DNA from: Candidatus Krumholzibacteriota bacterium | GTDB taxonomy: Bacteria > Krumholzibacteriota > Krumholzibacteriia > Krumholzibacteriales > Krumholzibacteriaceae | DNA length: 64,000 nt | Direction of reading: 5' to 3' | NCBI GenBank assembly: GCA_016932415.1 | Contig: JAFGCX010000029.1 | Location: forward strand, 6,384-70,383 | Part shown: piece after piece, positions 1-64,000 of the stretch | Position numbering within the stretch: position 1 is the stretch's first letter | How the letters are laid out: each line of letters starts with the position of its first letter | Translations under genes and position numbers: made by a program | The notes under the pieces: model-generated | What the model saw: only the letters and a program-made list of their open reading frames with translations | What the model was told of the DNA's origin: nothing | Databases searched by the model: none

Positions 1-989
1 TCCTCATGGGGGTCCTTTCCCTCCGAAGGTTCCGGATCCGGCGGACCTTGCATCTCGGGTGCGCCGAGGGGCGAGTCCTTCTTATCGATCGCGTGGAGAG
101 GGTTTTTTTCTATCGACGCGAGCTGTGACCGCTGTTTCCTGATACTTTTTTCAGCTTCGGTGATAAACTGGTCTATATCGATGTCGAGGTGTTCCGAATA
201 CTTGAGAAGGTCTGAAAGATCCTCGATCCCCATTATATGTCTTCCATGAGCATCGGGGAGGACAGTATCCCTGAGATGATCCCTGAACTCCGAGACCGAT
301 CGGCCGACAGAACTGATCGATCCGGGCAGACTGCCATATCTTCTCTCGATGTGTTGCTGAAGTCCCTCGAACCCTTCAAGAGTGACAGATAGCCTTTCTA
401 TGGCTCTTGCCACGTGCAGCTCGGCTGGATTGCGCAGATTCGATCTGGCATTGTCGAGCAACAGTGGAATCTGGTCTATTCTTTTGAGGTAAGCGGCATA
501 TTCTTCTTCAGGAGGAGCAGCTCCACGGGAGGGAATCCCGAAAAGGGCTTCATCGATCATCCAGCAATACAGGAGTGGATTATGTTCATGATTCCGGAGT
601 TTCTTCAACGCGAACGCTTCCCCTCTAAGCCAGAAGAGAATAATGGACGATTCCTCCATCTCAGATTCGCCAAGCCCGGAGGCGCTCAAGCCACTGAAAA
701 GCTCCAGGAGGGATTCTATCCGTCCGGTCTGATGTGAGAGTTCCTCTTTCGAAAATGTAAAGAGAAGAGAATCCGCCGAAGTCATCCCCAGGCGGGAACA
801 TCTCAGCGGGTGCAGCTGCAGGTACAGAGAGACGGCTTCTTTTTTTATCGACTCGAATCTGTCTTTCATCGCCTTGACCTGCGCATCATCTCCGCAGCCG
901 AGGGAAAGGTTCGGCAGCAGTAAAGCGATAAAAAGGACAGGGAACCAGCGCTCACGCGATCTTCCGGAATCAATATATCTGTCAGACAT
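1..989 (-). CDS. DUF885-like putative lipoprotein (C-terminus cut by window edge)
   Basis: This gene is read on the minus strand from an ATG at 987-989 and stays open to base 1, so only the first 329 codons are present. A GGAG ribosome site lies just upstream of the start. The N-terminus has a short basic region, a hydrophobic stretch (FPVLFIALLLPNLSLGC) and then a Cys, which suggests a secreted lipoprotein, although the -3 residue is not the usual Leu. The body resembles DUF885 proteins: an acidic helical region, 'NPLLYCWMIDEALF' and 'RIDQIPLLLDNARSNL', which match the family's helical core. DUF885 proteins have been compared with metallopeptidases, but the putative catalytic C-terminus is outside the window. 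It diverges from resB with 121 bp between them. The family call is from memory of the pattern and is moderately secure. Confidence 0.7.
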   Translation of the reverse strand, partial: MSDRYIDSGRSRERWFPVLFIALLLPNLSLGCGDDAQVKAMKDRFESIKKEAVSLYLQLHPLRCSRLGMTSADSLLFTFSKEELSHQTGRIESLLELFSGLSASGLGESEMEESSIILFWLRGEAFALKKLRNHEHNPLLYCWMIDEALFGIPSRGAAPPEEEYAAYLKRIDQIPLLLDNARSNLRNPAELHVARAIERLSVTLEGFEGLQQHIERRYGSLPGSISSVGRSVSEFRDHLRDTVLPDAHGRHIMGIEDLSDLLKYSEHLDIDIDQFITEAEKSIRKQRSQLASIEKNPLHAIDKKDSPLGAPEMQGPPDPEPSEGKDPHE

Positions 990-1022
990 CTCTTTCTCCT
1001 GTCCATTGATTGTATATTAAGG

Positions 1023-1051
1023 TATATAACTGCTTGCCGCCTTTAAGTAAA
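1023..1051 (-). promoter_or_regulatory. Possible sigma-70 promoter for the DUF885-like gene
   Basis: On the minus strand TTTACT (1046-1051) and TATATA (1023-1028) are separated by 17 bp, and the start codon lies about 35 bp downstream. The -35 matches 4 of 6 consensus positions. The region is AT-rich, so a chance match is possible. Confidence 0.35.
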
Positions 1052-1110
1052 TATCTTTCCTTCCATAAACCGGGCAAATAAAATATACTGTACCCGCTAC
1101 GCTGATCGGA

Positions 1111-2589
1111 ATGGAGGCTGGATTGAAACGGTCTGAAGAAAAGATTAAACATCCCGTGATAAGCCAGAAGCTTGCGATATCGGTCATCTCGGTTCTTTTC
1201 GGCACTACGGCGGCAGGCTGGCTTCTTACCGAGCTTTTTCCCAATGATTTCAATCTGCGTCTTGCTGAATATACCGCCAGGTGGGGAGAGTTCCCGGTCA
1301 GGATCTGCACCTGGCTGAAGGTCTATGATCCCTTTCATTCTTTCTGGTATACCGGTGTCCTCATACTCTTTCTCCTGGTCCTCCTTCTTTGCCTCGCGAC
1401 GAGATGGAGAAGCTTTATTCTAAGATCTTTCAGACCCGGCGTCGTGGGGATGAGAAGAGATATCCCTGACGGGTCACGTGGAACTAGCATCCTTTATATC
1501 GATCCATTAGGTTCGGGGGAAAGACGCAAAGACCCGCTGGTCCACTTTGCCAGAAAGCATGGAATCGATATCGATGAGGGAGATGAGTTGAAAGACCCGA
1601 TATACCGGTCGCTCTCCTCGATCATGAAAAAAAACGGTTTTTTCACCACCAGGTCGGACGGCGATGGGGCGATATTTTTCTCCGCTGTCAGGGGAAGATG
1701 GAAATATCTCGGTAATTTTATATTTCACGTGGCCCTGGTGGTCATTACGGCGGGCATGATGACCGGTAGCATAACCGGCGTGTCAGAGATGGTATATGGA
1801 AGAAAAGGGGATATTATCCCGTTATACAAAAGCGGGTTTTCAATACGCGTCGAAGATTTCAGGATCCTGCTCTCTACTGGAGGACAGGTGGGAGACTATA
1901 TTTCGACTATTTCAATAATTGACAGTGAGGAAAATGTAGTAAGGACAGCCGAAGTCGAAGTCAATAAGCCTTTTTCCTTCGAGGGAGTCCGCCTTTATCA
2001 AAGCTCCTATTATACAGGCGACGAGGAGTTTTCAAGGGCGGCGGTCAGATTCGTCCACCTTGATTCATCGAGCGAGAGGCTGATCCTCACTCCGGGAAAA
2101 AGCGCTGTATCTGCCGATTCTGTTTTTTCGATCGAGGCTGAGAGATTTTATCCTGATTTCAGAATGGGGGAAAAAGGTCCCTATTCGGCAACTTCGATGA
2201 TGCGAAATCCCGCCCTGGAGATAATTCTTCACGCCGATGGAAAGTCCGTGAAAGGTTATCTGTTCGCTCTTCATCCAAGATTCAACGCGAAGTTCGACCG
2301 TTTTCTCTCGATCGGCCTTGAAGATATCGAACCGGTATATTATACCGGGCTGGAGATGACCTCCAATCCCGGTTCCCCGGTCCTGTGGGCGGGGATGATA
2401 CTTGCCTCCATCGGACTGATTATGCTCTATATCTTCGACCACCGTATCATAAACGGCTGTATTGGCAAGGACAGGATAGTAATATATGCCGCGGCTGGAA
2501 ACTGGAATGTAGGCGGCCACGGCAAATTTGAGGCGATAGAGGGACAGATAAGGGATATGCTGTCCAGGACAGTCAGTATCGATCTTTGA
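1111..2589 (+). CDS. resB: Cytochrome c biogenesis protein ResB/Ccs1
   Basis: This 492-residue membrane protein forms, with ResC/CcsA, the system II complex that moves heme across the membrane and attaches it to apocytochrome c. Hydrophobic segments lie near residues 20-40, 78-98, 197-217 (with His206) and 425-445, with a large extracytoplasmic domain between the last two. That layout and the 'FEGVRLYQSSYYTG' segment are typical of ResB. The ATG at 1111 has a poor ribosome site. An in-frame TTG at 1123 has GGAGG 5 bp upstream and may be the true start. resC follows after 14 bp, so the pair is surely co-transcribed. The family call is secure. Confidence 0.9.
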   Translation: MEAGLKRSEEKIKHPVISQKLAISVISVLFGTTAAGWLLTELFPNDFNLRLAEYTARWGEFPVRICTWLKVYDPFHSFWYTGVLILFLLVLLLCLATRWRSFILRSFRPGVVGMRRDIPDGSRGTSILYIDPLGSGERRKDPLVHFARKHGIDIDEGDELKDPIYRSLSSIMKKNGFFTTRSDGDGAIFFSAVRGRWKYLGNFIFHVALVVITAGMMTGSITGVSEMVYGRKGDIIPLYKSGFSIRVEDFRILLSTGGQVGDYISTISIIDSEENVVRTAEVEVNKPFSFEGVRLYQSSYYTGDEEFSRAAVRFVHLDSSSERLILTPGKSAVSADSVFSIEAERFYPDFRMGEKGPYSATSMMRNPALEIILHADGKSVKGYLFALHPRFNAKFDRFLSIGLEDIEPVYYTGLEMTSNPGSPVLWAGMILASIGLIMLYIFDHRIINGCIGKDRIVIYAAAGNWNVGGHGKFEAIEGQIRDMLSRTVSIDL

Positions 2590-2603
2590 AAAGGGAGAGA
2601 TGA

Positions 2604-3413
2604 ATGCTTCAACAGGTCGACATCGGTTTTTTCTGGGGATCGTTCTGGTTCTATATTTCATCTTTCATCCTTTTCAGTATCTACGCGGGATCGAAAAAGG
2701 AAAGTGCCGGCAAAGCTGGCCTGGTAATATTTTCAATAGCTCTTATCCTTCAGACAGCGGGACTTGTGGCCAGGTGGACTGTCAGTTCGCATCCTCCCCT
2801 GGCGACGATGTTCGAATATTCACTTACGATGTCTTGGATCATAGCGATCTGGGCGATCGTGATGATATTCAGGTACAGGATGCTTATCCTCGGAGTCATC
2901 GTTTCCCCGGTCCTCGTGATGGTCCTGGTGATCGCGTCGATGCTTCCCAAGAACGCGTCAGCGCTGATGCCCGCCCTGCAGAGCTATTGGTTTTACATAC
3001 ATGTCACTCTTGCCGCCGCTTCGGAGGGAGCTTTTCTCGTATCTTCGGGAGCGGCCCTTATATTGCTTTTAAGAAAAGGAGGGAAGAACGAAAAAGAGAG
3101 CCTGGTATCGACCGGATTTCTCGATGAGCTCATTTCCGGAGCTATCAGGATAGGATATCCGGTCTTTACGATCGGCGCTCTCTTTGCCGGAGCGATATGG
3201 GCCAACTACGCCTGGGGGCGTTTCTGGAGCTGGGACCCGAAAGAGACCGGCGCCCTAGTCATATGGCTTTTCTACACGCTGGTCCTGCACCAGAATGTCA
3301 GGGGAAGATGGAAGGGAAGGATGATGGCGAAGATGTCGATCGTGGGACTCGGCATCATAATGCTCAGTTTTCTCGGAAATCTGTTTCTCGGCGGGCTGCA
3401 TTCCTACATCTAG
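2604..3413 (+). CDS. ccsA: Cytochrome c assembly protein ResC/CcsA
   Basis: This polytopic protein of 269 residues is the heme-handling partner of ResB in system II cytochrome c maturation. The signature tryptophan-rich WWD-type motif is visible near residues 203-217 (WGRFWSWDPKETGAL). Candidate heme-ligand histidines are in 'SSHPPLAT', 'YIHVTLAAASEG' and the C-terminal 'GLHSYI'. About eight hydrophobic segments fill the rest. The ATG at 2604 follows an AGGGAGAG ribosome site. Length and motif agree with the CcsA family. It is the last gene of the resB-resC unit. Confidence 0.93.
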   Translation: MLQQVDIGFFWGSFWFYISSFILFSIYAGSKKESAGKAGLVIFSIALILQTAGLVARWTVSSHPPLATMFEYSLTMSWIIAIWAIVMIFRYRMLILGVIVSPVLVMVLVIASMLPKNASALMPALQSYWFYIHVTLAAASEGAFLVSSGAALILLLRKGGKNEKESLVSTGFLDELISGAIRIGYPVFTIGALFAGAIWANYAWGRFWSWDPKETGALVIWLFYTLVLHQNVRGRWKGRMMAKMSIVGLGIIMLSFLGNLFLGGLHSYI

Positions 3414-3450
3414 CCGGACTTTAAACCAGTGATTTTTGTGACTTTAGTAC

Positions 3451-3467
3451 TGGCATGCCACATGCAT
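3451..3467 (+). promoter_or_regulatory. Sigma-54-like -24/-12 promoter upstream of the solute-binding protein
   Basis: TGGCATG-N4-ATGCA places GG at 3452-3453 and GC at 3464-3465, exactly 10 bp apart as sigma-54 requires. The predicted transcription start is near 3477, about 39 bp before the ATG at 3516. It resembles the flagellar -24/-12 sites but deviates at the -14 base (A for T). Confidence 0.5.
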
Positions 3468-3515
3468 AGAGTATTCATGGAAAAAAATATCTATTGTCAG
3501 CGACAGGAGGCGTAT

Positions 3516-5192
3516 ATGACGGCAGGGCGATGCTGGTCCGCGTTATTAATTGCTATTACTGCAGTTACTTTTTCATGTGGTCCGCCTGGGAATGATCAGT
3601 CTGACGGCCGGCAACCGGCGGGCAGAGGTGAGGGACTGGTAAAAAATGAGGGAGGGCGGCTGGTTATCGGCATGCAGCAGGAACCGGAGATTCTCAACGA
3701 AGCTGTAAACAGCATGGTCGCCGTAGTGTATGTTTGCAATCTGATTTTCAGTAAATTTGTCAAGCATAACGAAAAAATGGAGCTGATCCCCGATCTGATA
3801 ACGGAGATCCCCACGGTGGAAAATGGGGGTATCTCTCCCGATTATCTGACATATACATATCATATCAGGGATGACGCTTTCTGGCACGATGGCAAGCCTG
3901 TCACTTCGGCCGACGTCGAATTCAGCTGGAGGGTGATGGTCTGTCCCGATATAAATGTAGAGACGAGGCAGGGATGGGATATCGTCGAAAGTGTCGACAC
4001 TCCAGATCCGAATACCGTTATTTTCCACCTCAGAGAAGTCTATGTTAATTTTACGGGGGACTGTTTCTACGACGAATCAGTCCTGCCGGCACATCTGCTC
4101 GCTCCTTCACTGGGACCGGAATTCCAGGGGCTTGATTTCCATCGCGCCCCGGTCGGTTCAGGGCCATTCATATTCGACGAATGGGTCGCGGGGTCGCATA
4201 TAACTGTCAGGGCAAACAGAGACTGGTACGGAGACGGACCTTTTCTTGACGAGATCACAATAGTATTTATTCCAGATGGAAACTCTCTGCTGCTTCAGCT
4301 TCAGACCGGGGAGATCATGGGGATTGACAATGCTCCGAATATGCTGCTCAGAGCGGTCAAGGAGACTGCCGGGATCGAGGTCTACAGGAATGTCGCTCTA
4401 TTCAACGAACATCTCGATCTCAACCTTGACAGCCCTGTCCTTTCCGACAGAAAGGTAAGAAGCGCGATCGCGATGGCTGTAGACCGCCGGCTTCTTTCTG
4501 AAAAGATCTATGAAGGGATATGGGTACCCGCGTATGGAGACGATCATCCATCCTCGCTCTACTATACTGACGCTGGCAGGGAAAGATTCGCCTGCGACCC
4601 GGAAAAAGCCGCTGATCTTTTGAGAGAGGCGGGGTGGATCGATCGCGATGGCGACGGGATCAGGGAAAAGGATGGACGGCCGCTTAAGATGAGTATCTCC
4701 ACTACCGCCGGCAGGGTTAACAGGGAAAGGACGGAAGTAGTCCTCCAGGAACAACTCGGGAAAATAGGTATAAAGCTCGAGATCGTCAATTATCATCCCA
4801 CAGTCCTTTTCGGAAGTTACGACGAGGGGGGTATCCTCAATACAGGCAAGTTCGATATGGCGCTGTACGCTTTCCTCACTCCTCCCGATCCCTCGACGAA
4901 AGAAGGCAGTTATTCGGAGGCCTTCATACCGCCGGCCGGTCAGAACTATTCGAGGATCAGAAACAGCAGATTGACCCGGTTGCTGTCGGGGGGAAGCAGG
5001 ACTGTCCGTTTCGAGCAGAGAAAAAAGATATATGATGAAGTGAATATGATACTGCTTGAAGAAGTGCCGGTAATCGCGCTTCTCTGGGTGACGCAGCTCG
5101 ACGCCATGCCGGCTGGCCTCGTCAACTACAGGCCCAATCCTACTCAATCCGGAGATACGTGGAACGCCTCCGAGTGGTATTTCCGAAGGTAG
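3516..5192 (+). CDS. Peptide ABC transporter substrate-binding protein (SBP family 5)
   Basis: This 558-residue periplasmic binding protein is of the DppA/OppA type and would bind oligopeptides or related ligands for the permeases downstream. The reading frame extends to 3429, but the ATG at 3516 is preferred: AGGAGG sits 5 bp upstream and the product then starts with a signal peptide ending in 'TFSCGPP', a possible lipoprotein Cys. Family features include 'YTYHIRDDAFWHDGKPVTSADVEF', given here only as a 24-residue region near residues 110-135, a 'VRSAIAMAVDRRLL' segment and a C-terminal 'VPVIALLWVTQLDA'. A beta-CASP metallo-hydrolase gene is inserted between it and the permease genes. The specific ligand cannot be told. 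Confidence 0.88.
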   Translation: MTAGRCWSALLIAITAVTFSCGPPGNDQSDGRQPAGRGEGLVKNEGGRLVIGMQQEPEILNEAVNSMVAVVYVCNLIFSKFVKHNEKMELIPDLITEIPTVENGGISPDYLTYTYHIRDDAFWHDGKPVTSADVEFSWRVMVCPDINVETRQGWDIVESVDTPDPNTVIFHLREVYVNFTGDCFYDESVLPAHLLAPSLGPEFQGLDFHRAPVGSGPFIFDEWVAGSHITVRANRDWYGDGPFLDEITIVFIPDGNSLLLQLQTGEIMGIDNAPNMLLRAVKETAGIEVYRNVALFNEHLDLNLDSPVLSDRKVRSAIAMAVDRRLLSEKIYEGIWVPAYGDDHPSSLYYTDAGRERFACDPEKAADLLREAGWIDRDGDGIREKDGRPLKMSISTTAGRVNRERTEVVLQEQLGKIGIKLEIVNYHPTVLFGSYDEGGILNTGKFDMALYAFLTPPDPSTKEGSYSEAFIPPAGQNYSRIRNSRLTRLLSGGSRTVRFEQRKKIYDEVNMILLEEVPVIALLWVTQLDAMPAGLVNYRPNPTQSGDTWNASEWYFRR

Positions 5193-5204
5193 AAGGTCAT
5201 TAAA

Positions 5205-6824
5205 GTGGATCGTTATCGAATAAGATCATTTCTTGCCGGCGAGGGTACATGGAAGAGGAAATTCATCCTCCTCTCCATAGGCCTGGCTGTGTCGATCTAT
5301 ATTTATCATAACGGATCAGCCTCGGAACAGGTTACTGTCGATTTCCTCGGAGCGGCCAGGGAAGTCGGAGGATCATGCCACCTCGTCACTGCCGGTGGTA
5401 CACGATTTCTGGTCGACTGCGGAGCACTGGGAAGTGCCGGTGAGGAAGGTCTTCCCGGCGACGCCGCTTCATTGTCATTCGTCCTGCTTACTCACGCCCA
5501 TTCCGATCACTGCGGATTGATCCCGCGTCTCTGTGAACGGGGGTTTGCCGGACCTGTCTTCTGCACGCGAGCGACAGCGGAGATAACTCCGATCATGTTG
5601 AAGATGGGAAGGGGTTTTTCGCGCAGGAAGGTGTCGAAAACTTCGTTCGAAAGGGCTATTGAGAGCCTCACTCCGGTGCCGTTCGATACGATCATGGAGA
5701 GGGGACCCGTATCTTTCCGGTTCAGGAGGGCGGGGCATCTTATCGGAGCTGGATTTATAGAGATCTGGATAGCGAGTCATCCTGACACGGTAAAAGTTGT
5801 ATTTTCCGGAGACATCGGCTCAGGCAGTTCTCTGCTGATCCCCCCGCCTGAGACCTGTGAAAAGGCTGATTATGTAATCATCGAATCGACATACGGTTCC
5901 ACGGTAAGGGAAAAGAAGCCGTTATTGAAAGAATATCCCGGCGATCAAGAGGGGAAAGGGCCATTAACCGGTAGGGGAAATACAGGAAGCGATCTTCCGG
6001 GTGGGCATGACGAATTTGCTCGCGCCATCGCGCGGACTCTCGAAGAAGGTGGCGATGTTCTTGTACCGGCTTTTACGCTGGGAAGGACGCAGGAGGTAAT
6101 AGCCGCGATAGATCTTTACTGTTCGTACGGGATCATCCCTCGCGGGACCCTTGTTTATACTGACAGCCCGACGGCGGAAAAGATCTCCGATATCTACAGG
6201 AGTCGGATCGACGATCTTTCAAGTTGGGCAAGGTCGTTTTATCATGGTGAAGTCCTGCGCTCGGAAAATCTCAGAGAGGTCAGAAGCAAGACTTCGTTGA
6301 AAGTCCATGCGAGAAGACATGCTCCCGCAATTTTTATCTCTTCAAGCGGGGACCTCGATCACGCGAATTCCCCCAGGCATCTCGCGGCGATGTTCGATGA
6401 CCCGGAGAACCTCGTATGCATAGTGGGGTGGCAGCCTCCGAGCTCTGCCGGGAGGCGGCTTCTCGATGGAGCGGATCCTCTGCTTCTGAAGTATTCATCC
6501 GGCAGGACCCACAGGGAAGAATGGATATCCCCGGCGCTTAGAGTGATGAGATTCTCCTCTTTCTCGGCGCACGCTGATCAGGATCAGCTTGTAAGCTGGC
6601 TGTCGGGTATCGATGGAGTCAGAAAGGTATTTCTCGTCCACGGGGAGTACGAAAGCGCCGCTTCTCTGTCGAAGAGGATTGAGAAAGAACTCGGCATTGA
6701 TACGGTGATCCCCAGGCGGGGAGATAAGGCGATACTGCCCGGGCCGGCAAAGGATCATGATTCGCCCGCGGCGGCGGCGGAAAGACCCGTTTCGCGGCGC
6801 TCCGGATACGGAGGTACGTCATGA
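5205..6824 (+). CDS. Metallo-beta-lactamase/beta-CASP hydrolase with N-terminal hydrophobic segment
   Basis: The 539-residue product belongs to the MBL-fold beta-CASP group, whose studied members are RNA nucleases (CPSF73, Ysh1 and prokaryotic relatives). Visible motifs are HAHSDH at residues 97-102, 'GHLIGAGF', 'FSGDIG', 'ESTYGS', 'PAFTLGRTQE', 'SSSGDLDHANSPRH' and the C-terminal 'SFSAHADQDQL' (His456), so both the zinc site and the beta-CASP part look intact. Unlike typical members, which begin directly at the first strand ('VDFLGAAREVGGSC'), it carries about 45 extra residues with a basic region and a hydrophobic stretch (FILLSIGLAVSIYIYH). This suggests export or membrane anchoring. It starts with GTG, and its stop overlaps the dppB start (ATGA). 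Substrate unknown. Confidence 0.87.
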   Translation: MDRYRIRSFLAGEGTWKRKFILLSIGLAVSIYIYHNGSASEQVTVDFLGAAREVGGSCHLVTAGGTRFLVDCGALGSAGEEGLPGDAASLSFVLLTHAHSDHCGLIPRLCERGFAGPVFCTRATAEITPIMLKMGRGFSRRKVSKTSFERAIESLTPVPFDTIMERGPVSFRFRRAGHLIGAGFIEIWIASHPDTVKVVFSGDIGSGSSLLIPPPETCEKADYVIIESTYGSTVREKKPLLKEYPGDQEGKGPLTGRGNTGSDLPGGHDEFARAIARTLEEGGDVLVPAFTLGRTQEVIAAIDLYCSYGIIPRGTLVYTDSPTAEKISDIYRSRIDDLSSWARSFYHGEVLRSENLREVRSKTSLKVHARRHAPAIFISSSGDLDHANSPRHLAAMFDDPENLVCIVGWQPPSSAGRRLLDGADPLLLKYSSGRTHREEWISPALRVMRFSSFSAHADQDQLVSWLSGIDGVRKVFLVHGEYESAASLSKRIEKELGIDTVIPRRGDKAILPGPAKDHDSPAAAAERPVSRRSGYGGTS

Positions 6825-7834
6825 TAAGATACATCCTCAGGAGAGCGATCCTGGTCCCGCCGGTAGTGGTCCTTGTATCTCTTGCCGTTTTTTCTCTCCT
6901 GCACCTCGCTCCCGGTGGTCCGACCGGAGTGATGAGCACGAACCCGAAGGTAAATGGCGATGATATAGCCAGGATAAGGGAGAATTTTGGACTTGACAGG
7001 CCAATTGCGGCGCAATATCTCTGCTGGTTCAGACAGGTTTTTCTACGGTTCGATTTCGGCAGGAGTTATGTCACCGGCCGCAAAGTATCAGAGATGATAA
7101 TCGAACGGATACCTGCCACGCTGGAACTGATGATCTCTTCGTTCGTCATAGCCCTGGTGATAGGAGGGATCGCCGGGATCGTCTCGGCGTTGAAGGAGGG
7201 AACGGTCATAGACCATATGCTATCGATCGTCTCGATAACGGGATTATCGATACCTGTCTTCTGGATCGCCCTGATGGCGATATATCTCTTCTCTCTTAAA
7301 ACGGGATTGCTGCCGGCCGGAGGAAGGTCGAGCATCGGTGAGGAATGGTCGCTGCTCGACAGGACGCGGCACCTTGTGCTTCCATCGGCAGTGCTTTCAC
7401 TGACATATCTCGCTTCCTGGAGCAGATATTTAAGGACAGGGCTGATTGAGGCTTTCCATGGGGATTTCATCCTCACCGCGCGCGCGAAGGGTCTCAATGA
7501 ACGGACAGTGATATTGAAACACGCTCTGAGAAACGGGATCCTTCCGGCGATGAACGTAGTCCTTATGCAAATACCTACGATCTTTACGGGAGCGGTGATA
7601 ACCGAGACGGTATTCTCATGGCCGGGTATGGGGAGGCTGTTTTATGAAGGGCTTCAGCGCCAGGATTATACCAGGGTCCTTGGGATCATTGTAATCTCCT
7701 CTCTTCTGATAATATTTTTCAATTTCCTCGGTGATCTGCTCAATATAGTGGTGGATCCACGGATCAAGGTCGATCGGGGAAGGTCTATCAATACTTCCGG
7801 ACAAATGGCGCTTAGGACGGGACCGGGGCGTTAG
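6821..7834 (+). CDS. dppB: Dpp/Opp-type ABC transporter permease (DppB-like)
   Basis: This 337-residue inner-membrane permease is the first of two that would form the channel for the upstream binding protein. It shows the N-terminal 'YILRRAILVPPVVVLVSL', the 'GxDxP...' region ('FGLDRPIAAQYLCW') and an EAA loop near 'GLNERTVILKHALRNGILP', which contacts the ATPase. The ATG overlaps the stop of the preceding hydrolase gene, indicating translational coupling. The expected ATPase genes (dppD/dppF) are not nearby. The peptide transporter family is clear. Substrate is inferred. Confidence 0.9.
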   Translation: MIRYILRRAILVPPVVVLVSLAVFSLLHLAPGGPTGVMSTNPKVNGDDIARIRENFGLDRPIAAQYLCWFRQVFLRFDFGRSYVTGRKVSEMIIERIPATLELMISSFVIALVIGGIAGIVSALKEGTVIDHMLSIVSITGLSIPVFWIALMAIYLFSLKTGLLPAGGRSSIGEEWSLLDRTRHLVLPSAVLSLTYLASWSRYLRTGLIEAFHGDFILTARAKGLNERTVILKHALRNGILPAMNVVLMQIPTIFTGAVITETVFSWPGMGRLFYEGLQRQDYTRVLGIIVISSLLIIFFNFLGDLLNIVVDPRIKVDRGRSINTSGQMALRTGPGR

Positions 7835-7854
7835 ATCAGGTAAAAGGATATGCA

Positions 7855-8751
7855 ATGGCTGAAATGGAAAAAACCGGATATATCTCCTGCCTGACGGCCT
7901 GTTCCGGGCGAAATGGAAGGAATCTGTCTTGCCGGGGCAGTTCCTTCTTCGACGACAGGATCGCGGTGATATCGATGATCCTGATCCTCTTTATCATCAC
8001 GATATCTGCCGCCGCACCCCTTATGACTCCATATGGATGCAACGATATTGATCTCGATAATATTTCCGCGCTTCCAACGGCCGAACATCTTCTGGGAACG
8101 GATGATCTCGGCCGGGATCTCTTCAGTCGGCTGCTCTATGGTGGAAGATATACTCTTCTTGTGGCTTTTCTGACGGTGATGATATCGACCCTGATCGGAA
8201 TGATAATGGGAAGTCTTGCCGGGTATTTCGGTGGATATGCCGACAGGATCGTATCATCCCTGACAGACCTTTTTCTCTCGGTCCCGGTTTTTCTTGTTCT
8301 TATGGTCCTCGCTTCGTTCGGACGGGGACATCTCTGGTTGATCCCTCTTGTCATAGGCGGCGGTACATGGATGGAGACATCGCGCGTCGTAAGATCGAGG
8401 TTGATCCAGTTGAAGGAAGAGGAATTTGTCGCGGCGGCAAGGCTGCTTGGTGGAGCGGATATGAAAATAATATTCAAACACCTTCTTCCGCAGGCGGCGA
8501 TGCCGGTCACTGTTTCGGCGGTAGTCGGATTCGCCAGCGCCATACTGATAGAAAGCTCTCTCAGTTTCCTCGGGTTCGGTGTCCAGCCTCCCGTGCCATC
8601 ATGGGGAAACATGCTTCACAACGCCCAGATGTCTCTACGGGTATCACCTGTCAGCGCCTTTGCTCCCGGGTTTCTGATTTTCATGGCGGCGCTCGCCTTC
8701 AATTTTATCGGAGCTGGATTGAAACGCTCTCTTGCGCCTGGCGGCGAATGA
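7855..8751 (+). CDS. dppC: Dpp/Opp-type ABC transporter permease (DppC-like)
   Basis: This 298-residue second permease pairs with DppB. It has the family hallmark 'HLLGTDDLGRDLFSRLLYG', six hydrophobic segments and an EAA loop 'LLGGADMKIIFKHLLPQ', followed by 'ESSLSFLGFGVQPPVPSWG', which is characteristic of DppC/OppC. It lies 20 bp after dppB. The N-terminus has a Cys-containing stretch (SCLTACSGRNGRNLSCRG) before the first membrane segment, which is unusual. A second in-frame ATG lies 9 bp into the gene. The transport unit ends here without ATPase genes. Confidence 0.9.
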   Translation: MAEMEKTGYISCLTACSGRNGRNLSCRGSSFFDDRIAVISMILILFIITISAAAPLMTPYGCNDIDLDNISALPTAEHLLGTDDLGRDLFSRLLYGGRYTLLVAFLTVMISTLIGMIMGSLAGYFGGYADRIVSSLTDLFLSVPVFLVLMVLASFGRGHLWLIPLVIGGGTWMETSRVVRSRLIQLKEEEFVAAARLLGGADMKIIFKHLLPQAAMPVTVSAVVGFASAILIESSLSFLGFGVQPPVPSWGNMLHNAQMSLRVSPVSAFAPGFLIFMAALAFNFIGAGLKRSLAPGGE

Positions 8752-8808
8752 CTGTATTCTGGGGTCTGATCGAATATTGTCGTTCGGTCAGCGCAGCAGG
8801 GCGTGATC

Positions 8809-9855
8809 ATGGAAAGGACACCTTACGCGATCGGAATGATATCAGGAGGTCTTGACAGCCTTCTCGCGACTCTTGTCCTGGCAAGGACCGGAGCCAGAAT
8901 AGAGGGGTTGCATTTCCTTAACGGGTTCGCGCAGGGAAGTATGAAAGGGCGCGTCTATCATGGTAAAAGCATCGGCGATATCGCCGACGAAAAAGAGAAA
9001 GAGCTGTCGGCTCTTTTCGGCATCAACGTCTCCGTGATAGATGTCTCGGAAGAATTTCTCGGCCTCTTGTCAAGCCCGAAGCACGGATTTGGTAAAAATA
9101 TCAATCCCTGCGTCGACTGCAGGATATTCCTCCTGAAAAAAGCCAGAGATATAATGATAAGCAGAAAAGCCGATCTTATCTATACCGGTGAAGTTGTCGG
9201 ACAGAGGCCTATGTCCCAGCACCTTTCAGCGATGAGGACCGTGGAAAAAGAGAGCGGACTGGAAGGGTTGTTATTAAGGCCTCTCAGCGCCAGGCTTCTT
9301 CCTCCGACGGATGCGGAAAAAAGCGGTCTGATCGACAGGGAGCTACTTCTCGACATCCAGGGAAGGACGAGGAGGAGGCAGATGGAACTGGTCGAGGAGC
9401 TGAAAATCGATCAATATCAGTCTCCCGCCGGTGGATGCGTCCTTACAGACGAGAATTACGCGAAGAAATTCATCGATTATACGAGACATAATGGCGGCAG
9501 CAGACTTACCGTCGAGGACACTGTGCTCCTTTCGACGGGAAGGCATCTCAGGCTTTCCCCGAGGACAAAGATAGTGGTGGGACGGAATCAGGAAGAAAAT
9601 GAATATATCGAGAGCAAATGGAAAGATTCCCTTCTCGCCGCTGCCGTGGATTTTCCAGGACCTACCGTTTTGGTGCAGGGAGATCCTGACGATGAAGATA
9701 TTCTCGCCGCTGCTTCTGTCACCGCGAGATATGGCAAGGGAAACGGTGAGGATTCAGTGAGGGTCTCTTTCAGGACAGGTGGCGAGGAGATGATAGTCGA
9801 GGTCAGGCCTGCCCGCGATGATGATCTCAAAAAATTTCACATCCTTTCAGGATGA
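8809..9855 (+). CDS. PP-loop ATP-pyrophosphatase, tRNA thiolase-like (ThiI/MnmA-related)
   Basis: The 348-residue product begins with a PP-loop (SGGLDSLLA) that binds ATP in enzymes that adenylate and thiolate tRNA uridines. Two cysteine motifs typical of sulfur-transfer enzymes follow: 'NPCVDC' and 'AGGCVLT'. The C-terminal part (from about residue 235) resembles a small NFACT-R-like domain seen fused to such proteins in anaerobes. The exact modification (s4U, s2U or other) cannot be assigned. The ATG at 8809 is chosen because an AGG lies 8 bp upstream, and a GTG at 8803 is the alternative. It begins 57 bp after dppC and ends 17 bp before the convergent Nudix gene. Confidence 0.8.
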   Translation: MERTPYAIGMISGGLDSLLATLVLARTGARIEGLHFLNGFAQGSMKGRVYHGKSIGDIADEKEKELSALFGINVSVIDVSEEFLGLLSSPKHGFGKNINPCVDCRIFLLKKARDIMISRKADLIYTGEVVGQRPMSQHLSAMRTVEKESGLEGLLLRPLSARLLPPTDAEKSGLIDRELLLDIQGRTRRRQMELVEELKIDQYQSPAGGCVLTDENYAKKFIDYTRHNGGSRLTVEDTVLLSTGRHLRLSPRTKIVVGRNQEENEYIESKWKDSLLAAAVDFPGPTVLVQGDPDDEDILAAASVTARYGKGNGEDSVRVSFRTGGEEMIVEVRPARDDDLKKFHILSG

Positions 9856-9872
9856 TAAGAGGGACAGGTCTC

Positions 9873-10436
9873 TCACTCTTTCTCCAGGGCTTTTTTTATC
9901 ATCTTGGAGTGGCTGTCAAAGGCAAGGGGGGGAAGACCGCTGATTTTAAAGAAACGGGCTTCAGAGGCATCGTCTGCCGCCATGATCTCGCCCGAGAATG
10001 AATCTACACGGTACCCGATGATGAGGATCGAAGTGCCATAGAAGAGGCTTTCCTGGAATATGACGTCTATAAGTTCAGGGTCCCTCCCGGTCAGGCCGGT
10101 CTCTTCCCTCAGTTCCCTCATCGCCGCGTCAGCCGGGCTTTCACCGGTCTCCACGAAACCTCCCGGAAGGGCCCACTGATCGATCCCCGGTTCACAGTTC
10201 CTCAGTACCAGAAGGATATTATCCTTACCGTCGAAAACGAGAGAAGTCGAAGCGGGGAGGGGATTATCATAGATCAGGCGGTCTTCTTTTTCGCAGTAGT
10301 CGCGTACCCTCCCTTCGTCCATTTTTTTACCGAGCCGGTTGCCGCACCACGGGCAGAATATTCTTTTCTCTCTGGCCATCCGGTCTGCCGCCTTGATTCT
10401 CTCTCCAGGCAGTCTCCAGAGCCCGGGGAGTGTCAT
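9873..10436 (-). CDS. Nudix hydrolase with N-terminal zinc ribbon
   Basis: The protein has a complete Nudix box (residues about 97-119: G, then E, REL REET GL), which binds divalent metal and hydrolyses nucleoside diphosphates linked to another group. An N-terminal zinc-ribbon half (CPWCGNRL, later DYCEKED) precedes it, as in NudC-like and related ADP-ribose or NADH pyrophosphatases. The substrate is not determinable. The longest frame starts at 10434-10436 without a ribosome site. The ATG at 10377-10379 (MAREKRIFCPWCG) would give 168 residues and fits the usual family start better. It converges with the PP-loop gene. Confidence 0.85.
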   Translation of the reverse strand: MTLPGLWRLPGERIKAADRMAREKRIFCPWCGNRLGKKMDEGRVRDYCEKEDRLIYDNPLPASTSLVFDGKDNILLVLRNCEPGIDQWALPGGFVETGESPADAAMRELREETGLTGRDPELIDVIFQESLFYGTSILIIGYRVDSFSGEIMAADDASEARFFKISGLPPLAFDSHSKMIKKALEKE

Positions 10437-10572
10437 GAAAAAACACTATCATGTCATACTAATAGAATCATCAGCGATTCTCAATCGATTCGTTGAGTTC
10501 AGGACTCCGGTATCACATAAATATATGAATGATGGAGCTGTTTCAATGGCATTGAAAAGAGCGACTGAAAAG

Positions 10573-10601
10573 TTGAATTATCCCGTGAAACAATGTAAAA
10601 T
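10573..10601 (+). promoter_or_regulatory. Sigma-70-type promoter for the CstA-like gene
   Basis: TTGAAT (10573-10578) and TAAAAT (10596-10601) are separated by exactly 17 bp, and the start codon follows about 28 bp later. It lies in the 192-bp gap between the divergent Nudix gene and the transporter. Confidence 0.5.
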
Positions 10602-10628
10602 GCCTGTCAGGAAAAAGACAGGAGGGAG

Positions 10629-12296
10629 ATGATGAGCGCTCTTGCTGTTGCTGTCGCGACTTTGGCAGCTTATCTGGTTGCTTACAGAGTTTACGCGAGA
10701 TTTATCGGAAGAAAGATCCTCGCGCTCGATCCTGAAAGAAAGACACCGGCCTATGAATCGGAGGACGGGATAGATTTTGTGCCGACCAGGCCGATTATTC
10801 TGTTTGGACACCATTTCGCCTCGATAGCCGGTCTCGGACCTATACTGGGACCTGCGATCGCGGTGATCTGGGGATGGCTTCCGGCTGTTCTGTGGATCCT
10901 TTTCGGTTCGATATTCATGGGAGGAGTCCACGACCTTACCTCTCTTTTCGTATCGCTCAGAAACAGGGGGCACTCGATCGGTGATGTCACCAGGTCGCTC
11001 GCGGGACGCAGGGCGCACCTGCTGTTCCTCGTGCTTATATTCTTTACTCTTTCACTCTGCATGGGGACATTTGTCAGGGTCATAGCGACCCTGTTTTCCG
11101 ATACATACCATCCAGAGTCTGTCGTTCCCGTGGCAGTCCTGATAGTCCTGGCCGTCATCGTCGGTCTTCTAGTCTATCGAAGGGGAGTTAATCTGGCAAT
11201 GGCTACGATAGTGGCCCTGGTGTTGATGCTTTTTTCAATATGGCTGGGGATCCACTATCCTGTCACGGGCGTCGGACAGACAGGTTGGGTCTACCTGCTT
11301 ATCACTTACGCTTTTATAGCGAGCGTCCTGCCGGTCTGGCTTCTTCTTCAACCGAGGGATTATCTCAACGCTTACCAGCTTGTCATAGGTATGATATTGA
11401 TGTATGTGGGTCTTTTTATTTTCAGGCCTGAAATATCGGCGCCGGCAATCAATAATCAATCGACCGGTGTTCCTCCTCTCTTTCCTTTTCTCTTTATCAC
11501 GATCGCGTGCGGAGCGATCTCCGGGTTTCACAGCCTGGTCGCGACGGGAACTACTTCAAAGCAGTTGATGAAAGAGACGCATGCCGTTCCCGTAGGATAC
11601 GGAGGGATGCTTGCCGAAGGGCTCCTCGCGATGATCGTCGTCCTCGCCTGCACATCGGGAGTTACGAGATCGGCATGGCACGGGCATTATTCGTCCTGGC
11701 AGGCGGCATCAGGGCTGACCGCCAAGATGATGGCTTTCGTAGATGGAGCTGGAGTATTCGTCTCTAAAACAGGTATTCCGATCGAAGTAGCGAAAAGTTT
11801 CATCGTCGTTATGGCGGTCGGATTCGCCATGACGACACTTGATTCAGGTACACGGCTTTTAAGATACAATATCGAGGAACTCGGCGAGGGACTCGGTATC
11901 AGGCTTCTCAGGAACAGATATTTAGCGGCTTTTGCCGCGATAGCCGGGATCGGTTATTTCAGTATCATGACGATCGGCGGTAAACCGGCCGGACTGGCGT
12001 TATGGGCGCTTTTCGGGACGACGAACCAGGTTCTGGCCTCGCTCGGGCTGTTGACCGTTTCACTATTCCTTTACAGGCTGGGAAAACCGATCGTCTATAC
12101 GGCGGTACCGATGGTGGGGATGATGATCATGACCTCGACGGCGATGGTGATGAGGATAAGGTCGAATTTCGCCGACGGGGAGTGGCCTCTGCTTGTAATA
12201 GGAGTGTTGATCCTTGTTCTCGTAGTCTGGCTCGTGATCGAATCCCTTATAGCATTCCGGGGGGGCTCGAAGGGGCGGGAAAACAGGCAGGCTTGA
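10629..12296 (+). CDS. cstA: CstA-family carbon starvation/peptide-pyruvate transporter
   Basis: The 555-residue polytopic membrane protein belongs to the CstA/BtsT family. In E. coli these import pyruvate (BtsT) or have been linked to peptide uptake under carbon starvation (CstA). Visible family features are 'FGHHFASIAGLGPILGPAIAVIWGW' in parts (near residues 57-80), 'GGVHDLTSLFVSLRN' and a late 'GTTNQVLASLGLL'. It is shorter than the E. coli protein (about 700 residues) and matches the short form common in anaerobes. GGAGGGAG precedes two consecutive ATGs, and the second (10632) has the better spacing. It has its own promoter. Substrate uncertain. Confidence 0.9.
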   Translation: MMSALAVAVATLAAYLVAYRVYARFIGRKILALDPERKTPAYESEDGIDFVPTRPIILFGHHFASIAGLGPILGPAIAVIWGWLPAVLWILFGSIFMGGVHDLTSLFVSLRNRGHSIGDVTRSLAGRRAHLLFLVLIFFTLSLCMGTFVRVIATLFSDTYHPESVVPVAVLIVLAVIVGLLVYRRGVNLAMATIVALVLMLFSIWLGIHYPVTGVGQTGWVYLLITYAFIASVLPVWLLLQPRDYLNAYQLVIGMILMYVGLFIFRPEISAPAINNQSTGVPPLFPFLFITIACGAISGFHSLVATGTTSKQLMKETHAVPVGYGGMLAEGLLAMIVVLACTSGVTRSAWHGHYSSWQAASGLTAKMMAFVDGAGVFVSKTGIPIEVAKSFIVVMAVGFAMTTLDSGTRLLRYNIEELGEGLGIRLLRNRYLAAFAAIAGIGYFSIMTIGGKPAGLALWALFGTTNQVLASLGLLTVSLFLYRLGKPIVYTAVPMVGMMIMTSTAMVMRIRSNFADGEWPLLVIGVLILVLVVWLVIESLIAFRGGSKGRENRQA

Positions 12297-12326
12297 GCCG
12301 GTTCAGCCGGGGGTCAGGATAATGCC

Positions 12327-13301
12327 ATGTCAGAGCGAATGTTCTGGTCAAATAAAATGAAGAAAAGATATGATATTACAGGTCTTGGATATTCAGCTAC
12401 CGATTATATAGGTTTCGTACCGCGTATACCTGTTGAAAACACAAAACTCGAATTAAGCAGCCTGACAGTTCAGGGCGGCGGACCAGCCGCTACGGCGACG
12501 GTGACGGCGGCGAGGCTGGGATTGACCGCGGCTTTCATCGGAAAGCGCGGTGACGATGACTTCGGAGAGAGGTCGGCCAGGGAACTTGCCGGAGAAAATA
12601 TCGATATCTCCGGGATCGTCATCGAAAAGGACGGCTGTTCGCATTTCGCGTTCATAATGGTGAACGAAGAGACTGCCGAGAGGACGATACTCTGGAGCAG
12701 GGGATCGATTTCGATGCTTGAAGCCGGCGAGGTCGACACGTCTATAATCGGCCAGAGCAGAGGGCTGCTCATCGACAGCCTCGAACCGGCGGCGGCTCTT
12801 CACGCGGCCAGGTTTGCCCGCGAGAACGGGATAGAAGTCCTTATCGATGCTGGAACGCTGCGCGAGGGAGTGGAGGAGATACTTCCTTACTGCGATCATA
12901 TAATTACAAGCGAAACGTTTTCCAGGCAGTTCTCGCGCGGAGAAGGACACGCGCAGACATTGAGAAAATTATCTTCATACGGCCCTCATTCCGCTGTCGT
13001 GACTGTGGGCGAGGGGGGGTGTCTTGCCCTGGTCGACGGTGAAGTCATCGAGATCAGAGGTTTTGATGTAAAAGCTGTCGATACGACCGGCGCGGGGGAT
13101 GTCTTTCATGGCAGTTATCTTTTTGCCGTGCTTCAGGGACTCGACACGGCTGGGTGCTGCGTCTTCTCAAACGCCGTGGCGGCGATGAAATGCAGAGCTG
13201 CCGGAGGAAGAGCCGGGATCCCGTCTCTCGACGAGGTGCTCTCGTTTCTCGCGGCGAATGGTCACGGCGGTCTATTCGACCCCGGCTCGACGGGAAGTTG
13301 A
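12327..13301 (+). CDS. PfkB-family carbohydrate kinase
   Basis: This 324-residue kinase of the ribokinase/PfkB fold phosphorylates a sugar or nucleoside. The N-terminal glycine-rich substrate motif is visible (QGGGPAATATVTAARLG), and the C-terminal PfkB signature contains the catalytic Asp (DTTGAGDVFHGSYLFAVL). No specific substrate can be read from the sequence. The ATG at 12327 follows AGGATAATGCC, and a start at the internal ATG (MKKRYDITGLG) is also possible. The gene lies 30 bp after cstA and converges with the phosphodiesterase gene. Confidence 0.9.
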   Translation: MSERMFWSNKMKKRYDITGLGYSATDYIGFVPRIPVENTKLELSSLTVQGGGPAATATVTAARLGLTAAFIGKRGDDDFGERSARELAGENIDISGIVIEKDGCSHFAFIMVNEETAERTILWSRGSISMLEAGEVDTSIIGQSRGLLIDSLEPAAALHAARFARENGIEVLIDAGTLREGVEEILPYCDHIITSETFSRQFSRGEGHAQTLRKLSSYGPHSAVVTVGEGGCLALVDGEVIEIRGFDVKAVDTTGAGDVFHGSYLFAVLQGLDTAGCCVFSNAVAAMKCRAAGGRAGIPSLDEVLSFLAANGHGGLFDPGSTGS

Positions 13302-13328
13302 TATGTGGCGATCGACCAGCGGGTATCC

Positions 13329-13832
13329 TTATCCGGAAGGTTGCCAGAGGTTGTAATATTCCACTTCAAACGTCTCGAGGTCGAAGGTGGCGAATCCTGG
13401 CGCTTCCCTCAGGCCCATCAGTTCTCCGGGATTGATATGCCATGTCTTTCCTGCCTTTACTGATTTTCTTCTATGGGTATGCCCGGAAAATACGGCGTCA
13501 AAATCACCCGTCGCGGCCAGGCCCGCGCCGAATTCCGGGAGGTGAGTCCAGGCTATTGTTGCCGGGCCGGTCCGCAGGATGCCGGATTCTCCATAGATAT
13601 TTACATTCGGATATTTTTCCGCCAACCTCGCTATCGTGAGCCTGTCACCGTCGTTGTTTCCGAAGACAAGATGGACATCTCCACGGAAACGGGCAAGGTG
13701 TTCGACCATGAAGGGTGAGCAGAGGTCGCCGCAATGGAGCAGCTGACTTGTATAGATCTGACTGGCCATTTCCATAGCCCTGTCAAGGTTTTGAATGTGG
13801 TCGTGAGAATCGCTGACGACAGTAAGTTTCAT
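13329..13832 (-). CDS. YfcE/MJ0936-type calcineurin-like phosphodiesterase
   Basis: The 167-residue product has the metallophosphoesterase motifs in order: 'SDSHDH' (Asp and His ligands), 'LLHCGDL', 'VFGNNDGD', a single His in 'WTHLPEFG' where many members have HG, and 'SGHTHRR'. YfcE-like enzymes hydrolyse phosphodiesters in vitro, and the physiological substrate is unknown. Length is typical. It is transcribed leftwards and its start lies 354 bp from the divergent methyltransferase gene. Confidence 0.9.
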   Translation of the reverse strand: MKLTVVSDSHDHIQNLDRAMEMASQIYTSQLLHCGDLCSPFMVEHLARFRGDVHLVFGNNDGDRLTIARLAEKYPNVNIYGESGILRTGPATIAWTHLPEFGAGLAATGDFDAVFSGHTHRRKSVKAGKTWHINPGELMGLREAPGFATFDLETFEVEYYNLWQPSG

Positions 13833-13920
13833 TTTATCCGCCTTTGAATGATCGAACAGCTATTTACCGACAGGGGCGACAAATGGTCCTGCCTTTCGCC
13901 CGCCGCAGTTACTGAATATA

Positions 13921-13945
13921 TATCAGAACAAAAATCTTTCTGATA
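13921..13945. repeat. Perfect 8-bp inverted repeat
   Basis: TATCAGAA and TTCTGATA flank a 9-nt A/T-rich spacer. It could be an operator. It directly abuts the 15-mer at 13945-13959. It has no T-tract in either direction that would make it a good terminator. Confidence 0.4.
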
Positions 13946-13959
13946 GGAACTATTTTCCC
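13945..13959 (+). promoter_or_regulatory. 15-bp palindrome-like activator site candidate (AGGAACTATTTTCCC)
   Basis: This copy fits the pattern RGG-N9-CCC with A/T-rich centre, also found ahead of the flagellar promoters. It lies about 162 bp upstream of the -24 GG of the sigma-54-like promoter at 14121, within the normal range of enhancer sites. Confidence 0.4.
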
Positions 13960-14120
13960 TTCGACCGTGAAATTCTTATTCGGGAGACAGGAATCTATTT
14001 ACCCTGATCAACGCCGGAGGCATCGGGCGCTGATCGGGGCAGGGCGTAACAACTACTAAAACAACATGATAAGATTAATTGCAAAGATATGGCCTGCCCT
14101 CTCTTTAATAGAAGGTAATA

Positions 14121-14136
14121 TGGCACATCTCTTGTT
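14121..14136 (+). promoter_or_regulatory. Sigma-54-like promoter for the methyltransferase-glycosyltransferase-kinase unit
   Basis: TGGCACATCTCTTGTT has GG at 14122-14123 and, 10 bp on, GT instead of GC at 14134-14135. It closely matches the flagellar sites (GGCATATCTCTTGC at 18942). The predicted start is near 14147, 40 bp before the ATG. The non-consensus T at -12 lowers confidence. Confidence 0.5.
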
Positions 14137-14186
14137 GTCATTCAATCTGTGACTTGTCGTTATAAACAGAGAACCCGGGGAGAATA

Positions 14187-15248
14187 ATGGTGACGCAAAA
14201 GGTTCTTATCAATGAAAACGATCATTTCAAACAGTTTCAGGAGGCTGAAAGGCTTCTTGACGCCGGTGAGGACAATGGTGCCGGCATGCTGTACAGAAAA
14301 CTGATAGAGGTAAAAGGGATAGAATCGGTCGCTCTCTTTCGCCTTGGAGAGATAGAGAACCGTATGGGAAGGGCTCTTCTCTCCTATAACTGCCATATCA
14401 ACGCCTTCATCATCGATTACCGTCTCGCTTCACGGATCACCGCCGAGAGCCATCCCTTCCATGACTACAGATATAAAAAGAACGATATGAGAAAGACCGA
14501 TCGATGTCCTCTCTGCGAGGGAGAGGGAAAACCTCATTGGGCGTATAACATGGTCACCAACGCTGATTTCAACGAAGGTTTTGATCCGGTCCGTCTGTGG
14601 CTGTATTGCGGGAAATGCAATCACCTCTTTGCTTCCGCCCGGCCCGACGATCTCACGAGCGTCCTTTCCGGTTCAGACAACAAACAATATCAATCACCGA
14701 ATCCCGGTCTTATACCGATGTTGGGGACGGTGGTCTCGACCCTCTATCGCCGCGCTCCTGGAAAAAGATTCCTTGATGTGGGAATAGGAGCGGGTGAGAT
14801 GATCGCCGTGGCCGGCGAATTCGGTTTTGATGCCTCTGGTCTTGAGATAAGGCCGGCCCACGCCGGAAGAGTCGCTGAAAGGCTCGGTGTAAGGGTCATA
14901 TGCGCTGATTTTTCCTCTTTTGAGACTTCTGAAAAATATGACGTCATCTGCATGGGAGATGTCCTCGAACACATTATCGATCCGGTGAAAGCGATAGAAC
15001 GAGCTGCCCGGTCGTTGAACGCCGGAGGGCTGTTATGGATATCGACGCCCAACTTTGAAAGCGCGTTTTCGATCATGATGAAAGACAAAGACCCGATGAA
15101 GAGGGTTTGTGAGCATCTTAATTATTTTTCCTTCGCTTCTTTAAAGAACATCCTTGAACGCTGCGGGTTTGAAGTGACTGATTACGGCGTTTCAGCGCAT
15201 TACAATGGTTCGATGGAAGTAACTTCCATAAAAAAATCCGGGATGTGA
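14187..15248 (+). CDS. Class I SAM methyltransferase with TPR-like N-terminus and zinc ribbon
   Basis: The 353-residue product has three parts. Residues 1-80 are helical and look like tetratricopeptide repeats. A zinc ribbon is formed by Cys107/Cys110 and Cys141/Cys144 (CPLC, CGKC). A Rossmann methyltransferase domain follows, with the SAM-binding motif LDVGIGAGEM at 196-205 and 'MGDVLEHIIDPVKAI' further on. Zinc ribbon plus methyltransferase is a layout common in sugar and O-antigen methylation loci. Its promoter resembles the flagellar sigma-54 sites, and a glycosyltransferase gene follows 59 bp later. A role in modifying flagellin-linked or surface glycan is a reasonable inference but is not shown. 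Confidence 0.85.
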   Translation: MVTQKVLINENDHFKQFQEAERLLDAGEDNGAGMLYRKLIEVKGIESVALFRLGEIENRMGRALLSYNCHINAFIIDYRLASRITAESHPFHDYRYKKNDMRKTDRCPLCEGEGKPHWAYNMVTNADFNEGFDPVRLWLYCGKCNHLFASARPDDLTSVLSGSDNKQYQSPNPGLIPMLGTVVSTLYRRAPGKRFLDVGIGAGEMIAVAGEFGFDASGLEIRPAHAGRVAERLGVRVICADFSSFETSEKYDVICMGDVLEHIIDPVKAIERAARSLNAGGLLWISTPNFESAFSIMMKDKDPMKRVCEHLNYFSFASLKNILERCGFEVTDYGVSAHYNGSMEVTSIKKSGM

Positions 15249-15307
15249 AAAGGAAACAGTAACCTGCAATGTGTCCTGGCGGGGCGTTGGCAGTGAAAGG
15301 TATATCG

Positions 15308-17188
15308 ATGTCAGGAAAAAACAGTAACGAAATCATAATAGACCTTGAATCGATAAGGAACCGGAAGAAAGCGGTCATCTCATGCTGCATGATAACGAGG
15401 GATGAGGGAGAATTCATAGAGAATGCTATTGAAAGCGTAAAGGGACTTGCCGATGAGATCATAATCGTCGATACGGGATCGGTCGATGATACTGCCAGAA
15501 AGGCAGAAAGACTCGGAGCACGTGTATTTACATGCGAATGGCGGAATGATTTCAGCGAGGCGAGAAACAGAGCGATCAGTAAGGCTTCGGGCGAGTGGAT
15601 ATTGATCCTTGACGCCGACGAGATCATTGAGGAAAAGGATCATTCGAGGATCGCCAGGTTGATCCGCCAATATCCCGAAGCGGCTTTCATGTTTGAGCAG
15701 TGGACATATACGAACGACTCGGACACTTTCGGCTGGAAGCGCTGTGACGATGACGCCAGGATGAACAGGGAGATGCTGGGGTATTTTCAAAGCCAGCAGG
15801 TAAGGCTGTTCAGGAACACGGAGCTGGTAAGGTATGAAGGTCAGGTACATGAGGACGTGGAGAGATCTCTCGCGAGCACCGGGATCCCGATCATCAAGGT
15901 CGAGGATATTATCATCCACCATTATGGCAGGATGAAGGATTCCGAGAGGATGAACAGAAAACACAGGATGTATCTTTCCCTCGGAGAGAAGAAGCTCGGA
16001 GCCAACCCGGGAAATTCCAAATATATATTCGAACTTGCTTCACAGATGCTCGGACTCGGAAACGCCGAAGAATCTCTTCATCTGATCGACAAGGGCCTTG
16101 ATATCGTTCCGGAGAGCTGGGAGTTCCTCAATCTGAAAGGCCTGGCTTTTCTGCGCCAGGGCAGGATCGATGAGGCTGTCGATTCCTTTTCCAGGGCGGT
16201 CCTGATCAATAGCGAAAAACCCGATCTGTATAACAATCTCGGAGTGGCTTATAACGAGAACAGGCAGCCGGAAGAAGCTTTGAAAGCGATGAAGAAGGGT
16301 TTGTCGATCGATCCTAGGAACGCCAATATTCTACGAAACCTTGCGACCTCTTCGATCATGGTCGATGATCTCGACTCAGCCCTTGAATATATTACCAGTT
16401 CCCTCGAGCTGGATCCATTCATGGCGCAGTCTCATGTGATCCATGCCGATATTCTGTTCAGACAGGGCAATCAGGAGGACTCGGTCGAATCGCTTGAAAA
16501 GATCAGGTTTCTTCCCGGCACCGATCTGAAAGTCTACCTGAAATCGATATATATATACACACGGATGAAGATGGCTGAAAAAGCAGGCGAGGTGGTCGAG
16601 AGAGCTTTGTCGGAATATCCCGGTCATGAAGGTCTGACATTTCTTTCGGGAAAAGTCTTTGAGCTGAAGGGGGAGATCGATGAGGCCTTGAAAGTCTATG
16701 AATCGATCATATCGATGAATCCGTATAATTCCGAAGTACTCAATTCGCTCGGTTGCCTCAATGAAAAACAGGGGAGACTGGAAAGGGCCAGAGAATATTT
16801 TACCGAAGCATACCGGTTGTCCCCGTATAACATGCAGATCGAAGTGAATCTGGGGATCATCCTGGGTAAACTCGGCATAGATGCCGAAGCGGAGAGGCAT
16901 TTAAAAGCGGTGATCAAAAAGGACGGTCAAAACGGCGCGGCACTCAATGCCTTTGGATGTTTTCTCTCTAAACGCGACAGGTATGCCGAGGCAATAGCAT
17001 TCTTTACGCGGGCGATCGAGAATAACCGGCAGGATATTCATCCCTACCTTAATCTCGGGCTCGTCTGTGAAAAGATGAATAAACCTGACAAGGCAGTAGA
17101 GATATATGAAAAACTCGCCATCATCGATCCATCATCGAGGAGGCTCGTGGAGTTCCGTCTAAGAAAACTCCAGAGCGCCTTTTCCTAG
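15308..17188 (+). CDS. Family 2 glycosyltransferase fused to tetratricopeptide repeats
   Basis: The N-terminal 230 residues are a GT-A glycosyltransferase: 'CCMITRDEGEFIENAI', 'IIIVDTGSVDDT', 'WRNDFSEARNRAI' and the metal-binding LDADE (Asp102, Asp104). The rest (about 240-620) is roughly ten TPR units ('LYNNLGVAYNENRQPEEAL', 'ALNAFGCFLSKRDRYAEAI'). Such fusions act on peptide or protein acceptors or on surface glycans. Three starts are possible: ATG 15269, GTG 15293 and ATG 15308. The last is chosen for the AAAGG 8 bp upstream and because the conserved domain begins soon after. Its place in a sigma-54-like unit beside flagellar genes suggests flagellin glycosylation, as inference only. Confidence 0.85.
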   Translation: MSGKNSNEIIIDLESIRNRKKAVISCCMITRDEGEFIENAIESVKGLADEIIIVDTGSVDDTARKAERLGARVFTCEWRNDFSEARNRAISKASGEWILILDADEIIEEKDHSRIARLIRQYPEAAFMFEQWTYTNDSDTFGWKRCDDDARMNREMLGYFQSQQVRLFRNTELVRYEGQVHEDVERSLASTGIPIIKVEDIIIHHYGRMKDSERMNRKHRMYLSLGEKKLGANPGNSKYIFELASQMLGLGNAEESLHLIDKGLDIVPESWEFLNLKGLAFLRQGRIDEAVDSFSRAVLINSEKPDLYNNLGVAYNENRQPEEALKAMKKGLSIDPRNANILRNLATSSIMVDDLDSALEYITSSLELDPFMAQSHVIHADILFRQGNQEDSVESLEKIRFLPGTDLKVYLKSIYIYTRMKMAEKAGEVVERALSEYPGHEGLTFLSGKVFELKGEIDEALKVYESIISMNPYNSEVLNSLGCLNEKQGRLERAREYFTEAYRLSPYNMQIEVNLGIILGKLGIDAEAERHLKAVIKKDGQNGAALNAFGCFLSKRDRYAEAIAFFTRAIENNRQDIHPYLNLGLVCEKMNKPDKAVEIYEKLAIIDPSSRRLVEFRLRKLQSAFS

Positions 17189-17268
17189 GATTTTTCCATT
17201 CATTCGCTAAAGTATCCGGCGATTTGTGCGAAAAAGATTATAAGTATTGCAATGCGGAGGCATATTGG

Positions 17269-18756
17269 ATGAAAAACAGGGAATTGATACTTGTAGTCGA
17301 TGATTCGAGCACGATACGGGAGCGGATGAAAAGTATCCTGATCGAAAACGGATATGACGTGATTTTAAGAAACGACGGCCAGGCCGGAGTGATGGCCGCC
17401 CTGGAGTATTCCCCCGACCTGATAATAATGGATCTCAATATGCCGGGGATGAACGGCCTCGAAGCGAGCGCGATACTCAAGCGTTATCCACAGACATCGC
17501 TTATCCCTCTGGCTGTATTCACCGATGACAATAAAACAGAGAACAAGGTCGCATTCTTTGAAGCCGGCGTTGAAGATTTCATAGTGAAGGATTCCGATGA
17601 GGCTGAAGTTCTCGCCAGAGTCGCCGGTCTTCTCAGGTGGGGCCGAAACCGTAATATGATCATAGACGAAAAAAGCAAGCTCGGTACGCTTATAGACATA
17701 CTGAGCGATCTCGTCCTCATAGTGAACAGGGAAGGGTTGCTCGTATTTTATAACAGGATCGCCGCCCTGAGATTCAGACTGATTCCCGAGCTGATCAACC
17801 AGATATCGATAAAGGATGTTCTGCCAGATTCGAAGCATGTAAGGGAATTGTGCGATCACATCGAAAACGGCAGGGAAGCGACCGGCATGGAGATCGAGAT
17901 CAATAACGGCGGAATAGATATCAGGCATTATATCGTCGATATTAGCCGGGTCAGAATCGACATGGAAGAAGATGTCGGCGGAGCGATAGTATTCAGGGAT
18001 ATCACTGCTGAAAAGGAAGCTGAAAAACTCAAATCCGAATTCTACTCGATGATGGCTCACGAGATGAGGACTCCGATCAGTGTCGTACTGGGGTACACCC
18101 AGTTGATACTGGAAGGTAAAACAGGCGAGCTCACGGATCTCCAGGAAGAATTTCTAAGAGGAGTGGAGGACAAGGGAAAAGCCCTGAAAAAACTTGTTAA
18201 TGATTTTCTCGAAGTGTCGAGGTTCGAGAACAAATTCGTAAGACTCCATAATGTGGATTTTAACGTGGCGGAACTGGTCAGCAATACGGTGACCGGCATA
18301 AAGCTTCTGGCTCAGAATAAGAATATAACGCTTGAATATGAAAATAATCCCGCTCGGCTTGTTATAAATGCCGATAAGGATAAGCTTGAGCAGGTCATAA
18401 TCAATCTCGTTGAAAACGCGATCAAATATACCGATGAAGGCGGTACGGTATCGGTAAGGTGCGGAAGGCTCGATGAAGGCGTGTGTGTAGCTATAGAAGA
18501 TAACGGGATAGGAATGTCTCCGGAAGAGCTTGAGATAATCTTTGAAAGATTTAAAAGGCTCGATAATGCCGAAAAGAAAAAGATCAAGGGAACAGGTCTC
18601 GGGCTCGCGATCGTAAAAGAGATCATAGACGCTCACAATGGCAGGATAGAAGTAGAAAGTATTGAAGGCAAAGGCAGTTCCTTCAGTCTTTGGATCCCGG
18701 GCGCCAGGGACAGCGAGATTGTCCAATCGGACGTTCCAGTCGAAATAGAAGCCTGA
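17269..18756 (+). CDS. Receiver-PAS-histidine kinase (RR-HK type)
   Basis: This 495-residue cytoplasmic sensor has domains in unusual order. A receiver comes first (acidic pair VVDDSS, phospho-acceptor Asp55 in IIMDLNMPG). A PAS-like domain follows at about 135-250. A HisKA domain has His264 in 'AHEMRTP', and a HATPase domain carries 'DNGIGMS' and 'GTGLGLAIVKEI'. No membrane segment is seen, so the input is cytoplasmic or comes from another kinase through the receiver. The start at ATG 17269 has GGAGG 9 bp upstream, and the frame is open to a TTG at 17224. It is the last gene before flgF. Control of motility genes is plausible but unproven, and its partner regulator is not in the window. Confidence 0.9.
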   Translation: MKNRELILVVDDSSTIRERMKSILIENGYDVILRNDGQAGVMAALEYSPDLIIMDLNMPGMNGLEASAILKRYPQTSLIPLAVFTDDNKTENKVAFFEAGVEDFIVKDSDEAEVLARVAGLLRWGRNRNMIIDEKSKLGTLIDILSDLVLIVNREGLLVFYNRIAALRFRLIPELINQISIKDVLPDSKHVRELCDHIENGREATGMEIEINNGGIDIRHYIVDISRVRIDMEEDVGGAIVFRDITAEKEAEKLKSEFYSMMAHEMRTPISVVLGYTQLILEGKTGELTDLQEEFLRGVEDKGKALKKLVNDFLEVSRFENKFVRLHNVDFNVAELVSNTVTGIKLLAQNKNITLEYENNPARLVINADKDKLEQVIINLVENAIKYTDEGGTVSVRCGRLDEGVCVAIEDNGIGMSPEELEIIFERFKRLDNAEKKKIKGTGLGLAIVKEIIDAHNGRIEVESIEGKGSSFSLWIPGARDSEIVQSDVPVEIEA

Positions 18757-18783
18757 TTCACAACTTCCATTTGAAATAAATTC

Positions 18784-18821
18784 CTGAAGTAATTTCCTCC
18801 GGAACACAGAAAATATTTCCC
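18784..18821 (+). promoter_or_regulatory. Tandem 15-bp activator site candidates upstream of flgF
   Basis: CTGAAGTAATTTCCT (18784-18798) and CAGAAAATATTTCCC (18807-18821) start 23 bp apart. The right halves fit the shared GGGAAA...TTTCCC pattern well and the left halves fit less well. They lie about 120-155 bp upstream of the -24 GG of the flgF promoter. Confidence 0.45.
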
Positions 18822-18924
18822 CCCCTTAATCATTGGACTGAACGGGGTTTTTTGCCGCCTCGACCGCGTGGTCCATGTAACATCAATTCATTAATAGCAA
18901 TACGGTATTCAAAGGCTTTCGGGG

Positions 18925-18938
18925 GGGACTATAGTCCC
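18925..18938. promoter_or_regulatory. Perfect 14-bp palindrome abutting the flgF promoter
   Basis: GGGACTATAGTCCC is fully self-complementary and ends 3 bp before the sigma-54 -24 element. Its position would let a bound protein block or help polymerase, so it is an operator candidate. Confidence 0.45.
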
Positions 18939-18940
18939 AC

Positions 18941-18956
18941 AGGCATATCTCTTGCC
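18941..18956 (+). promoter_or_regulatory. Sigma-54 promoter of the flgF-csrA unit
   Basis: AGGCATATCTCTTGCC has GG at 18942-18943 and GC at 18954-18955, 10 bp apart. The predicted transcription start near 18967 leaves a short 17-nt leader to the flgF ATG. The core GGCATATC-NN-TTGC is shared with the promoters at 43515 and 52804. Confidence 0.75.
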
Positions 18957-18983
18957 GTGTATAAAGCGCAATGGAGGATAACT

Positions 18984-19682
18984 ATGCTTAAAGGAATATC
19001 GATGGCCGCCAGGGCGATGAAAAATCAGGTGGCCAGAAATGACATGATCGCCAACAACCTGGCAAACATAAATTCAGCTGGATTCAAAAAGGATTTTGCT
19101 GTCTTTGCGGAGCAGAAGACCGACTCCGGCCTGATCGATACGATCGTGAAAGTCGCTACTTCCTTCTCACAGGGGCAGCTGACGAGGACTGAAAGGCCGC
19201 TCGATGTCGCGATACAGGGTGATGGATTTTTCGTCATAGAGACGGATGAAGGTGAGATGTACACGAGAGACGGATCCTTTACAGTCAACTCCGAGGGAAA
19301 TCTGGCCACGAGCAACGGACAACTTGTCGCCGGCAGTATCGCCATACCTCCGGGCGAGATAGAAATTTCAAGAGAAGGCAATATCCGCGTCGATGGAATC
19401 ATCACCGGGCAGTTGAGGATCGTCCGTTTTGATGAGACTTCCAGTCTTGAGAAAGCGGGGTCTTCGCTTCTTACCGCTCCGGACGACATTTCACCGACAG
19501 ACCTGGCTCCTGAAGAAATAACAGTACTCTCGGGATTTCTGGAAAACAGCAATGTCGAGGTCATCTCGGAGATGACGGAAATGATAACCGCGCTTAAAGC
19601 GTATGAGATCAGTCAGAAAGCGCTTAAATCGGAAGACGAGATATTACATATGCTGACATCGACCGTGGGAAAGACCGGTTGA
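18984..19682 (+). CDS. flgF: Flagellar basal-body rod protein FlgF
   Basis: This 232-residue proximal rod protein is exported by the flagellar type III apparatus. The N-terminal flagellar basal-body rod motif is present ('DMIANNLANINSAGFKKD'), as are the conserved middle 'QGDGFFVIETDEGEMYTRDGSF' region (in part, near residues 74-95) and the C-terminal 'ALKAYEISQKALKSEDE'. The frame is open upstream to 18852, but ATG 18984 has GGAGG 6 bp before it and gives the normal family start. It is the first gene of the first large flagellar unit, behind the sigma-54 promoter, and flgG follows 55 bp later. Confidence 0.93.
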   Translation: MLKGISMAARAMKNQVARNDMIANNLANINSAGFKKDFAVFAEQKTDSGLIDTIVKVATSFSQGQLTRTERPLDVAIQGDGFFVIETDEGEMYTRDGSFTVNSEGNLATSNGQLVAGSIAIPPGEIEISREGNIRVDGIITGQLRIVRFDETSSLEKAGSSLLTAPDDISPTDLAPEEITVLSGFLENSNVEVISEMTEMITALKAYEISQKALKSEDEILHMLTSTVGKTG

Positions 19683-19737
19683 TAAGATAAGAAAGCGGAA
19701 AAAGGGCAATGACAGGAATAATCAGGGAGAATAAGTC

Positions 19738-20526
19738 ATGATAAGAGCACTATCGACAGCATCGTCGGGAATGCAGGCCCAGCAGATATTTATCGACAAT
19801 ATCGCCAATAATCTCGCGAACGTTAACACCGCTGGATTCAAAAAATCCCGGGTAGAATTCCAGGACCTCATGTATGAAAGCGTCGCTCCGGCCGGTTCGT
19901 CCCGATTGACCGGCTCTGCCGAACCTTCATTCAACCAGGTCGGTCATGGAGTGAGGTTGTCGGCGACGACGAGAGTGTTCCAACAGGGTTCTTCGATGAA
20001 CACGGAGAATCCACTCGACATGATGATCGCCGGTGACGGGTTCTTCCAGGTGTTGCTTCCGGACGGGAGTTACGCTTATACCCGCGATGGATCCCTGAAA
20101 CTCGATTCCGATGGAAATATCGTCACCGCGTCCGGCTTCCAGGTAGAGCCCGCGCTGACTCTTCCACGAGAGACGACAGACCTTATGATTGCGGGGGACG
20201 GGATGATTTCAGTCCTTCTTCAGGCAGAAGAAACACCCGCTGATCTTGGCCGGTTCGAGCTTGTGCGCTTCCAGAATCCGGCAGGGCTGAAAAGCATAGG
20301 AAACAATCTCTTTGTCGAAACAGTATCGAGCGGTACGCCGGTACTGGGCAATCCTGGAGAAGAGGGGCTTGGTACGATGCAGATGGGGTTCCTCGAAATG
20401 AGTAACGTCAGCGTCATCGAAGAGATGATCGGGATGATAACGGCCCAGAGGGCGTATGAAATAAATTCAAAAGCGGTGAAGACTTCGGAAGAGATGCTTG
20501 GTATAGCCGCCAACCTTAAACGATAG
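19738..20526 (+). CDS. flgG: Flagellar distal rod protein FlgG
   Basis: The 262-residue product forms the distal rod that passes through the P and L rings. It has the rod N-terminus 'MIRALSTASSGMQAQQ', then 'IANNLANVNTAGFKKS', the central 'IAGDGFFQVLLPDGSYAYTR' and the C-terminal 'GMITAQRAYEINSKAVKTSE', all typical of FlgG. Length equals that of enterobacterial FlgG. The ATG follows AGGGAG. It sits between flgF and flgA as in many flagellar operons. Confidence 0.96.
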   Translation: MIRALSTASSGMQAQQIFIDNIANNLANVNTAGFKKSRVEFQDLMYESVAPAGSSRLTGSAEPSFNQVGHGVRLSATTRVFQQGSSMNTENPLDMMIAGDGFFQVLLPDGSYAYTRDGSLKLDSDGNIVTASGFQVEPALTLPRETTDLMIAGDGMISVLLQAEETPADLGRFELVRFQNPAGLKSIGNNLFVETVSSGTPVLGNPGEEGLGTMQMGFLEMSNVSVIEEMIGMITAQRAYEINSKAVKTSEEMLGIAANLKR

Positions 20527-20538
20527 AGAATCTCTGCC

Positions 20539-21492
20539 ATGAAAAGAAAAAACGGGGCGTTAATAATTGTAGCGGTAATGCTTTCTACTTGTAGCGCGCT
20601 TGCTTCGGCCGAAGTCTACACGCTTCGGGAGATCGTTGTGACCGAAATGACTTTACTGAAGCTTTCTGATCTCGTAGTCGAGCCTCTGAAAGGGTCGGAC
20701 GATCCGGTAATCGCCGAGTCACCGCCCTGGGGATCGCAGAAAAGCCTTTCAAGGAATTTCATCGCCGACCGCGTCAGATCCCTTGGTATCGAGCTGACTG
20801 GCAATACGAGGGTACAGGTAAAACGGTTGATGTTTGAGAAGTGCGATGAACTTCTCGACTTACTGAAAAAAGATATGGCCTCCGCCCTCAAAGAATCAAA
20901 ATGGAGCGAAGGCGCTGAAAGAATAGAAATGGAGATCGTAAACTTTCCATCATCGATAATGACACCTCCCGGCCAGCTCGCTCTTGAGATCGATTTTCCT
21001 AAGAACATACATGGATACCAGGTAGTCTCTTTTACTCTGACCGGCAAAGACGGTTTTAAAAGAAGATATTCCACGGGGTGCAGGTTCCATCTTGTCGACA
21101 GGTGTGCCGTGGCGGCAAGGGATATTAAAAGAGGCGAAGTTGTCGAAACGGGTGATATCGAATGGGTCGAGGCCGATCTTGCCGTCTGCGGCGAGCTGCC
21201 AGTGACGGACCCGGCTGATATACGAGGAATGCGTATAGACCGCTACATAAGGAGCGGCGATATGATACCTCTCAAAGCCATCGAACGCATTCCGGTAGTG
21301 ATGAAAGGTCAGACAGTCAAGGTCGAGATCTCGAGGGGACTCATGGTTGTCAGCGCGAACGGCGTCTCTCTTGAGGATGGATGGATCGGAGACATGGTAC
21401 TTGTGCGGAACCTGGCATCTGGAAAGATCGATAAGTATCAGGTAGTAGACAAGGCGAAGGTATCCCCTCCGGGGTCGGAAGCGGGCAGGTAG
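20539..21492 (+). CDS. flgA: P-ring assembly chaperone FlgA
   Basis: The 317-residue periplasmic protein helps FlgI assemble into the P ring. A Sec signal peptide ends near 'SALASAEVY'. The C-terminal half has the SAF-like domain ('AVAARDIKRGEVVETGDIEW', 'GMRIDRYIRSGDMIPLKAIE') and the closing 'VKVEISRGLMVVSANGVSLEDG' region (in part), all FlgA features. The N-terminal region (residues 25-180) is longer than in E. coli FlgA. It lies 12 bp after flgG and 5 bp before flgH. Confidence 0.9.
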   Translation: MKRKNGALIIVAVMLSTCSALASAEVYTLREIVVTEMTLLKLSDLVVEPLKGSDDPVIAESPPWGSQKSLSRNFIADRVRSLGIELTGNTRVQVKRLMFEKCDELLDLLKKDMASALKESKWSEGAERIEMEIVNFPSSIMTPPGQLALEIDFPKNIHGYQVVSFTLTGKDGFKRRYSTGCRFHLVDRCAVAARDIKRGEVVETGDIEWVEADLAVCGELPVTDPADIRGMRIDRYIRSGDMIPLKAIERIPVVMKGQTVKVEISRGLMVVSANGVSLEDGWIGDMVLVRNLASGKIDKYQVVDKAKVSPPGSEAGR

Positions 21493-21497
21493 AGATT

Positions 21498-22073
21498 ATG
21501 AAGAAAAGTATGATCGTGGCGGTTCTCTTCCTTGTGACGATAAGTTCGGTCGCTCATTCCCAGCGCCCCTTGTGGGACAGCGATGAGGGTTCACTCTATT
21601 CGAACCTCAAGGGATACAGGGTCGGTGATGTCGTTACTGTGATCATTCAGGAACAGTCATCCGCTTCAAGCAGCGCGAAGACAGATACCAAGGTAAAAGC
21701 GGAAGCGACAAGCGGTCCGGGCGTCGGCAGCCTTGACTTTATCTCCCTTTGGGGGCTTACGAGCGAGAACAAGTACAAGGGGGACGCCAAGACATCGAGG
21801 GCTGGACAGCTCTCCGCGCGGGTGACGGTGAGAATAACCGAGATACTCGAAAACGGAGATTATCTGATAGAGGGCAACCGGGAGGTCAATATAAACGGGG
21901 AACGCGAGAGGATAACGCTCAGCGGCATCATCCGTTCAAGGGATATCAGCACTGATAATACGATCCTGTCGACTTACGTAGCCGACGCGAGGATCATGTA
22001 TGACGGAAAAGGCACAGTTGATTCCGGGCACGAACCCGGGATCCTCACGAAACTCATAAACTGGATCTTTTAA
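21498..22073 (+). CDS. flgH: Flagellar L-ring protein FlgH
   Basis: The 191-residue product forms the outer-membrane L ring. The family core is clear: 'LKGYRVGDVVTVIIQEQSSA', 'GDAKTSRAGQLSARVTVRI', 'NGDYLIEGNREVNINGE' and 'RSRDISTDNTILSTYVADA'. In most proteobacteria FlgH is a lipoprotein. Here the signal peptide ends in 'SSVAHSQRPLW' and no Cys is present, so it is probably cleaved by signal peptidase I and not acylated. It starts 5 bp after flgA and is followed by flgI. Confidence 0.94.
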   Translation: MKKSMIVAVLFLVTISSVAHSQRPLWDSDEGSLYSNLKGYRVGDVVTVIIQEQSSASSSAKTDTKVKAEATSGPGVGSLDFISLWGLTSENKYKGDAKTSRAGQLSARVTVRITEILENGDYLIEGNREVNINGERERITLSGIIRSRDISTDNTILSTYVADARIMYDGKGTVDSGHEPGILTKLINWIF

Positions 22074-22087
22074 AGGAAGTATAAAAA

Positions 22088-23221
22088 TTGCACGGAACAA
22101 TCAGGAATCATTACAGGGGAGTTCTTCTGACGGTCTTTCTCCTGATCCTCTTTCATCTTTACATGCCCGTCAGGGTCTGCGGAACGGTCCGGATCAAGGA
22201 TGTGACTTCGGTAGCCGGCGTCAACAATGTCCAGCTTATAGGTTACGGACTGATTGTGGGGCTTAACGGCACCGGAGACGGGAGCAAGAGCGCCTTTACA
22301 GTAAATTCGATAGTAAGCATGCTTGAAAAACTCGGAATGACAGTATCAGCTGATGATATCAAGGTGAAAAACGTCGCCGCGGTCGTTGTCACCGCTGAAT
22401 TGCCGCCATTTACTCCTGTCGGAACGAGGCTCGACGTCACAGTCTCTTCCCTCGGCGATGCGAACAGCCTCGAGGGAGGACAGCTTCTTCTGACTCCGCT
22501 CAGAGCGTTCGACGGGTCCAATTACGCCATAGCGCAGGGAGCAGTCTCAATCGGCGGATTCAATATCGATGCCGGAGCTGGAAATGTCCTGCGAAAGAAT
22601 CATTCCACTGTAGGCAGGGTCCCACAGGGAGCGATAGTAAGGAAAGAGCAGGAATGCGAGCTGGCAAAAGGAAACAAATTCACTCTTACTCTCGACGATC
22701 CCGATTACCAGTCCGTGACGAACATAACGAATATCATAAATATCACTCTCAGGAAAAAGCTCGCTTACGCGGTGAGCTCCAGGGCGATAGAAGTAAGGGT
22801 CCCACCGGAGTATGAGCTGAATCCGGTAGCGATGATCGCTGATATCGGAAGGATGGAGGTCACTCTTGACAAGGTCGCGCGGGTAGTGATCAACGAGAGG
22901 ACAGGTACAGTGGTGATCGGTGGCCTCGTCTCGATCGACGAAGTCGCGATCGCTCATGGAAATCTCCAGGTAGAGATCAAGGCGAACTACGGAGTGAGCC
23001 AGCCGATGTCGTTCGGCGAGGGCCAGTCAATCGTGGTTCCAGAGATAGAGACGAAGGTAGAGGACAAGGAAGCGAGGCTGTTCGCGATAAGAAAATCGAA
23101 TACCGTCAGCGATATAGCTTCAGCCCTGAATGAACTCGGGATAACTCCGAGAGACATGGTAGCGATATTTCAGGCGCTAAAGATCGCGGGAGCCCTCAAG
23201 GCCGACCTGGTGATCATGTAA
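22088..23221 (+). CDS. flgI: Flagellar P-ring protein FlgI
   Basis: The 377-residue periplasmic protein forms the P ring around the rod. Recognisable parts are 'RIKDVTSVAGVNNVQLIGYG', 'GLNGTGDGSKSAFTVNSI', 'NVAAVVVTAELPPF', 'VNERTG'-type 'VINERTGTVVIGG' and the C-terminal 'LNELGITPRDMVAIFQALK'. The start is a TTG at 22088 with AAGGAAG 8 bp upstream. Starting at the next ATG would remove the signal peptide (VLLTVFLLILFHLYMPVRVCG). It is encoded between flgH and flgJ in the same unit. Confidence 0.95.
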   Translation: MHGTIRNHYRGVLLTVFLLILFHLYMPVRVCGTVRIKDVTSVAGVNNVQLIGYGLIVGLNGTGDGSKSAFTVNSIVSMLEKLGMTVSADDIKVKNVAAVVVTAELPPFTPVGTRLDVTVSSLGDANSLEGGQLLLTPLRAFDGSNYAIAQGAVSIGGFNIDAGAGNVLRKNHSTVGRVPQGAIVRKEQECELAKGNKFTLTLDDPDYQSVTNITNIINITLRKKLAYAVSSRAIEVRVPPEYELNPVAMIADIGRMEVTLDKVARVVINERTGTVVIGGLVSIDEVAIAHGNLQVEIKANYGVSQPMSFGEGQSIVVPEIETKVEDKEARLFAIRKSNTVSDIASALNELGITPRDMVAIFQALKIAGALKADLVIM

Positions 23222-23234
23222 AAGGAATGGCGAG

Positions 23235-23699
23235 ATGAAGATACAGATGAATCCGCAGATCAGACCGGTTCAGGCAGAGTCATCCGGCGCCGCGCGTACG
23301 AAAAGCCTGGAAAAAGCAGCCCGGGATTTTGAATCGATACTGATCGGACAGTTTTTTCAACTGATGCATTCTACCGTGTCGGATGAGGGAATGGTGGAGA
23401 AATCGTTCCCGAGAAAGATCTACGAAGAGATGATGCAGGGCGAATTTGCCAGCGAATTCACGAAGCGGGGAGGTTTTGGCCTTTCCGAAGTCCTTGTGGA
23501 CAGGTTCAATCGCGGCCAGGGTGGTGAGGCGGCGACTGTTCCGGGAGCGTTACCGGGAAATACCGGGCGAGAGGCCCTTCCACTTGGAAAGAAAGATCGC
23601 TTTATGAAGATTGGATCTGAAAATGATCAAAATACGAATAGCAGGATGATTTCATTGAATGAAATCTACAAAGGCCAGAAAGCCGTTGATAGAAAGTGA
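23235..23699 (+). CDS. flgJ: Rod-binding protein FlgJ, short form without muramidase domain
   Basis: The 154-residue product matches only the N-terminal rod-cap domain of FlgJ: 'ARDFESILIGQFFQLM', 'FPRKIYEEMMQGEFASEF' and 'RGGFGLSEVLVDRF'. The C-terminal peptidoglycan hydrolase domain of enterobacterial FlgJ is absent, so a separate enzyme must open the cell wall. None is seen in the window. The C-terminal 50 residues are polar and not conserved. It sits 13 bp after flgI. Confidence 0.88.
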   Translation: MKIQMNPQIRPVQAESSGAARTKSLEKAARDFESILIGQFFQLMHSTVSDEGMVEKSFPRKIYEEMMQGEFASEFTKRGGFGLSEVLVDRFNRGQGGEAATVPGALPGNTGREALPLGKKDRFMKIGSENDQNTNSRMISLNEIYKGQKAVDRK

Positions 23700-23710
23700 G
23701 GCGAGGAAAG

Positions 23711-24244
23711 ATGGCCGTAAGGATCTTGGGAAGCAAGGATATTGAAGACAGGGTCGAGGAACTCTGCGAGATGATGAACGAAGAGGCGTCGGTCTGCAGG
23801 GAGCTTCTTGAACTCTCCCGGATCGAACAGGAATACCTGATGAAGAACGATATCGAAAATCTGTCGGTGAATACCGAGAAGATGAAAAGGATCGTGCAGG
23901 TACTCAAGAGAAATCAGGCCGCGAGACATTCCTATATGGACGACATCGCCATCAATCTGGAAAAAGATGTCGGGACAGTGACGATCAGCGCGATCAGCAG
24001 GGAAGTCGATCCGGAGCTTTCGTCAAAACTCAAAGACACGAGCCGTGAACTGATCAAGGTCGGTGAAAGGCTCTATCGATCAAATCACAACACTATCTAT
24101 CTTATCGATTTTTCGCTCGATCTCCTCGAACAGCAGAACAAACTCTGGGCAGAACTTGTGTCGGATGAGAAGGAAGGATATTCGGCGAACGGTAAGAAGG
24201 GTAACAGGAAAAGTCATCCATTGCTTGTAGAGGAAAAAGTATAA
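23711..24244 (+). CDS. flgN: FlgN-like export chaperone for hook-associated proteins
   Basis: The 177-residue, mostly helical protein resembles FlgN, the cytosolic chaperone that delivers FlgK and FlgL to the export gate. It has an N-terminal coiled coil ('EDRVEELCEMMNEEASVCRE', 'EQEYLMKNDIENLSVNTEK') and a C-terminal helix containing 'ERLYRSNHNTIYLIDFSLDLL', as in FlgN family members. The ATG at 23711 has GAGGAAAG upstream. Its position directly before flgK and flgL supports the assignment. Confidence 0.78.
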   Translation: MAVRILGSKDIEDRVEELCEMMNEEASVCRELLELSRIEQEYLMKNDIENLSVNTEKMKRIVQVLKRNQAARHSYMDDIAINLEKDVGTVTISAISREVDPELSSKLKDTSRELIKVGERLYRSNHNTIYLIDFSLDLLEQQNKLWAELVSDEKEGYSANGKKGNRKSHPLLVEEKV

Positions 24245-24267
24245 CGGTCTTACTGGAGTAAAGTATT

Positions 24268-25635
24268 ATGGTAACGCTTTTCGGTATGCTGGAAATGAAC
24301 AAAAGAAGTCTCTTTACGTCGCAGTTCTCATTGCAGACGACGAACCATAATATCTCCAATATCAATAATCCGGGGTACTCCCGCCAGGAAGTACTGCTAC
24401 AGTCGAATATTCCAACGGTGACGGCGAAAGGGATCCTCGGTAATGGAGTGACGGTCAATACGGTCAGGCGCAGTACGGCCGAGTTTTTTACGAGGCAGAT
24501 CCGGGAAGAGACGGCGTCGATGGGCGGGTGGGAGATGAAGAGCTCGACTCTCTCTCATCTGGAAGTCGTATTCAATGAGCCGAGCGATAATGGCCTGGCA
24601 AGCTGCATCGATGATTTTTTCGTCTCGTGGAATACGCTCGCGTCCCATCCGGAAAGCGGTTCAGCGCGGATAGACATACTCGAATCAGCCAAGACCATGT
24701 GCTCGATGTTCAATTCCATCGATCAGTCACTTGACGAACTTGGAGGAAACATCGATCAGCAGATCGAGGAGGGCGTCGCTCTGGCCAACGATCTTATCGC
24801 GTCGATCGCAGAACTCAATACGATGATCGTGGAAACAGAGGGAGCGGGGCATTCTTCAGGCGATTACAGGGACGAACGGGACAGGCTTCTTAAGCAGTTA
24901 TCGAAGATCGTGCGGATAGACATAAGGGAAGACGAGTTTGGTTCAGTCGATGTTTTCGCGGGCGGGGTCAATATCATACACCGGTCTGAAACGCTGCCTT
25001 TCGAAGCCTATATGGACGATACCGGTGAGATAACGAAAATGCAGGTACGGCTCAGAGGACAGAATGTCAACGTGACATTATCCGAGGGCGAGATCACGGG
25101 GCTTCTGGAATCAAGAGACGGTTATCTCCAGGATGCCAGGCAGGCTCTCGACTATCTCGCCTCCAGCTTTATCACCAGGCTGAATGATCTTCACAACATG
25201 GGATGGACGCCGTATGGAAGCGGATATGATTTCTTTTCCGGAACGGATGCCAGTACGATCAGGGTCAGTGAAGCTATAATCGCGAACTCCGATCTTATAG
25301 CAAGTTCATATGACGGTACTGTCGGGGATAACTCCCTGGCGAACGATATAGTCGCCCTGGCCAATACATGCATATCCGATACAGATCCACTTACTCTTAA
25401 CGAAAGATTCGAGACGATAATCTCCGCGATAGGGATACACAGCGCCAACTCGGAAAGTATGCTGCGCAATGAGGATATGATCCTCTCGAACCTCGAGATG
25501 CGCAAAGAAAGCATAACCGGAGTGAATCTTGATGAAGAACTCGTCAATCTCACCAGGTACCAGCAGTCATACGAGGCCGCGGCAAGGATCATGACGACGA
25601 TCGGCGAGTTGATAGACACGATTCTGGAAATGTAA
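24268..25635 (+). CDS. flgK: Hook-filament junction protein FlgK (HAP1)
   Basis: The 455-residue product joins hook and filament. The N-terminus carries 'TTNHNISNINNPGYSRQEV', followed by 'FFVSWNTLASHPES', 'GDYRDERDRLLKQLSKIV' and the C-terminal 'GVNLDEELVNLTRYQQSYEA', which are FlgK hallmarks. Length is normal to slightly short. It follows the FlgN-like chaperone gene by 23 bp and precedes flgL by 14 bp. Confidence 0.95.
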   Translation: MVTLFGMLEMNKRSLFTSQFSLQTTNHNISNINNPGYSRQEVLLQSNIPTVTAKGILGNGVTVNTVRRSTAEFFTRQIREETASMGGWEMKSSTLSHLEVVFNEPSDNGLASCIDDFFVSWNTLASHPESGSARIDILESAKTMCSMFNSIDQSLDELGGNIDQQIEEGVALANDLIASIAELNTMIVETEGAGHSSGDYRDERDRLLKQLSKIVRIDIREDEFGSVDVFAGGVNIIHRSETLPFEAYMDDTGEITKMQVRLRGQNVNVTLSEGEITGLLESRDGYLQDARQALDYLASSFITRLNDLHNMGWTPYGSGYDFFSGTDASTIRVSEAIIANSDLIASSYDGTVGDNSLANDIVALANTCISDTDPLTLNERFETIISAIGIHSANSESMLRNEDMILSNLEMRKESITGVNLDEELVNLTRYQQSYEAAARIMTTIGELIDTILEM

Positions 25636-25649
25636 TAGAGAGAAGGATT

Positions 25650-27209
25650 ATGCGAATATCATTTCAGATGTTGAGCCAGGGCCCGCTGAGGAATATCGCC
25701 AACAGCATTGAACGGTATTCCATGTTGAATATTAAGGCGGGGTCGATGAAAAATTTCCAGAAACCATCTGACGACCCGTCCGGAGTGCGCAAGGCGATGA
25801 CTTTCGATTCGCTCATAAAGCAGAACGACATTTATACTTCAAACGCCACTGACGCCGAGATGTTTATCGATGTTACCGACTCGACGCTTATGTCGGTAAA
25901 AAACCTTATAGACAGCGCCAAGTCCATAGCGCTCGAGATGCGTTCCTCGACGGCCGATTCAGGCGAGAATGTAAGGGCGAGCGGCGCTATCGAAGTTGCC
26001 GGGATCATCAGCGATATAAAGGATCTTCTGAACACAAAATTCCATAACAAATATATATTCAGCGGGCACATGGTAAATGTGGAACCGTTTATCGATGTAA
26101 ACGGGACGATCCAGTACAGGGGAGACGATAATTCGATGAAGCTGAGGGTAGGTCCCACGAGGCTTATCGACGTGACCATACCGGGGAGTGACTTTCTTGT
26201 GCTTGGAGAAGAACAGAGGCTGTCTTCGGCCGCCATGAACACGATACTGGCCTCTACGGACCTCCTCGATGACCTGAATTCAGGCACTGGAATAGAAAAA
26301 GGGATCTTCAGAATTACGACCGGCGCCGGAGTATCAGCCGATATAGACCTTACGGAGAGCGAGACGGTACAGGATATGATCGATCAGATCAATGGCTGCG
26401 GTCTCGGGATCATCTGCGGCATAAATCCGGATAATGGCCTGACGCTGTTCGATACGAATCATACCGGAGAGATGGTCATTGAGAATATCGGCAACTACAC
26501 GACCGCGTCCGATCTTGGTATTGCCGGGACAAGCAGTGGCGGGTTGATGTTGAGCGCGCCTCTCGATCCGGCTTTGACCGGAGACACTCTTGTGGAGAAT
26601 GTGGATCTCCTGACGGACATACTGATGACGGGGATCACCGTCACGATCAACGGCGTCTCCCGTGATGTTGATTTTACTTCACCTTCATATCCGGTCACTG
26701 TCGACGAACTTCTCGACAGGATAAGACTTTCGGTGCCGGGACTGGAAGTACGCATTAATGAATCGGGAAACGGCATCGTCATGATCTCGGATTACGAGAT
26801 CCTCGTCGAGGAGACAGGGACCGGCAGCACGGCGGCGGATCTCGGGATCCTCGGAACGTCATCGCTCAATGAGCCGTATTCACTTTTCGGATCACTCGAA
26901 AATCTCAGAAATGCGTTGATCGATGATGATCCGGACGCGCTCGATTCGATAATCGGGCAACTGCAGGCTGTCACCGACCATGTTCTTCAGGTCGAAGCGA
27001 CAGTCGGAGCTCGCGGTAAACAGGTGGAGTCGATCAAGAACCAGTTGATGGATACGAGGATAAACCTGCTCGCTAATCTCTCCTTAGTGGAGGATATCGA
27101 CCTGACGCAGGTGCTTACAGATCTCGCTGAGGCCCAGATCGCTTATGAAGCGGCGCTTCAGACAGCATCATCCATCTATAGTCTCAGTTTGTTGGATTAT
27201 TACAGGTAG
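25650..27209 (+). CDS. flgL: Hook-filament junction protein FlgL (HAP3), enlarged
   Basis: The 519-residue product is a FlgL with the flagellin-like ends intact: 'GSMKNFQKPSDDPSGVRKAM' and 'KFHNKYIFSGHMVNVEPF' at the N-terminal side, and 'QVLTDLAEAQIAYEAALQTA' at the C-terminus. It is much longer than enterobacterial FlgL (about 317 residues) because of a central insertion. Two copies of a segment ending in 'ADLGI-GTSS' (near residues 286-296 and 396-406) point to a duplicated domain exposed on the surface. It is followed by fliW after 27 bp. Confidence 0.92.
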   Translation: MRISFQMLSQGPLRNIANSIERYSMLNIKAGSMKNFQKPSDDPSGVRKAMTFDSLIKQNDIYTSNATDAEMFIDVTDSTLMSVKNLIDSAKSIALEMRSSTADSGENVRASGAIEVAGIISDIKDLLNTKFHNKYIFSGHMVNVEPFIDVNGTIQYRGDDNSMKLRVGPTRLIDVTIPGSDFLVLGEEQRLSSAAMNTILASTDLLDDLNSGTGIEKGIFRITTGAGVSADIDLTESETVQDMIDQINGCGLGIICGINPDNGLTLFDTNHTGEMVIENIGNYTTASDLGIAGTSSGGLMLSAPLDPALTGDTLVENVDLLTDILMTGITVTINGVSRDVDFTSPSYPVTVDELLDRIRLSVPGLEVRINESGNGIVMISDYEILVEETGTGSTAADLGILGTSSLNEPYSLFGSLENLRNALIDDDPDALDSIIGQLQAVTDHVLQVEATVGARGKQVESIKNQLMDTRINLLANLSLVEDIDLTQVLTDLAEAQIAYEAALQTASSIYSLSLLDYYR

Positions 27210-27236
27210 CAGGACACGGAAAGGAAGGTAGTGGCT

Positions 27237-27707
27237 ATGAAGATCAAATCGAGCCTTTTTGACGAACTTGAATTCGATGAAAAGGATATCATCACGCTCG
27301 AGCAGGGCATGATCGGTTTTGACGGACTGAAGAGGTTCGTCCTTATGGATTTTGCCGATGAATCGGTATTTCACTGGTTGCAGTCGATCGATGAACCCGA
27401 TGTGGGGTTCATAGTATCGGAACCGACGATCTTTGACGGTGATTACACGTTCGTCATCGATCCCGATCTGAAGGATATTCTCAGGATAGAAAAGGAAGAT
27501 GAAGTCGTCGTAATGACGATCGTCACAATCAAGGACAGCGGGAGCAGTGTGACTGGAAATCTGCTCGGCCCGGTCATAGTGAACGCTTCCAGACACGTAG
27601 GCTGCCAGATCGCTCTGGAGCCGGGCAAATATTCTACAGCCACGCCGCTCAGGCAGATCGAAGCGGAACAGATGCAGGATAAAGAAAAAGTCGGGTGTAC
27701 GGCTTAG
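27237..27707 (+). CDS. fliW: Flagellar assembly factor FliW
   Basis: The 156-residue protein binds CsrA and flagellin in a partner-switch that ties flagellin translation to export. Family motifs are '[19 protein letters not shown]', '[19 protein letters not shown]', 'VVVMTIVTI' and '[20 protein letters not shown]'. The ATG at 27237 has AAGGAAGG 8 bp upstream, and a GTG at 27231 is less well placed. Its stop codon overlaps the ribosome site of csrA, so the two are translationally linked. The flagellin genes lie directly after csrA, the classic context for this switch. Confidence 0.95.
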
Positions 27708-27715
27708 GAGCTGAC

Positions 27716-27964
27716 ATGCTCGTTCTTACGAGAAAAATACAGGAAAAGATCGTCATATCGACAGATATTGTCGTAACCATTCTTAATATTGATGGCGATC
27801 AGGTGAAATTGGGTATCCAGGCACCTAAAGATGTCACTGTTCACCGGCAGGAGATCTTCGATGAGATCCTCAGGTCGAACCGCGACGCCCTCCTGCAGAG
27901 AGAAGAAGGCAGTAAAGCTTTAAAGTCGATTATCGGGAAAAGACTTAACGGCAGGAGGCAGTAG
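27716..27964 (+). CDS. csrA: Carbon storage regulator CsrA
   Basis: The 82-residue RNA-binding protein represses translation by covering GGA motifs at ribosome sites. It has the conserved '[14 protein letters not shown]', '[18 protein letters not shown]' and a longer than usual C-terminal tail of about 20 residues, as in FliW-containing bacteria. The ATG at 27716 has AGGAG 5 bp upstream, within the fliW stop region. It ends 170 bp before the first flagellin gene, whose leader has GGA motifs in hairpins. Confidence 0.97.
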
Positions 27965-28077
27965 CAGATGAAGAGATGATCTGTCGGACTCATGTCCGAA
28001 AATAATCAATTCGCGATTAATCAATCGAGTTCTCCAGCCGGCGGGAACCGCTGTCAGGGAATCGGTTTCGACCGGTA

Positions 28078-28127
28078 GGCAAGGAAGCCGGGGAGAAAGT
28101 TTTCAACCATTATCCATGGAAGGAGGA
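28078..28127 (+). promoter_or_regulatory. Candidate CsrA-binding sites in the fliC1 leader
   Basis: A small hairpin GGC-AAGGAA-GCC (28078-28089) displays GGA in its loop, and a second GGA cluster, ATGGAAGGAGG (28117-28127), overlaps the ribosome site 8 bp before the start codon. One loop site plus one site on the Shine-Dalgarno is the usual CsrA arrangement. No experimental data support it. Confidence 0.45.
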
Positions 28128-28134
28128 GGTTGAT

Positions 28135-29529
28135 ATGAGTTTCAGAATAAGTCACAACATCAGCAGTATCAACGCGCTTAGAAACCTCAGCAAGACGGAA
28201 TTCTCAGTGTCCAGGTCGCTCGAGAGGCTCAGTTCAGGCCTCAGGGTTAACAGGGGAGCGGATGATCCCGCTGGCCTGGTAATTTCGGAAAGTATGAGAG
28301 CGCAGCTCTCGGGCGTCAGGCAGGCTATTGAAAACGCCGAGACAGCCACCGCGATGATCCAGACCGCGGAGGGAGCGATGAACGAGATACATACGCTCCT
28401 TAACAGTATCAGGGAACTGGCGATCCACGCAGCTAACACCGGCGCTAACGACGCGGTCATGCTCGCAGCCGATCAGGACGAGATCGACAACGCGATCGCA
28501 ACGATCGACAGGATCGCCGACCAGACGCAGTTCGGCGTGAAAAAGCTTCTTGACGGTTCCAGCGGCGTGATCGGTACGACGACTGACGCGACAGTCAGTT
28601 TCTACGACGCCACCGAAGCGTCGATCTCCGGTACGTACGCGATCGTGATCACGACGCAGGCCGAACAGGCCCAGGCGACAGCCGGTACGGCTCAGACAGC
28701 CGTCCTTGGAGTGAACGAGACGCTTACGATCAATGGCGTGAGCGTCGCCCTCGTCTCTGGAATGACACAGAACCAGGTCGTTGATCAGATCAACACGTAT
28801 TCTTCCTCGACGGGAGCCACGGCGGCGGTCGTCGGTGGAACGCTTACGATCACGTCTCAGGGGTATGGAGCGAACGTGAATGCTTCCGTCGTGTCGAATG
28901 TCGCCGCGGCGACGACGAGCACGGGTGTCGGTACTACAGTCGTCACCGACGCCGGAGTCGATATAGCCGGTACGATAGGCGGACTCGCAGCTACCGGGCT
29001 CGGCAAAGTCCTGACGGGCGATTCCGGTCTCGCGACTGAAGGAGTCGCTATCTCGACCGATCACGCCGTCGGAGCTGCCGGTTCGATAACGATAAGCAAC
29101 AATTCGCTCGTCTTCCAGGTCGGGGCCAACAAGAACCAGACGGTGACGATAACCCTGAACCGTATGTCGACAAGTGGAATCGGGACTGGAGTGATCGGGA
29201 ATCTTTTCGCGAGCCTTTCGGAGATATCGGTGCTTTCGTCCGATCAGGCGCAGGATTCCATCGAGATCATCGACAAGGCTATCCAGCAGGTATCGAAGAA
29301 GCGAGGGGAACTCGGCGTGTTCCAGAAGAATACTCTGGAAAGCAGCAGCGCCAACCTGGCGATCGCCGAAGAGAATCTTGTCGCCGCCGAATCGGTGATC
29401 CGTGATACGGATTTCGCGCAGGAGATGGCTGAATTGACAAAGAACCAGATACTCCTTCAGTCGGGGACGGCGATGCTCGTCCAGGCGAACCAGATACCGC
29501 AGGTAGTATTGCAGCTGCTTCAGCAGTAA
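28135..29529 (+). CDS. fliC: Flagellin FliC, first copy
   Basis: The 464-residue filament protein has typical conserved ends: 'LERLSSGLRVNRGADDPAGL' and 'AIENAETATAMIQTAEGAMN' in the N-terminal D0/D1 part, and 'ENLVAAESVIRDTDFAQEMA' followed by 'QANQIPQVVLQLLQQ' at the C-terminus. The middle (about 140-360) is rich in Thr, Ser, Ala and Gly and contains a flagellin-IN-type motif, VDIAGTIGGLAATG. Such a Thr/Ser-rich middle could be O-glycosylated. It begins with ATG after AAGGAGGAGG. Three hairpins follow the gene, so it is probably a single-gene transcript. A weak sigma-28-like pattern lies near 28017-28044 but was not firm enough to call. Confidence 0.96.
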   Translation: MSFRISHNISSINALRNLSKTEFSVSRSLERLSSGLRVNRGADDPAGLVISESMRAQLSGVRQAIENAETATAMIQTAEGAMNEIHTLLNSIRELAIHAANTGANDAVMLAADQDEIDNAIATIDRIADQTQFGVKKLLDGSSGVIGTTTDATVSFYDATEASISGTYAIVITTQAEQAQATAGTAQTAVLGVNETLTINGVSVALVSGMTQNQVVDQINTYSSSTGATAAVVGGTLTITSQGYGANVNASVVSNVAAATTSTGVGTTVVTDAGVDIAGTIGGLAATGLGKVLTGDSGLATEGVAISTDHAVGAAGSITISNNSLVFQVGANKNQTVTITLNRMSTSGIGTGVIGNLFASLSEISVLSSDQAQDSIEIIDKAIQQVSKKRGELGVFQKNTLESSSANLAIAEENLVAAESVIRDTDFAQEMAELTKNQILLQSGTAMLVQANQIPQVVLQLLQQ

Positions 29530-29533
29530 TCTA

Positions 29534-29551
29534 CCGGCGGCAGCTCGCCGG
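29534..29551 (+). terminator. First hairpin after fliC1
   Basis: CCGGCG and CGCCGG form a perfect 6-bp stem with loop GCAGCT, 4 bp after the stop codon. There is no T-run, so it may stabilise the mRNA end more than terminate. Confidence 0.4.
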
Positions 29552-29575
29552 GCTTACCAGGACAGCAGATAACGA

Positions 29576-29616
29576 CGGGCCTCTCCGGATATATCCAGGG
29601 AGGCCCGGATTCTTTT
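29576..29616 (+). terminator. Second hairpin after fliC1
   Basis: CGGGCCTC (29576-29583) pairs with GAGGCCCG (29600-29607) and is followed by ATTCTTTT. It is probably a rho-independent terminator. Confidence 0.6.
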
Positions 29617-29618
29617 CG

Positions 29619-29645
29619 CCGGGATCGACTCTTTCCCGGTTTTTT
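29619..29645 (+). terminator. Rho-independent terminator after fliC1
   Basis: CCGGGA (29619-29624) and TCCCGG (29634-29639) form a stem followed directly by six T. It is the strongest terminator in the flagellin region and separates fliC1 from fliC2. Confidence 0.75.
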
Positions 29646-29675
29646 CACATTGTCGCGATTCAATAAAAAATATTC

Positions 29676-29703
29676 TCAAGTATTCCTCAAGACCGGCCGA
29701 AGC
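29676..29703 (+). promoter_or_regulatory. Weak sigma-28-like promoter candidate for fliC2
   Basis: TCAAGTAT (29676-29683) and GCCGAAGC (29696-29703) resemble TAAAGTTT/GCCGATAA but are 12 bp apart instead of 11. They lie 125 bp before the flagellin start, downstream of the fliC1 terminators. The match is partial. Confidence 0.3.
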
Positions 29704-29828
29704 ACTTGACAAGAGAGAGAACCCTCTTGAGCGCAGGACCTGGAATGAAGGTCATTTTCAGGCCTCTGTGTGACATGGATGTCAGGAGGGATGGGTTTAA
29801 CGATCCAACCATGGAAGGAGGAGCTTTT

Positions 29829-31220
29829 ATGAGCTTCAGGATCAATCACAACCTTAGCTCGATCAACGCTCTGAGAAACCTGGGGAATACCGAATCGGTA
29901 GTCGCCAAGTCTCTGGAACGTTTGAGTTCAGGTCTTCGCGTAAACAGGGGTGCTGACGATCCCGCCGGTCTCGTGATTTCACAGAATATGAGGGCACAGA
30001 TCAGTGGTATTCAGCAGGCGATCGAAAACGCCGAGACAGCTACCGCGATGATTCAGACTGCTGAGGGGGCAATGAACGAGATTCATAACCTGCTCAACAA
30101 TATCCGAGAGCTGACCATCCACGCTGCCAACACCGGCGCCAACGACTCTGTTATGCTTTCAGCGGACCAGGACGAGATCGACAACGCAATCTCGACGATC
30201 AACAGGATCGCCGCCCAGGCTCAGTTCGGTACCAAGAAACTTCTCGACGGTTCGAGTGGTATGTCAGGTACTGTAACTGATTCTGAAGTCACATTCATGG
30301 ACGCGACGGTAGACACTACCGAAGGCACCTATGCCCTAGTAGTCACCACCGCCGCCGCGCAGGCTCACGCCACGGCAGGTACCGGCCAGACGGCAGTCCT
30401 AGGCGCTACCGAGACGCTTACAGTCAACGGCGTAAGCATATCTCTCGCCGCTGGCCTGTCCCAGGCCCAGGTCGTCACGGAGATCAATACGTACAACTCT
30501 TCGACTGGAGCGACAGCTTCAGTGGTCGGCGGAGCTCTTACGATCACCACTGACGGCTATGGTTCCAATGAGACTGCTTCAGTCGTTTCGAACGTTGCCG
30601 CGGCTACGACAAGTACTGGCGTAGGCACGACTGTCATAACTGACGACGGTGTCGACATCGCCGGTACTATCGGCGGACTCGCTGCCACGGGAAACGGCCT
30701 CGTACTCACGGGTGACACCGGGCTGGCGACAGCCGGTCTCGCAATATCGACAGCTCATGCTGCCGGTGCCGCTGGATCCGTAACCGTGATAGACAATTCG
30801 CTGGTCTTCCAGGTCGGTGCTAACAAGAACCAGACGGTCACGATCGCTCTGAACGCTCTGTCAGCTTCGAACCTCGGAACGAACGTAACGGGGAACAGCT
30901 TCAATAACCTCGGTGAACTCAGCGTATTGACTGCTGCCGGAGCCCAGGATTCGATCGAAATCATCGACCAGGCGATCCAGCAGGTCTCCGCGAAACGAGG
31001 AGAACTCGGTGTGTTTCAGAAGAACACCCTCGTCAGTTCAGCCGCCAACCTGGCGATCGCTGAAGAGAACCTCGTCGCGGCTGAATCAATCATCCGTGAC
31101 GTCGATTTCGCCAGCGAGATGGCCGAGTTGACAAAGAACCAGATCCTGCTCCAGTCTGGTACAGCCATGCTTGTGCAGGCGAACCAGATCCCTCAGGTCG
31201 TACTTCAGCTTCTTCAGTAA
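29829..31220 (+). CDS. fliC: Flagellin FliC, second copy
   Basis: The 463-residue paralogue is colinear with the first flagellin along its whole length. The ends are nearly identical ('SSGLRVNRGADDPAGLVIS', 'QSGTAMLVQANQIPQVVLQL') and the middle carries the same VDIAGTIGGLAATG motif. The open frame runs back to 29706, but ATG 29829 has AAGGAGGAG upstream and gives the flagellin N-terminus MSFRINHNLSS. Its leader repeats the CCATGGAAGGAGGAG sequence of the first copy and has a GGA-loop hairpin (GACA-TGGA-TGTC near 29772), so CsrA control of both is likely. Which copy is the major filament protein cannot be told. Confidence 0.96.
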   Translation: MSFRINHNLSSINALRNLGNTESVVAKSLERLSSGLRVNRGADDPAGLVISQNMRAQISGIQQAIENAETATAMIQTAEGAMNEIHNLLNNIRELTIHAANTGANDSVMLSADQDEIDNAISTINRIAAQAQFGTKKLLDGSSGMSGTVTDSEVTFMDATVDTTEGTYALVVTTAAAQAHATAGTGQTAVLGATETLTVNGVSISLAAGLSQAQVVTEINTYNSSTGATASVVGGALTITTDGYGSNETASVVSNVAAATTSTGVGTTVITDDGVDIAGTIGGLAATGNGLVLTGDTGLATAGLAISTAHAAGAAGSVTVIDNSLVFQVGANKNQTVTIALNALSASNLGTNVTGNSFNNLGELSVLTAAGAQDSIEIIDQAIQQVSAKRGELGVFQKNTLVSSAANLAIAEENLVAAESIIRDVDFASEMAELTKNQILLQSGTAMLVQANQIPQVVLQLLQ

Positions 31221-31263
31221 TGCTGTGAGCGAAGTACGCATCTGAATGATGCGACAAGGTGAA

Positions 31264-31288
31264 CTCCCCGGCCAGCCCGGCCGGGGAG
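31264..31288 (+). terminator. Strong hairpin after fliC2
   Basis: CTCCCCGGCC and GGCCGGGGAG form a perfect 10-bp stem with a 5-nt loop, 43 bp after the stop codon. No T-run follows, so it may act as an mRNA 3'-end stabiliser or an attenuator before flaG. Confidence 0.55.
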
Positions 31289-31313
31289 ATTCGCCGGGGG
31301 TGAGAGGAGCCCC

Positions 31314-31694
31314 ATGATGGAAATAAAATATAATGATCCTTCCGTAAGAGCAGGTTCAGACAGCGCGTCCCGGCAGAAAGCCGCCATCGAGGCGAAAAAA
31401 TTTGAATTGAAGGTAAGGAAACTCAACCCCGCCCTCGAGAAAGCGATAGACAGGACCAGGCTGGAGAACAGGGAAAAAAAGAGCACTGTCCAGCAGGTCG
31501 ATCACAGCGTCAGTGAAAAGCATTCTGTCGAAACGCGTGAACTCGCGTATAAGAAGCATCCAGGTACAAACAAATACTATGTCAGGGTGCAGGACGCGGA
31601 GACTAAGGAGATCGTCCGCGAGATCCCTCCTCCGGAAGAACTCGACCGGATCGCCAGGCTAGTCAAGTATCTACAGGCGAATTTCGGTATCTGA
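31314..31694 (+). CDS. flaG: FlaG family flagellar protein
   Basis: The 126-residue protein has an intrinsically polar N-terminal 70 residues and the conserved FlaG C-terminal domain: 'YYVRVQDAETKEIVREIPPP' and 'EELDRIARLVKYLQANFGI'. FlaG proteins influence filament length in Vibrio, Campylobacter and Pseudomonas. Start at 31314 (ATGATG) follows AGAGGAGC. It lies between fliC2 and fliD, the usual place. No separate promoter was recognised. Confidence 0.88.
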   Translation: MMEIKYNDPSVRAGSDSASRQKAAIEAKKFELKVRKLNPALEKAIDRTRLENREKKSTVQQVDHSVSEKHSVETRELAYKKHPGTNKYYVRVQDAETKEIVREIPPPEELDRIARLVKYLQANFGI

Positions 31695-31747
31695 TCGCGT
31701 CTCCGGACCCTGAGCCGGTTGAATATTCCGCGTTAAACTCCCTCCCC

Positions 31748-31762
31748 GGGAAAAATTTTCCC
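31748..31762. promoter_or_regulatory. Perfect 15-bp palindrome upstream of fliD (GGGAAAAATTTTCCC)
   Basis: This is the most symmetric copy of the 15-mer found at the flagellar promoters. It lies 28 bp upstream of the -35 of the sigma-28-type promoter of fliD, so here it would act close to a promoter that does not need an enhancer. Confidence 0.5.
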
Positions 31763-31789
31763 TTTTTTCCGTTTTTATCAAGTTAAAAG

Positions 31790-31816
31790 TAAAGTTGCCA
31801 CCGCCTTGTCCGATAA
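31790..31816 (+). promoter_or_regulatory. Sigma-28 (FliA) promoter of fliD-fliS-fliT-flgM
   Basis: TAAAGTTG (31790-31797), an 11-bp spacer and TCCGATAA (31809-31816) differ from the FliA consensus TAAAGTTT-N11-GCCGATAA at only two positions. It lies 49 bp before the fliD start. Confidence 0.75.
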
Positions 31817-31864
31817 TGATAAGTAACGGAAGAGCATCTGATATTTGAAAGGAGAACGAATATT

Positions 31865-34204
31865 ATGGCTGGTGTGGGAGGAATAAGCGGACTGGTATCG
31901 GGCCTTGATACGGCCGATATAATCAGCAAGCTGATCGATCTTGAAAGAAGGCCGATCTACGCGCTTCAGGAGAGGATATCGCGTAACCTCGAACTCAGGG
32001 GAGCGTACGAGACCCTTGAAGCGAACCTCGAAGCGCTGAAGATAGATTCGAGGGATCTTTACAGGCGTGACAGGTTCCTCAGTTTCAGCGCCTTATCTAC
32101 GAACGAGGATATTATTACCGCGCAGGCCGGGTCTTCCGCCGTCAGGGGCAGCTACACTCTCAGCGTCTCCCAGCTGGCGCAGCGCCACCAGATCGGGTCG
32201 GGTATCTTCAGCGACAAGGAAGCGGTAAGCGTTGGGACCGGAACGATAACGATAACAAACGGGACATCTTCACCTGTGGAGATCACGATAGACTCGAGCA
32301 ACAATACGCTTGAGAAGGTCGCCGTGGCGATCAATGACTCTGGCGCCGGCGTGCAGGCTGTCGTTGTGAATATCGGCGGCGATGATCCATCATATAAACT
32401 GATAATTTCGGGAGACGACACGGGCGCCTCGCAGAGGATCGTCATAGATGAAGACCTCACCGGAGGAACCGGGCTCCAGATGGGGTCGGTAGGAACGGCG
32501 GTCGAAGGGACATGGACAGGAAGCGCTGTCGCCTCGGCGCTCGGTAATTACACAGGCAACCTCGACGCTTCTTTCACCTTCACTGTCGCTTCGGGCGGTG
32601 GAGGGACCATTGGAAGCGATACCATAGTACTTGAATATACCGATGGAGGAAGTAATTCCGGGACGATAACTATCCCTGCTTCCTACGCAGCCGGGACGGA
32701 GATCGATGTCTTCGGCGGGTTGCAGATATCCCTGGCGGCGGGAACTGTCGTTGAAGGGGATTCATTTTCCGTCGACGTCACATCAGCGACGATACAGGCT
32801 GCCGTGAACGCGCAATTCACCCTCGGCAGCGCGACAGGCGGGGGCACGCCGATAATGATCCAGAGCGCGACAAATACAGTGACGGATCTTATTGACGGGG
32901 TCAGCCTGGAACTGATATCGGCTTCGGCGGGAAGTTCAGTGACGATAAATGTCGGAGTCGATTCTTCACAGATGGTCGAGAATGTCGACAAGTTCATCAA
33001 CCGGTTCAATGAAGTGATCAGACTGTTTAACAATAACTTTAAATATGATGAGGACCTCGGTCAAGGAGGTTCTCTTTTTGGCGAGGTATTCGCTATCCGG
33101 CTCAATCAGGCGGTCAGGCAGAAGGTCACCGATGTCGTCCAGGGATTGCCGCAGAGCCTTAACAACCTTACCGCTCTCGGAGTCAGTACGAACGATGACG
33201 GGACTCTGACCCTTGACAGTTCCATTCTCGGCGCGGCGATAAATGAGGACCCCGAAGCGGTTGTAAAGCTCTTTACTTCAAGCGGGACCTCGACCGACGC
33301 CGATATCCAGTTCATGAATTCATCGTCGAAGACAGTGCCGACATATCTCTCTGGCGCTGACGGATATGAAGTGAACATCACATCCGCCGCCAGGCGGGCC
33401 CTCCAGACGGGGAACACGATGACGACGCCCACCTCCGGGGCGCCTCTTGTAATCGATTCATCGAACAACAGGATAAAGATCATTCTCGACGGCAAGGAGA
33501 CATCGGATATCTCCGTTGCTTCAGGGACTTACACCTCAGGTGAAGAACTGGCTTCCGCGGTCCAGAATGCCATCAACAGCGACGATTCTCTCGGCGCGTC
33601 GACGATTATCGTCGAGTACGTCGATGACGGTGGAGGAACAGGTCATTTCGAATTCACATCGACCCAGTACGGGTCGTCTTCAATGATCAGGTTCAGCGTC
33701 GTCGAGGAAAATTCGATTTATTCCTCGATCGGTATGACGACAGGCATCGAGACAAGGGGGACCGATGTCGCCGGAACGATAAACGGAGAAGAGGCGACGG
33801 GAACGGGCCAGTATCTTACGGGAAAATCAGGGAATGAATATACTGACGGCCTGAGGCTGCTTGTGACGATATCGGCTCAACAGCTGGCTGCAGAAGGCCA
33901 GGCGCAGGGTACGGTCACCGTCTCTAAGGGAATCGCAACCAGGTTGACGGAATACATCACCGATCTGACTGACGTCGAATATGGCGCTCTGACTACAAAG
34001 AAAACAGCTCTTGAGGATGTCGAGACCTCGATGAAGGAACAGATCGAGATCCTTCAGGCGACGATCGATCTGAAAGAAAGGGCTCTGTTCACTCAATTCG
34101 TGAACCTTGAGACGGCGCTGGCCGAATTCCAGGCCCAGGAATCGTTCCTGACCGGTATGATCGACCAGTTGCAGGGATTGATGAAGTTCAGAACAAACAA
34201 GTAG
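31865..34204 (+). CDS. fliD: Filament cap protein FliD (HAP2), enlarged
   Basis: The 779-residue product caps the filament and helps flagellin fold. The N-terminus is typical ('GISGLVSGLDTADIISKLID', 'YETLEANLEALKIDSRDLY'), as is the C-terminal coiled coil ('ALFTQFVNLETALAEFQAQE' and 'LTGMIDQLQG'). It is far longer than Salmonella FliD (about 467 residues). The extra length lies in two beta-rich insertions near 195-310 and 475-650. The second contains TDVAGTINGEEATGTG, the same flagellin-IN-type motif seen in both flagellins. It is the first gene of the sigma-28 unit. Confidence 0.94.
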   Translation: MAGVGGISGLVSGLDTADIISKLIDLERRPIYALQERISRNLELRGAYETLEANLEALKIDSRDLYRRDRFLSFSALSTNEDIITAQAGSSAVRGSYTLSVSQLAQRHQIGSGIFSDKEAVSVGTGTITITNGTSSPVEITIDSSNNTLEKVAVAINDSGAGVQAVVVNIGGDDPSYKLIISGDDTGASQRIVIDEDLTGGTGLQMGSVGTAVEGTWTGSAVASALGNYTGNLDASFTFTVASGGGGTIGSDTIVLEYTDGGSNSGTITIPASYAAGTEIDVFGGLQISLAAGTVVEGDSFSVDVTSATIQAAVNAQFTLGSATGGGTPIMIQSATNTVTDLIDGVSLELISASAGSSVTINVGVDSSQMVENVDKFINRFNEVIRLFNNNFKYDEDLGQGGSLFGEVFAIRLNQAVRQKVTDVVQGLPQSLNNLTALGVSTNDDGTLTLDSSILGAAINEDPEAVVKLFTSSGTSTDADIQFMNSSSKTVPTYLSGADGYEVNITSAARRALQTGNTMTTPTSGAPLVIDSSNNRIKIILDGKETSDISVASGTYTSGEELASAVQNAINSDDSLGASTIIVEYVDDGGGTGHFEFTSTQYGSSSMIRFSVVEENSIYSSIGMTTGIETRGTDVAGTINGEEATGTGQYLTGKSGNEYTDGLRLLVTISAQQLAAEGQAQGTVTVSKGIATRLTEYITDLTDVEYGALTTKKTALEDVETSMKEQIEILQATIDLKERALFTQFVNLETALAEFQAQESFLTGMIDQLQGLMKFRTNK

Positions 34205-34223
34205 AAGGGAAGGCCAGGACTTT

Positions 34224-34637
34224 ATGGTGACAACTCTTGAACCAGCTGCGGGACCTCCCGTAAACGTGGCCCAGGCTTACAGCCGAATCAATATCGAGAC
34301 GGCGGATCAGCTTTCACTGATAACGCTTCTCTACGATGGATTGATCAGATTTCTCAACCAGGCGAAAATAAAACTGGAAAATGGAGAAAGCGCGCATAAA
34401 GATTGCAGTAGTGCTCGTGACATCGCCCATCATCTGCTCCATTCAACGAAAGATGACGGAAGCGAGATCGCAAAGAATATCAGGTCGTTATGCTTTCATA
34501 TGTACAGGGAGATAATAATGGCCGATATGGAAAGATCTGCCGAAAGAATAGATAATATTCTTCCAGTCGCCCAGAACCTGAGATCGGGTTGGGCGGGATT
34601 GAAGAAGAGGGAAACGGAAAAAGATGCAAACAGCTAA
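34224..34637 (+). CDS. fliS: Flagellin-specific chaperone FliS
   Basis: The 137-residue cytosolic helical protein binds the C-terminal region of flagellin and keeps it unfolded for export. The family signature 'AYSRINIETADQLSLITLLY' with 'DGLIRFLNQAK' is clear, as is 'LCFHMYREIIMADMERSAE'. It lies 19 bp after fliD, and its end overlaps the next gene by 14 bp. Length is normal. Confidence 0.94.
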   Translation: MVTTLEPAAGPPVNVAQAYSRINIETADQLSLITLLYDGLIRFLNQAKIKLENGESAHKDCSSARDIAHHLLHSTKDDGSEIAKNIRSLCFHMYREIIMADMERSAERIDNILPVAQNLRSGWAGLKKRETEKDANS

Positions 34638-34953
34638 CACTAATGATTGCAAGCTGTTAATCGATAAAATAAGAGAGATCACCTCGTCGATAGAAGAGGA
34701 TCTCGCGAAAATGGACCTGAAATTGCTCTCTGAAGTACTGGATGAACGCAGGAAATTGCTGATTGATCTCGGAGGCTCGGGGATCGATGAAAGGATCCTC
34801 TACAAGATCCTTACCGAGATCAGGGAGCGTGATGCTGTCATCCGGGCGAGGTTATCGCTCCAGAAGGCGAGAGTGTCGAAAGAGATCGGAGCGATCAGAA
34901 TGAAAGAAGACGCGACCGAAAGGTACTCGATAATCGCCAGACAAAGCTGTTGA
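34624..34953 (+). CDS. FliT-like flagellar export chaperone (putative)
   Basis: The 109-residue helical protein overlaps fliS by 14 bp and ends where the flgM region begins, the usual place of fliT. It has the charged coiled-coil layout of FliT ('LIDKIREITSSIEEDLAKMD', 'LLSEVLDERRKLLIDL', 'ILTEIRERDAVIRARL'). FliT binds FliD and, in enterobacteria, the master regulator. Sequence similarity is too low to be sure, so the call rests mainly on context and size. Confidence 0.6.
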   Translation: MQTANTNDCKLLIDKIREITSSIEEDLAKMDLKLLSEVLDERRKLLIDLGGSGIDERILYKILTEIRERDAVIRARLSLQKARVSKEIGAIRMKEDATERYSIIARQSC

Positions 34954-34997
34954 CAGAAAACAGGGCTTTTGAATACCCTGAAAAGGGGAGTGTTGGA

Positions 34998-35318
34998 ATG
35001 AAGATCAATAATATCAGGTATAACAAACTCGACGATATGACGGGGAAGAAAGAAGTGGAGAAGAACGCCACAAAGGAATCTCCAGTCATGGAATCGAGCG
35101 AAAAGAAGAGATCGACGATCTCTACGAACGATCTTTCAAAGACCGGCAAGCTGATATCGAAAGCATGGATGAAGCTCGACAGTATCACGGAAGTCCGTGA
35201 AGAGAAGATAGCCGAGATCAAGGCAAAACTCGCCGATGGTTATTACGACAGCGATGAAGTAAAGGAAGAGACTGTCGCCAGGCTTGCCGAGCACCTCAAA
35301 CGGATCACCGACAGATAA
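34998..35318 (+). CDS. flgM: Anti-sigma-28 factor FlgM
   Basis: The 106-residue protein should bind FliA and be exported after hook completion, releasing late promoters. The C-terminal half has the FlgM pattern 'REEKIAEIKAKLADGYYDSD' with 'ETVARLAEHL', and the N-terminal half is polar and disordered, as is typical. The ATG at 34998 has AGGGGAG upstream, and the frame is open to 34950. It is in the unit led by a sigma-28-type promoter, so it would restrain its own transcription. No fliA gene is in the window. Confidence 0.88.
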   Translation: MKINNIRYNKLDDMTGKKEVEKNATKESPVMESSEKKRSTISTNDLSKTGKLISKAWMKLDSITEVREEKIAEIKAKLADGYYDSDEVKEETVARLAEHLKRITDR

Positions 35319-35465
35319 ACTGGTGGTCCGGCCTCCGATAACAATTACCTTATCACCGTAAAACAGTAAATCTTAACACAATATCGGCGCGCCCTTTCGA
35401 CCGGCCGTCCGGGGCTGTCGGCGGGTTCCCCGACGCGGGCGCCGCACTGGCCGTTTTTCTTCCAT

Positions 35466-35530
35466 CCGGGCCAGGCTTTTACCGATGACGGCTCCGGTCC
35501 GATAAATGCCGCGAAAGCCCGGTTTTTTTT
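35466..35530 (+). terminator. Possible terminator of the fliD-flgM unit
   Basis: CCGGGC (35466-35471) can pair with GCCCGG (35517-35522), which is followed at once by eight T. The 45-nt loop is long and has inner structure, so efficiency is uncertain. Confidence 0.35.
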
Positions 35531-35594
35531 GCCTTATTTTTACGCGCCGCGGCGGGACTGAACACTTATCTATATAACGATATATACCTCGTGA

Positions 35595-35629
35595 AGGCGA
35601 TTTTTTCCCTCCCTGGGAAGAAATATCCC
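35595..35629 (+). promoter_or_regulatory. Tandem 15-bp activator site candidates upstream of the flgB unit
   Basis: AGGCGATTTTTTCCC (35595-35609) and GGGAAGAAATATCCC (35615-35629) both fit RGG-N9-CCC and start 20 bp apart, on the same helix face. The nearer one ends 24 bp before the -24 GG at 35653, closer than usual for an enhancer. Confidence 0.5.
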
Positions 35630-35651
35630 TCTTACCAGCCTTATTCTGCCG

Positions 35652-35667
35652 TGGCACATTCGTTGCG
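35652..35667 (+). promoter_or_regulatory. Sigma-54 promoter of the flgB-fliJ unit
   Basis: TGGCACATTCGTTGCG matches the sigma-54 consensus TGGCAC-N5-TTGC exactly, with GG (35653-35654) and GC (35665-35666) 10 bp apart. The predicted start near 35678 gives a 26-nt leader. Confidence 0.8.
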
Positions 35668-35703
35668 CTCCATCTGCGTGTCTGTAACTATGAAAGGCGC
35701 GAA

Positions 35704-36669
35704 TTGAAGATCACGGTCATCATAACACTTTCTCTGCTGCTGCTGCCCAGGGCGTCGCGTTCCGACGCCGCCGTTGAGCCGCTAGCCGCTCTCGTGACAA
35801 AGGCGTCGGAGTACTATTTCAAAAGCAGCAGCGGTGAAGAGAGATCAACCCTCCTGAACGATTTTGACAGGTCGTGTCAGGCGCTCGATTCGCTTATGGG
35901 AATATATATGCCGCTCGACACTGTCAGCGGAACGCCGGGAGACGAGAGGGTCTGCCGGATAGCGCAGTGCTACACTGTGATCGGAATGTACGAAAATGCC
36001 CGGGACTGGTGGAAAGTCCTCCGGAGAAACGACGATGAAGGGATATTCAGGATGGAAAACAACAGGGGACTGCTCCAGACCGGGATAGAACTGGCCGACA
36101 CTTCGCTGATAATACAGCTACTTGCCGAAGTCGAACTCTGGGATTCCGAGACGAAGAAGAATGCCGCCGCCGAGCTCCTCTCGGCGATAGAGCTTCTCTA
36201 TATGCGCGGAACCGATATCAGGTGGCTTCACAGGCGTTTTACGAGAGTGGCGAGGTTTCTCGATCCCCGGCAATCGGAGATACTGAGGATCAGGCTTCTG
36301 ATCCGAAAAGGAGAGTATAACGAGGCTTACGAAGTCTGCTCAACGCTGGTCGAAAGATTTGTGACTACGGACTGGAAAGCTGAAGATGCCAAGTATCTGC
36401 TCGAACTCTTCTTTTCATCTTCCGTCCTGCAAGGCAGATACGAGGACGCAGAGGATATCCTGGAGAAGATAAGGATCTATGGATGCGGCCAGCTTACGGA
36501 GAGGGCCAGAGCCTGGGAACCGTCTATATCGATGCTGAAAAATGACAGGGATAAGGCGCAAGAACAATATTCGCAGATATGTCTCGATGACCCGTCATCT
36601 GCCGGATCGTGTTTCTGGAAAGATTTTTTCGTCCGTTACAAGGAGATTCTATCAGATGATCGAAGATGA
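35704..36669 (+). CDS. Secreted helical-repeat protein of unknown function heading the flgB unit
   Basis: I do not recognise a named family. The 321-residue product has a short signal peptide (ITVIITLSLLLLPRASRSDA) and then helix pairs that look like TPR or similar repeats ('CRIAQCYTVIGMYENARDWW', 'RIRLLIRKGEYNEAYEVCST', 'SVLQGRYEDAEDILEKI'), which suggests a periplasmic scaffold. It starts with TTG in the context GGCGCGAATTGAA, identical to that of fliP. Its end overlaps the next small gene by 14 bp, and it lies directly behind the sigma-54 promoter of the rod/MS-ring operon, so a flagellar role is likely. A periplasmic motor or disk component is one possibility. Confidence 0.75.
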   Translation: MKITVIITLSLLLLPRASRSDAAVEPLAALVTKASEYYFKSSSGEERSTLLNDFDRSCQALDSLMGIYMPLDTVSGTPGDERVCRIAQCYTVIGMYENARDWWKVLRRNDDEGIFRMENNRGLLQTGIELADTSLIIQLLAEVELWDSETKKNAAAELLSAIELLYMRGTDIRWLHRRFTRVARFLDPRQSEILRIRLLIRKGEYNEAYEVCSTLVERFVTTDWKAEDAKYLLELFFSSSVLQGRYEDAEDILEKIRIYGCGQLTERARAWEPSISMLKNDRDKAQEQYSQICLDDPSSAGSCFWKDFFVRYKEILSDDRR

Positions 36670-37069
36670 AAGATTGCTCAGCAGCTATAAGAAGGAAAAA
36701 GAACACTACCTGACGATACTCGATCTGGCCGGAGATCTCAGGGAAGCTCTTAAAGAAGGCCATGACATGCCTGAGATAATCTCCATTCTCAGACGCAAGA
36801 ACAGGATCATGGAAGAGATCGATTCTATCGAGAATGCCATAGAGGACGAGAAAAAGGGATATCTTTCATCGACCAGGAGCTCGGCCGATATGGCCGAGAT
36901 CATCGACGAACTCTCATCGCTCGTCGAGAAGATCCTCTCGGTCGAGAGAGAGAACGAGATCCTTTTCAGCTCCCAGGGGTGCAGGTCGGCGGTCAATTAC
37001 GGCGCGGGAGTATCGGCAGAATACGCCTGCAGAAGGTACAGCGGGATATTATCAGGAGAACAGTCATGA
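36656..37069 (+). CDS. Small coiled-coil protein, possible flagellar chaperone
   Basis: The 137-residue protein is almost wholly charged helix ('SYKKEKEHYLTILDLAGDLR', 'ILRRKNRIMEEIDSIENAIE', 'IIDELSSLVEKILSVERENE'), the pattern seen in FlgN/FliT-type export chaperones, but no diagnostic residue proves this. The ATG at 36656 has AAGGAG upstream. It overlaps the preceding orphan gene by 14 bp and the flgB start by 4 bp (ATGA), so it is tightly coupled to rod genes. A chaperone for rod or hook substrates is a reasonable guess. Confidence 0.65.
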   Translation: MIEDERLLSSYKKEKEHYLTILDLAGDLREALKEGHDMPEIISILRRKNRIMEEIDSIENAIEDEKKGYLSSTRSSADMAEIIDELSSLVEKILSVERENEILFSSQGCRSAVNYGAGVSAEYACRRYSGILSGEQS

Positions 37070-37479
37070 TAAGTAAGAATATTCTTCCAAGGACGGGACT
37101 TGCTGATTTCAGGAGAGCCCTCGACGCCTATTCCGTGAGGCAGAGGGTCATCGCGGAAAATATCGCCAACGTCCAGACGCCCGGATTCAGGGCGAAAAAA
37201 GTACTCTTCGAGGAGAATCTCAACAGCGCCGTATCGCGCAGATTGAAGATGACCCCGGTTCGCGAGCCGGAAGGCTCGATCCCGATCCCGGTGGCGGGGA
37301 GAAGTCAGGTAGAGGTGAGGAATACAGACTCGGGATATTTCAACGGGACGAATGACGTAAATATGGAGAACGAGATGACGGAGATCGCCAAGAATACTCT
37401 GGCGTACAAGATGGTGGCGAAAATGACTAAAAGCACGATCGATATGCTGCGATCGGCTATAGCCGGAAAAACGAGATAG
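37066..37479 (+). CDS. flgB: Flagellar basal-body rod protein FlgB
   Basis: The 137-residue proximal rod subunit contains the rod motif 'QRVIAENIANVQTPGFRAKK' and the C-terminal 'NDVNMENEMTEIAKNTLAYK', both typical of FlgB. The start ATG at 37066 overlaps the stop of the upstream coiled-coil gene. flgC follows after 24 bp. Length is normal. Confidence 0.94.
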   Translation: MISKNILPRTGLADFRRALDAYSVRQRVIAENIANVQTPGFRAKKVLFEENLNSAVSRRLKMTPVREPEGSIPIPVAGRSQVEVRNTDSGYFNGTNDVNMENEMTEIAKNTLAYKMVAKMTKSTIDMLRSAIAGKTR

Positions 37480-37503
37480 TATAAATAGCAGGAGGATTCT
37501 GAA

Positions 37504-37995
37504 ATGATCGGAACAGGAATATTCAGGACTTTGAGCATTAGCTCGGCGGGGTTGTCGGTACAAAGGATGAGGCTCGATGTCATCGCCGAGAACCTGGCCA
37601 ACGTCGAGACGACGAGAACGGAAGAGGGCGGTCCGTACAGGCGCAAAGAGGTCACGATAACGGCTGTGAAGGATAAGCCGGCCGGAGGAAGCCTCGCTGC
37701 TGGAAATTTTAATGATATTTTCGCCCGCAGGATCGGGATCGAAATCGATCAGAGGTCTTCAGCGAATGCGTCGCGCAGGCCCGAGGGTGAGATCACCAGG
37801 GACGAGACGACTCCGCTGACTCTGAAATACGATCCCGGCCATCCCGACGCCGACGAGAAAGGGATCGTATCGATGCCGAACGTCAACGTCATCGATGAAA
37901 TGGTCGACATGATCACGGCGACCAGGGCTTATGAAGCGAACGTGACCGCTATCCAGGCGGCAAAGGATATGTTCAATAACGCTATTGATATATAA
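37504..37995 (+). CDS. flgC: Flagellar basal-body rod protein FlgC
   Basis: The 163-residue proximal rod subunit has 'LDVIAENLANVETTRTEEGG' with 'PYRRKEV' and the C-terminal 'VNVIDEMVDMITATRAYEAN', diagnostic of FlgC. It has a good ribosome site (AGGAG) 9 bp before the ATG and lies between flgB and fliE in the canonical flgBC-fliEFGHIJ order. Confidence 0.95.
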   Translation: MIGTGIFRTLSISSAGLSVQRMRLDVIAENLANVETTRTEEGGPYRRKEVTITAVKDKPAGGSLAAGNFNDIFARRIGIEIDQRSSANASRRPEGEITRDETTPLTLKYDPGHPDADEKGIVSMPNVNVIDEMVDMITATRAYEANVTAIQAAKDMFNNAIDI

Positions 37996-38017
37996 CAGGG
38001 TTTGAAAGGCAGTTGTC

Positions 38018-38305
38018 ATGAAAATCAGACCGGTAGACAATCCCCTGATCCGCAGGACCTATCAACAGGAGGCACCGAGGCAGAGCGGAGGATTTGACAG
38101 GATACTGAAGACCATGGTGAGCGAAACCGACATGCTTCAAACAAGGAGCGCTTCGATGTCGAACGCGGCGATATCCGGGCAGCCTGTCGAAGCTCATAGC
38201 GTAATGATAGCCGGAGAGGAAGCGAGGATCGCTTTCGATCTTATGATCGCCGTAAGGAACAAATTGATCGATGCCTACAGGGAACTCATGCAGATGAGGA
38301 TGTAA
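38018..38305 (+). CDS. fliE: MS ring-rod adapter FliE
   Basis: The 95-residue protein connects the MS ring to the rod. The C-terminal 'EEARIAFDLMIAVRNKLIDA' and 'YRELMQMRM' match the FliE family, and 'DMLQTRSASMSNAAISGQP' fits the variable N-terminal half. It is in canonical position between flgC and fliF. Confidence 0.92.
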   Translation: MKIRPVDNPLIRRTYQQEAPRQSGGFDRILKTMVSETDMLQTRSASMSNAAISGQPVEAHSVMIAGEEARIAFDLMIAVRNKLIDAYRELMQMRM

Positions 38306-38333
38306 CTGGCGCTCCGGCGAGAGATATTGGCAA

Positions 38334-39854
38334 GTGGATGACGACAGGTTCGTCGACAAGAGGGAGAGAAAATTGGCAGGAATGGATGAGACACTGGGAA
38401 GACTGCAGGGAGCCTGGGACAGTTTCGGCTTCAGTCAGAAGATCATCGTTTCGGGCATTGTCCTGGCGGTGGTAGTGAGTCTGATAGTCTTTTCCATCTG
38501 GATAAGAGAGCCGGGGTACTCGGTGCTTTTCACCGAACTCGACCTGACAAGCGCGGGAGAAGTGACGCAGGAACTCGAACAGAGAGGCGTCGAATACAAG
38601 GTCACGCGCGGTGGGACCACGGTCCTCGTCGCGGCCGATAATGTCGCTGAACTTCGAGTAAGCCTTGCCTCTTCCGGGATCATGCCGGCCGATCTTCCAG
38701 GGATGGAGCTCTTCGACGAGCAGGAACTCGGCGTTACCGATTTCGTTCAGAATATTAATCTAAAGAGGGCGCTTGAAGGAGAGCTTTCCAAGACGATAGG
38801 GGGGCTGACCGTTGTCGACAAGGCGAGGGTGCACCTCGTCTTTCCAAAAGAGAGCATATTCAAGGACAAGGGCAGGGAGGCGACAGCCTCGGTGGTTGTA
38901 AGATTGAAGCGGGCCCAGAAACTTAGCAAATCGCAGATCCTCGGGATAACAAATCTCGTCGCGAACAGCGTCGAGGGTCTTCACGCCGGAAAGATCACGA
39001 TCATAGACCAGTCGGGCAATATCCTTTCGAGCTCCGCTGACGACAGCGGAGCGGGGATGATAAATTCCCAGATAGAGGTAAAAAGGACTATAGAGAGCTA
39101 CCTGGCCGGCAAGGCCGAAGAGATGCTCGAAACTGTCCTCGGTTCCGGGAAAGCGGTCGTCAGGGTCAACGCGAAGCTCGATTTCAGGGCGATCGAGACG
39201 ACCCGCGAGGTATTCGATCCGCAGACGGTGGTGAGAAGCGAGAACTCCTCGGAAGAAAGCAACACCGTCGACGGATCGAGGAGTGAGAATTCGACGACGA
39301 ATTACGATATAAACAGGACCGTCGAGACGATCGGCAACAGCGGCGGAGGGATAGACCATCTGACCGTGGCTGTGACGGTGGACGGCCATTACGCAGAGGG
39401 AGAGGGAGGCCAGAGAGGCGAGTATATACCTCTTACCGAGGATGAACTGAACGAACTCGAGGGAATCGTCAAGGGAGCGGTGGGGTTCGACGAAACGAGG
39501 AACGACGTGATCAATATCGTCAACCTGCAGTTTCATTCGGGCGATTACCCGGCGACCTCTTTCGAGACGCCACTGGTTGAATGGCTTCCCGGGCTGGTAG
39601 GCAAGCTCGCGGTCATGGCGATCCTCGTATTCCTGTTTCTTCTCTTCAGAAAGCATGTAGGGCAGCTTTTCACGCAGAGCAATGGGTTCAGCCCGTTCAG
39701 GGCCGGACCGGTGGTACGGGGAGGAGCGGGATCGGGCGCGATGGTCCCTCCGATGTCGAATGAAGCCTCCCTGGAAGAGAGGACGAGAGATATTTCAGGT
39801 AATGATCCCGAGCAGGTCGCCAAGCTGGTTCAGACCTGGATGGCTGAAGACTAA
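38334..39854 (+). CDS. fliF: Flagellar MS-ring protein FliF
   Basis: The 506-residue inner-membrane protein forms the MS ring. Membrane segments lie near residues 36-56 and 420-440. Between them are the YscJ-like domains ('YSVLFTELDLTSAGEVTQEL', 'ELGVTDFVQNINLKRALEGE', 'KARVHLVFPKESIF') and the ring-building domain with a Ser/Asn/Glu-rich linker. The C-terminal 'GNDPEQVAKLVQTWMAED' is the FliG-binding tail. It starts with GTG at 38334 with a modest ribosome site, and an internal ATG at 38382 would also keep the first membrane segment. Confidence 0.95.
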   Translation: MDDDRFVDKRERKLAGMDETLGRLQGAWDSFGFSQKIIVSGIVLAVVVSLIVFSIWIREPGYSVLFTELDLTSAGEVTQELEQRGVEYKVTRGGTTVLVAADNVAELRVSLASSGIMPADLPGMELFDEQELGVTDFVQNINLKRALEGELSKTIGGLTVVDKARVHLVFPKESIFKDKGREATASVVVRLKRAQKLSKSQILGITNLVANSVEGLHAGKITIIDQSGNILSSSADDSGAGMINSQIEVKRTIESYLAGKAEEMLETVLGSGKAVVRVNAKLDFRAIETTREVFDPQTVVRSENSSEESNTVDGSRSENSTTNYDINRTVETIGNSGGGIDHLTVAVTVDGHYAEGEGGQRGEYIPLTEDELNELEGIVKGAVGFDETRNDVINIVNLQFHSGDYPATSFETPLVEWLPGLVGKLAVMAILVFLFLLFRKHVGQLFTQSNGFSPFRAGPVVRGGAGSGAMVPPMSNEASLEERTRDISGNDPEQVAKLVQTWMAED

Positions 39855-39859
39855 ACAGA

Positions 39860-40903
39860 ATGGAACGGATGATGGCGCAGAAAGCAAAAAGAGTTGCCGA
39901 TGATATATCAGGCTTAAGAAAATCGGCGATACTGCTTATCTCTCTCGGCGAAGAGGTATCGAGCAAGATATTCAAGAAACTCTCCGACTATAATATCGAA
40001 GCGCTCAGCGCCGAGATCGCCCAGACGGGGACTGTGACCGCCGAGGAAAAACAGAAGGTTCTCGAGGAGTTCTACGAGATGATGAGCCTGAGGGGGTATA
40101 TCTCCCAGGGAGGGTTGAGCTTTGCCGAGAATGTGCTGAGAAAGGCTCTCGGTGATACAAAGACGGAGAGGATGCTCAACAGGGTGATGGGTTTTGGAGA
40201 GGGGAGTTCGTTCGAGATGCTTCGAAAGGTCGAACCGCTGACCCTGGCGAATTTCCTCAAGAACGAACATGTCCAGACGATAGCCCTTGTCCTTGCCAAC
40301 CTTGATCCCGCCCTGACGGGACCTGTCCTGGCTAAACTCTCTCCCGATATCCAGTCTGACGTGGCATACCGTATCGCTACCATGGATAAACCGAATCCTG
40401 AGATGTTAAAGTCTATAGAAGAAGTACTTGCGAAACATATCTCAAGTGAATTCGAGCAAGTCAGGGGGTCGGTCGGGGGGACGAAGTCTGTCGCTGACGC
40501 TCTCAACGAGATAGATTCGGAGCTGTGGCAGGACATCCTCGAAGGGGTCGAAGATATCGATCCCGATGTCGCCCAGGAAGTAAAGAACAACATGTTCGTC
40601 TTCAAGGACATCGAGCTTCTCGATAACAGGAGCATCCAGGAAGTCCTCAAGGAAGTCGAAAGCAAGGAACTGGCGATAGCCCTGAAAGCGTCAAGCGATG
40701 TTATCAAGGATATGATCTTTTCCAATATGTCGAAGAGGGCTGCCGAGGGGCTCAAGGAAGAGATCGAGTATCTCGGGCCGATGAGGCTGGTCGAGGTCGA
40801 AGCGATGCAGCAGCGTGTCGCCGACGTTGTCAGGAACCTCGAGGGAGAAGGCAGGATAGTAATCGCCGGTAGAGGCGGAACCACTTCAGTGATCGTCGAA
40901 TAA
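39860..40903 (+). CDS. fliG: Flagellar motor switch protein FliG
   Basis: The 347-residue rotor protein transmits torque from the stator. It has the N-terminal FliF-binding domain ('LRKSAILLISLGEEVSSKIF'), the middle EHPQR-equivalent region ('FLKNEHVQTIALVLANLDPA') and the C-terminal charged torque helix region ('MSKRAAEGLKEEIEYLGPMR'). Three closely spaced ATGs (39860, 39869, 39872) could serve as the start. It lies 5 bp after fliF. Confidence 0.96.
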   Translation: MERMMAQKAKRVADDISGLRKSAILLISLGEEVSSKIFKKLSDYNIEALSAEIAQTGTVTAEEKQKVLEEFYEMMSLRGYISQGGLSFAENVLRKALGDTKTERMLNRVMGFGEGSSFEMLRKVEPLTLANFLKNEHVQTIALVLANLDPALTGPVLAKLSPDIQSDVAYRIATMDKPNPEMLKSIEEVLAKHISSEFEQVRGSVGGTKSVADALNEIDSELWQDILEGVEDIDPDVAQEVKNNMFVFKDIELLDNRSIQEVLKEVESKELAIALKASSDVIKDMIFSNMSKRAAEGLKEEIEYLGPMRLVEVEAMQQRVADVVRNLEGEGRIVIAGRGGTTSVIVE

Positions 40904-40922
40904 TCGGCTGAAAAGGGGCAGG

Positions 40923-41600
40923 ATGCCTTTCAAACAGAGCGCCCGGCAGTACAATGCCGGCTTTGGAGATGGTGAATTCGAACTGCTGCCGGGGATGGGT
41001 GACAGGTCGGTTTATGGACTGGCAGATCCGGGGAGGGATGAACGGTGCGCGGGAGAGCATTTGAACAGGTGCGTGGCCGCTTCGTATGTCAAGGGATACC
41101 AGAAGGGTCTTGAAGAGGCGAGGGTGTGGAAAGAGCAGTCGATGCGGGAAGTGAGAGAGCTTGTCGATAATGCCGCCGCCGTGATACATTCTTTCCAGAA
41201 CGTCTACGAGAGAGAGCTGCTCCGGCTCGCCGTCGGGATCGCGGAAAAGGTCATCAGGCGCGAAGTGGCGGCAGAAACCGTCGAAACGCTTGGAAAACAC
41301 ATTAAGTCATGCCTGAAACTAATAGACAGAGAAACAATTATAAAACTTAAATTGAATCATTCAGATATCCGGCTGATATCGGAGCTTTTTGGGATCGATC
41401 AGACTCTCCACTCGATATTCGAAAAGACCATCATCGAGGAGGACCCGGAGATCGAACGCGGAGGATGCATAATTGAGACAGAGGGAGGGACTCTGCGAGC
41501 GACGATCTCAGGACAGATCGAACAGCTATCCGAAGTCCTGCGGAGTGAACATGGAAAATCAGATAGAAGCGAGATGGAACCGGCTTCAACAGGCGCTTGA
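40923..41600 (+). CDS. fliH: Flagellar export ATPase regulator FliH
   Basis: The 225-residue protein is the stator-like partner and inhibitor of the FliI ATPase. Similarity lies in 'SYVKGYQKGLEEARVWKEQS' and the C-terminal 'RLAVGIAEKVIRREVAAETV' with 'CIIETEGGTLRATISGQIEQ', which match the FliH/YscL/V-ATPase E-type domain. The reading frame overlaps the fliI start by 50 bp, suggesting strong translational coupling. Position between fliG and fliI confirms the call. Confidence 0.88.
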   Translation: MPFKQSARQYNAGFGDGEFELLPGMGDRSVYGLADPGRDERCAGEHLNRCVAASYVKGYQKGLEEARVWKEQSMREVRELVDNAAAVIHSFQNVYERELLRLAVGIAEKVIRREVAAETVETLGKHIKSCLKLIDRETIIKLKLNHSDIRLISELFGIDQTLHSIFEKTIIEEDPEIERGGCIIETEGGTLRATISGQIEQLSEVLRSEHGKSDRSEMEPASTGA

Positions 41601-42888
41601 GAGGGCTGAACCGATACAATCGACAGGACGGGTCGCCGCCATGGTCGGGCTTGTAGTCGAGGCAGTGGGAGTCCGCGCCTCGGTCGGCGATATCTGCAGG
41701 ATAGAGACGAGGGCCAGGGATGAGGATCTGATAGCCGAGGTAGTCGGTTTCAGGGATAACAGGCTCCTGTTGATGCCGTTCAGCCAGGTGAAGGGAATAG
41801 GCGCGGGAAGCATAGTCCACCCTGGAAGCAAACCGGTGAGCATACCGGTCGGTGAATCGCTTCTCGGACGGGTGATCGGCGCTCTCGGGGAACCTGTAGA
41901 TGGAAAGGGAGAGATCTCGACGGGAGAATGGAGGTCTCTTGATAATCTCGCCCCCTCCCCGCTGGAAAGAAAACCGATAAACCATATGATCGAGACAGGT
42001 ATCAAGGCGATCGATTCGATCCATCCCTGCGGCATGGGCCAGAGAATGGGAATATTCTCCGGGAGTGGGGTCGGGAAAAGCGTCCTCCTGGGAATGATAT
42101 GCCGCAACGCCGTCAGCGATGTCAACGTGATAGCGCTGATAGGTGAGAGAGGCCGCGAGGTCAGGGAATTTGTGGAGAATATCCTTGGGGAGGAAGGGCT
42201 TAAAAAATCGGTAATCGTCGCCGTCACTTCCGACCGGAGTCCCGTGATGAGGGTGAAGGGGGCGGAGACGGCTATGGCGATCGCCGAGTACTTCCGCGAC
42301 CAGGGCAAGAATGTGCTTTTCATGATGGATTCGGTTACCAGGTACGCGATGGCCCAGAGAGAGATAGGGCTTGCCGTCGGTGAACCTCCCACGGCAAGGG
42401 GATATACCCCGTCGGTATTCGCCAGGCTACCAGCCCTGCTCGAGAGGGCGGGAAACGGCTCCACGGGAAGCATAACCGGTTTTTATACTGTCCTTGTCGA
42501 AGGGGACGACATCAGCGCCGATCCCCTGACCGACGCCATCAGGGCGATACTCGACGGACATATAGTCCTCTCCAGGCGCCTGGCCAATACAAATCATTTC
42601 CCGGCGATAGATATCCTCGAGAGCATATCGAGACTCGCTCCCGTATTTCTGGCAGAGGACCAGAAAAAGAGGAGGGACAAGGTCCTTAAATGGTTTGCAG
42701 ACTACAGGGAAGCTGAAGACCTGATAAATATAGGCGCGTATGAGAAGGGGAGCAATCCGGCAATAGACAGTGCCATGGAGATGAACGGGAAGTTGAATGA
42801 ATATTTCCGCCAGGATATGGGAGAGAGGGTCGTCTTTGAACAGGCTGAATCGCTTCTTTCGTCGATCGTCGACCAGGTGAAGGCGTAA
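41551..42888 (+). CDS. fliI: Flagellum-specific export ATPase FliI
   Basis: The 445-residue ATPase energises flagellar protein export. Walker A is GSGVGKS at residues 171-177, and 'VIALIGERGREVREFVE', 'KNVLFMMDSVTRYAMAQREI' (Walker B) and 'GSTGSITGFYTVLVEGDD' are all present. The frame is open to 41473. The ATG at 41551 gives the normal N-terminus, with GTG 41545 as an alternative. Both lie inside fliH. Confidence 0.96.
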   Translation: MENQIEARWNRLQQALERAEPIQSTGRVAAMVGLVVEAVGVRASVGDICRIETRARDEDLIAEVVGFRDNRLLLMPFSQVKGIGAGSIVHPGSKPVSIPVGESLLGRVIGALGEPVDGKGEISTGEWRSLDNLAPSPLERKPINHMIETGIKAIDSIHPCGMGQRMGIFSGSGVGKSVLLGMICRNAVSDVNVIALIGERGREVREFVENILGEEGLKKSVIVAVTSDRSPVMRVKGAETAMAIAEYFRDQGKNVLFMMDSVTRYAMAQREIGLAVGEPPTARGYTPSVFARLPALLERAGNGSTGSITGFYTVLVEGDDISADPLTDAIRAILDGHIVLSRRLANTNHFPAIDILESISRLAPVFLAEDQKKRRDKVLKWFADYREAEDLINIGAYEKGSNPAIDSAMEMNGKLNEYFRQDMGERVVFEQAESLLSSIVDQVKA

Positions 42889-42889
42889 G

Positions 42890-43342
42890 ATGAAAAAAAG
42901 AGTGATTAAACTTCAGAAGATAACGAGGTACTTCGAGCAGAAGAAGACTTTAAAGGTCGTCGATCTGCAGAAAGCTTCCAGGGACAGGCTCCGAAGGGAG
43001 AGCGATCTTGATTCGGCCAGATCGTCCAGGGACGAATATAACAGCAGGTGCGCCGCGCGGCTCACAGGCGCTATCGATCGCTCCAGCCTGGAGAGATTCG
43101 AAGGCGAAACGAGGTTTCTAAGAGACAACATCAGAAGAAGGCAGAAAAATCTCGAGGTGTCGGAGAAAACGGAAAGGGAACGGCGGGTGGAAGTCGTTCA
43201 AGCTTCGACTACACACAGGATATGGGAAAAGGTGGTTGACGAGAATATGAAGGCTTTCAGAAAGCATACTGAAGAAAAAGAGCAGAAAACATCGGATGAT
43301 CTTGCCCTGGTGCACATCCACCTGAATGAAAAAAACAAATGA
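42890..43342 (+). CDS. fliJ: Flagellar export chaperone FliJ
   Basis: The 150-residue coiled-coil protein is the central stalk of the FliHIJ ATPase complex. It is almost entirely charged helix ('LQKITRYFEQKKTLKVVDLQ', 'RFLRDNIRRRQKNLEVSEK'), has the normal FliJ length and starts 1 bp after the fliI stop. Sequence identity among FliJ proteins is low, so position is the main support. It ends the flgB unit and is followed by a 260-bp regulatory gap. Confidence 0.87.
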   Translation: MKKRVIKLQKITRYFEQKKTLKVVDLQKASRDRLRRESDLDSARSSRDEYNSRCAARLTGAIDRSSLERFEGETRFLRDNIRRRQKNLEVSEKTERERRVEVVQASTTHRIWEKVVDENMKAFRKHTEEKEQKTSDDLALVHIHLNEKNK

Positions 43343-43358
43343 CATGCCACAAAAAAAG

Positions 43359-43396
43359 AGGAAATAATCGTCCCGCCCCGGGGGTAAAAATTTCCT
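43359..43396 (+). promoter_or_regulatory. Tandem 15-bp activator site candidates upstream of motE
   Basis: An imperfect copy AGGAAATAATCGTCC (43359-43373) and a better one GGGTAAAAATTTCCT (43382-43396) start 23 bp apart. The second ends about 119 bp upstream of the -24 GG at 43516, a usual enhancer distance. Confidence 0.45.
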
Positions 43397-43514
43397 CAGG
43401 ACCGCCAGAACGGCCTATCAATATCTTATCGGCAGAAGATCCCCGCGACTTTAACTATTTTTAAAATAATCCGGTTACATCAATCGATATTCAGCGGTAT
43501 CTATAACAGCCCCG

Positions 43515-43530
43515 TGGCATATCACTTGCG
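43515..43530 (+). promoter_or_regulatory. Sigma-54 promoter of the motE-fliO unit
   Basis: TGGCATATCACTTGCG has GG (43516-43517) and GC (43528-43529) 10 bp apart. The predicted start near 43541 gives a leader of about 62 nt. The remainder of the 43343-43602 gap shows no gene. Confidence 0.75.
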
Positions 43531-43602
43531 GTCATTCTCACCTGAAAGATTGTATAAAGAAGCTCCGGAAAGCCGGAGATATATCTCATCATCGAGGTAA
43601 AA

Positions 43603-44130
43603 ATGAAAGACATAATCGCAATATCAGCCCTCAGCTTCGTTCTGATCTCGATGGGCGCACTCTATTCGATGGGATTTCTAAAATTCGCTCCCAACCCGAT
43701 CGAAGCGGAAATAGTCACCGAATCGGAAAAAGTGTCGATCGCCAAGACTCAACTTGAAGCGCTTGAAGCACAGAAAATCAACATGGAGAGGGAAAAGGCG
43801 AAGATACTCTCTCTTCAGAATGACCTGGAGATGGAGAAGAGGATCATCGTGGAGATGAGAAACGAGCTTCAGGATTACCTTTCCAGGATAGAGACAGCAT
43901 ATGGAAAACTCGATGAAAGCGATCAGGAGAAGATCACCAGGCTGGCCAAGCTCTACGATTCGATGAAAGCGGAAAGTGCCGCGCCGATAGCGGCGGCGCT
44001 GAAACTCGATCTTCTCGAGAAGATCATAACGAACATGAAGGATAAAAAAGCGGCAAAACTCATGGCGGCGCTCCCTCCGTCGATCTCTGCCGAGATCAGC
44101 CGGAGGATGGGAAAGAATACGACGATATGA
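43603..44130 (+). CDS. motE: MotE-like stator chaperone
   Basis: The 175-residue protein has one N-terminal membrane segment (about 5-25), a coiled coil (about 40-105) and a C-terminal helical domain ('RLAKLYDSMKAESAAPIAAA', 'ITNMKDKKAAKLMAALPPSI'). That layout matches MotE, which in rhizobia stabilises MotC in the periplasm. Its C-terminal domain resembles the MgtE N domain and FliG middle domain. It is the first gene of the hook/motor unit, and its stop overlaps fliK (ATGA). In other phyla such proteins are annotated only by this domain, so the precise role is uncertain. Confidence 0.78.
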   Translation: MKDIIAISALSFVLISMGALYSMGFLKFAPNPIEAEIVTESEKVSIAKTQLEALEAQKINMEREKAKILSLQNDLEMEKRIIVEMRNELQDYLSRIETAYGKLDESDQEKITRLAKLYDSMKAESAAPIAAALKLDLLEKIITNMKDKKAAKLMAALPPSISAEISRRMGKNTTI

Positions 44131-45602
44131 ACATTGTAAATCAGCCAATATCGATCAAAGGACAGGCTTCAGGCAAGAAGGCCGGTCTTTTCGCCCCGAC
44201 CGCCCGGCAAAACGGCAAAAGCCTATTCGGATCGGGTGGATTTATCGATCTTCTCACTCCCCTTGCCGCTGGTTCATCGAAGCTGAGAAACCTCTCTGCC
44301 GGCAGTCTCAAAAAAGAGCAGGACGCGCGAAAGCGCTCCGTGCCGGAAGGTATCATCGATGGAAAACTCCCATCTCATGTCGATGAGAAAAAGATTTGCC
44401 GGGAAGATAATGAAGCCACCGCTCTTTTAACCCCTCCGGCGGAGAGGGCGGTGGATATCCCTGGGATCCGCGTTGCTGAATCAGTGACAGTGGAGGCTCT
44501 CGATCGCCGGCCAGGCGTGATTAAAAATCCCGCCTCCGTCGATAAACAGGCTGCCCGGACAGTCCGCGATGACAGGTCAGCTCTGAAAACTGCTCCTTCC
44601 ATTCCGGTAAGCAGGAGGCGTGAGATGCTGACGGGTGATACTTCGCGAAATGTAGAAACAGAAAAACAGGATCTGCCGCCGGGCTCATCCCGCACGATGG
44701 ATGAGGCGGATGAGACTGCTGGAATGAAGATCGCCTTACCTGGCGCGAAGGAATCCGGCCAGAGACATCTCGATCATAATACTCCGAAAACGGATACGGC
44801 TGGCCTGGAGCAAAGGTATATATTCGAAGCTGCCATGCGGCAGGCGCCTCGTGCGGAAGAACTTTCCGGTATAAGGGACCGAAAGAACGCGGCAGAGGAG
44901 AGCAGGATCAAAAAGCAGGTCAAAAATGTCGTGGCCGCGGCACCTCGCGCGATAGGGCAGGATGCTGTATCCACGGCCGGGCAGGCCGCCTCTCTTAAGA
45001 ATATCGATGCCGAAAAGGAAAACAGGCCGGCTGGCAATGACGTGAGGGAAATAAAAGAAATAACGGTGAAGACCGATGAAGCGGCCGGGAATCGCGAGCG
45101 TAGCGACAATCTGATAATAGACCGGCATGATATCAGCGCGGCGCAACTCTCTTCGGCAAAATCGGCCGCCGGGAAGGTCCATCTGCCTGTCCAGGTCGCG
45201 CAGGTAATTTCCGTCGCTCAGAGCGGGATCGTTGAACAGATCGTCCATCTCGGCCCCGCGGGAGGCTCAAGCGAGATCAGTATCCGTCTCGATCCGCCCG
45301 AACTCGGGGAGATGAAGATAAAGGTCAGGATGGATGGAAAGAAAGTGGAAGCGGAGATAATAGTCGATTCACTTTCGGTCAAGAATATTATCAATAGCGA
45401 TACGGCGCGTCTTAGCGAAGCGATTTCGCAGGAAGGGTACGTCCTGGAGAACCTCGACGTCTCTGTCGAGGATCCGGGGCACGGTGGCCGATCGTTATTC
45501 CAGGAAGAAGATGTCGTAATCCGTGAGGAGACCGCGCGGAAATCGCCGCGTCAGGATCACCGCGGGCAGATGAATGAAAATGGAATAAATATCCTTGTAT
45601 AA
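44127..45602 (+). CDS. fliK: Flagellar hook-length control protein FliK
   Basis: The 491-residue product is a secreted ruler. Residues 1-360 are low-complexity, rich in Ala, Glu, Lys and Arg, as expected of the flexible ruler part. The C-terminal Flg_hook domain is clear: 'GGSSEISIRLDPPELGEMKI', 'KVEAEIIVDSLSVKNIINSD' and 'LSEAISQEGYVLENLDVSVE'. This domain switches FlhB to late substrates. Position before flgD and flgE is canonical. Confidence 0.9.
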   Translation: MNIVNQPISIKGQASGKKAGLFAPTARQNGKSLFGSGGFIDLLTPLAAGSSKLRNLSAGSLKKEQDARKRSVPEGIIDGKLPSHVDEKKICREDNEATALLTPPAERAVDIPGIRVAESVTVEALDRRPGVIKNPASVDKQAARTVRDDRSALKTAPSIPVSRRREMLTGDTSRNVETEKQDLPPGSSRTMDEADETAGMKIALPGAKESGQRHLDHNTPKTDTAGLEQRYIFEAAMRQAPRAEELSGIRDRKNAAEESRIKKQVKNVVAAAPRAIGQDAVSTAGQAASLKNIDAEKENRPAGNDVREIKEITVKTDEAAGNRERSDNLIIDRHDISAAQLSSAKSAAGKVHLPVQVAQVISVAQSGIVEQIVHLGPAGGSSEISIRLDPPELGEMKIKVRMDGKKVEAEIIVDSLSVKNIINSDTARLSEAISQEGYVLENLDVSVEDPGHGGRSLFQEEDVVIREETARKSPRQDHRGQMNENGINILV

Positions 45603-45613
45603 GGAGGAATATC

Positions 45614-46261
45614 GTGATTATCAGAGGCGCCAGTTCGAATATCCAGCATTTAACGGAAGTAAATAATGATATCCTCGGCAAGGACGACTTCCTCAAACTG
45701 CTTACTGCCCAGTTGAGTCATCAGGACCCGATGGAACCTCTGGATAATAATGAGTTCATAGCCCAGATGACCCAGTTCAGTTCACTGGAAAAGCTTGAGA
45801 ATATCAACGCGTCGGTCGATTCGGAGCTTATGCTCTCGCAATCGATGAACAACGCCCTTTCCACGACTCTTATCGGACGAAACGTCATTCTCCAGAGCAA
45901 TGTCGTCGATGTCACCGGAGGAGAGTCGATGGGGAGCGGTTTCTATACCGACAAGGCAGGGACGGCTTTTGTGACGATCACGGATTCAAATGGAGAGACA
46001 GTGCGCACGCTCAACGTCGATGTCACGGAGAAAGGGTTTATCGATATCGAATGGGACGCGAAGGACAATCAGGGAAACGACGTATCAGACGGCGAGTTCT
46101 ATCTCAGCATAGAATTCACCGGAGAGGATGGAGTTCAGGCAATGGCCCTGCCGTTCCTTAACGGCCGGGTCACCTCGCTGAAGTTCTATGACGGCAACGC
46201 CTATCTTACAGTGGGGGGGCATGAGTACAACCTGGCGCAGGTAATCGAGATTTCCGAGTAA
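45614..46261 (+). CDS. flgD: Hook cap protein FlgD
   Basis: The 215-residue hook-capping protein shows the N-terminal 'LGKDDFLKLLTAQLSHQDPM' and 'NNEFIAQMTQFSSLEKLENI', followed by a FlgD Ig-like/tudor region ('TVRTLNVDVTEKGFIDIEWD'). It starts with GTG at 45614, 5-6 bp after AAGGAGGA. It sits between fliK and flgE. Confidence 0.95.
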   Translation: MIIRGASSNIQHLTEVNNDILGKDDFLKLLTAQLSHQDPMEPLDNNEFIAQMTQFSSLEKLENINASVDSELMLSQSMNNALSTTLIGRNVILQSNVVDVTGGESMGSGFYTDKAGTAFVTITDSNGETVRTLNVDVTEKGFIDIEWDAKDNQGNDVSDGEFYLSIEFTGEDGVQAMALPFLNGRVTSLKFYDGNAYLTVGGHEYNLAQVIEISE

Positions 46262-46311
46262 AAGGACAGGATGCCGGGCGGAAACCGGCAGTCAAGGAAG
46301 GAGACAGTAAA

Positions 46312-48315
46312 ATGCTGAGATCATTATTCGCCGGAGTGACGGGGCTGACGAACCATCAGCTCAAGCTCGACGTGATAGGCAATAATATTGCCAACATCAA
46401 CACGCTTGGGTTCAAGGCGAGCAGGGTCACGTTCCGGGAGATGTTGACCCAGACTATAAGCGGCGCCTCCAGGCCCAGCGACGGTATCGGTGGAACGAAC
46501 CCCCAGCAGATCGGTCTCGGCTCCTCTGTCGGAAGCATAGACACCGATTTTTCCCAGGGCAATATGCAGATCACCGGGATCATGACCGATCTCGCGATCG
46601 AAGGAGACGGTTTCTTCATCCTCAGCGATGGATACACGCAGCATTACACCAGGGGCGGGGCATTCACTCTCGATGGCAGCGGTTTCATGGTAAATCCCGG
46701 GAACGGGTACAAACTCCAGGGGATCCTGGCCAACGATTACGGCGTGATCCAGCAGGGACAAGGGATCGAGGATATAGCGATCCCGACTTCGATGATCGTA
46801 CCGGCAAGGGCGACGAGCGAGATCAGGCTGACAGGGAACCTGCCGGTCGAATCGGATTCCCTCTGCACGATAACGAGGAGCGAACCGTTCATGGCGGCAT
46901 CCCAGGCTTCCGATCTCCTGATGTCACTCTACAATGAATCAGGGACAAGGGTGGGGCTTCGCGAAGGAGAGGAGATAATGATCTCGGCCGATGTCGGAGG
47001 CACCCATATCGAGACATCATTCACTATCGATCGGGGAAGTTCGATACAGGATCTCCTTGACAGCCTCCAGGCGTTTCTCGGGGCGGAGGATGCCGGAATC
47101 ACCGTCGATCTGAACGCGAACGGTCAGATCGAGGTCACGGCCAATACAGACCAGATCGCTAACCTCTCTTTGCAGGTCAGCGGGAACACCGTTTTCAACA
47201 ACGCTTTTCTGAATGACGATCTGATCCTCGCCGGTGAGACCGGAACTACAAATGACGCTCTCAGGGCTCCGGCGACCTCGGATGACCTTCTCGAGAACCT
47301 CTATTCCGGCGGACTTCCGGTCGGGATAAGCGGCGACCTGACTATCGGCGGAGACCTTGGAGCGACCAAGATCGATTCATCCACTCTCGAATTCGTTCCA
47401 GGCGTGACAACGCTTGGTGACCTCGCCGCGATGATCGACGAATCTTTCAGGATCACATTCGGCAGCGTGGAGATAGATGACCTGGGCAGGATGATCATCA
47501 CCGGCGACGTCGGTTCTGACAGGGAGATCAGTAATATAGATATCTCTTCGGCGGGAGAAAACCTGCCGGCCTTTTCTTTTTCCTCGATCCAGAACGCTTC
47601 CGACGGCGGATCGTTCGACATGACTTCGATGATCTACGATTCCCTCGGAACGACGCACACTCTTACCCTTACCTTTACGAAGATCGACGGCGAGAACGCG
47701 TGGAACTGGGACGCGGCGATAGATGGAGTGGGCGAGATCCTCTCCGGCGGTTCAGGCATCGCGAGATTCACGTCCGACGGCCTTCTTTCCTCCTTCTCGA
47801 TAAGCGGAACGGCCGAAGGAATCCTGATCGATCTGCATAATGAGGCGGAAAACCTCGCCATAACGATCGATCCCGGAGAGATCGGAGCGACATCGAGCCT
47901 CTCGCAGTTCAATGCCAGTTTCTCGGGAAGAATGAACGATATGGACGGGATGGCTATGGGGACGCTCGAGACAGTCTCGATAGACCGGAACGGAGTGATC
48001 AACGGGCAGTTCTCCAACGGGACGAACAGGGACCTCGCGCAGATCGCGATGGGAGATTTCAACAATCCTAGCGGATTGAACAGGGTCGGAGAGAATATGT
48101 TCATAGCAAGCCCGAACAGCGGGATGCCGAACCTTGTCTTCGCGGGAACGAACGCTCGCGGGATGATAACTCCCGGTGAGCTGGAGATGTCCAACGTCGA
48201 CCTCGCCGGCGAATTTACCGAGATGATAATCGCGCAGAGAGGGTTCCAGGCGAACGCTAGGATCATTTCGGTTGGCGACCAGATGCTGACAGAACTTGTC
48301 AATCTGAAGAAATAG
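46312..48315 (+). CDS. flgE: Flagellar hook protein FlgE, enlarged
   Basis: The 667-residue hook subunit has intact rod-hook ends ('GVTGLTNHQLKLDVIGNNIA', 'NINTLGFKASRVTFREML', C-terminal 'EFTEMIIAQRGFQANARIIS') and the FlgE hallmark 'GTTHTLTLTFTKIDGENAWN'. It is well above the 400 residues of the enterobacterial protein. The extra part (about 190-440) contains repeated Ig-like stretches. It is encoded in the motE unit ahead of flbD and motA. Confidence 0.94.
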   Translation: MLRSLFAGVTGLTNHQLKLDVIGNNIANINTLGFKASRVTFREMLTQTISGASRPSDGIGGTNPQQIGLGSSVGSIDTDFSQGNMQITGIMTDLAIEGDGFFILSDGYTQHYTRGGAFTLDGSGFMVNPGNGYKLQGILANDYGVIQQGQGIEDIAIPTSMIVPARATSEIRLTGNLPVESDSLCTITRSEPFMAASQASDLLMSLYNESGTRVGLREGEEIMISADVGGTHIETSFTIDRGSSIQDLLDSLQAFLGAEDAGITVDLNANGQIEVTANTDQIANLSLQVSGNTVFNNAFLNDDLILAGETGTTNDALRAPATSDDLLENLYSGGLPVGISGDLTIGGDLGATKIDSSTLEFVPGVTTLGDLAAMIDESFRITFGSVEIDDLGRMIITGDVGSDREISNIDISSAGENLPAFSFSSIQNASDGGSFDMTSMIYDSLGTTHTLTLTFTKIDGENAWNWDAAIDGVGEILSGGSGIARFTSDGLLSSFSISGTAEGILIDLHNEAENLAITIDPGEIGATSSLSQFNASFSGRMNDMDGMAMGTLETVSIDRNGVINGQFSNGTNRDLAQIAMGDFNNPSGLNRVGENMFIASPNSGMPNLVFAGTNARGMITPGELEMSNVDLAGEFTEMIIAQRGFQANARIISVGDQMLTELVNLKK

Positions 48316-48323
48316 GATGAAGG

Positions 48324-48566
48324 ATGATCAAGCTTACAAGACTCGACGGAAGACAGATAATAATTAACTCCGATCTTATCGAAAGTATCGAGGAGACCCC
48401 CGATACGATCCTGAGCTTCACGACAGGCAGGAAGATGATGGTAAGGGAGAAGCTGGAAGAAGTGTTGAATCTTGTAATGGAATACAGAAGCAGATTTCCG
48501 ATGTACGCCATTCCTGCAGGTGAACAGAAAATCGATCACAACAGGCATGACCGGAACGAGAGTTGA
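48324..48566 (+). CDS. flbD: FlbD family flagellar protein (SwrD-like)
   Basis: The 80-residue protein matches the small FlbD/SwrD family: 'MIKLTRLDGRQIIINSDLIE', 'ETPDTILSFTTGRKMMVRE'. In Bacillus subtilis SwrD raises motor torque. This is distinct from the Caulobacter regulator that is also called FlbD. It lies between flgE and motA, as in Firmicutes and spirochaetes, which supports a motor role. Confidence 0.92.
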   Translation: MIKLTRLDGRQIIINSDLIESIEETPDTILSFTTGRKMMVREKLEEVLNLVMEYRSRFPMYAIPAGEQKIDHNRHDRNES

Positions 48567-48599
48567 CAATGGGTTATATAGAGGATACAGGGGACTGAA

Positions 48600-49379
48600 G
48601 TGGATCTGGCGACTATTATAGGCCTTCTGGTCGGGTTCGGACTGGTGGCATTCTCGATCATTATGGGAGGGAATGCCGCCGGGTTCGTCAACGTCCCGTC
48701 GCTGTTGACGACGGTGGGCGGCGCCTTGTCCGCCACGCTAATAAGTTTCCCTCTCAAGACGATGATGAAAGTGACGAGCATCACCCTGAAGACTATTTTC
48801 CACAAGGATAAATCCCTGTCGGAGTCGATAGGAGTGATCATAAAGTACGCCGAGAAGGCGAGAAAAGAAGGGATGCTATCGCTCGAAGAGGAAGCTGAGA
48901 ATGAAGAGGACCAGTTCCTGAAGAAGGGGCTCATGCTGGCAGTAGACGGGACTGAATCGGAACTGCTCAATACGATAATGGCAAACGAGATCAACGCCGT
49001 CGAAGCGCGGCATGAAGAAGGACAGGGCCTCTTCAAGACGATGGCGACCTTTTTCCCCGCCTTTGGAATGATAGGGACGCTTGTCGGGTTGGTCCAGATG
49101 CTCAGCCAGATGAACGACCCGAGCAAGATCGGTCCGGGCATGGCGGTCGCTCTGCTGACTACTTTTTACGGCGCCCTGGCGGCGAACCTTTTCTGCCTTC
49201 CCCTGGCGGAAAAACTCAAGAGCAGATCGACGAGCGAGGTCCAGAGGATGGAACTGATCGTCGAAGGGATAATGGCTATTAAGTCGGGCGATACTCCGAG
49301 AGTCGTCGGAGAGAAATTAAAATCGTTCATCTCCCCGAAAGACAGGCTTGGCATGGAGAAGGATGACGACAAGGAATGA
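48600..49379 (+). CDS. motA: Flagellar motor stator protein MotA
   Basis: The 259-residue inner-membrane protein forms the proton (or sodium) channel with MotB. Four membrane segments are visible, with 'ATFFPAFGMIGTLVGLVQML' and 'GPGMAVALLTTFYGALAANL' as the MotA/PomA signature, plus a cytoplasmic loop between the second and third segments. It starts with GTG at 48600 and overlaps motB by 4 bp. Length is typical of PomA-like proteins. Confidence 0.96.
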   Translation: MDLATIIGLLVGFGLVAFSIIMGGNAAGFVNVPSLLTTVGGALSATLISFPLKTMMKVTSITLKTIFHKDKSLSESIGVIIKYAEKARKEGMLSLEEEAENEEDQFLKKGLMLAVDGTESELLNTIMANEINAVEARHEEGQGLFKTMATFFPAFGMIGTLVGLVQMLSQMNDPSKIGPGMAVALLTTFYGALAANLFCLPLAEKLKSRSTSEVQRMELIVEGIMAIKSGDTPRVVGEKLKSFISPKDRLGMEKDDDKE

Positions 49380-50119
49380 GAAGGAAGAAAAAGTCTGACA
49401 GTGGAGGAGATGGAGGAGCGCCGGCATGGATGGTGACGTACGGAGACCTTATGTCTCTGCTTCTATGTTTCTTCGTCATGCTTGTAAGCATGTCGTCGAT
49501 GTCTGAATCGAAGTTTAAACAGGCGATGGGATCGCTGCTCGGAGCGCTTGGAGTCATGAAATTTGATTCTTCGATAATGGAACTTGAAAATCCGAATCTC
49601 AGCGGCAAGTACCAGGAAGAGGTAAAGAGGATAGTCAAAGAGTTCGATGATTTCAAGTCGTACGTGATTGATGAAGGGCTTGAGGAATCGATCGAGATCG
49701 TCGAGACTGATGAGGGAATGCTGATAAGAATGGAAAATACGCTGCTCTTTTCATCGGGTGAGGCGGAGATGAACGAATCGGGGCTTGAACTTCTCGCGAG
49801 GGTAGCCGATATCCTGCTTGAGTTCGATGCCGATATAAGAATAGAGGGACACACCGACAACGTACCGATCCATACGGAGAAATTCCCTTCAAACTGGGAG
49901 CTTTCCGCTGAAAGAGCTGTGAAGGTATTGAAATATCTCAACAGGTTCGGGATCCCCGGGAAGAAATTCACCGCGATCGGCAGAGGTGAATACAGCCCGC
50001 TCGTTGAAAACGATACTGAAGAACACAGGAGCCAGAACAGGCGTGTCGAGATATTTGTTGACTATAAGAAGGAATTGAAAAAGCAGGATATCAGGCATTT
50101 TTCCATTCAGGAGGGATAA
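49376..50119 (+). CDS. motB: Flagellar motor stator protein MotB
   Basis: The 247-residue protein anchors the stator to peptidoglycan. A single membrane helix holds the ion-binding Asp in 'VTYGDLMSLLLCFFVMLVSM', and the C-terminal OmpA-like domain has 'ADIRIEGHTDNVPI' and 'LSAERAVKVLKYLNRFGIPG'. The Tyr before the Asp helix and the 'PAWMVTYGDL' start are usual. Ion type cannot be told. It starts inside the motA stop (ATGA). Confidence 0.96.
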   Translation: MRRKKKSDSGGDGGAPAWMVTYGDLMSLLLCFFVMLVSMSSMSESKFKQAMGSLLGALGVMKFDSSIMELENPNLSGKYQEEVKRIVKEFDDFKSYVIDEGLEESIEIVETDEGMLIRMENTLLFSSGEAEMNESGLELLARVADILLEFDADIRIEGHTDNVPIHTEKFPSNWELSAERAVKVLKYLNRFGIPGKKFTAIGRGEYSPLVENDTEEHRSQNRRVEIFVDYKKELKKQDIRHFSIQEG

Positions 50120-50121
50120 AA

Positions 50122-50628
50122 ATGGGTGACGAGGAAAAGACTGAAGAGAAAGCTCCGGAGAAGGTGAAAAAACCATTACTCGGAAATCCTATGATCATGG
50201 TCGCCATAATAATCGTGTTCCAGGCGGCAATAGCTTTCATGATGATAAAGATGCTTGCCCCCAAGCAGGCGGAAGCGACTGATGTCGAACCGAAGGTCGA
50301 GAAGGTCGTGGAGGATTCCGACCCGAGAGGCGAGATCATTCTGATGAGCGACATCGTGATAAACCTGAAGGAAAAGGACAAGCTCTTCTTCCTGAAGGTC
50401 ACGATAGGACTTGAGGTCCCCGACAGCGACGTGAAGGCGGAGGTCACCGAGAGGACTCCCCAGCTCAGGGACGATGTTATCGCCATGATCTCGGGGAAAA
50501 GCGTCAGCGATATCGATTCGCTCGAGGACCGGAACCTGCTGAAGGCGGAATTGACAAGGCGGATAAACGCCTCTTTGCTGTCCGGAGATCTTATCCAGTT
50601 GTATTTTTCGGATTTCGTGATCCAGTAG
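50122..50628 (+). CDS. fliL: Flagellar basal body-associated protein FliL
   Basis: The 168-residue protein has one membrane segment near 30-50 and a periplasmic domain with 'VINLKEKDKLFFLKVTIGLE', 'TPQLRDDVIAMISGKSVSDI' and a C-terminal 'LIQLYFSDFVIQ', which define FliL. It supports the stator and switch. It lies 2 bp after motB and 4 bp before fliM. Confidence 0.93.
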   Translation: MGDEEKTEEKAPEKVKKPLLGNPMIMVAIIIVFQAAIAFMMIKMLAPKQAEATDVEPKVEKVVEDSDPRGEIILMSDIVINLKEKDKLFFLKVTIGLEVPDSDVKAEVTERTPQLRDDVIAMISGKSVSDIDSLEDRNLLKAELTRRINASLLSGDLIQLYFSDFVIQ

Positions 50629-50632
50629 AGGA

Positions 50633-51643
50633 GTGATCGTGGTAGAGGTGCTTACACAGGAGAGTGCGGATCAGCTGATCGATTCGATAAAGAGCGGATA
50701 TATCGATCTCGAATCGTTCGACTTCGGATCAGCTGCCAGGGCGGTACCGTACGATTTTTCGAAACCACACTCTCTTTCGAGGGGTTTCATCAATAATCTG
50801 GCCACTCTGAGCGATGGATTCTCAAAAGCGGCATCGATGACGCTTTCGACATATTTCCGCGGTACCATTACTGTCACACCCCGTGGATCGAGCCACCTGC
50901 TCTTCCAGGAATTCATAGGGATGACGAAGATGCTCTCCTGCCTGGGAATCGTGAACCTTTCCCCGCTGAGAGGGCAGAGCGTGATGAAGATAGATCCATC
51001 GATCGTCTTCTCGCTCGTAGACAAGCTGATGGGTGGAAGGGGTGAGCCGCTCGGGGAAGAGCGCGAATTTACCGAGATCGAGTCAAATGTGGCGCAGAGG
51101 ATCATGAAAAGGCTTCTGGATGACCTGAGAATCGGGGGAGACAGGTTCATAAAACTCGAGCCGAGCGTCTCAAGGATAGAGAACAATCCTGAATTCGTAA
51201 ATATATGCGCCGGAAGTGAGCGGGTGATCGCCCTGCATTTTGATATAAACATGGGTTCCTTCACGGGAGAGATCACATTCTGTATCCCCGTTTCGGCGTT
51301 CGAGTCTGTTATAGATATGTTCGATCCGGTCGATGAGATCCCCGAGAGGACTCCGGCCGAGAAACAGCAGGACAGGAATTTTTTGAAGAACGCGCTGAGA
51401 AAAGTATCACTCGATTTAAGCGTTGAGATAGGAAAGACGGAATTGAGCCTTTACGAAGCGAAAAATCTTAAAAAGGGCGACCTGATCATACTCGATAACA
51501 ACGTCAGGGAACCCGTCGATATCATAGTCGAGGGTATAAGGAAATTCAAGGGTATCCCCGGCCATGTAAGCGGAAAGAAAGCGGTAAGACTTACATCAGT
51601 GAATAATGAAGGAGGAAGCAGTGACGACGCAGAAGGAAAATGA
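50633..51643 (+). CDS. fliM: Flagellar motor switch protein FliM
   Basis: The 336-residue switch protein binds CheY-P and builds the C ring. Parts seen are 'LSRGFINNLATLSDGFSKAA', 'FSLVDKLMGGRGEPLGEERE', 'FTEIESNVAQRIMKRLLDDL' and a C-terminal SpoA domain ('LKKGDLIILDNNVREPVDII'). The N-terminus is a GTG at 50633, with a second GTG six bases later. The CheY-binding peptide usually found at the extreme N-terminus is reduced to 'VLTQESADQLIDSI', a recognisable variant of LSQxEIDxLL. The last 23 bp overlap fliN. Confidence 0.95.
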   Translation: MIVVEVLTQESADQLIDSIKSGYIDLESFDFGSAARAVPYDFSKPHSLSRGFINNLATLSDGFSKAASMTLSTYFRGTITVTPRGSSHLLFQEFIGMTKMLSCLGIVNLSPLRGQSVMKIDPSIVFSLVDKLMGGRGEPLGEEREFTEIESNVAQRIMKRLLDDLRIGGDRFIKLEPSVSRIENNPEFVNICAGSERVIALHFDINMGSFTGEITFCIPVSAFESVIDMFDPVDEIPERTPAEKQQDRNFLKNALRKVSLDLSVEIGKTELSLYEAKNLKKGDLIILDNNVREPVDIIVEGIRKFKGIPGHVSGKKAVRLTSVNNEGGSSDDAEGK

Positions 51644-52175
51644 GAAGGCCGGAGCCATGAACGGCGCCGACGCGTCCGAAGAGGCCAGCGCCAGGGCGGC
51701 GGGGGACGCGGCCGGTGAAATGTCTGAAGCAACCGGCGCCGCGGAGGGCGGAAAAGGCGATTACCCGCCCGCACAGTCTGGAAGCGATCTGATAGACAGC
51801 GAAGCCGGTGCCGTCGATGAATCGATATCGACTGTGATAAACGAACTGGAAAAGAATAATGTCACCACCGAAGACGCGCTCGAGGAATTCCACGTCGCCG
51901 ACGTGCAACGCCCCGTGAATCGTCCGGCGAGGACCGACGACAATATCGATCTGCTTATGGACGTGAACGTGACGCTCAGGGTCGAGCTGGGAAGAACGAC
52001 AAGATCGATAGAGGAAATAATGAGCCTGAATCCGGGAATGGTGATAGATCTTGACAGGAAAGCGGGCGACAATGTCGACCTCTTTCTCAACAGGAAACTT
52101 TTCGCCAGGGGAGAAGTGACGGTGGTAGAGGGTAATTTCGCGGTCAGGATAACCCAGCTGATAGGCCGGATATAG
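51621..52175 (+). CDS. fliN: Flagellar motor switch protein FliN
   Basis: The 184-residue switch subunit ends with the SpoA domain: 'LLMDVNVTLRVELGRTTRSI', 'MVIDLDRKAGDNVDLFLNRK', 'GNFAVRITQLIGRI'. The N-terminal 95 residues are Ala/Glu/Gly-rich and probably disordered, longer than in E. coli FliN. The GTG at 51621 has GGAGG 5 bp upstream and is preferred to ATG 51606. It overlaps fliM by 23 bp. Confidence 0.95.
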   Translation: MTTQKENEKAGAMNGADASEEASARAAGDAAGEMSEATGAAEGGKGDYPPAQSGSDLIDSEAGAVDESISTVINELEKNNVTTEDALEEFHVADVQRPVNRPARTDDNIDLLMDVNVTLRVELGRTTRSIEEIMSLNPGMVIDLDRKAGDNVDLFLNRKLFARGEVTVVEGNFAVRITQLIGRI

Positions 52176-52187
52176 AAAGGTATAATC

Positions 52188-52628
52188 ATGTTTGTCAGGA
52201 CCGGACTCGTATTGTCATTGATGATCGTTCTTTTATCGATCGCCGGAGATATCGGCGCCGCTGAAACCGATTCGATCCTTCCCAGCGCGGGAAGGATACT
52301 GATCGCCTGTCTGATCGTGGCGATGCTTATTTACGCGTCGATCTTCATGCTGAAAAAGCTCTTCTTCAAGGGGAGCGGCAGGGTAGCGGGATCGATAAGC
52401 ATGGTCGGATCATATCCGATGGGACAGAGGAGCAGGCTCTGCCTCGTCGAAGTGGCGGGCAAGGTCCTGCTGCTCGGTATAACTCCCCAGCAGATATCCA
52501 GAATAGATGAATTCGAACCATCGGAGATAGAAGAGATCGAAAAGCCATCCAAAGTCAAATCGTTCATAAAACATCTCCAGGATTTCTCGGCGAAGCAGGA
52601 TGTTGCAAGAGGATCATCCACTGGTTGA
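52188..52628 (+). CDS. fliO: Flagellar export gate assembly protein FliO
   Basis: The 146-residue protein has a hydrophobic N-terminal signal, a second membrane segment near 37-58 and a small cytoplasmic domain with 'SYPMGQRSRLCLVEVAGKVL' and 'LLGITPQQISRIDEF', which is the FliO pattern. FliO helps FliP assemble into its ring. It closes the motE unit, and fliP begins a new unit 275 bp downstream. Confidence 0.88.
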   Translation: MFVRTGLVLSLMIVLLSIAGDIGAAETDSILPSAGRILIACLIVAMLIYASIFMLKKLFFKGSGRVAGSISMVGSYPMGQRSRLCLVEVAGKVLLLGITPQQISRIDEFEPSEIEEIEKPSKVKSFIKHLQDFSAKQDVARGSSTG

Positions 52629-52644
52629 ATATTTTACCGCGGCC

Positions 52645-52678
52645 GCCGGGGTCCTTCCCGGCCGCCCCACCGGCCGGG
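52645..52678 (+). terminator. Overlapping hairpins after fliO
   Basis: CCCGGCCG (52657-52664) pairs with CGGCCGGG (52671-52678) in a perfect 8-bp stem with loop CCCCAC. Alternatively GCCGGG (52645-52650) pairs with CCCGGC (52657-52662). The two structures exclude each other. No T-run follows. Confidence 0.45.
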
Positions 52679-52756
52679 AGACAGATCGGGAATCAATTGC
52701 CAGAAACCGGTGATAAACCTATCATAACACCTTTAAAAAAATAACGATATGGAACC

Positions 52757-52792
52757 GGGAAATATCTGCCCGAATTCGCGCACTATTTTCCT
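52757..52792 (+). promoter_or_regulatory. Tandem 15-bp activator site candidates upstream of fliP
   Basis: GGGAAATATCTGCCC (52757-52771) and the half-matching GCGCACTATTTTCCT (52778-52792) start 21 bp apart, two helical turns. The second ends 12 bp before the -24 GG at 52805. Confidence 0.45.
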
Positions 52793-52803
52793 CCTTTCCT
52801 CCG

Positions 52804-52819
52804 TGGCATATCTATTGCC
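52804..52819 (+). promoter_or_regulatory. Sigma-54 promoter of the fliP unit
   Basis: TGGCATATCTATTGCC has GG (52805-52806) and GC (52817-52818) 10 bp apart. The predicted start near 52830 leaves a leader of about 74 nt to the fliP TTG start. Confidence 0.78.
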
Positions 52820-52903
52820 CTCTTTTAATGGAAACCATTTCCCACTCGGGATGCTCCGTCATCGTATTTTCCGGCGGACGCATCGATCAGAAAGAGGCGC
52901 GAA

Positions 52904-53692
52904 TTGAAAAATGGAACACTGGTAATACTGATCGCGGGGTTGATCGTCATGTCAACGGCCCTTACGGCGGTCGCCCAGGGTACGCCCGCGGGCCAGAGCG
53001 CCGGTGGGACGGTGCTTCCCGGGCTGCTCGATCCGTCGAGCGCCGGTGCGGAAGGATCGAAAAGGCTGAGCCTCCCGATCGAGATCGTCCTTGGACTGAC
53101 CGTACTGTCGCTTGCTCCCGCTATTCTCGTGATGATGACGTCGTTCACCAGGATAGTCGTCGTTTTCAGTTTCATCAGGCAGGCGTTGGGGACGCAGCAG
53201 ATGCCCCCGGCGCAGCTTCTGATAAGTCTCGCTCTTTTTCTGACGATCATAATCATGATGCCGGTCATTACCGATGTAAATGAAAAGGCGCTTCAACCTT
53301 ACCTGGCAGAGACGATCACGCGTCAGGAAGCGCTGCAAAAAGGTTTCGAACCGGTCAGGGATTTCATGCTCCTGCACGCGAGAGAGAAGGATATCGGGAT
53401 ATTCCTGAAATTCCACGGTAAGACCGAGCCGGTGACGCCCGAGACGCTCTCCGCTTCAGTGCTTATCCCCGCCTTCGTTATAAGCGAGCTGAGGATCGCG
53501 TTCCAGATAGGTTTTCTGATTTATCTGCCCTTCCTCGTAATAGACATGGTAGTTGCCAGCGTTCTCATGTCGATGGGTATGCTCATGCTTCCCCCCGTCA
53601 TGATCTCGCTGCCTTTCAAGATACTTCTTTTCGTACTGGTCGACGGATGGCACCTGCTTGTCCAGTCGCTGGTAGCGGGTTTTACAGGGTAG
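52904..53692 (+). CDS. fliP: Flagellar export gate protein FliP
   Basis: The 262-residue core export-gate subunit has a signal peptide ('LVILIAGLIVMSTALTAVAQ') and the family hallmarks 'PAILVMMTSFTRIVVVFSFI', 'RQALGTQQMPPAQLLISLAL' and 'VLMSMGMLMLPPVMISLPFK'. It begins with TTG at 52904 in a context (GGCGCGAATTGAA) identical to that of the orphan gene at 35704. fliQ and fliR follow in the canonical order. Confidence 0.95.
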   Translation: MKNGTLVILIAGLIVMSTALTAVAQGTPAGQSAGGTVLPGLLDPSSAGAEGSKRLSLPIEIVLGLTVLSLAPAILVMMTSFTRIVVVFSFIRQALGTQQMPPAQLLISLALFLTIIIMMPVITDVNEKALQPYLAETITRQEALQKGFEPVRDFMLLHAREKDIGIFLKFHGKTEPVTPETLSASVLIPAFVISELRIAFQIGFLIYLPFLVIDMVVASVLMSMGMLMLPPVMISLPFKILLFVLVDGWHLLVQSLVAGFTG

Positions 53693-53702
53693 GTGGTACG
53701 TC

Positions 53703-53966
53703 ATGACGGCTGACGCTGTTATAGATATCGGAAGATACGCATTGTACATAACGGTGCTTGTAGCTTCGCCGATGCTCCTCTTTGGCCTTATCGTCGGACT
53801 GGTGATCGGTATATTCCAGGCGGTGACTCAGATCAACGAGATGACTCTGGTCTTCGTTCCGAAGATTCTCGCAGTCTCGCTGGCTATCGTGATCTTCATG
53901 CCGTGGATGCTCAGGACCCTGATCTCGTTCACGGCGCAGATCTTCAGCCGGATCGCGGCATTATAG
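53703..53966 (+). CDS. fliQ: Flagellar export gate protein FliQ
   Basis: The 87-residue protein has two membrane helices and 'LIVGLVIGIFQAVTQINEMT' with 'LVFVPKILAVSLAIVIFMPW', which is diagnostic for FliQ. It sits 10 bp after fliP. Its stop overlaps the AGGAGG ribosome site of fliR. Confidence 0.95.
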   Translation: MTADAVIDIGRYALYITVLVASPMLLFGLIVGLVIGIFQAVTQINEMTLVFVPKILAVSLAIVIFMPWMLRTLISFTAQIFSRIAAL

Positions 53967-53977
53967 GAGGACCGATT

Positions 53978-54754
53978 TTGCTGGACATCAGTTTCGATCC
54001 TGAATCCATTATCTGGTTCCTGATGGTCCTTGTAAGGGTCTCGACGGTAATCTATATCATGCCGCTTTTCGGGGCGAGGTTTCTTCCCGATCAATGGAAG
54101 ATCGCTTTTTCCGTCGTTCTTGCCGTGCTCGTCTCCTTTTTTCTCAAGGCTCCAGCTGCAGGAATGTCGATCACGGCGGCGGGGCTCTTTCTATCGGCGA
54201 TAAGAGAAGTCGTCATAGGACTGGTGATCGGATTGACGACGGGATTTATTTTTTACGCCGTCATGCTCTGGGGGCAGGTCATCAGCACGCAGATGGGCCT
54301 GGGCCTGGCAAACGTGATCGATCCGCAGGCCGGGACCGATATTTCCGTGCTTTCGCAGTTTTACTATATGTTCGCCGTAGTTCTTTTTCTCTCCATAGAC
54401 GGGCATCACATGCTGATAGAGGGGATAGTCGATTCATACATCTATTTTCCACTGGGAGGAAGCGGCATACCTGCCGGCAGCCTCGGGGAATTCATCTCTT
54501 TTTCCGGGCAGGTATTCGTCATCGCCGTCAGGCTGGCTGCTTCGATGATCGTCCTGCTGCTTCTGGTCAGTACCACTCTCGGAGTGATCGCGAGGACCGT
54601 TCCCCAGATGAACATATTTATCGTTGGTTTTCCGCTGAAACTTCTCGTCGGGCTTTTCGGAATGGTCGTTTCGACGCCATATGTCGCGAGAGCCCTGATC
54701 GAGATGTTCAAAAGGATCCCGATGGACCTCGCGAAGGTCCTCGGAGCGGGATAG
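53978..54754 (+). CDS. fliR: Flagellar export gate protein FliR
   Basis: The 258-residue gate protein has about six hydrophobic segments and the FliR features 'LVRVSTVIYIMPLFGARFLP', 'REVVIGLVIGLTTGFIFYAV' and 'PQMNIFIVGFPLKLLVGLFG'. No ATG fits. The TTG at 53978 has AGGAGG 7 bp upstream and gives a normal length. flhB follows after 15 bp. Confidence 0.94.
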   Translation: MLDISFDPESIIWFLMVLVRVSTVIYIMPLFGARFLPDQWKIAFSVVLAVLVSFFLKAPAAGMSITAAGLFLSAIREVVIGLVIGLTTGFIFYAVMLWGQVISTQMGLGLANVIDPQAGTDISVLSQFYYMFAVVLFLSIDGHHMLIEGIVDSYIYFPLGGSGIPAGSLGEFISFSGQVFVIAVRLAASMIVLLLLVSTTLGVIARTVPQMNIFIVGFPLKLLVGLFGMVVSTPYVARALIEMFKRIPMDLAKVLGAG

Positions 54755-54769
54755 AGAGGAGGTGAGCAG

Positions 54770-55834
54770 GTGGCAGAGAATTCAGATGGCGCTGAACGGA
54801 CTGAGGATCCTACTCCTAAACGTAGAAAATCGGCGCGTGAAAAAGGCCAGGTGGCGAGAAGCCAGGAAGTGAATTCCCTTGTGATCCTCACTACCGGCGC
54901 GATGCTCATCCTCGGATTCCACAACTATGTGATCCTGGCGATCGAGAAGTTATTCATCCGTTCGTTCAACACTTCACCGGCGAGCATAGAAGCAGGAAAT
55001 ATCACCATGCTTGCCGCCGAGACTCTCTATTCGTACGTGCCGATTGTCGCCCCCTTCTTTATCGGGATCATCCTGGCCGGCCTGTTTGCCAATCTCAGCC
55101 AGGTCGGATTCCATTTCTCATCCACCGCTCTGGCTCCGAAGTTCGAGAGGATAAATCCGCTGGAAGGATTCAAGAAGATATTCTCATGGAAAACAGTATT
55201 CGAGGCGCTGAAGAACATCATCAAGATAGGAGTGATCGCCCTGGTCGCCTACAAGGTCCTGAAGCCCTCGGTGGGAGAGATAATCGCCCTTTCAGGTTCC
55301 ACACAGCCTGATCTTGTCGGCGTATACCTGAAAGTAGGCCTTGGCGTGGTGATCCGGGCCCTGCTCGTAATGATAATAGTCGCTGGCTTCGACTACGCCT
55401 TCCAGAGATGGCAGCATGAAAAATCGATCAAGATGACGCTCAAGGAACTCCGCGACGAGTTGAAGGAGACAGAGGGAGATCCGCTTGTAAAGGAGAGGAT
55501 CAGGGGGATCCAGAGAGAGATGGCAAGAAGGCGGATGATGGAGGATGTGAAGACCGCTGACGTCGTCGTGACAAACCCGACCTCGCTGGCCGTCGCGATG
55601 AAATATTCCCCCGGGCTTAACGCTCCTAAAGTCGTGGCGAAGGGGCAGAAGATACTGGCTGACAGGATAAAGAAGATCGCGAGGGAATTCAAGGTGCCTG
55701 TGATCGAGAACAAACCTCTCGCGCGCGCGTTGTATAAATCATGCAAGGTGGGAGGGCTCGTCCCGGTCCATCTCTATAAAGCGGTAGCGGAGATACTCGC
55801 TTATGTATACAGCCTCAGGAACAGGAAACGATGA
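54770..55834 (+). CDS. flhB: Flagellar export substrate-specificity protein FlhB
   Basis: The 354-residue protein controls the switch from hook to filament export. The N-terminal 'ERTEDPTPKRRKSAREKGQV' and the four-helix membrane part are typical. The autocleavage loop is Asn269-Pro-Thr-Ser272 instead of the usual NPTH, followed by 'LAVAMKYSPG'. The Asn and Pro required for cleavage are kept. It starts with GTG 54770 after GAGGAGG. Confidence 0.95.
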   Translation: MAENSDGAERTEDPTPKRRKSAREKGQVARSQEVNSLVILTTGAMLILGFHNYVILAIEKLFIRSFNTSPASIEAGNITMLAAETLYSYVPIVAPFFIGIILAGLFANLSQVGFHFSSTALAPKFERINPLEGFKKIFSWKTVFEALKNIIKIGVIALVAYKVLKPSVGEIIALSGSTQPDLVGVYLKVGLGVVIRALLVMIIVAGFDYAFQRWQHEKSIKMTLKELRDELKETEGDPLVKERIRGIQREMARRRMMEDVKTADVVVTNPTSLAVAMKYSPGLNAPKVVAKGQKILADRIKKIAREFKVPVIENKPLARALYKSCKVGGLVPVHLYKAVAEILAYVYSLRNRKR

Positions 55835-55871
55835 CGGCATCGATGCCGCGAGAGACTGAAAGGATCATGAA

Positions 55872-57977
55872 GTGGCTGACGACAATATTTTAAAGAACAC
55901 GATCCTCGAAAAATTGACGATGGGTTCGAATATCCTCAACGCGTTCGGTATTATCGGTATCATAGGCCTGATGGTGTTGCCGGTCCATCCGATGCTGCTC
56001 GATATTCTGCTCACCTTCAATATAACTTTCGGGCTGATCATCCTTCTCGTGACCATATATGTGAAGGAACCACTCGAATTCTCAGTCTTTCCGTCGGTCC
56101 TTCTGATGGTCACCCTCTTTCGTCTGGCTCTTAACGTCGCCTCGACAAGGCTTATCCTTTCGCAGGGTTACGCGGGGGAAGTGATCTCATCGTTCGGGAC
56201 ATTCGTGGTACAGGGAAATTACGTGATCGGCCTGGTGATCTTCCTGATCATCGTAGTCATCCAGTTCGTCGTCATCACCAAGGGTTCCGGAAGGATAGCC
56301 GAAGTGGCCGCGCGCTTCACCCTTGATGCCATGCCGGGAAAACAGATGAGCATCGACGCGGATCTCAACTCCGGCCTGATCAGCGAGGATGAAGCGAGGA
56401 CACGCAGGGAGAAGATCGCCAACGAGGCGGACTTTTACGGAGCGATGGACGGTTCAAGCAAGTTCGTTCGAGGAGACGCGATAGCTGGGATCATCATCAC
56501 CCTGATCAATATCATCGGAGGACTCGTCATCGGAGTCGTTCAACGTAACATGAGCGCCGGTGAAGCGGCGATGACATATACGATGCTGACCGTCGGTGAC
56601 GGCCTTGTCACGCAGATCCCGGCCCTTATCGTCTCGACGGGAGCCGGCATGATCGTGACGAGGGCCGCGAGCAAGCAGGATTTCGGAAAAGATATCTCAT
56701 CCCAGGTATTCGGATACCCGAAGGTGATGCTGATAGTAGCGATCACTCTGCTCGGTCTCGGGATCGTTCCCGGACTTCCGAAAGTCCCATTCCTCGCGCT
56801 TTCACTCTTTTTCTTCGGCATCTACACCGTTCTGAGACGGAAAAAAGCCGTCCCGGTCGATGAAACTGCCGATGACCAGCCTGTCGAGGACCTTGATCCC
56901 GCCGAACAGGACGATCTCTATTACGTCGACAGGCTTGAGATAGAGATAGGTTATGGTCTTATCCCGCTGGTCAACGAGGAGCAGGGGGGCGATTTCCTCA
57001 AGCGCGTGACCAATATAAGAAAACAGGCGGCGGTCGACCTCGGCCTGCACATCTCTCCGATAAGGATCCGGGATAATCTGCAGCTGAAACAGAATCAGTA
57101 CAGGATCAAGCTCAAGGGCGTCGATATAGCCACTGGGCTTATCCAGGTCGACAGGTCTCTCGCCATCAAATCGGGGCCTGTCGATGACAGTATCGAGGGT
57201 ATGGAGACGAGGGAACCGGCCTTCAACATGCCTGCGTTGTGGATCAAGAAAGAGGATGTCGACAGGGCCGAGGCGGTAGGTTACACGGTAGTCGAACCGA
57301 GCGCCGTGATAGCTACGCACCTCAACGAGATAATAAACAGGTATGCCGACGAGATAATGACGCGCCAGGATGTGCGCGACCTGGTGGAAAAGGTGAGAAA
57401 ATACGCGCCAGCGGTCGTCGAAGACCTGTTCCCCGATCAGATAACGTACGCTTTTCTCCAGCAGATAATGTCAAATCTTCTGCGCGAGAGGGTATCTATC
57501 AAGGATATGATCACCGTACTCGAGACGATCGCCTATTATATCCCGCAGACAAGAAACATCGATTACATATCGGAGAGGATAAGGGAAGCCCTGGGCCGCT
57601 CGATACTTAACAAGTATCTCGACAGCGAGGGAAACCTTCCCGTAATCGCCGTTCATCCCGATATCGAGGATATCTTCGGGCGGGCTGTCGAAGCCTCAGT
57701 CGAGACGAAGATGCTCAGCCTTGATCCGGAATTCACTAAGAAAGTCCTCGTGTCATTACGCGAACAGATCGACAGATGCAGCGCCAACGGGCTGCAGCCG
57801 GTCATCCTCTGTTCATCATTAATACGGTTGGCATTTCACAGATTCGTGGAACCGACGTTCCCGTTCCTGGTGACCCTCGCCTATTCAGAGATCGCGAGGG
57901 ATATACAGGTCCGGTCAATAGGGATGGTGATTTTCAATGAGTCAGAAAACCTGCACCATACAGGACAGGTCGCTTGA
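55872..57977 (+). CDS. flhA: Flagellar export gate protein FlhA
   Basis: The 701-residue export channel has about eight membrane segments, the FHIPEP signature region ('VFPSVLLMVTLFRLALNVAS', 'GRIAEVAARFTLDAMPGKQM', 'EADFYGAMDGSSKFVRGDAI') and a cytoplasmic nonamer-forming domain from about residue 340. It starts with GTG at 55872 after AAAGGA. Its last 41 bp overlap flhF. Length is normal. Confidence 0.97.
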   Translation: MADDNILKNTILEKLTMGSNILNAFGIIGIIGLMVLPVHPMLLDILLTFNITFGLIILLVTIYVKEPLEFSVFPSVLLMVTLFRLALNVASTRLILSQGYAGEVISSFGTFVVQGNYVIGLVIFLIIVVIQFVVITKGSGRIAEVAARFTLDAMPGKQMSIDADLNSGLISEDEARTRREKIANEADFYGAMDGSSKFVRGDAIAGIIITLINIIGGLVIGVVQRNMSAGEAAMTYTMLTVGDGLVTQIPALIVSTGAGMIVTRAASKQDFGKDISSQVFGYPKVMLIVAITLLGLGIVPGLPKVPFLALSLFFFGIYTVLRRKKAVPVDETADDQPVEDLDPAEQDDLYYVDRLEIEIGYGLIPLVNEEQGGDFLKRVTNIRKQAAVDLGLHISPIRIRDNLQLKQNQYRIKLKGVDIATGLIQVDRSLAIKSGPVDDSIEGMETREPAFNMPALWIKKEDVDRAEAVGYTVVEPSAVIATHLNEIINRYADEIMTRQDVRDLVEKVRKYAPAVVEDLFPDQITYAFLQQIMSNLLRERVSIKDMITVLETIAYYIPQTRNIDYISERIREALGRSILNKYLDSEGNLPVIAVHPDIEDIFGRAVEASVETKMLSLDPEFTKKVLVSLREQIDRCSANGLQPVILCSSLIRLAFHRFVEPTFPFLVTLAYSEIARDIQVRSIGMVIFNESENLHHTGQVA

Positions 57978-59169
57978 GAACGCGATGAAAAAGGCAAAAG
58001 ATCAGTTCGGCCCCGACGTACTGATAGTCAATACGAGGGAGCGCCGGGGAAAAAAGGAAGGCGGCCTTGGGATTGACAGGATCTTCGAGGTGACGGTCGC
58101 CGCGGAAGATGACGCCGGCCTCTACGCGAGGAGCGATATCAAGCCGAAGGAAGAACTTCTCAGCAGGAGCGAGGCAGCGGCCAGACTGGAAAAACAGATC
58201 GAGAGGCTTGAAAAACTCGAGATATCGATCAACAGGATCGAGGGAAAGATACGCGGGATGCTTGAAGGGCACTCCACCTACCCGATATTCGACCTTCTCA
58301 GCGGCGGAGGAGTATCGCCGCGGACAGTCGAGATGATCGCCGATTCTTTCAGCAGGACGGGGAAGAAAGGGCGCGATCCGGAAGGTTCCGCTTTCGAGCA
58401 TCTCGAACGACATCTTCGCGTCGCCGAGGAGCGAAGCTGCGCCGATATGTCCGGTATCCATTATTTTTTCGGAACCGGTGGAAGCGGCAAGACTTCGATA
58501 ATCATCAAACTCGCCGCGAAGCTCGTTGATCTTGGAAAAGACGTCTCGATAATAACGCTCTTTCCAAGGCACGGAGGCGAGGTAAAAAGGCTTGAAGTCG
58601 TGGGGAAGACGCTGGCTATCGGGACGTATCCCGTTCATGACCTGCAGGGCCTTCGAGAGACCCTGGACAGTATGGACGAGGAAACGGTCGTACTGGTCGA
58701 TACCCCATGCGTCGCCACGGTAAGCGAACTGCGAACGGAGAGATTCGCCTCTTTTATCTCGGAATTCGATTTCGTCAACAGGCACTACGTTTTTGACATA
58801 AGCAAGCGGGCGAGTTTTCTAAGGCAGGAAGTGGAGGTCTTTGACCGCCTCGGTTGCGATTTCTGCGTTCTGACGAAACTCGACCTGTCCCTTGAGAAAG
58901 CGGCATTTATAGATCTTATAGCGACAGCGCTGCGTCCTTTCTCCTTCATCAACGAATCCCCCGATTTTGACAGGGGATTCGATATAGCGACGAGGAAAAG
59001 GCTTTTGGACCTCGTTAAAAGCTGTAAAAGAAGCGTAAGGGAGGAAGAAAGAGATATTTCAGTTAATAAAAAGACCGGTTCGTCCGAAGATACTGGTGAA
59101 GAGGATAAGCCGAAGAAAGAAGATTCAACGTATTCTTCGATCGAGGAAGAAGAACCGGTACTTATATAG
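57937..59169 (+). CDS. flhF: Flagellar GTPase FlhF
   Basis: The 410-residue SRP-like GTPase sets flagellum number and place in polar flagellates. The N-terminal 'LENAMKKAKDQFGPDVLIVN' is typical of FlhF. The P-loop (GTGGSGKTS, residues 179-187) and the specificity loop TKLD are present, but the usual DTAGR motif reads DTPCVAT, so GTP hydrolysis may be altered. A coiled-coil linker covers about 95-135. The companion flhG/fleN gene, normally next, is absent. The start overlaps flhA by 41 bp. Confidence 0.9.
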   Translation: MSQKTCTIQDRSLENAMKKAKDQFGPDVLIVNTRERRGKKEGGLGIDRIFEVTVAAEDDAGLYARSDIKPKEELLSRSEAAARLEKQIERLEKLEISINRIEGKIRGMLEGHSTYPIFDLLSGGGVSPRTVEMIADSFSRTGKKGRDPEGSAFEHLERHLRVAEERSCADMSGIHYFFGTGGSGKTSIIIKLAAKLVDLGKDVSIITLFPRHGGEVKRLEVVGKTLAIGTYPVHDLQGLRETLDSMDEETVVLVDTPCVATVSELRTERFASFISEFDFVNRHYVFDISKRASFLRQEVEVFDRLGCDFCVLTKLDLSLEKAAFIDLIATALRPFSFINESPDFDRGFDIATRKRLLDLVKSCKRSVREEERDISVNKKTGSSEDTGEEDKPKKEDSTYSSIEEEEPVLI

Positions 59170-59184
59170 AAGTGACAAGAAGAT

Positions 59185-59412
59185 ATGAAGATGTTTCTGA
59201 AAACGATAGCAACGGGAGCCGCCCTGGCCGCGGGGATCGTAAGCATATTCCAGAATGCTCCCGTGATGCTCTTTATAAAAAGGACAGCTCTGACTTTTAT
59301 CGGGTTTTATTTTCTCGGCGTCGTGCTGAATGTCCTGTGGAATACCGCGATGTCGTATGTTCCCGGCTTTCCGGGAAAGAAGCTGAAGGGTGAAGAGGAA
59401 GAAGCATCTTGA
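59185..59412 (+). CDS. Small two-helix membrane protein of unknown function
   Basis: The 75-residue protein has two hydrophobic segments (about 6-22 and 29-53, 'LTFIGFYFLGVVLNVLWNTA') and a short acidic tail (GKKLKGEEEEAS). No family is recognised. It begins 15 bp after flhF, in the place where flhG is often found, and should be co-transcribed. Small membrane proteins at this position occur in other flagellar loci, but no function is known to me. Confidence 0.65.
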   Translation: MKMFLKTIATGAALAAGIVSIFQNAPVMLFIKRTALTFIGFYFLGVVLNVLWNTAMSYVPGFPGKKLKGEEEEAS

Positions 59413-59502
59413 TTATGACCTGTGACCGGATGATCGGGCCTTGAGGACTGGCGGCGCGGGGATGTGAAGAAGGCCCGGCATCGACGGCGGAAGTGATCGA
59501 TC

Positions 59503-59667
59503 ATGTCTGAGAGAATCGACGGGGTGACCCCGCCCCTGGTCGTCGTCCCTCCGGGAAAATCCTGGAAGGAACGGAAAAAAGAGGACGACGGAGAAAGGGA
59601 CAGGGCGAAAAAGAAAAAAAGCAAGATCGACAAGGATGACGAGCACCTGATCGACAGGAGAGCGTGA
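59503..59667 (+). CDS. Small highly charged protein, putative
   Basis: A 54-residue open frame starts at ATG 59503 after a GGCGGAAG stretch. It encodes 'MSERIDGVTPPLVVVPPGKS', followed by a Lys/Glu/Asp/Arg-rich tail. The Pro/Val-rich head followed by a charged tail is more gene-like than a random frame, and it fills an otherwise empty gap between 59412 and the next gene. No family was recognised. Moderate support only. Confidence 0.45.
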   Translation: MSERIDGVTPPLVVVPPGKSWKERKKEDDGERDRAKKKKSKIDKDDEHLIDRRA

Positions 59668-59766
59668 GAAGCGGGTCGGAAAAATGCTTTTTTCGGGCGA
59701 AAAGATGGAATTCATTGCTCAAGTCAAAGGGCAGAATGGACGAAGTAAAATAAAATGGAGATGAAC

Positions 59767-60249
59767 ATGCAATTTATTGAAAGTCTGTCATTTAGTTACG
59801 CGCTCGTGATCTCGGGGCTCATCGCCCTGATCTTATCGATCGTTCCCGGCCTTGCCGCCCTTAAAAGGAGAAAGGTCAGGACCGCGCCGGCGATCGCCGT
59901 GGTGGAGTCTTTCGAGGAGTTCGAAGTGAACAGGCCGATCCCGGGGGCGTACCTTTCTGTCGCCCGCGAGACATGCACCGAGATATCGAGCCTGGTATCG
60001 AGGCTCGGTTCGGTCATGGACAGGATCGATGATTCGGTCAATCTCTGTCTCGAAGGTTGCGGCGAACTGATCGACAGGGGATCAGGGATCATTACGATGG
60101 CCGGGCTGTCGGAGACGATGCATGACGCGAGGGATATCGCATCAAGGATAAACGATCTGAAGGACCTGGGAGTCGATGAAAGCGGCATCGCCGGAAAGCT
60201 CAAAATTGACAATGAACTGGTCCGGTTGTATATGCACGTCGGAGGATAG
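59767..60249 (+). CDS. Membrane-anchored helical protein of unknown function
   Basis: The 160-residue product starts with one membrane segment ('SYALVISGLIALILSIVPGL'), then a basic stretch (KRRKVRT) and a helical cytoplasmic part with 'VARETCTEISSLVSRLGSVM' and a C-terminal 'KLKIDNELVRLYMHVGG'. The C-terminus resembles short DUF2802-like helices found after flhF in some genomes, but I cannot confirm this. ATG 59767 has GGAG 6 bp upstream and is preferred to ATG 59755. It lies in the flhF-to-HDOD stretch of the fliP unit. Confidence 0.6.
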   Translation: MQFIESLSFSYALVISGLIALILSIVPGLAALKRRKVRTAPAIAVVESFEEFEVNRPIPGAYLSVARETCTEISSLVSRLGSVMDRIDDSVNLCLEGCGELIDRGSGIITMAGLSETMHDARDIASRINDLKDLGVDESGIAGKLKIDNELVRLYMHVGG

Positions 60250-60338
60250 ATAAAAACGCTGTGCCGCAGGGAGCCCGGGCTGCGCGCCGTTCGGATCGTT
60301 CCCGTTATCGGAGACCTGAAAAAGATTATGGAGTAGTG

Positions 60339-61199
60339 ATGACTCAGAATGTCTCGATAAACAAGTTGATAATGCTTACCGGAGATCTTCCTCCGATGCC
60401 TTATGTCGCGAGGAAGGTCATGGAAGTAGTCAACAAACCGTCAACGAACGCCGAGACCCTCCAGGAGATAATATCGAAGGACCAGGGTCTTTCGAGCCAT
60501 ATACTCAAAATAGCCAATTCGGCGCTGTACGCGGTGAGCAGAAGGATCGAAACACTGACGGACGCCATCGTTATGCTTGGATTCAATTCCATAAGGACTC
60601 TCGCCATCATGAGCGCGACCAAGAATCTGCATAATTTCGCCAAGCGGGGCAAGATACTGGGCCTGAAGGATAAACTGATGTGGGAACACTCCGTCGCCGC
60701 CGCGATAGCTTCGAGGATGATCGCGCAGCACGTCAATTCTTCCCACGTGGAAAACGCTTTCATGGCCGGACTGCTTCACGATATCGGCAAGCTCGTAATC
60801 CTCCAGAAGCTCAACGACGACTTCAACCAGATCGTAGAGGAAGTCTACAACACGGGCAGGCATTTCAGCGAAGTGGAAGAGGCTATTCTCGGATTCACGC
60901 ACGCCGAGGTCGGAGCGCTTCTTATGAAAAAATGGAAATTCTCCGAAGAGTTCGAAGAGGCTGTACAGTCTCACCATTCGGTAACATCGGAACTCGGACC
61001 GAACAGGCAGCTTGTATTCTACATCGATCTCGCCAACAAGATGTGCCACAAGCTTGGTGTCGGATTTATCAGGGAACCTGACCTCGATCTTTCCGCCGAG
61101 ATCTCGGCGATCAGGCTGGGGATAAAAAATGAAGAACTGATCATGCTGGAGGATTCGGTAAAGATGATCCTTCAGCAGGAAAGATCGGTATTTTTATAG
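60339..61199 (+). CDS. HDOD domain signalling protein, first copy
   Basis: The 286-residue protein is a single HDOD domain. It shows 'LPPMPYVARKVMEVVNKPST', 'SKDQGLSSHILKIANSALYA', 'AIVMLGFNSIRTLAIMSA' and 'MAGLLHDIGKLVILQ'. HDOD proteins act in signalling and motility control, and most lack known catalytic activity. The frame is open to 60261, but ATG 60339 has TGGAG upstream and gives the normal family start. A second HDOD gene follows 39 bp later. Confidence 0.92.
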   Translation: MTQNVSINKLIMLTGDLPPMPYVARKVMEVVNKPSTNAETLQEIISKDQGLSSHILKIANSALYAVSRRIETLTDAIVMLGFNSIRTLAIMSATKNLHNFAKRGKILGLKDKLMWEHSVAAAIASRMIAQHVNSSHVENAFMAGLLHDIGKLVILQKLNDDFNQIVEEVYNTGRHFSEVEEAILGFTHAEVGALLMKKWKFSEEFEEAVQSHHSVTSELGPNRQLVFYIDLANKMCHKLGVGFIREPDLDLSAEISAIRLGIKNEELIMLEDSVKMILQQERSVFL

Positions 61200-61238
61200 A
61201 AGGAATGACCAGGGGAAGGAAAGAGCAGGACATATCAG

Positions 61239-62141
61239 ATGGTAGTGATCGATCCAGGTAACCCGGAAGCGAAAGAATTATCCGTCGTTTCGATGGAAAA
61301 GGTTGTAAGCAGGATGTCCGACCTGCCTACACTGCCGAATACGTTGATGAAGATATGGATGCTTCTCGAATCGGCCGACTCATCATCGAAAGATCTCGAA
61401 AAAGTGATCTCTCTCGACCAGTCGCTGAGCGCGAAGATCCTTCGTCTGGCAAATTCCCCTTTCTATCACATCCCGCAGAAAGTGAACAACGTCTCGAGCG
61501 CCATAGTCAATGTCGGGTTCGAGACGATCAAGAACCTGGTGATAACCGTCTCCGTCACCTCCGTGCTCAAAAAACTCAAGAGCACGAACAAGTATTTCCC
61601 TCTCAAGGAATTCTGGCGCCACAGCGCGTCGGTCGGCGTCGTCGCGAGGGCTTTCGCGAAAAAGGTCCCGGGCGTCGACAGCGAACTCTGTTTCTGCGCG
61701 GGGGTACTTCACGACATAGGAAAATTCGTTCTGAATATTCTCTACCCGAATCAATATGCCGAAGCGATATCGCTTGCAGCGGTCGAAAAAAACTATATCC
61801 ACCTGGCGGAAAGGGATGTCTTTTCGTTCGATCACGCGAAGGTGGGCGAGGTCTTTGCCCGGTACTGGCAGTTTTCCAACGATCTCAGGTCGATCATCGG
61901 ATCGCACCACAAAGAGCTCAGCGAAGTCGATGACGAGGTCCTGATGGAGACCGCGGTCGTCCAAATCGCCGACGCGCTCGTCCGCAATATTCCGTACGGG
62001 TTCCCCGGTGATTTCATGAAAGGCGAATATTCAGATCACGTCTTCGAGCTTTTCGATATCAATATCGGGTTCATCGAGGAATTCCAGAAAGATATAATGA
62101 AAGATATCACCTCGGCGAGCGAGATACTCAATCTTGTCTGA
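61239..62141 (+). CDS. HDOD domain signalling protein, second copy
   Basis: The 300-residue paralogue has the same domain ('MSDLPTLPNTLMKIWMLLES', 'SLDQSLSAKILRLANSPFYH', 'CAGVLHDIGKFVLNIL') with a short N-terminal extension. The two copies are clearly diverged. They probably arose by an old duplication and may act on different targets. Position at the end of the flagellar unit suggests motility control, as in other flagellar loci with HDOD genes. Confidence 0.92.
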   Translation: MVVIDPGNPEAKELSVVSMEKVVSRMSDLPTLPNTLMKIWMLLESADSSSKDLEKVISLDQSLSAKILRLANSPFYHIPQKVNNVSSAIVNVGFETIKNLVITVSVTSVLKKLKSTNKYFPLKEFWRHSASVGVVARAFAKKVPGVDSELCFCAGVLHDIGKFVLNILYPNQYAEAISLAAVEKNYIHLAERDVFSFDHAKVGEVFARYWQFSNDLRSIIGSHHKELSEVDDEVLMETAVVQIADALVRNIPYGFPGDFMKGEYSDHVFELFDINIGFIEEFQKDIMKDITSASEILNLV

Positions 62142-62259
62142 TCCCGCCTGGCGAATATTCACTTTGACACGGCAAGCGCTTCTCTCTTAATCTTCTGTCG
62201 GCAGCGTCGGTGTTTTCACCTCCCTTCAGCGGTGTGACGCTTTCAAAAGGGAAAGGGAT

Positions 62260-63021
62260 ATGGATTCTTTCAGGGTGACAATCCTTGGTTCAGGCACGAT
62301 CATGCCGGTCCGGGGAAAGAGAGCGACGACTCTCATGGTAGAATCGGGGGGGGAGAAGTTCCTTTTCGACTGCGGGCCGGGCGCGATGGATGCCCTTGCC
62401 GAAAACAATATACCGTACAGCTCGGTCTCGAAGATATTCCTCACCCATTTCCATCCAGACCATACGCTCGGGATCGTTCATTATCTTTCGGCGCTTAAAA
62501 ACGACAGGTCTGCCGGTATTCCGGAAAGATTGGAGATCATCGGCCCGGAAGGGACCGGTGATTTTCTCCAGCGGCTGAGCGTCCCCTATCCATCGCTGCC
62601 GGCGGCGGCGAGGATCGAGGTCACAGAGCTCTCTGACGGCGACGAGGCTGTTTTCGGCGGCGTAGAGGTCACTGCCGCTCTGGCCGATCACGCAAGCGCT
62701 CCAGCCCTTTCGTACAGAGCGGACTCGAACGGAAGATCGATCGTATATACCGGCGACACAGCGTATAACGAACGGCTCGTCAGGCTTGCCCAGGGAGCGG
62801 ATCTTCTCATCGCCGAATGCTCTTTTCCCGATTCTATCCCTGTGGCGGGGCATATGACCCCATCAGCCGCGGGGCGCCTCGCGGCGGAGGCTTCGGCAGA
62901 ACGCCTCATCCTTATCCATCTTTATCCATATTATGAAGTGAGCGATCCAATCGACACTGTTAAAACAAGATATAAAGGTGACATATCGACAGCCTTTGAC
63001 GGGATGACGATCGGCGTCTGA
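62260..63021 (+). CDS. MBL-fold hydrolase, RNase Z-like
   Basis: The 253-residue protein has the metallo-beta-lactamase motifs of the RNase Z/ElaC-related group: 'LGSGTIMPVRGKRATTLMVE', HFHPDH (zinc site), 'DHASAPALSYR', 'YTGDTAYN' and 'LIHLYPYY'. It lacks the long exosite arm of true RNase Z, so other substrates are possible. It follows AAGGGAAAGGGAT at ATG 62260. It lies 118 bp after the HDOD gene and may be a separate transcript. Confidence 0.88.
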   Translation: MDSFRVTILGSGTIMPVRGKRATTLMVESGGEKFLFDCGPGAMDALAENNIPYSSVSKIFLTHFHPDHTLGIVHYLSALKNDRSAGIPERLEIIGPEGTGDFLQRLSVPYPSLPAAARIEVTELSDGDEAVFGGVEVTAALADHASAPALSYRADSNGRSIVYTGDTAYNERLVRLAQGADLLIAECSFPDSIPVAGHMTPSAAGRLAAEASAERLILIHLYPYYEVSDPIDTVKTRYKGDISTAFDGMTIGV

Positions 63022-63102
63022 AGATTATTTGCAACAAACCTGGCCCTTTTAACGTCATATTATACATAAGCCCGGGATTATTCATAAACGGAGGAGGCTG
63101 TG

Positions 63103-63894
63103 ATGAGATCGAGATGGATTTATATTCTGCTGATATTGACTGTATTTGTCCCTTCGACTCTTTCCGCCTACAGGCTTACCGAGATCTGGGAAAAGAATTA
63201 CGAAGTGGAAGAAGGCGCTCTTTTCATTCTGCAGAACGTTAACGGGAGCATAGATGTCGAGGGGTATGGCGGCGACAGGATCGAGGTCGTCGCGGAGATC
63301 AGGATCAAGGCGGCGAGCAAGGATAAGGCGAAAAAGATATTAAGAAAGATCGAATTCGACGTCGAACATGAACGCGGCCTTCTCAGGATCGAGGCGGATC
63401 TGCCAAAGCTGAAAAAAGAGGGCCTCTTCGGGCTCCTCGGCAGTTCAGGCCCGTCGATCGCGATAAGATATCGCGTCAGGGTCCCCAAAAGAACGGACGT
63501 TGAGTTGAGGTCCGTCAATGGCAGGGTCGCCTCGAGATCGGTGAAGGGTACTTTCCTGCTGAAAACGGTCAATGGCGGTATCGGCCTTCATTCTCTCGGC
63601 GGGGAGGGGACTCTCGGAACGGTCAACGGAGGGATCGACTGCGCGATAGAACAGTTCGATTCGGGAGCAGAGCTTTCGATCAAATCGGTGAACGGCTCGG
63701 TGAAGCTCGAGCTTCCCGAAGATGCCGGGGCCGAGCTCGATATCAAGACGCTAAACGGCAAGATCAGGACCGATTTCGAACTGAACCGCGTTAGAAGGAT
63801 CAAGAGGTCGAGGATCGAGGGATCCATCGGCGATGGCGATGGATATATCAATATAAGGACCACCAATGGTGGCGTCACAGTAAGGTCGATCTAG
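63103..63894 (+). CDS. Secreted DUF4097-like repeat protein
   Basis: The 263-residue product has a signal peptide (ILLILTVFVPSTLSAY) and a beta-rich body with repeated 'NVNGSIDVEG', 'SVNGRVASRS', 'TVNGGIGLHS', 'SVNGSVKLEL' and 'TLNGKIRTDF' units, each with an NG turn, as in DUF4097 beta-helix proteins. The function of these is unknown. ATG 63103 has GAGGAGG 5 bp upstream, and the preceding GTG at 63100 is less likely. Confidence 0.85.
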   Translation: MRSRWIYILLILTVFVPSTLSAYRLTEIWEKNYEVEEGALFILQNVNGSIDVEGYGGDRIEVVAEIRIKAASKDKAKKILRKIEFDVEHERGLLRIEADLPKLKKEGLFGLLGSSGPSIAIRYRVRVPKRTDVELRSVNGRVASRSVKGTFLLKTVNGGIGLHSLGGEGTLGTVNGGIDCAIEQFDSGAELSIKSVNGSVKLELPEDAGAELDIKTLNGKIRTDFELNRVRRIKRSRIEGSIGDGDGYINIRTTNGGVTVRSI

Positions 63895-63979
63895 GGGGAC
63901 GCCCGGGCCCGGCGGGAGATATTATCAAAAGTTGTGGATGAAGAAAAATGAGCGTATCCTCGGTTTGAATTAAAAACCA

Positions 63980-63995
63980 GTCCTTGAGTAAGGAC
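63980..63995. repeat. Small hairpin at the window edge
   Basis: GTCCTT and AAGGAC form a perfect 6-bp stem with loop GAGT, about 85 bp after the last gene. Without the sequence to the right its role (terminator or other) cannot be judged. Confidence 0.25.
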
Positions 63996-64000
63996 AAAGG

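Follow-up and report, generated by a model that had tools for sequence, protein, structure and literature searches.

The window, a stretch of 64,000 nucleotides from a Candidatus Krumholzibacteriota bacterium, carries the flagellar flgF, fliD, flgB, motE-like/fliK and fliP units along with a methyltransferase/glycosyltransferase/hybrid-kinase unit that we take as a putative modification unit. Gene calls place a 15-bp palindromic box ahead of each of these, as a preliminary description of this DNA had claimed, and all ten of the 15-mers it listed are found at their positions in the sequence, every one of them in non-coding DNA. The form it gave them, RGG-N9-CCC/CCT, fits exactly except at four sites, namely 18807 (CAGAAAATATTTCCC) and 18784 (CTGAAGTAATTTCCT), neither of which starts with RGG, 43359, whose 3′ end is TCC, and 52778, whose 5′ start is GCG. 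Box strength was scored with a position weight matrix (PWM) built from sites of related genomes only, picked by eye as box-like, and orthologous promoters were read, wherever contigs covered them, in family- and order-level relatives with flagellar genes (G015, G010, G004, G023 and G022, with G005 for flgF only). Among named relatives of FliI, the nearest reach at most 56% identity.

The window's sigma-54 promoters take the form TGGCAY-N5-TTGC or near variants of it, and rpoN is found in the genome. Upstream of the putative modification unit, the box AGGAACTATTTTCCC (13945..13959; PWM 17.1) begins 176 bp 5′ of the −24 element of a sigma-54-type promoter (TGGCACATCTCTTGT, 14121..14135, plus strand) whose TGGCAC-N5-TTGTT form also occurs in G015 and G010; a weak partner lies 44 bp away at 13989 (PWM 10.7), and the same position holds a perfect box in G010 and a tandem in G015. 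The flgF-G-A-H-I-J-N-K-L-fliW-csrA unit has its main box at 18807..18821 (PWM 17.2), 134 bp 5′ of the −24 element of a promoter conserved in relatives (AGGCATATCTCTTGC, 18941..18955, plus strand), and an upstream tandem copy at 18784..18798 (PWM 11.5) that recurs as a tandem in the same place in relatives, with flgF boxes conserved in G015, G010, G005, G023 and G004. Ahead of the flgB-C-fliE-F-G-H-I-J unit (promoter TGGCACATTCGTTGC, 35652..35666, plus strand), the upstream copy at −57 (35595..35609; PWM 12.9) and the downstream copy at −37 (35615..35629; PWM 13.1) are both kept in G015, G010 and G004. The motE-like/fliK unit (promoter TGGCATATCACTTGC, 43515..43529, plus strand) carries a main box at −133 (43382..43396; PWM 18.6), with a spacing near −133 also in the four relatives in which fliK boxes are conserved (G015, G010, G023 and G022), and an asymmetric upstream copy at −156 (43359..43373), in which the GGAAA half is strong and the opposite half degenerate, the left half being kept in the same four genomes. 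At the fliP-Q-R-flhB-A-F unit (promoter TGGCATATCTATTGC, 52804..52818, plus strand), a main box at −47 (52757..52771; PWM 15.4) is followed by a second copy at −26 (52778..52792; PWM 9.3) with equivalents in relatives, fliP boxes being conserved in G015, G010, G022 and G004.

The fliD unit differs from these in that its box (31748..31762) is perfect, has no neighbouring box and begins 42 bp 5′ of a sigma-28 promoter (TAAAG-N15-CCGATAA, 31790..31816, plus strand) that is conserved in G010 and G015; of the box itself, G015 has a perfect copy and G010 a decayed one. A box in front of a sigma-28 promoter sits awkwardly with a reading of the palindromes as sigma-54 enhancers, and we count it against that reading.

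The tandem arrangement described earlier thus holds for the four other flagellar units, with spacings of 23 (18784/18807), 20 (35595/35615), 23 (43359/43382) and 21 bp (52757/52778), and not for 31748 or 13945. Conservation at orthologous promoters, which the preliminary description had named among the checks on its proposal, was found for the flgF, flgB, fliK and fliP units, with as many as five relatives per unit sharing the boxes, mostly in tandem and at nearly unchanged distances from the promoter. The sites are real and conserved, and since the second copies are conserved too, the earlier worry that they had been over-aligned can be set aside. Inverted-repeat sites, mostly in tandem and near a −24/−12 promoter, constitute the layout of sigma-54 enhancers (UAS) of bacterial enhancer-binding proteins, and the boxes here have that layout.

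We next consider how specific the box is. The plain pattern RGG-N9-CCY matches 69 times in the window and is therefore too loose by itself, such that the A/T-rich core is needed; matches of at least 13/15 to the consensus RGGAAAWWWTTTCCY, by comparison, are all sites from the preliminary description or 1-bp shifts of them. At a score of at least 13, the relatives-only PWM finds 6 matches in the window's non-coding DNA versus a mean of 0.26 in dinucleotide-shuffled sequence (200 shuffles, maximum 2 matches), and 1 match in 58 kb of coding DNA. The enrichment of single boxes that a genome-wide scan had been expected to reveal was, taken literally, not obtained, with 164 matches versus 126 in a reversed control at two mismatches and 28 versus 15 at one mismatch. 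Among 22 non-flagellar single-box matches that were read, most fall within ORFs and a sigma-54 site lies nearby only at C14:32412. With a density near chance across the genome, the single-box scan was dropped as a test of function, and specificity resides instead in the combination of a (tandem) box with a sigma-54 promoter. All 7 sigma-54 flagellar promoters in the genome have a box scoring 13.1-18.6 on the relatives-only PWM (4 of these promoters have non-consensus −24/−12 elements and were recognised partly by context), compared with scores of at most 11.0 at 25 of the 26 other TGGCAY-N5-TTGC sites.

Among the roughly 21 full NtrC-type activators of the genome, one stands out by its location. 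This 457-aa protein (G000:C1:71917-73287, minus strand) is encoded directly after a histidine kinase gene and before fliA, and has a receiver, an AAA+ domain and a Fis-type HTH (Pfam), as in activators of the FlbD/FlrC type; its receiver residues look canonical by eye. The kinase, a 284-aa protein with HATPase_c, lies directly upstream, giving the gene adjacency of an FlrBC-type pair. The box recurs at this locus: the kinase-activator promoter has a copy on either side, the downstream one close by, and fliA is preceded by a separate sigma-54 promoter with a box. These boxes and promoters are conserved in G010, G015 and G022. Close orthologues of the activator (67-71%) occur only in the flagellated G010, G015 and G022, with none found in the incomplete assemblies of G004, G005 and G023, in which flagellar genes are present. 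The next-best matches come from members of the class at 43-52%, mostly beside flgB in the flagellar cluster, so that linkage to flagellar genes takes the form of a neighbouring fliA here and of a position upstream of flgB in class relatives. In our tree, the activator falls into one clade (support 100/88) with activators from flagellar loci of the class and of Zixibacteria, Brocadia, Nitrospirota and Nitrospinota, apart from the genome's other 20, and its HTH motif GISVRTLRNK is shared throughout this order and by almost the whole class.

With sigma-54 flagellar promoters carrying the box here and at orthologous positions in relatives, and with further copies at the activator operon and at fliA, the proposal of the preliminary description that the palindrome is the recognition site of a flagellar activator gains support. 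On this sequence evidence, we consider it highly probable that the palindromes are enhancer sites of the lineage's flagellar sigma-54 activator, and that this activator is the response regulator G000:C1:71917-73287. One feature counts against the protein as an activator: its loop reads GSFTSA in place of GAFTGA, a substitution common to the four orthologues of the order, which brings activation itself into question, beyond binding.

Other readings of the palindromes were weighed against this one. It is quite improbable that another of the NtrC-type activators binds the boxes, such as one of the pair encoded on either side of the kinase-activator-fliA genes: both lie beside boxes and the HTH_8 domains of the activators are similar, but the flanking pair has clear orthologues in every genome tested, including the flagellum-less G001 (of the same genus), G011 and G007. 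There the two lie adjacent to each other, and the kinase, the activator, fliA and the boxes are absent between them, which led us to reject the flanking activators as binders; of the three, the middle one alone is found together with flagella and clusters with activators from flagellar loci. Flagellated and flagellum-less relatives thereby provide a natural presence/absence experiment.

We regard as very improbable a reading of the boxes as operators of a regulator other than a sigma-54 activator, whether a repressor or a nucleoid protein, that merely shares the flagellar promoters. Proximal boxes at −26 to −57, the box ahead of a sigma-28 promoter and the one downstream of the kinase-activator promoter would all suit such an operator, whereas the helical spacing of the tandems, the distal sites near −133 and the co-occurrence with the activator would not, nor would the match to the box of FlbD and DVU1063, the latter of which is itself known to have sites that lie 40-70 bp beyond promoters, on the downstream side (PMC4641369). 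Extremely improbable is that the palindromes represent A/T-rich sequence that arose by chance, or terminators at the ends of operons. The near-chance density of single boxes across the genome would agree with the former, and a TTTTTT run after 31748 together with a position following flaG had raised the latter; against chance stand the excess in the window's non-coding DNA and the position and spacing conserved in relatives, and the terminator reading of 31748 was dropped because in G015 the fliD box lacks a T-run and is preceded by a distinct G+C-rich hairpin.

The preferred reading, that the boxes are enhancer sites of the flagellar activator, connects them to known systems. The Caulobacter crescentus FlbD ftr element is quoted as CCCGGCA-N5-TGCCGGG, and DVU1063, the FlbD homologue of Desulfovibrio vulgaris, has the motif GGCAxxxxTGCC (Rajeev et al. 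2011, PMC3333781), such that GGCA/TGCC half-sites form the experimentally validated box of both proteins (PMC3333781). Across 34 sites, base counts recover the ftr frame GG-N-A-N5-T-N-CC here, but not its third base, which is A in 22/34 and C in 6/34, nor the Caulobacter CCC...GGG flanks, A/G preceding GG in 29/34 and C/T following CC in 32/34. With the same frame, a third base relaxed towards A and no CCC flanks, the box is, by its sequence, a variant close to the FlbD (ftr) box already described. The claim that it differs from the NtrC and FleQ boxes was borne out: those too are inverted repeats at sigma-54-linked promoters, but their half-sites are unlike the ones here, as in the FleQ/FlrA-type GTCA-N6-TGAC of DVU2894 (PMC4641369). 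Its description as an unrecognised motif of this lineage held as far as an activator site is concerned, but the frame is known from FlbD (ftr) and DVU1063 and is not private to the lineage; on box identity, our analysis amounts to confirmation with a known relative and brings no surprise.

Likenesses to the Caulobacter system extend from the 13-bp inverted-repeat frame GGNA-N5-TNCC at sigma-54 flagellar promoters to an activator of NtrC-type architecture and boxes in multiple flagellar operons. Unlike in Caulobacter, the half-sites here are mostly GGAA...TTCC without CCC/GGG flanks, and the activator, whose receiver looks canonical, has a kinase gene beside it. With DVU1063, the box shares its half-site frame, its flagellar targets and a site downstream of a promoter, here that of the kinase-activator operon; DVU1063 differs in having C as the third base, a receiver described as atypical and an unrelated lineage. 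The activator was ruled out as an FlbD equivalog, scoring 371.6 bits versus a curated cut-off of 750 for NCBIfam NF050807. In Vibrio cholerae, the kinase-activator pair FlrBC activates flagellar promoters of the sigma-54 class and, by way of FliA, sigma-28 genes. The present gene pair is likewise one of kinase and activator; unlike in Vibrio, fliA here comes after the activator gene, with a sigma-54 promoter and a box to itself.

From these observations, we infer a pathway in which the adjacent histidine kinase would phosphorylate the activator, whose dimers would then bind the tandem boxes (core GGNA-N5-TNCC). Given a separation of two helical turns, the dimers would sit on the same DNA face and assemble into an oligomer that, through ATP hydrolysis, would open sigma-54 RNA polymerase at the flgF, flgB, fliK, fliP, putative modification unit and fliA promoters. 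FliA (sigma-28) would then transcribe late genes such as fliD. Boxes on both sides of the kinase-activator promoter suggest that the operon is autoregulated, positively or negatively. Sequence alone ties together, in an uncultured lineage, a cis-element, the activator that probably reads it and a cascade leading from sigma-54 to sigma-28.

Extending the search beyond close relatives, with p-values taken per locus from 300 shuffles each and left uncorrected across loci, we found tandem GGNA-N5-TNCC cores 21-23 bp apart at the fliK promoter of distant class members, with a start 111 to 143 bp upstream in those cases in which the promoter was located. Such a fliK tandem was present at p ≤ ~0.013 in 14/19 distant class members with an activator of the type encoded here; no significant one was found in G026, G030, G034, G037 and G054 despite an activator of the same type, and none in G051, G052 and G057, whose flagellar clusters lack this activator type. 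Outside the class, two Zixibacteria (p ~0.01) and five Chitinispirillia (p ~0.003) have tandems at the flgB promoter, with none found at one Nitrospinae and one Brocadia locus. A search of open papers turned up no previous description of the box from these phyla. These results suggest a greater age and a wider spread for the FlbD-type box than the two documented cases that we found in the literature would indicate, and with such a range the flagellar regulons of uncultured phyla could be predicted. We lean slightly towards the broader view that tandem GGNA-N5-TNCC boxes and RTLRNKL-type activators form an ancient flagellar enhancer code across phyla (this class, Zixibacteria, Chitinispirillia, Desulfovibrio and Caulobacter) in which only the third base drifts; if so, the flagellar sigma-54 regulons of uncultured bacteria would be legible from sequence.

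Finally, the sole exception among the 26 other TGGCAY-N5-TTGC sites of the genome, at C14:32255, has two boxes 21 bp apart (PWM 18.2 and 10.9) and lies ahead of a gene whose 1038-aa product contains Big_1 and FlgD_ig domains, making it a candidate for an additional target of the activator.

Further sigma-54 promoters carrying the putative activator box (core GGNA-N5-TNCC) were identified in the source genome (G000), such as one with tandem boxes at G000:C14:32255; the gene that follows it (L269:1123-4236, minus strand) encodes a protein of 1038 aa, containing Big_1 and FlgD_ig domains, that may belong to the flagellar regulon without being a structural component. We also observed a sigma-54 promoter at G000:C36:62576, with a GAF-histidine kinase gene downstream, whose two weak boxes (matrix scores 11.0 and 10.9) are spaced 22 bp apart. 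When two mismatches to the box were allowed, whole-genome scans of two flagellated relatives returned 258 matches vs. 57 in the reversed control (G010) and 166 vs. 38 (G022), a four- to fivefold excess that lies far above that of G000.

The candidate box binder, the NtrC-type flagellar activator (G000:C1:71917-73287), carries GSFTSA in place of the GAFTGA loop, as found in 4/4 orthologues of the order, and the loop in activators of class relatives reads GAFTGA or GAFTNA.

At the flgF promoter, a palindrome distinct from the box, RGGACYNNRGTCCY (18925-18938), abuts the -24 element and is possibly an operator. It recurs exactly at this promoter position in five genera (G000, G015, G010, G005 and G023); it is missing from the flgF promoter of G004, and a genome-wide scan revealed no enrichment.

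Distant members of the class also have homologues of the glycosyltransferase-TPR and hybrid-kinase genes (14187-18756) close to their activator-flgB cluster, suggesting a role for these genes in flagellin modification and flagellar signalling.

Finally, an activator box and a sigma-28 promoter occur together in front of fliD (31748-31816); at fliD of G015, a second, partial box falls within the sigma-28 promoter spacer.
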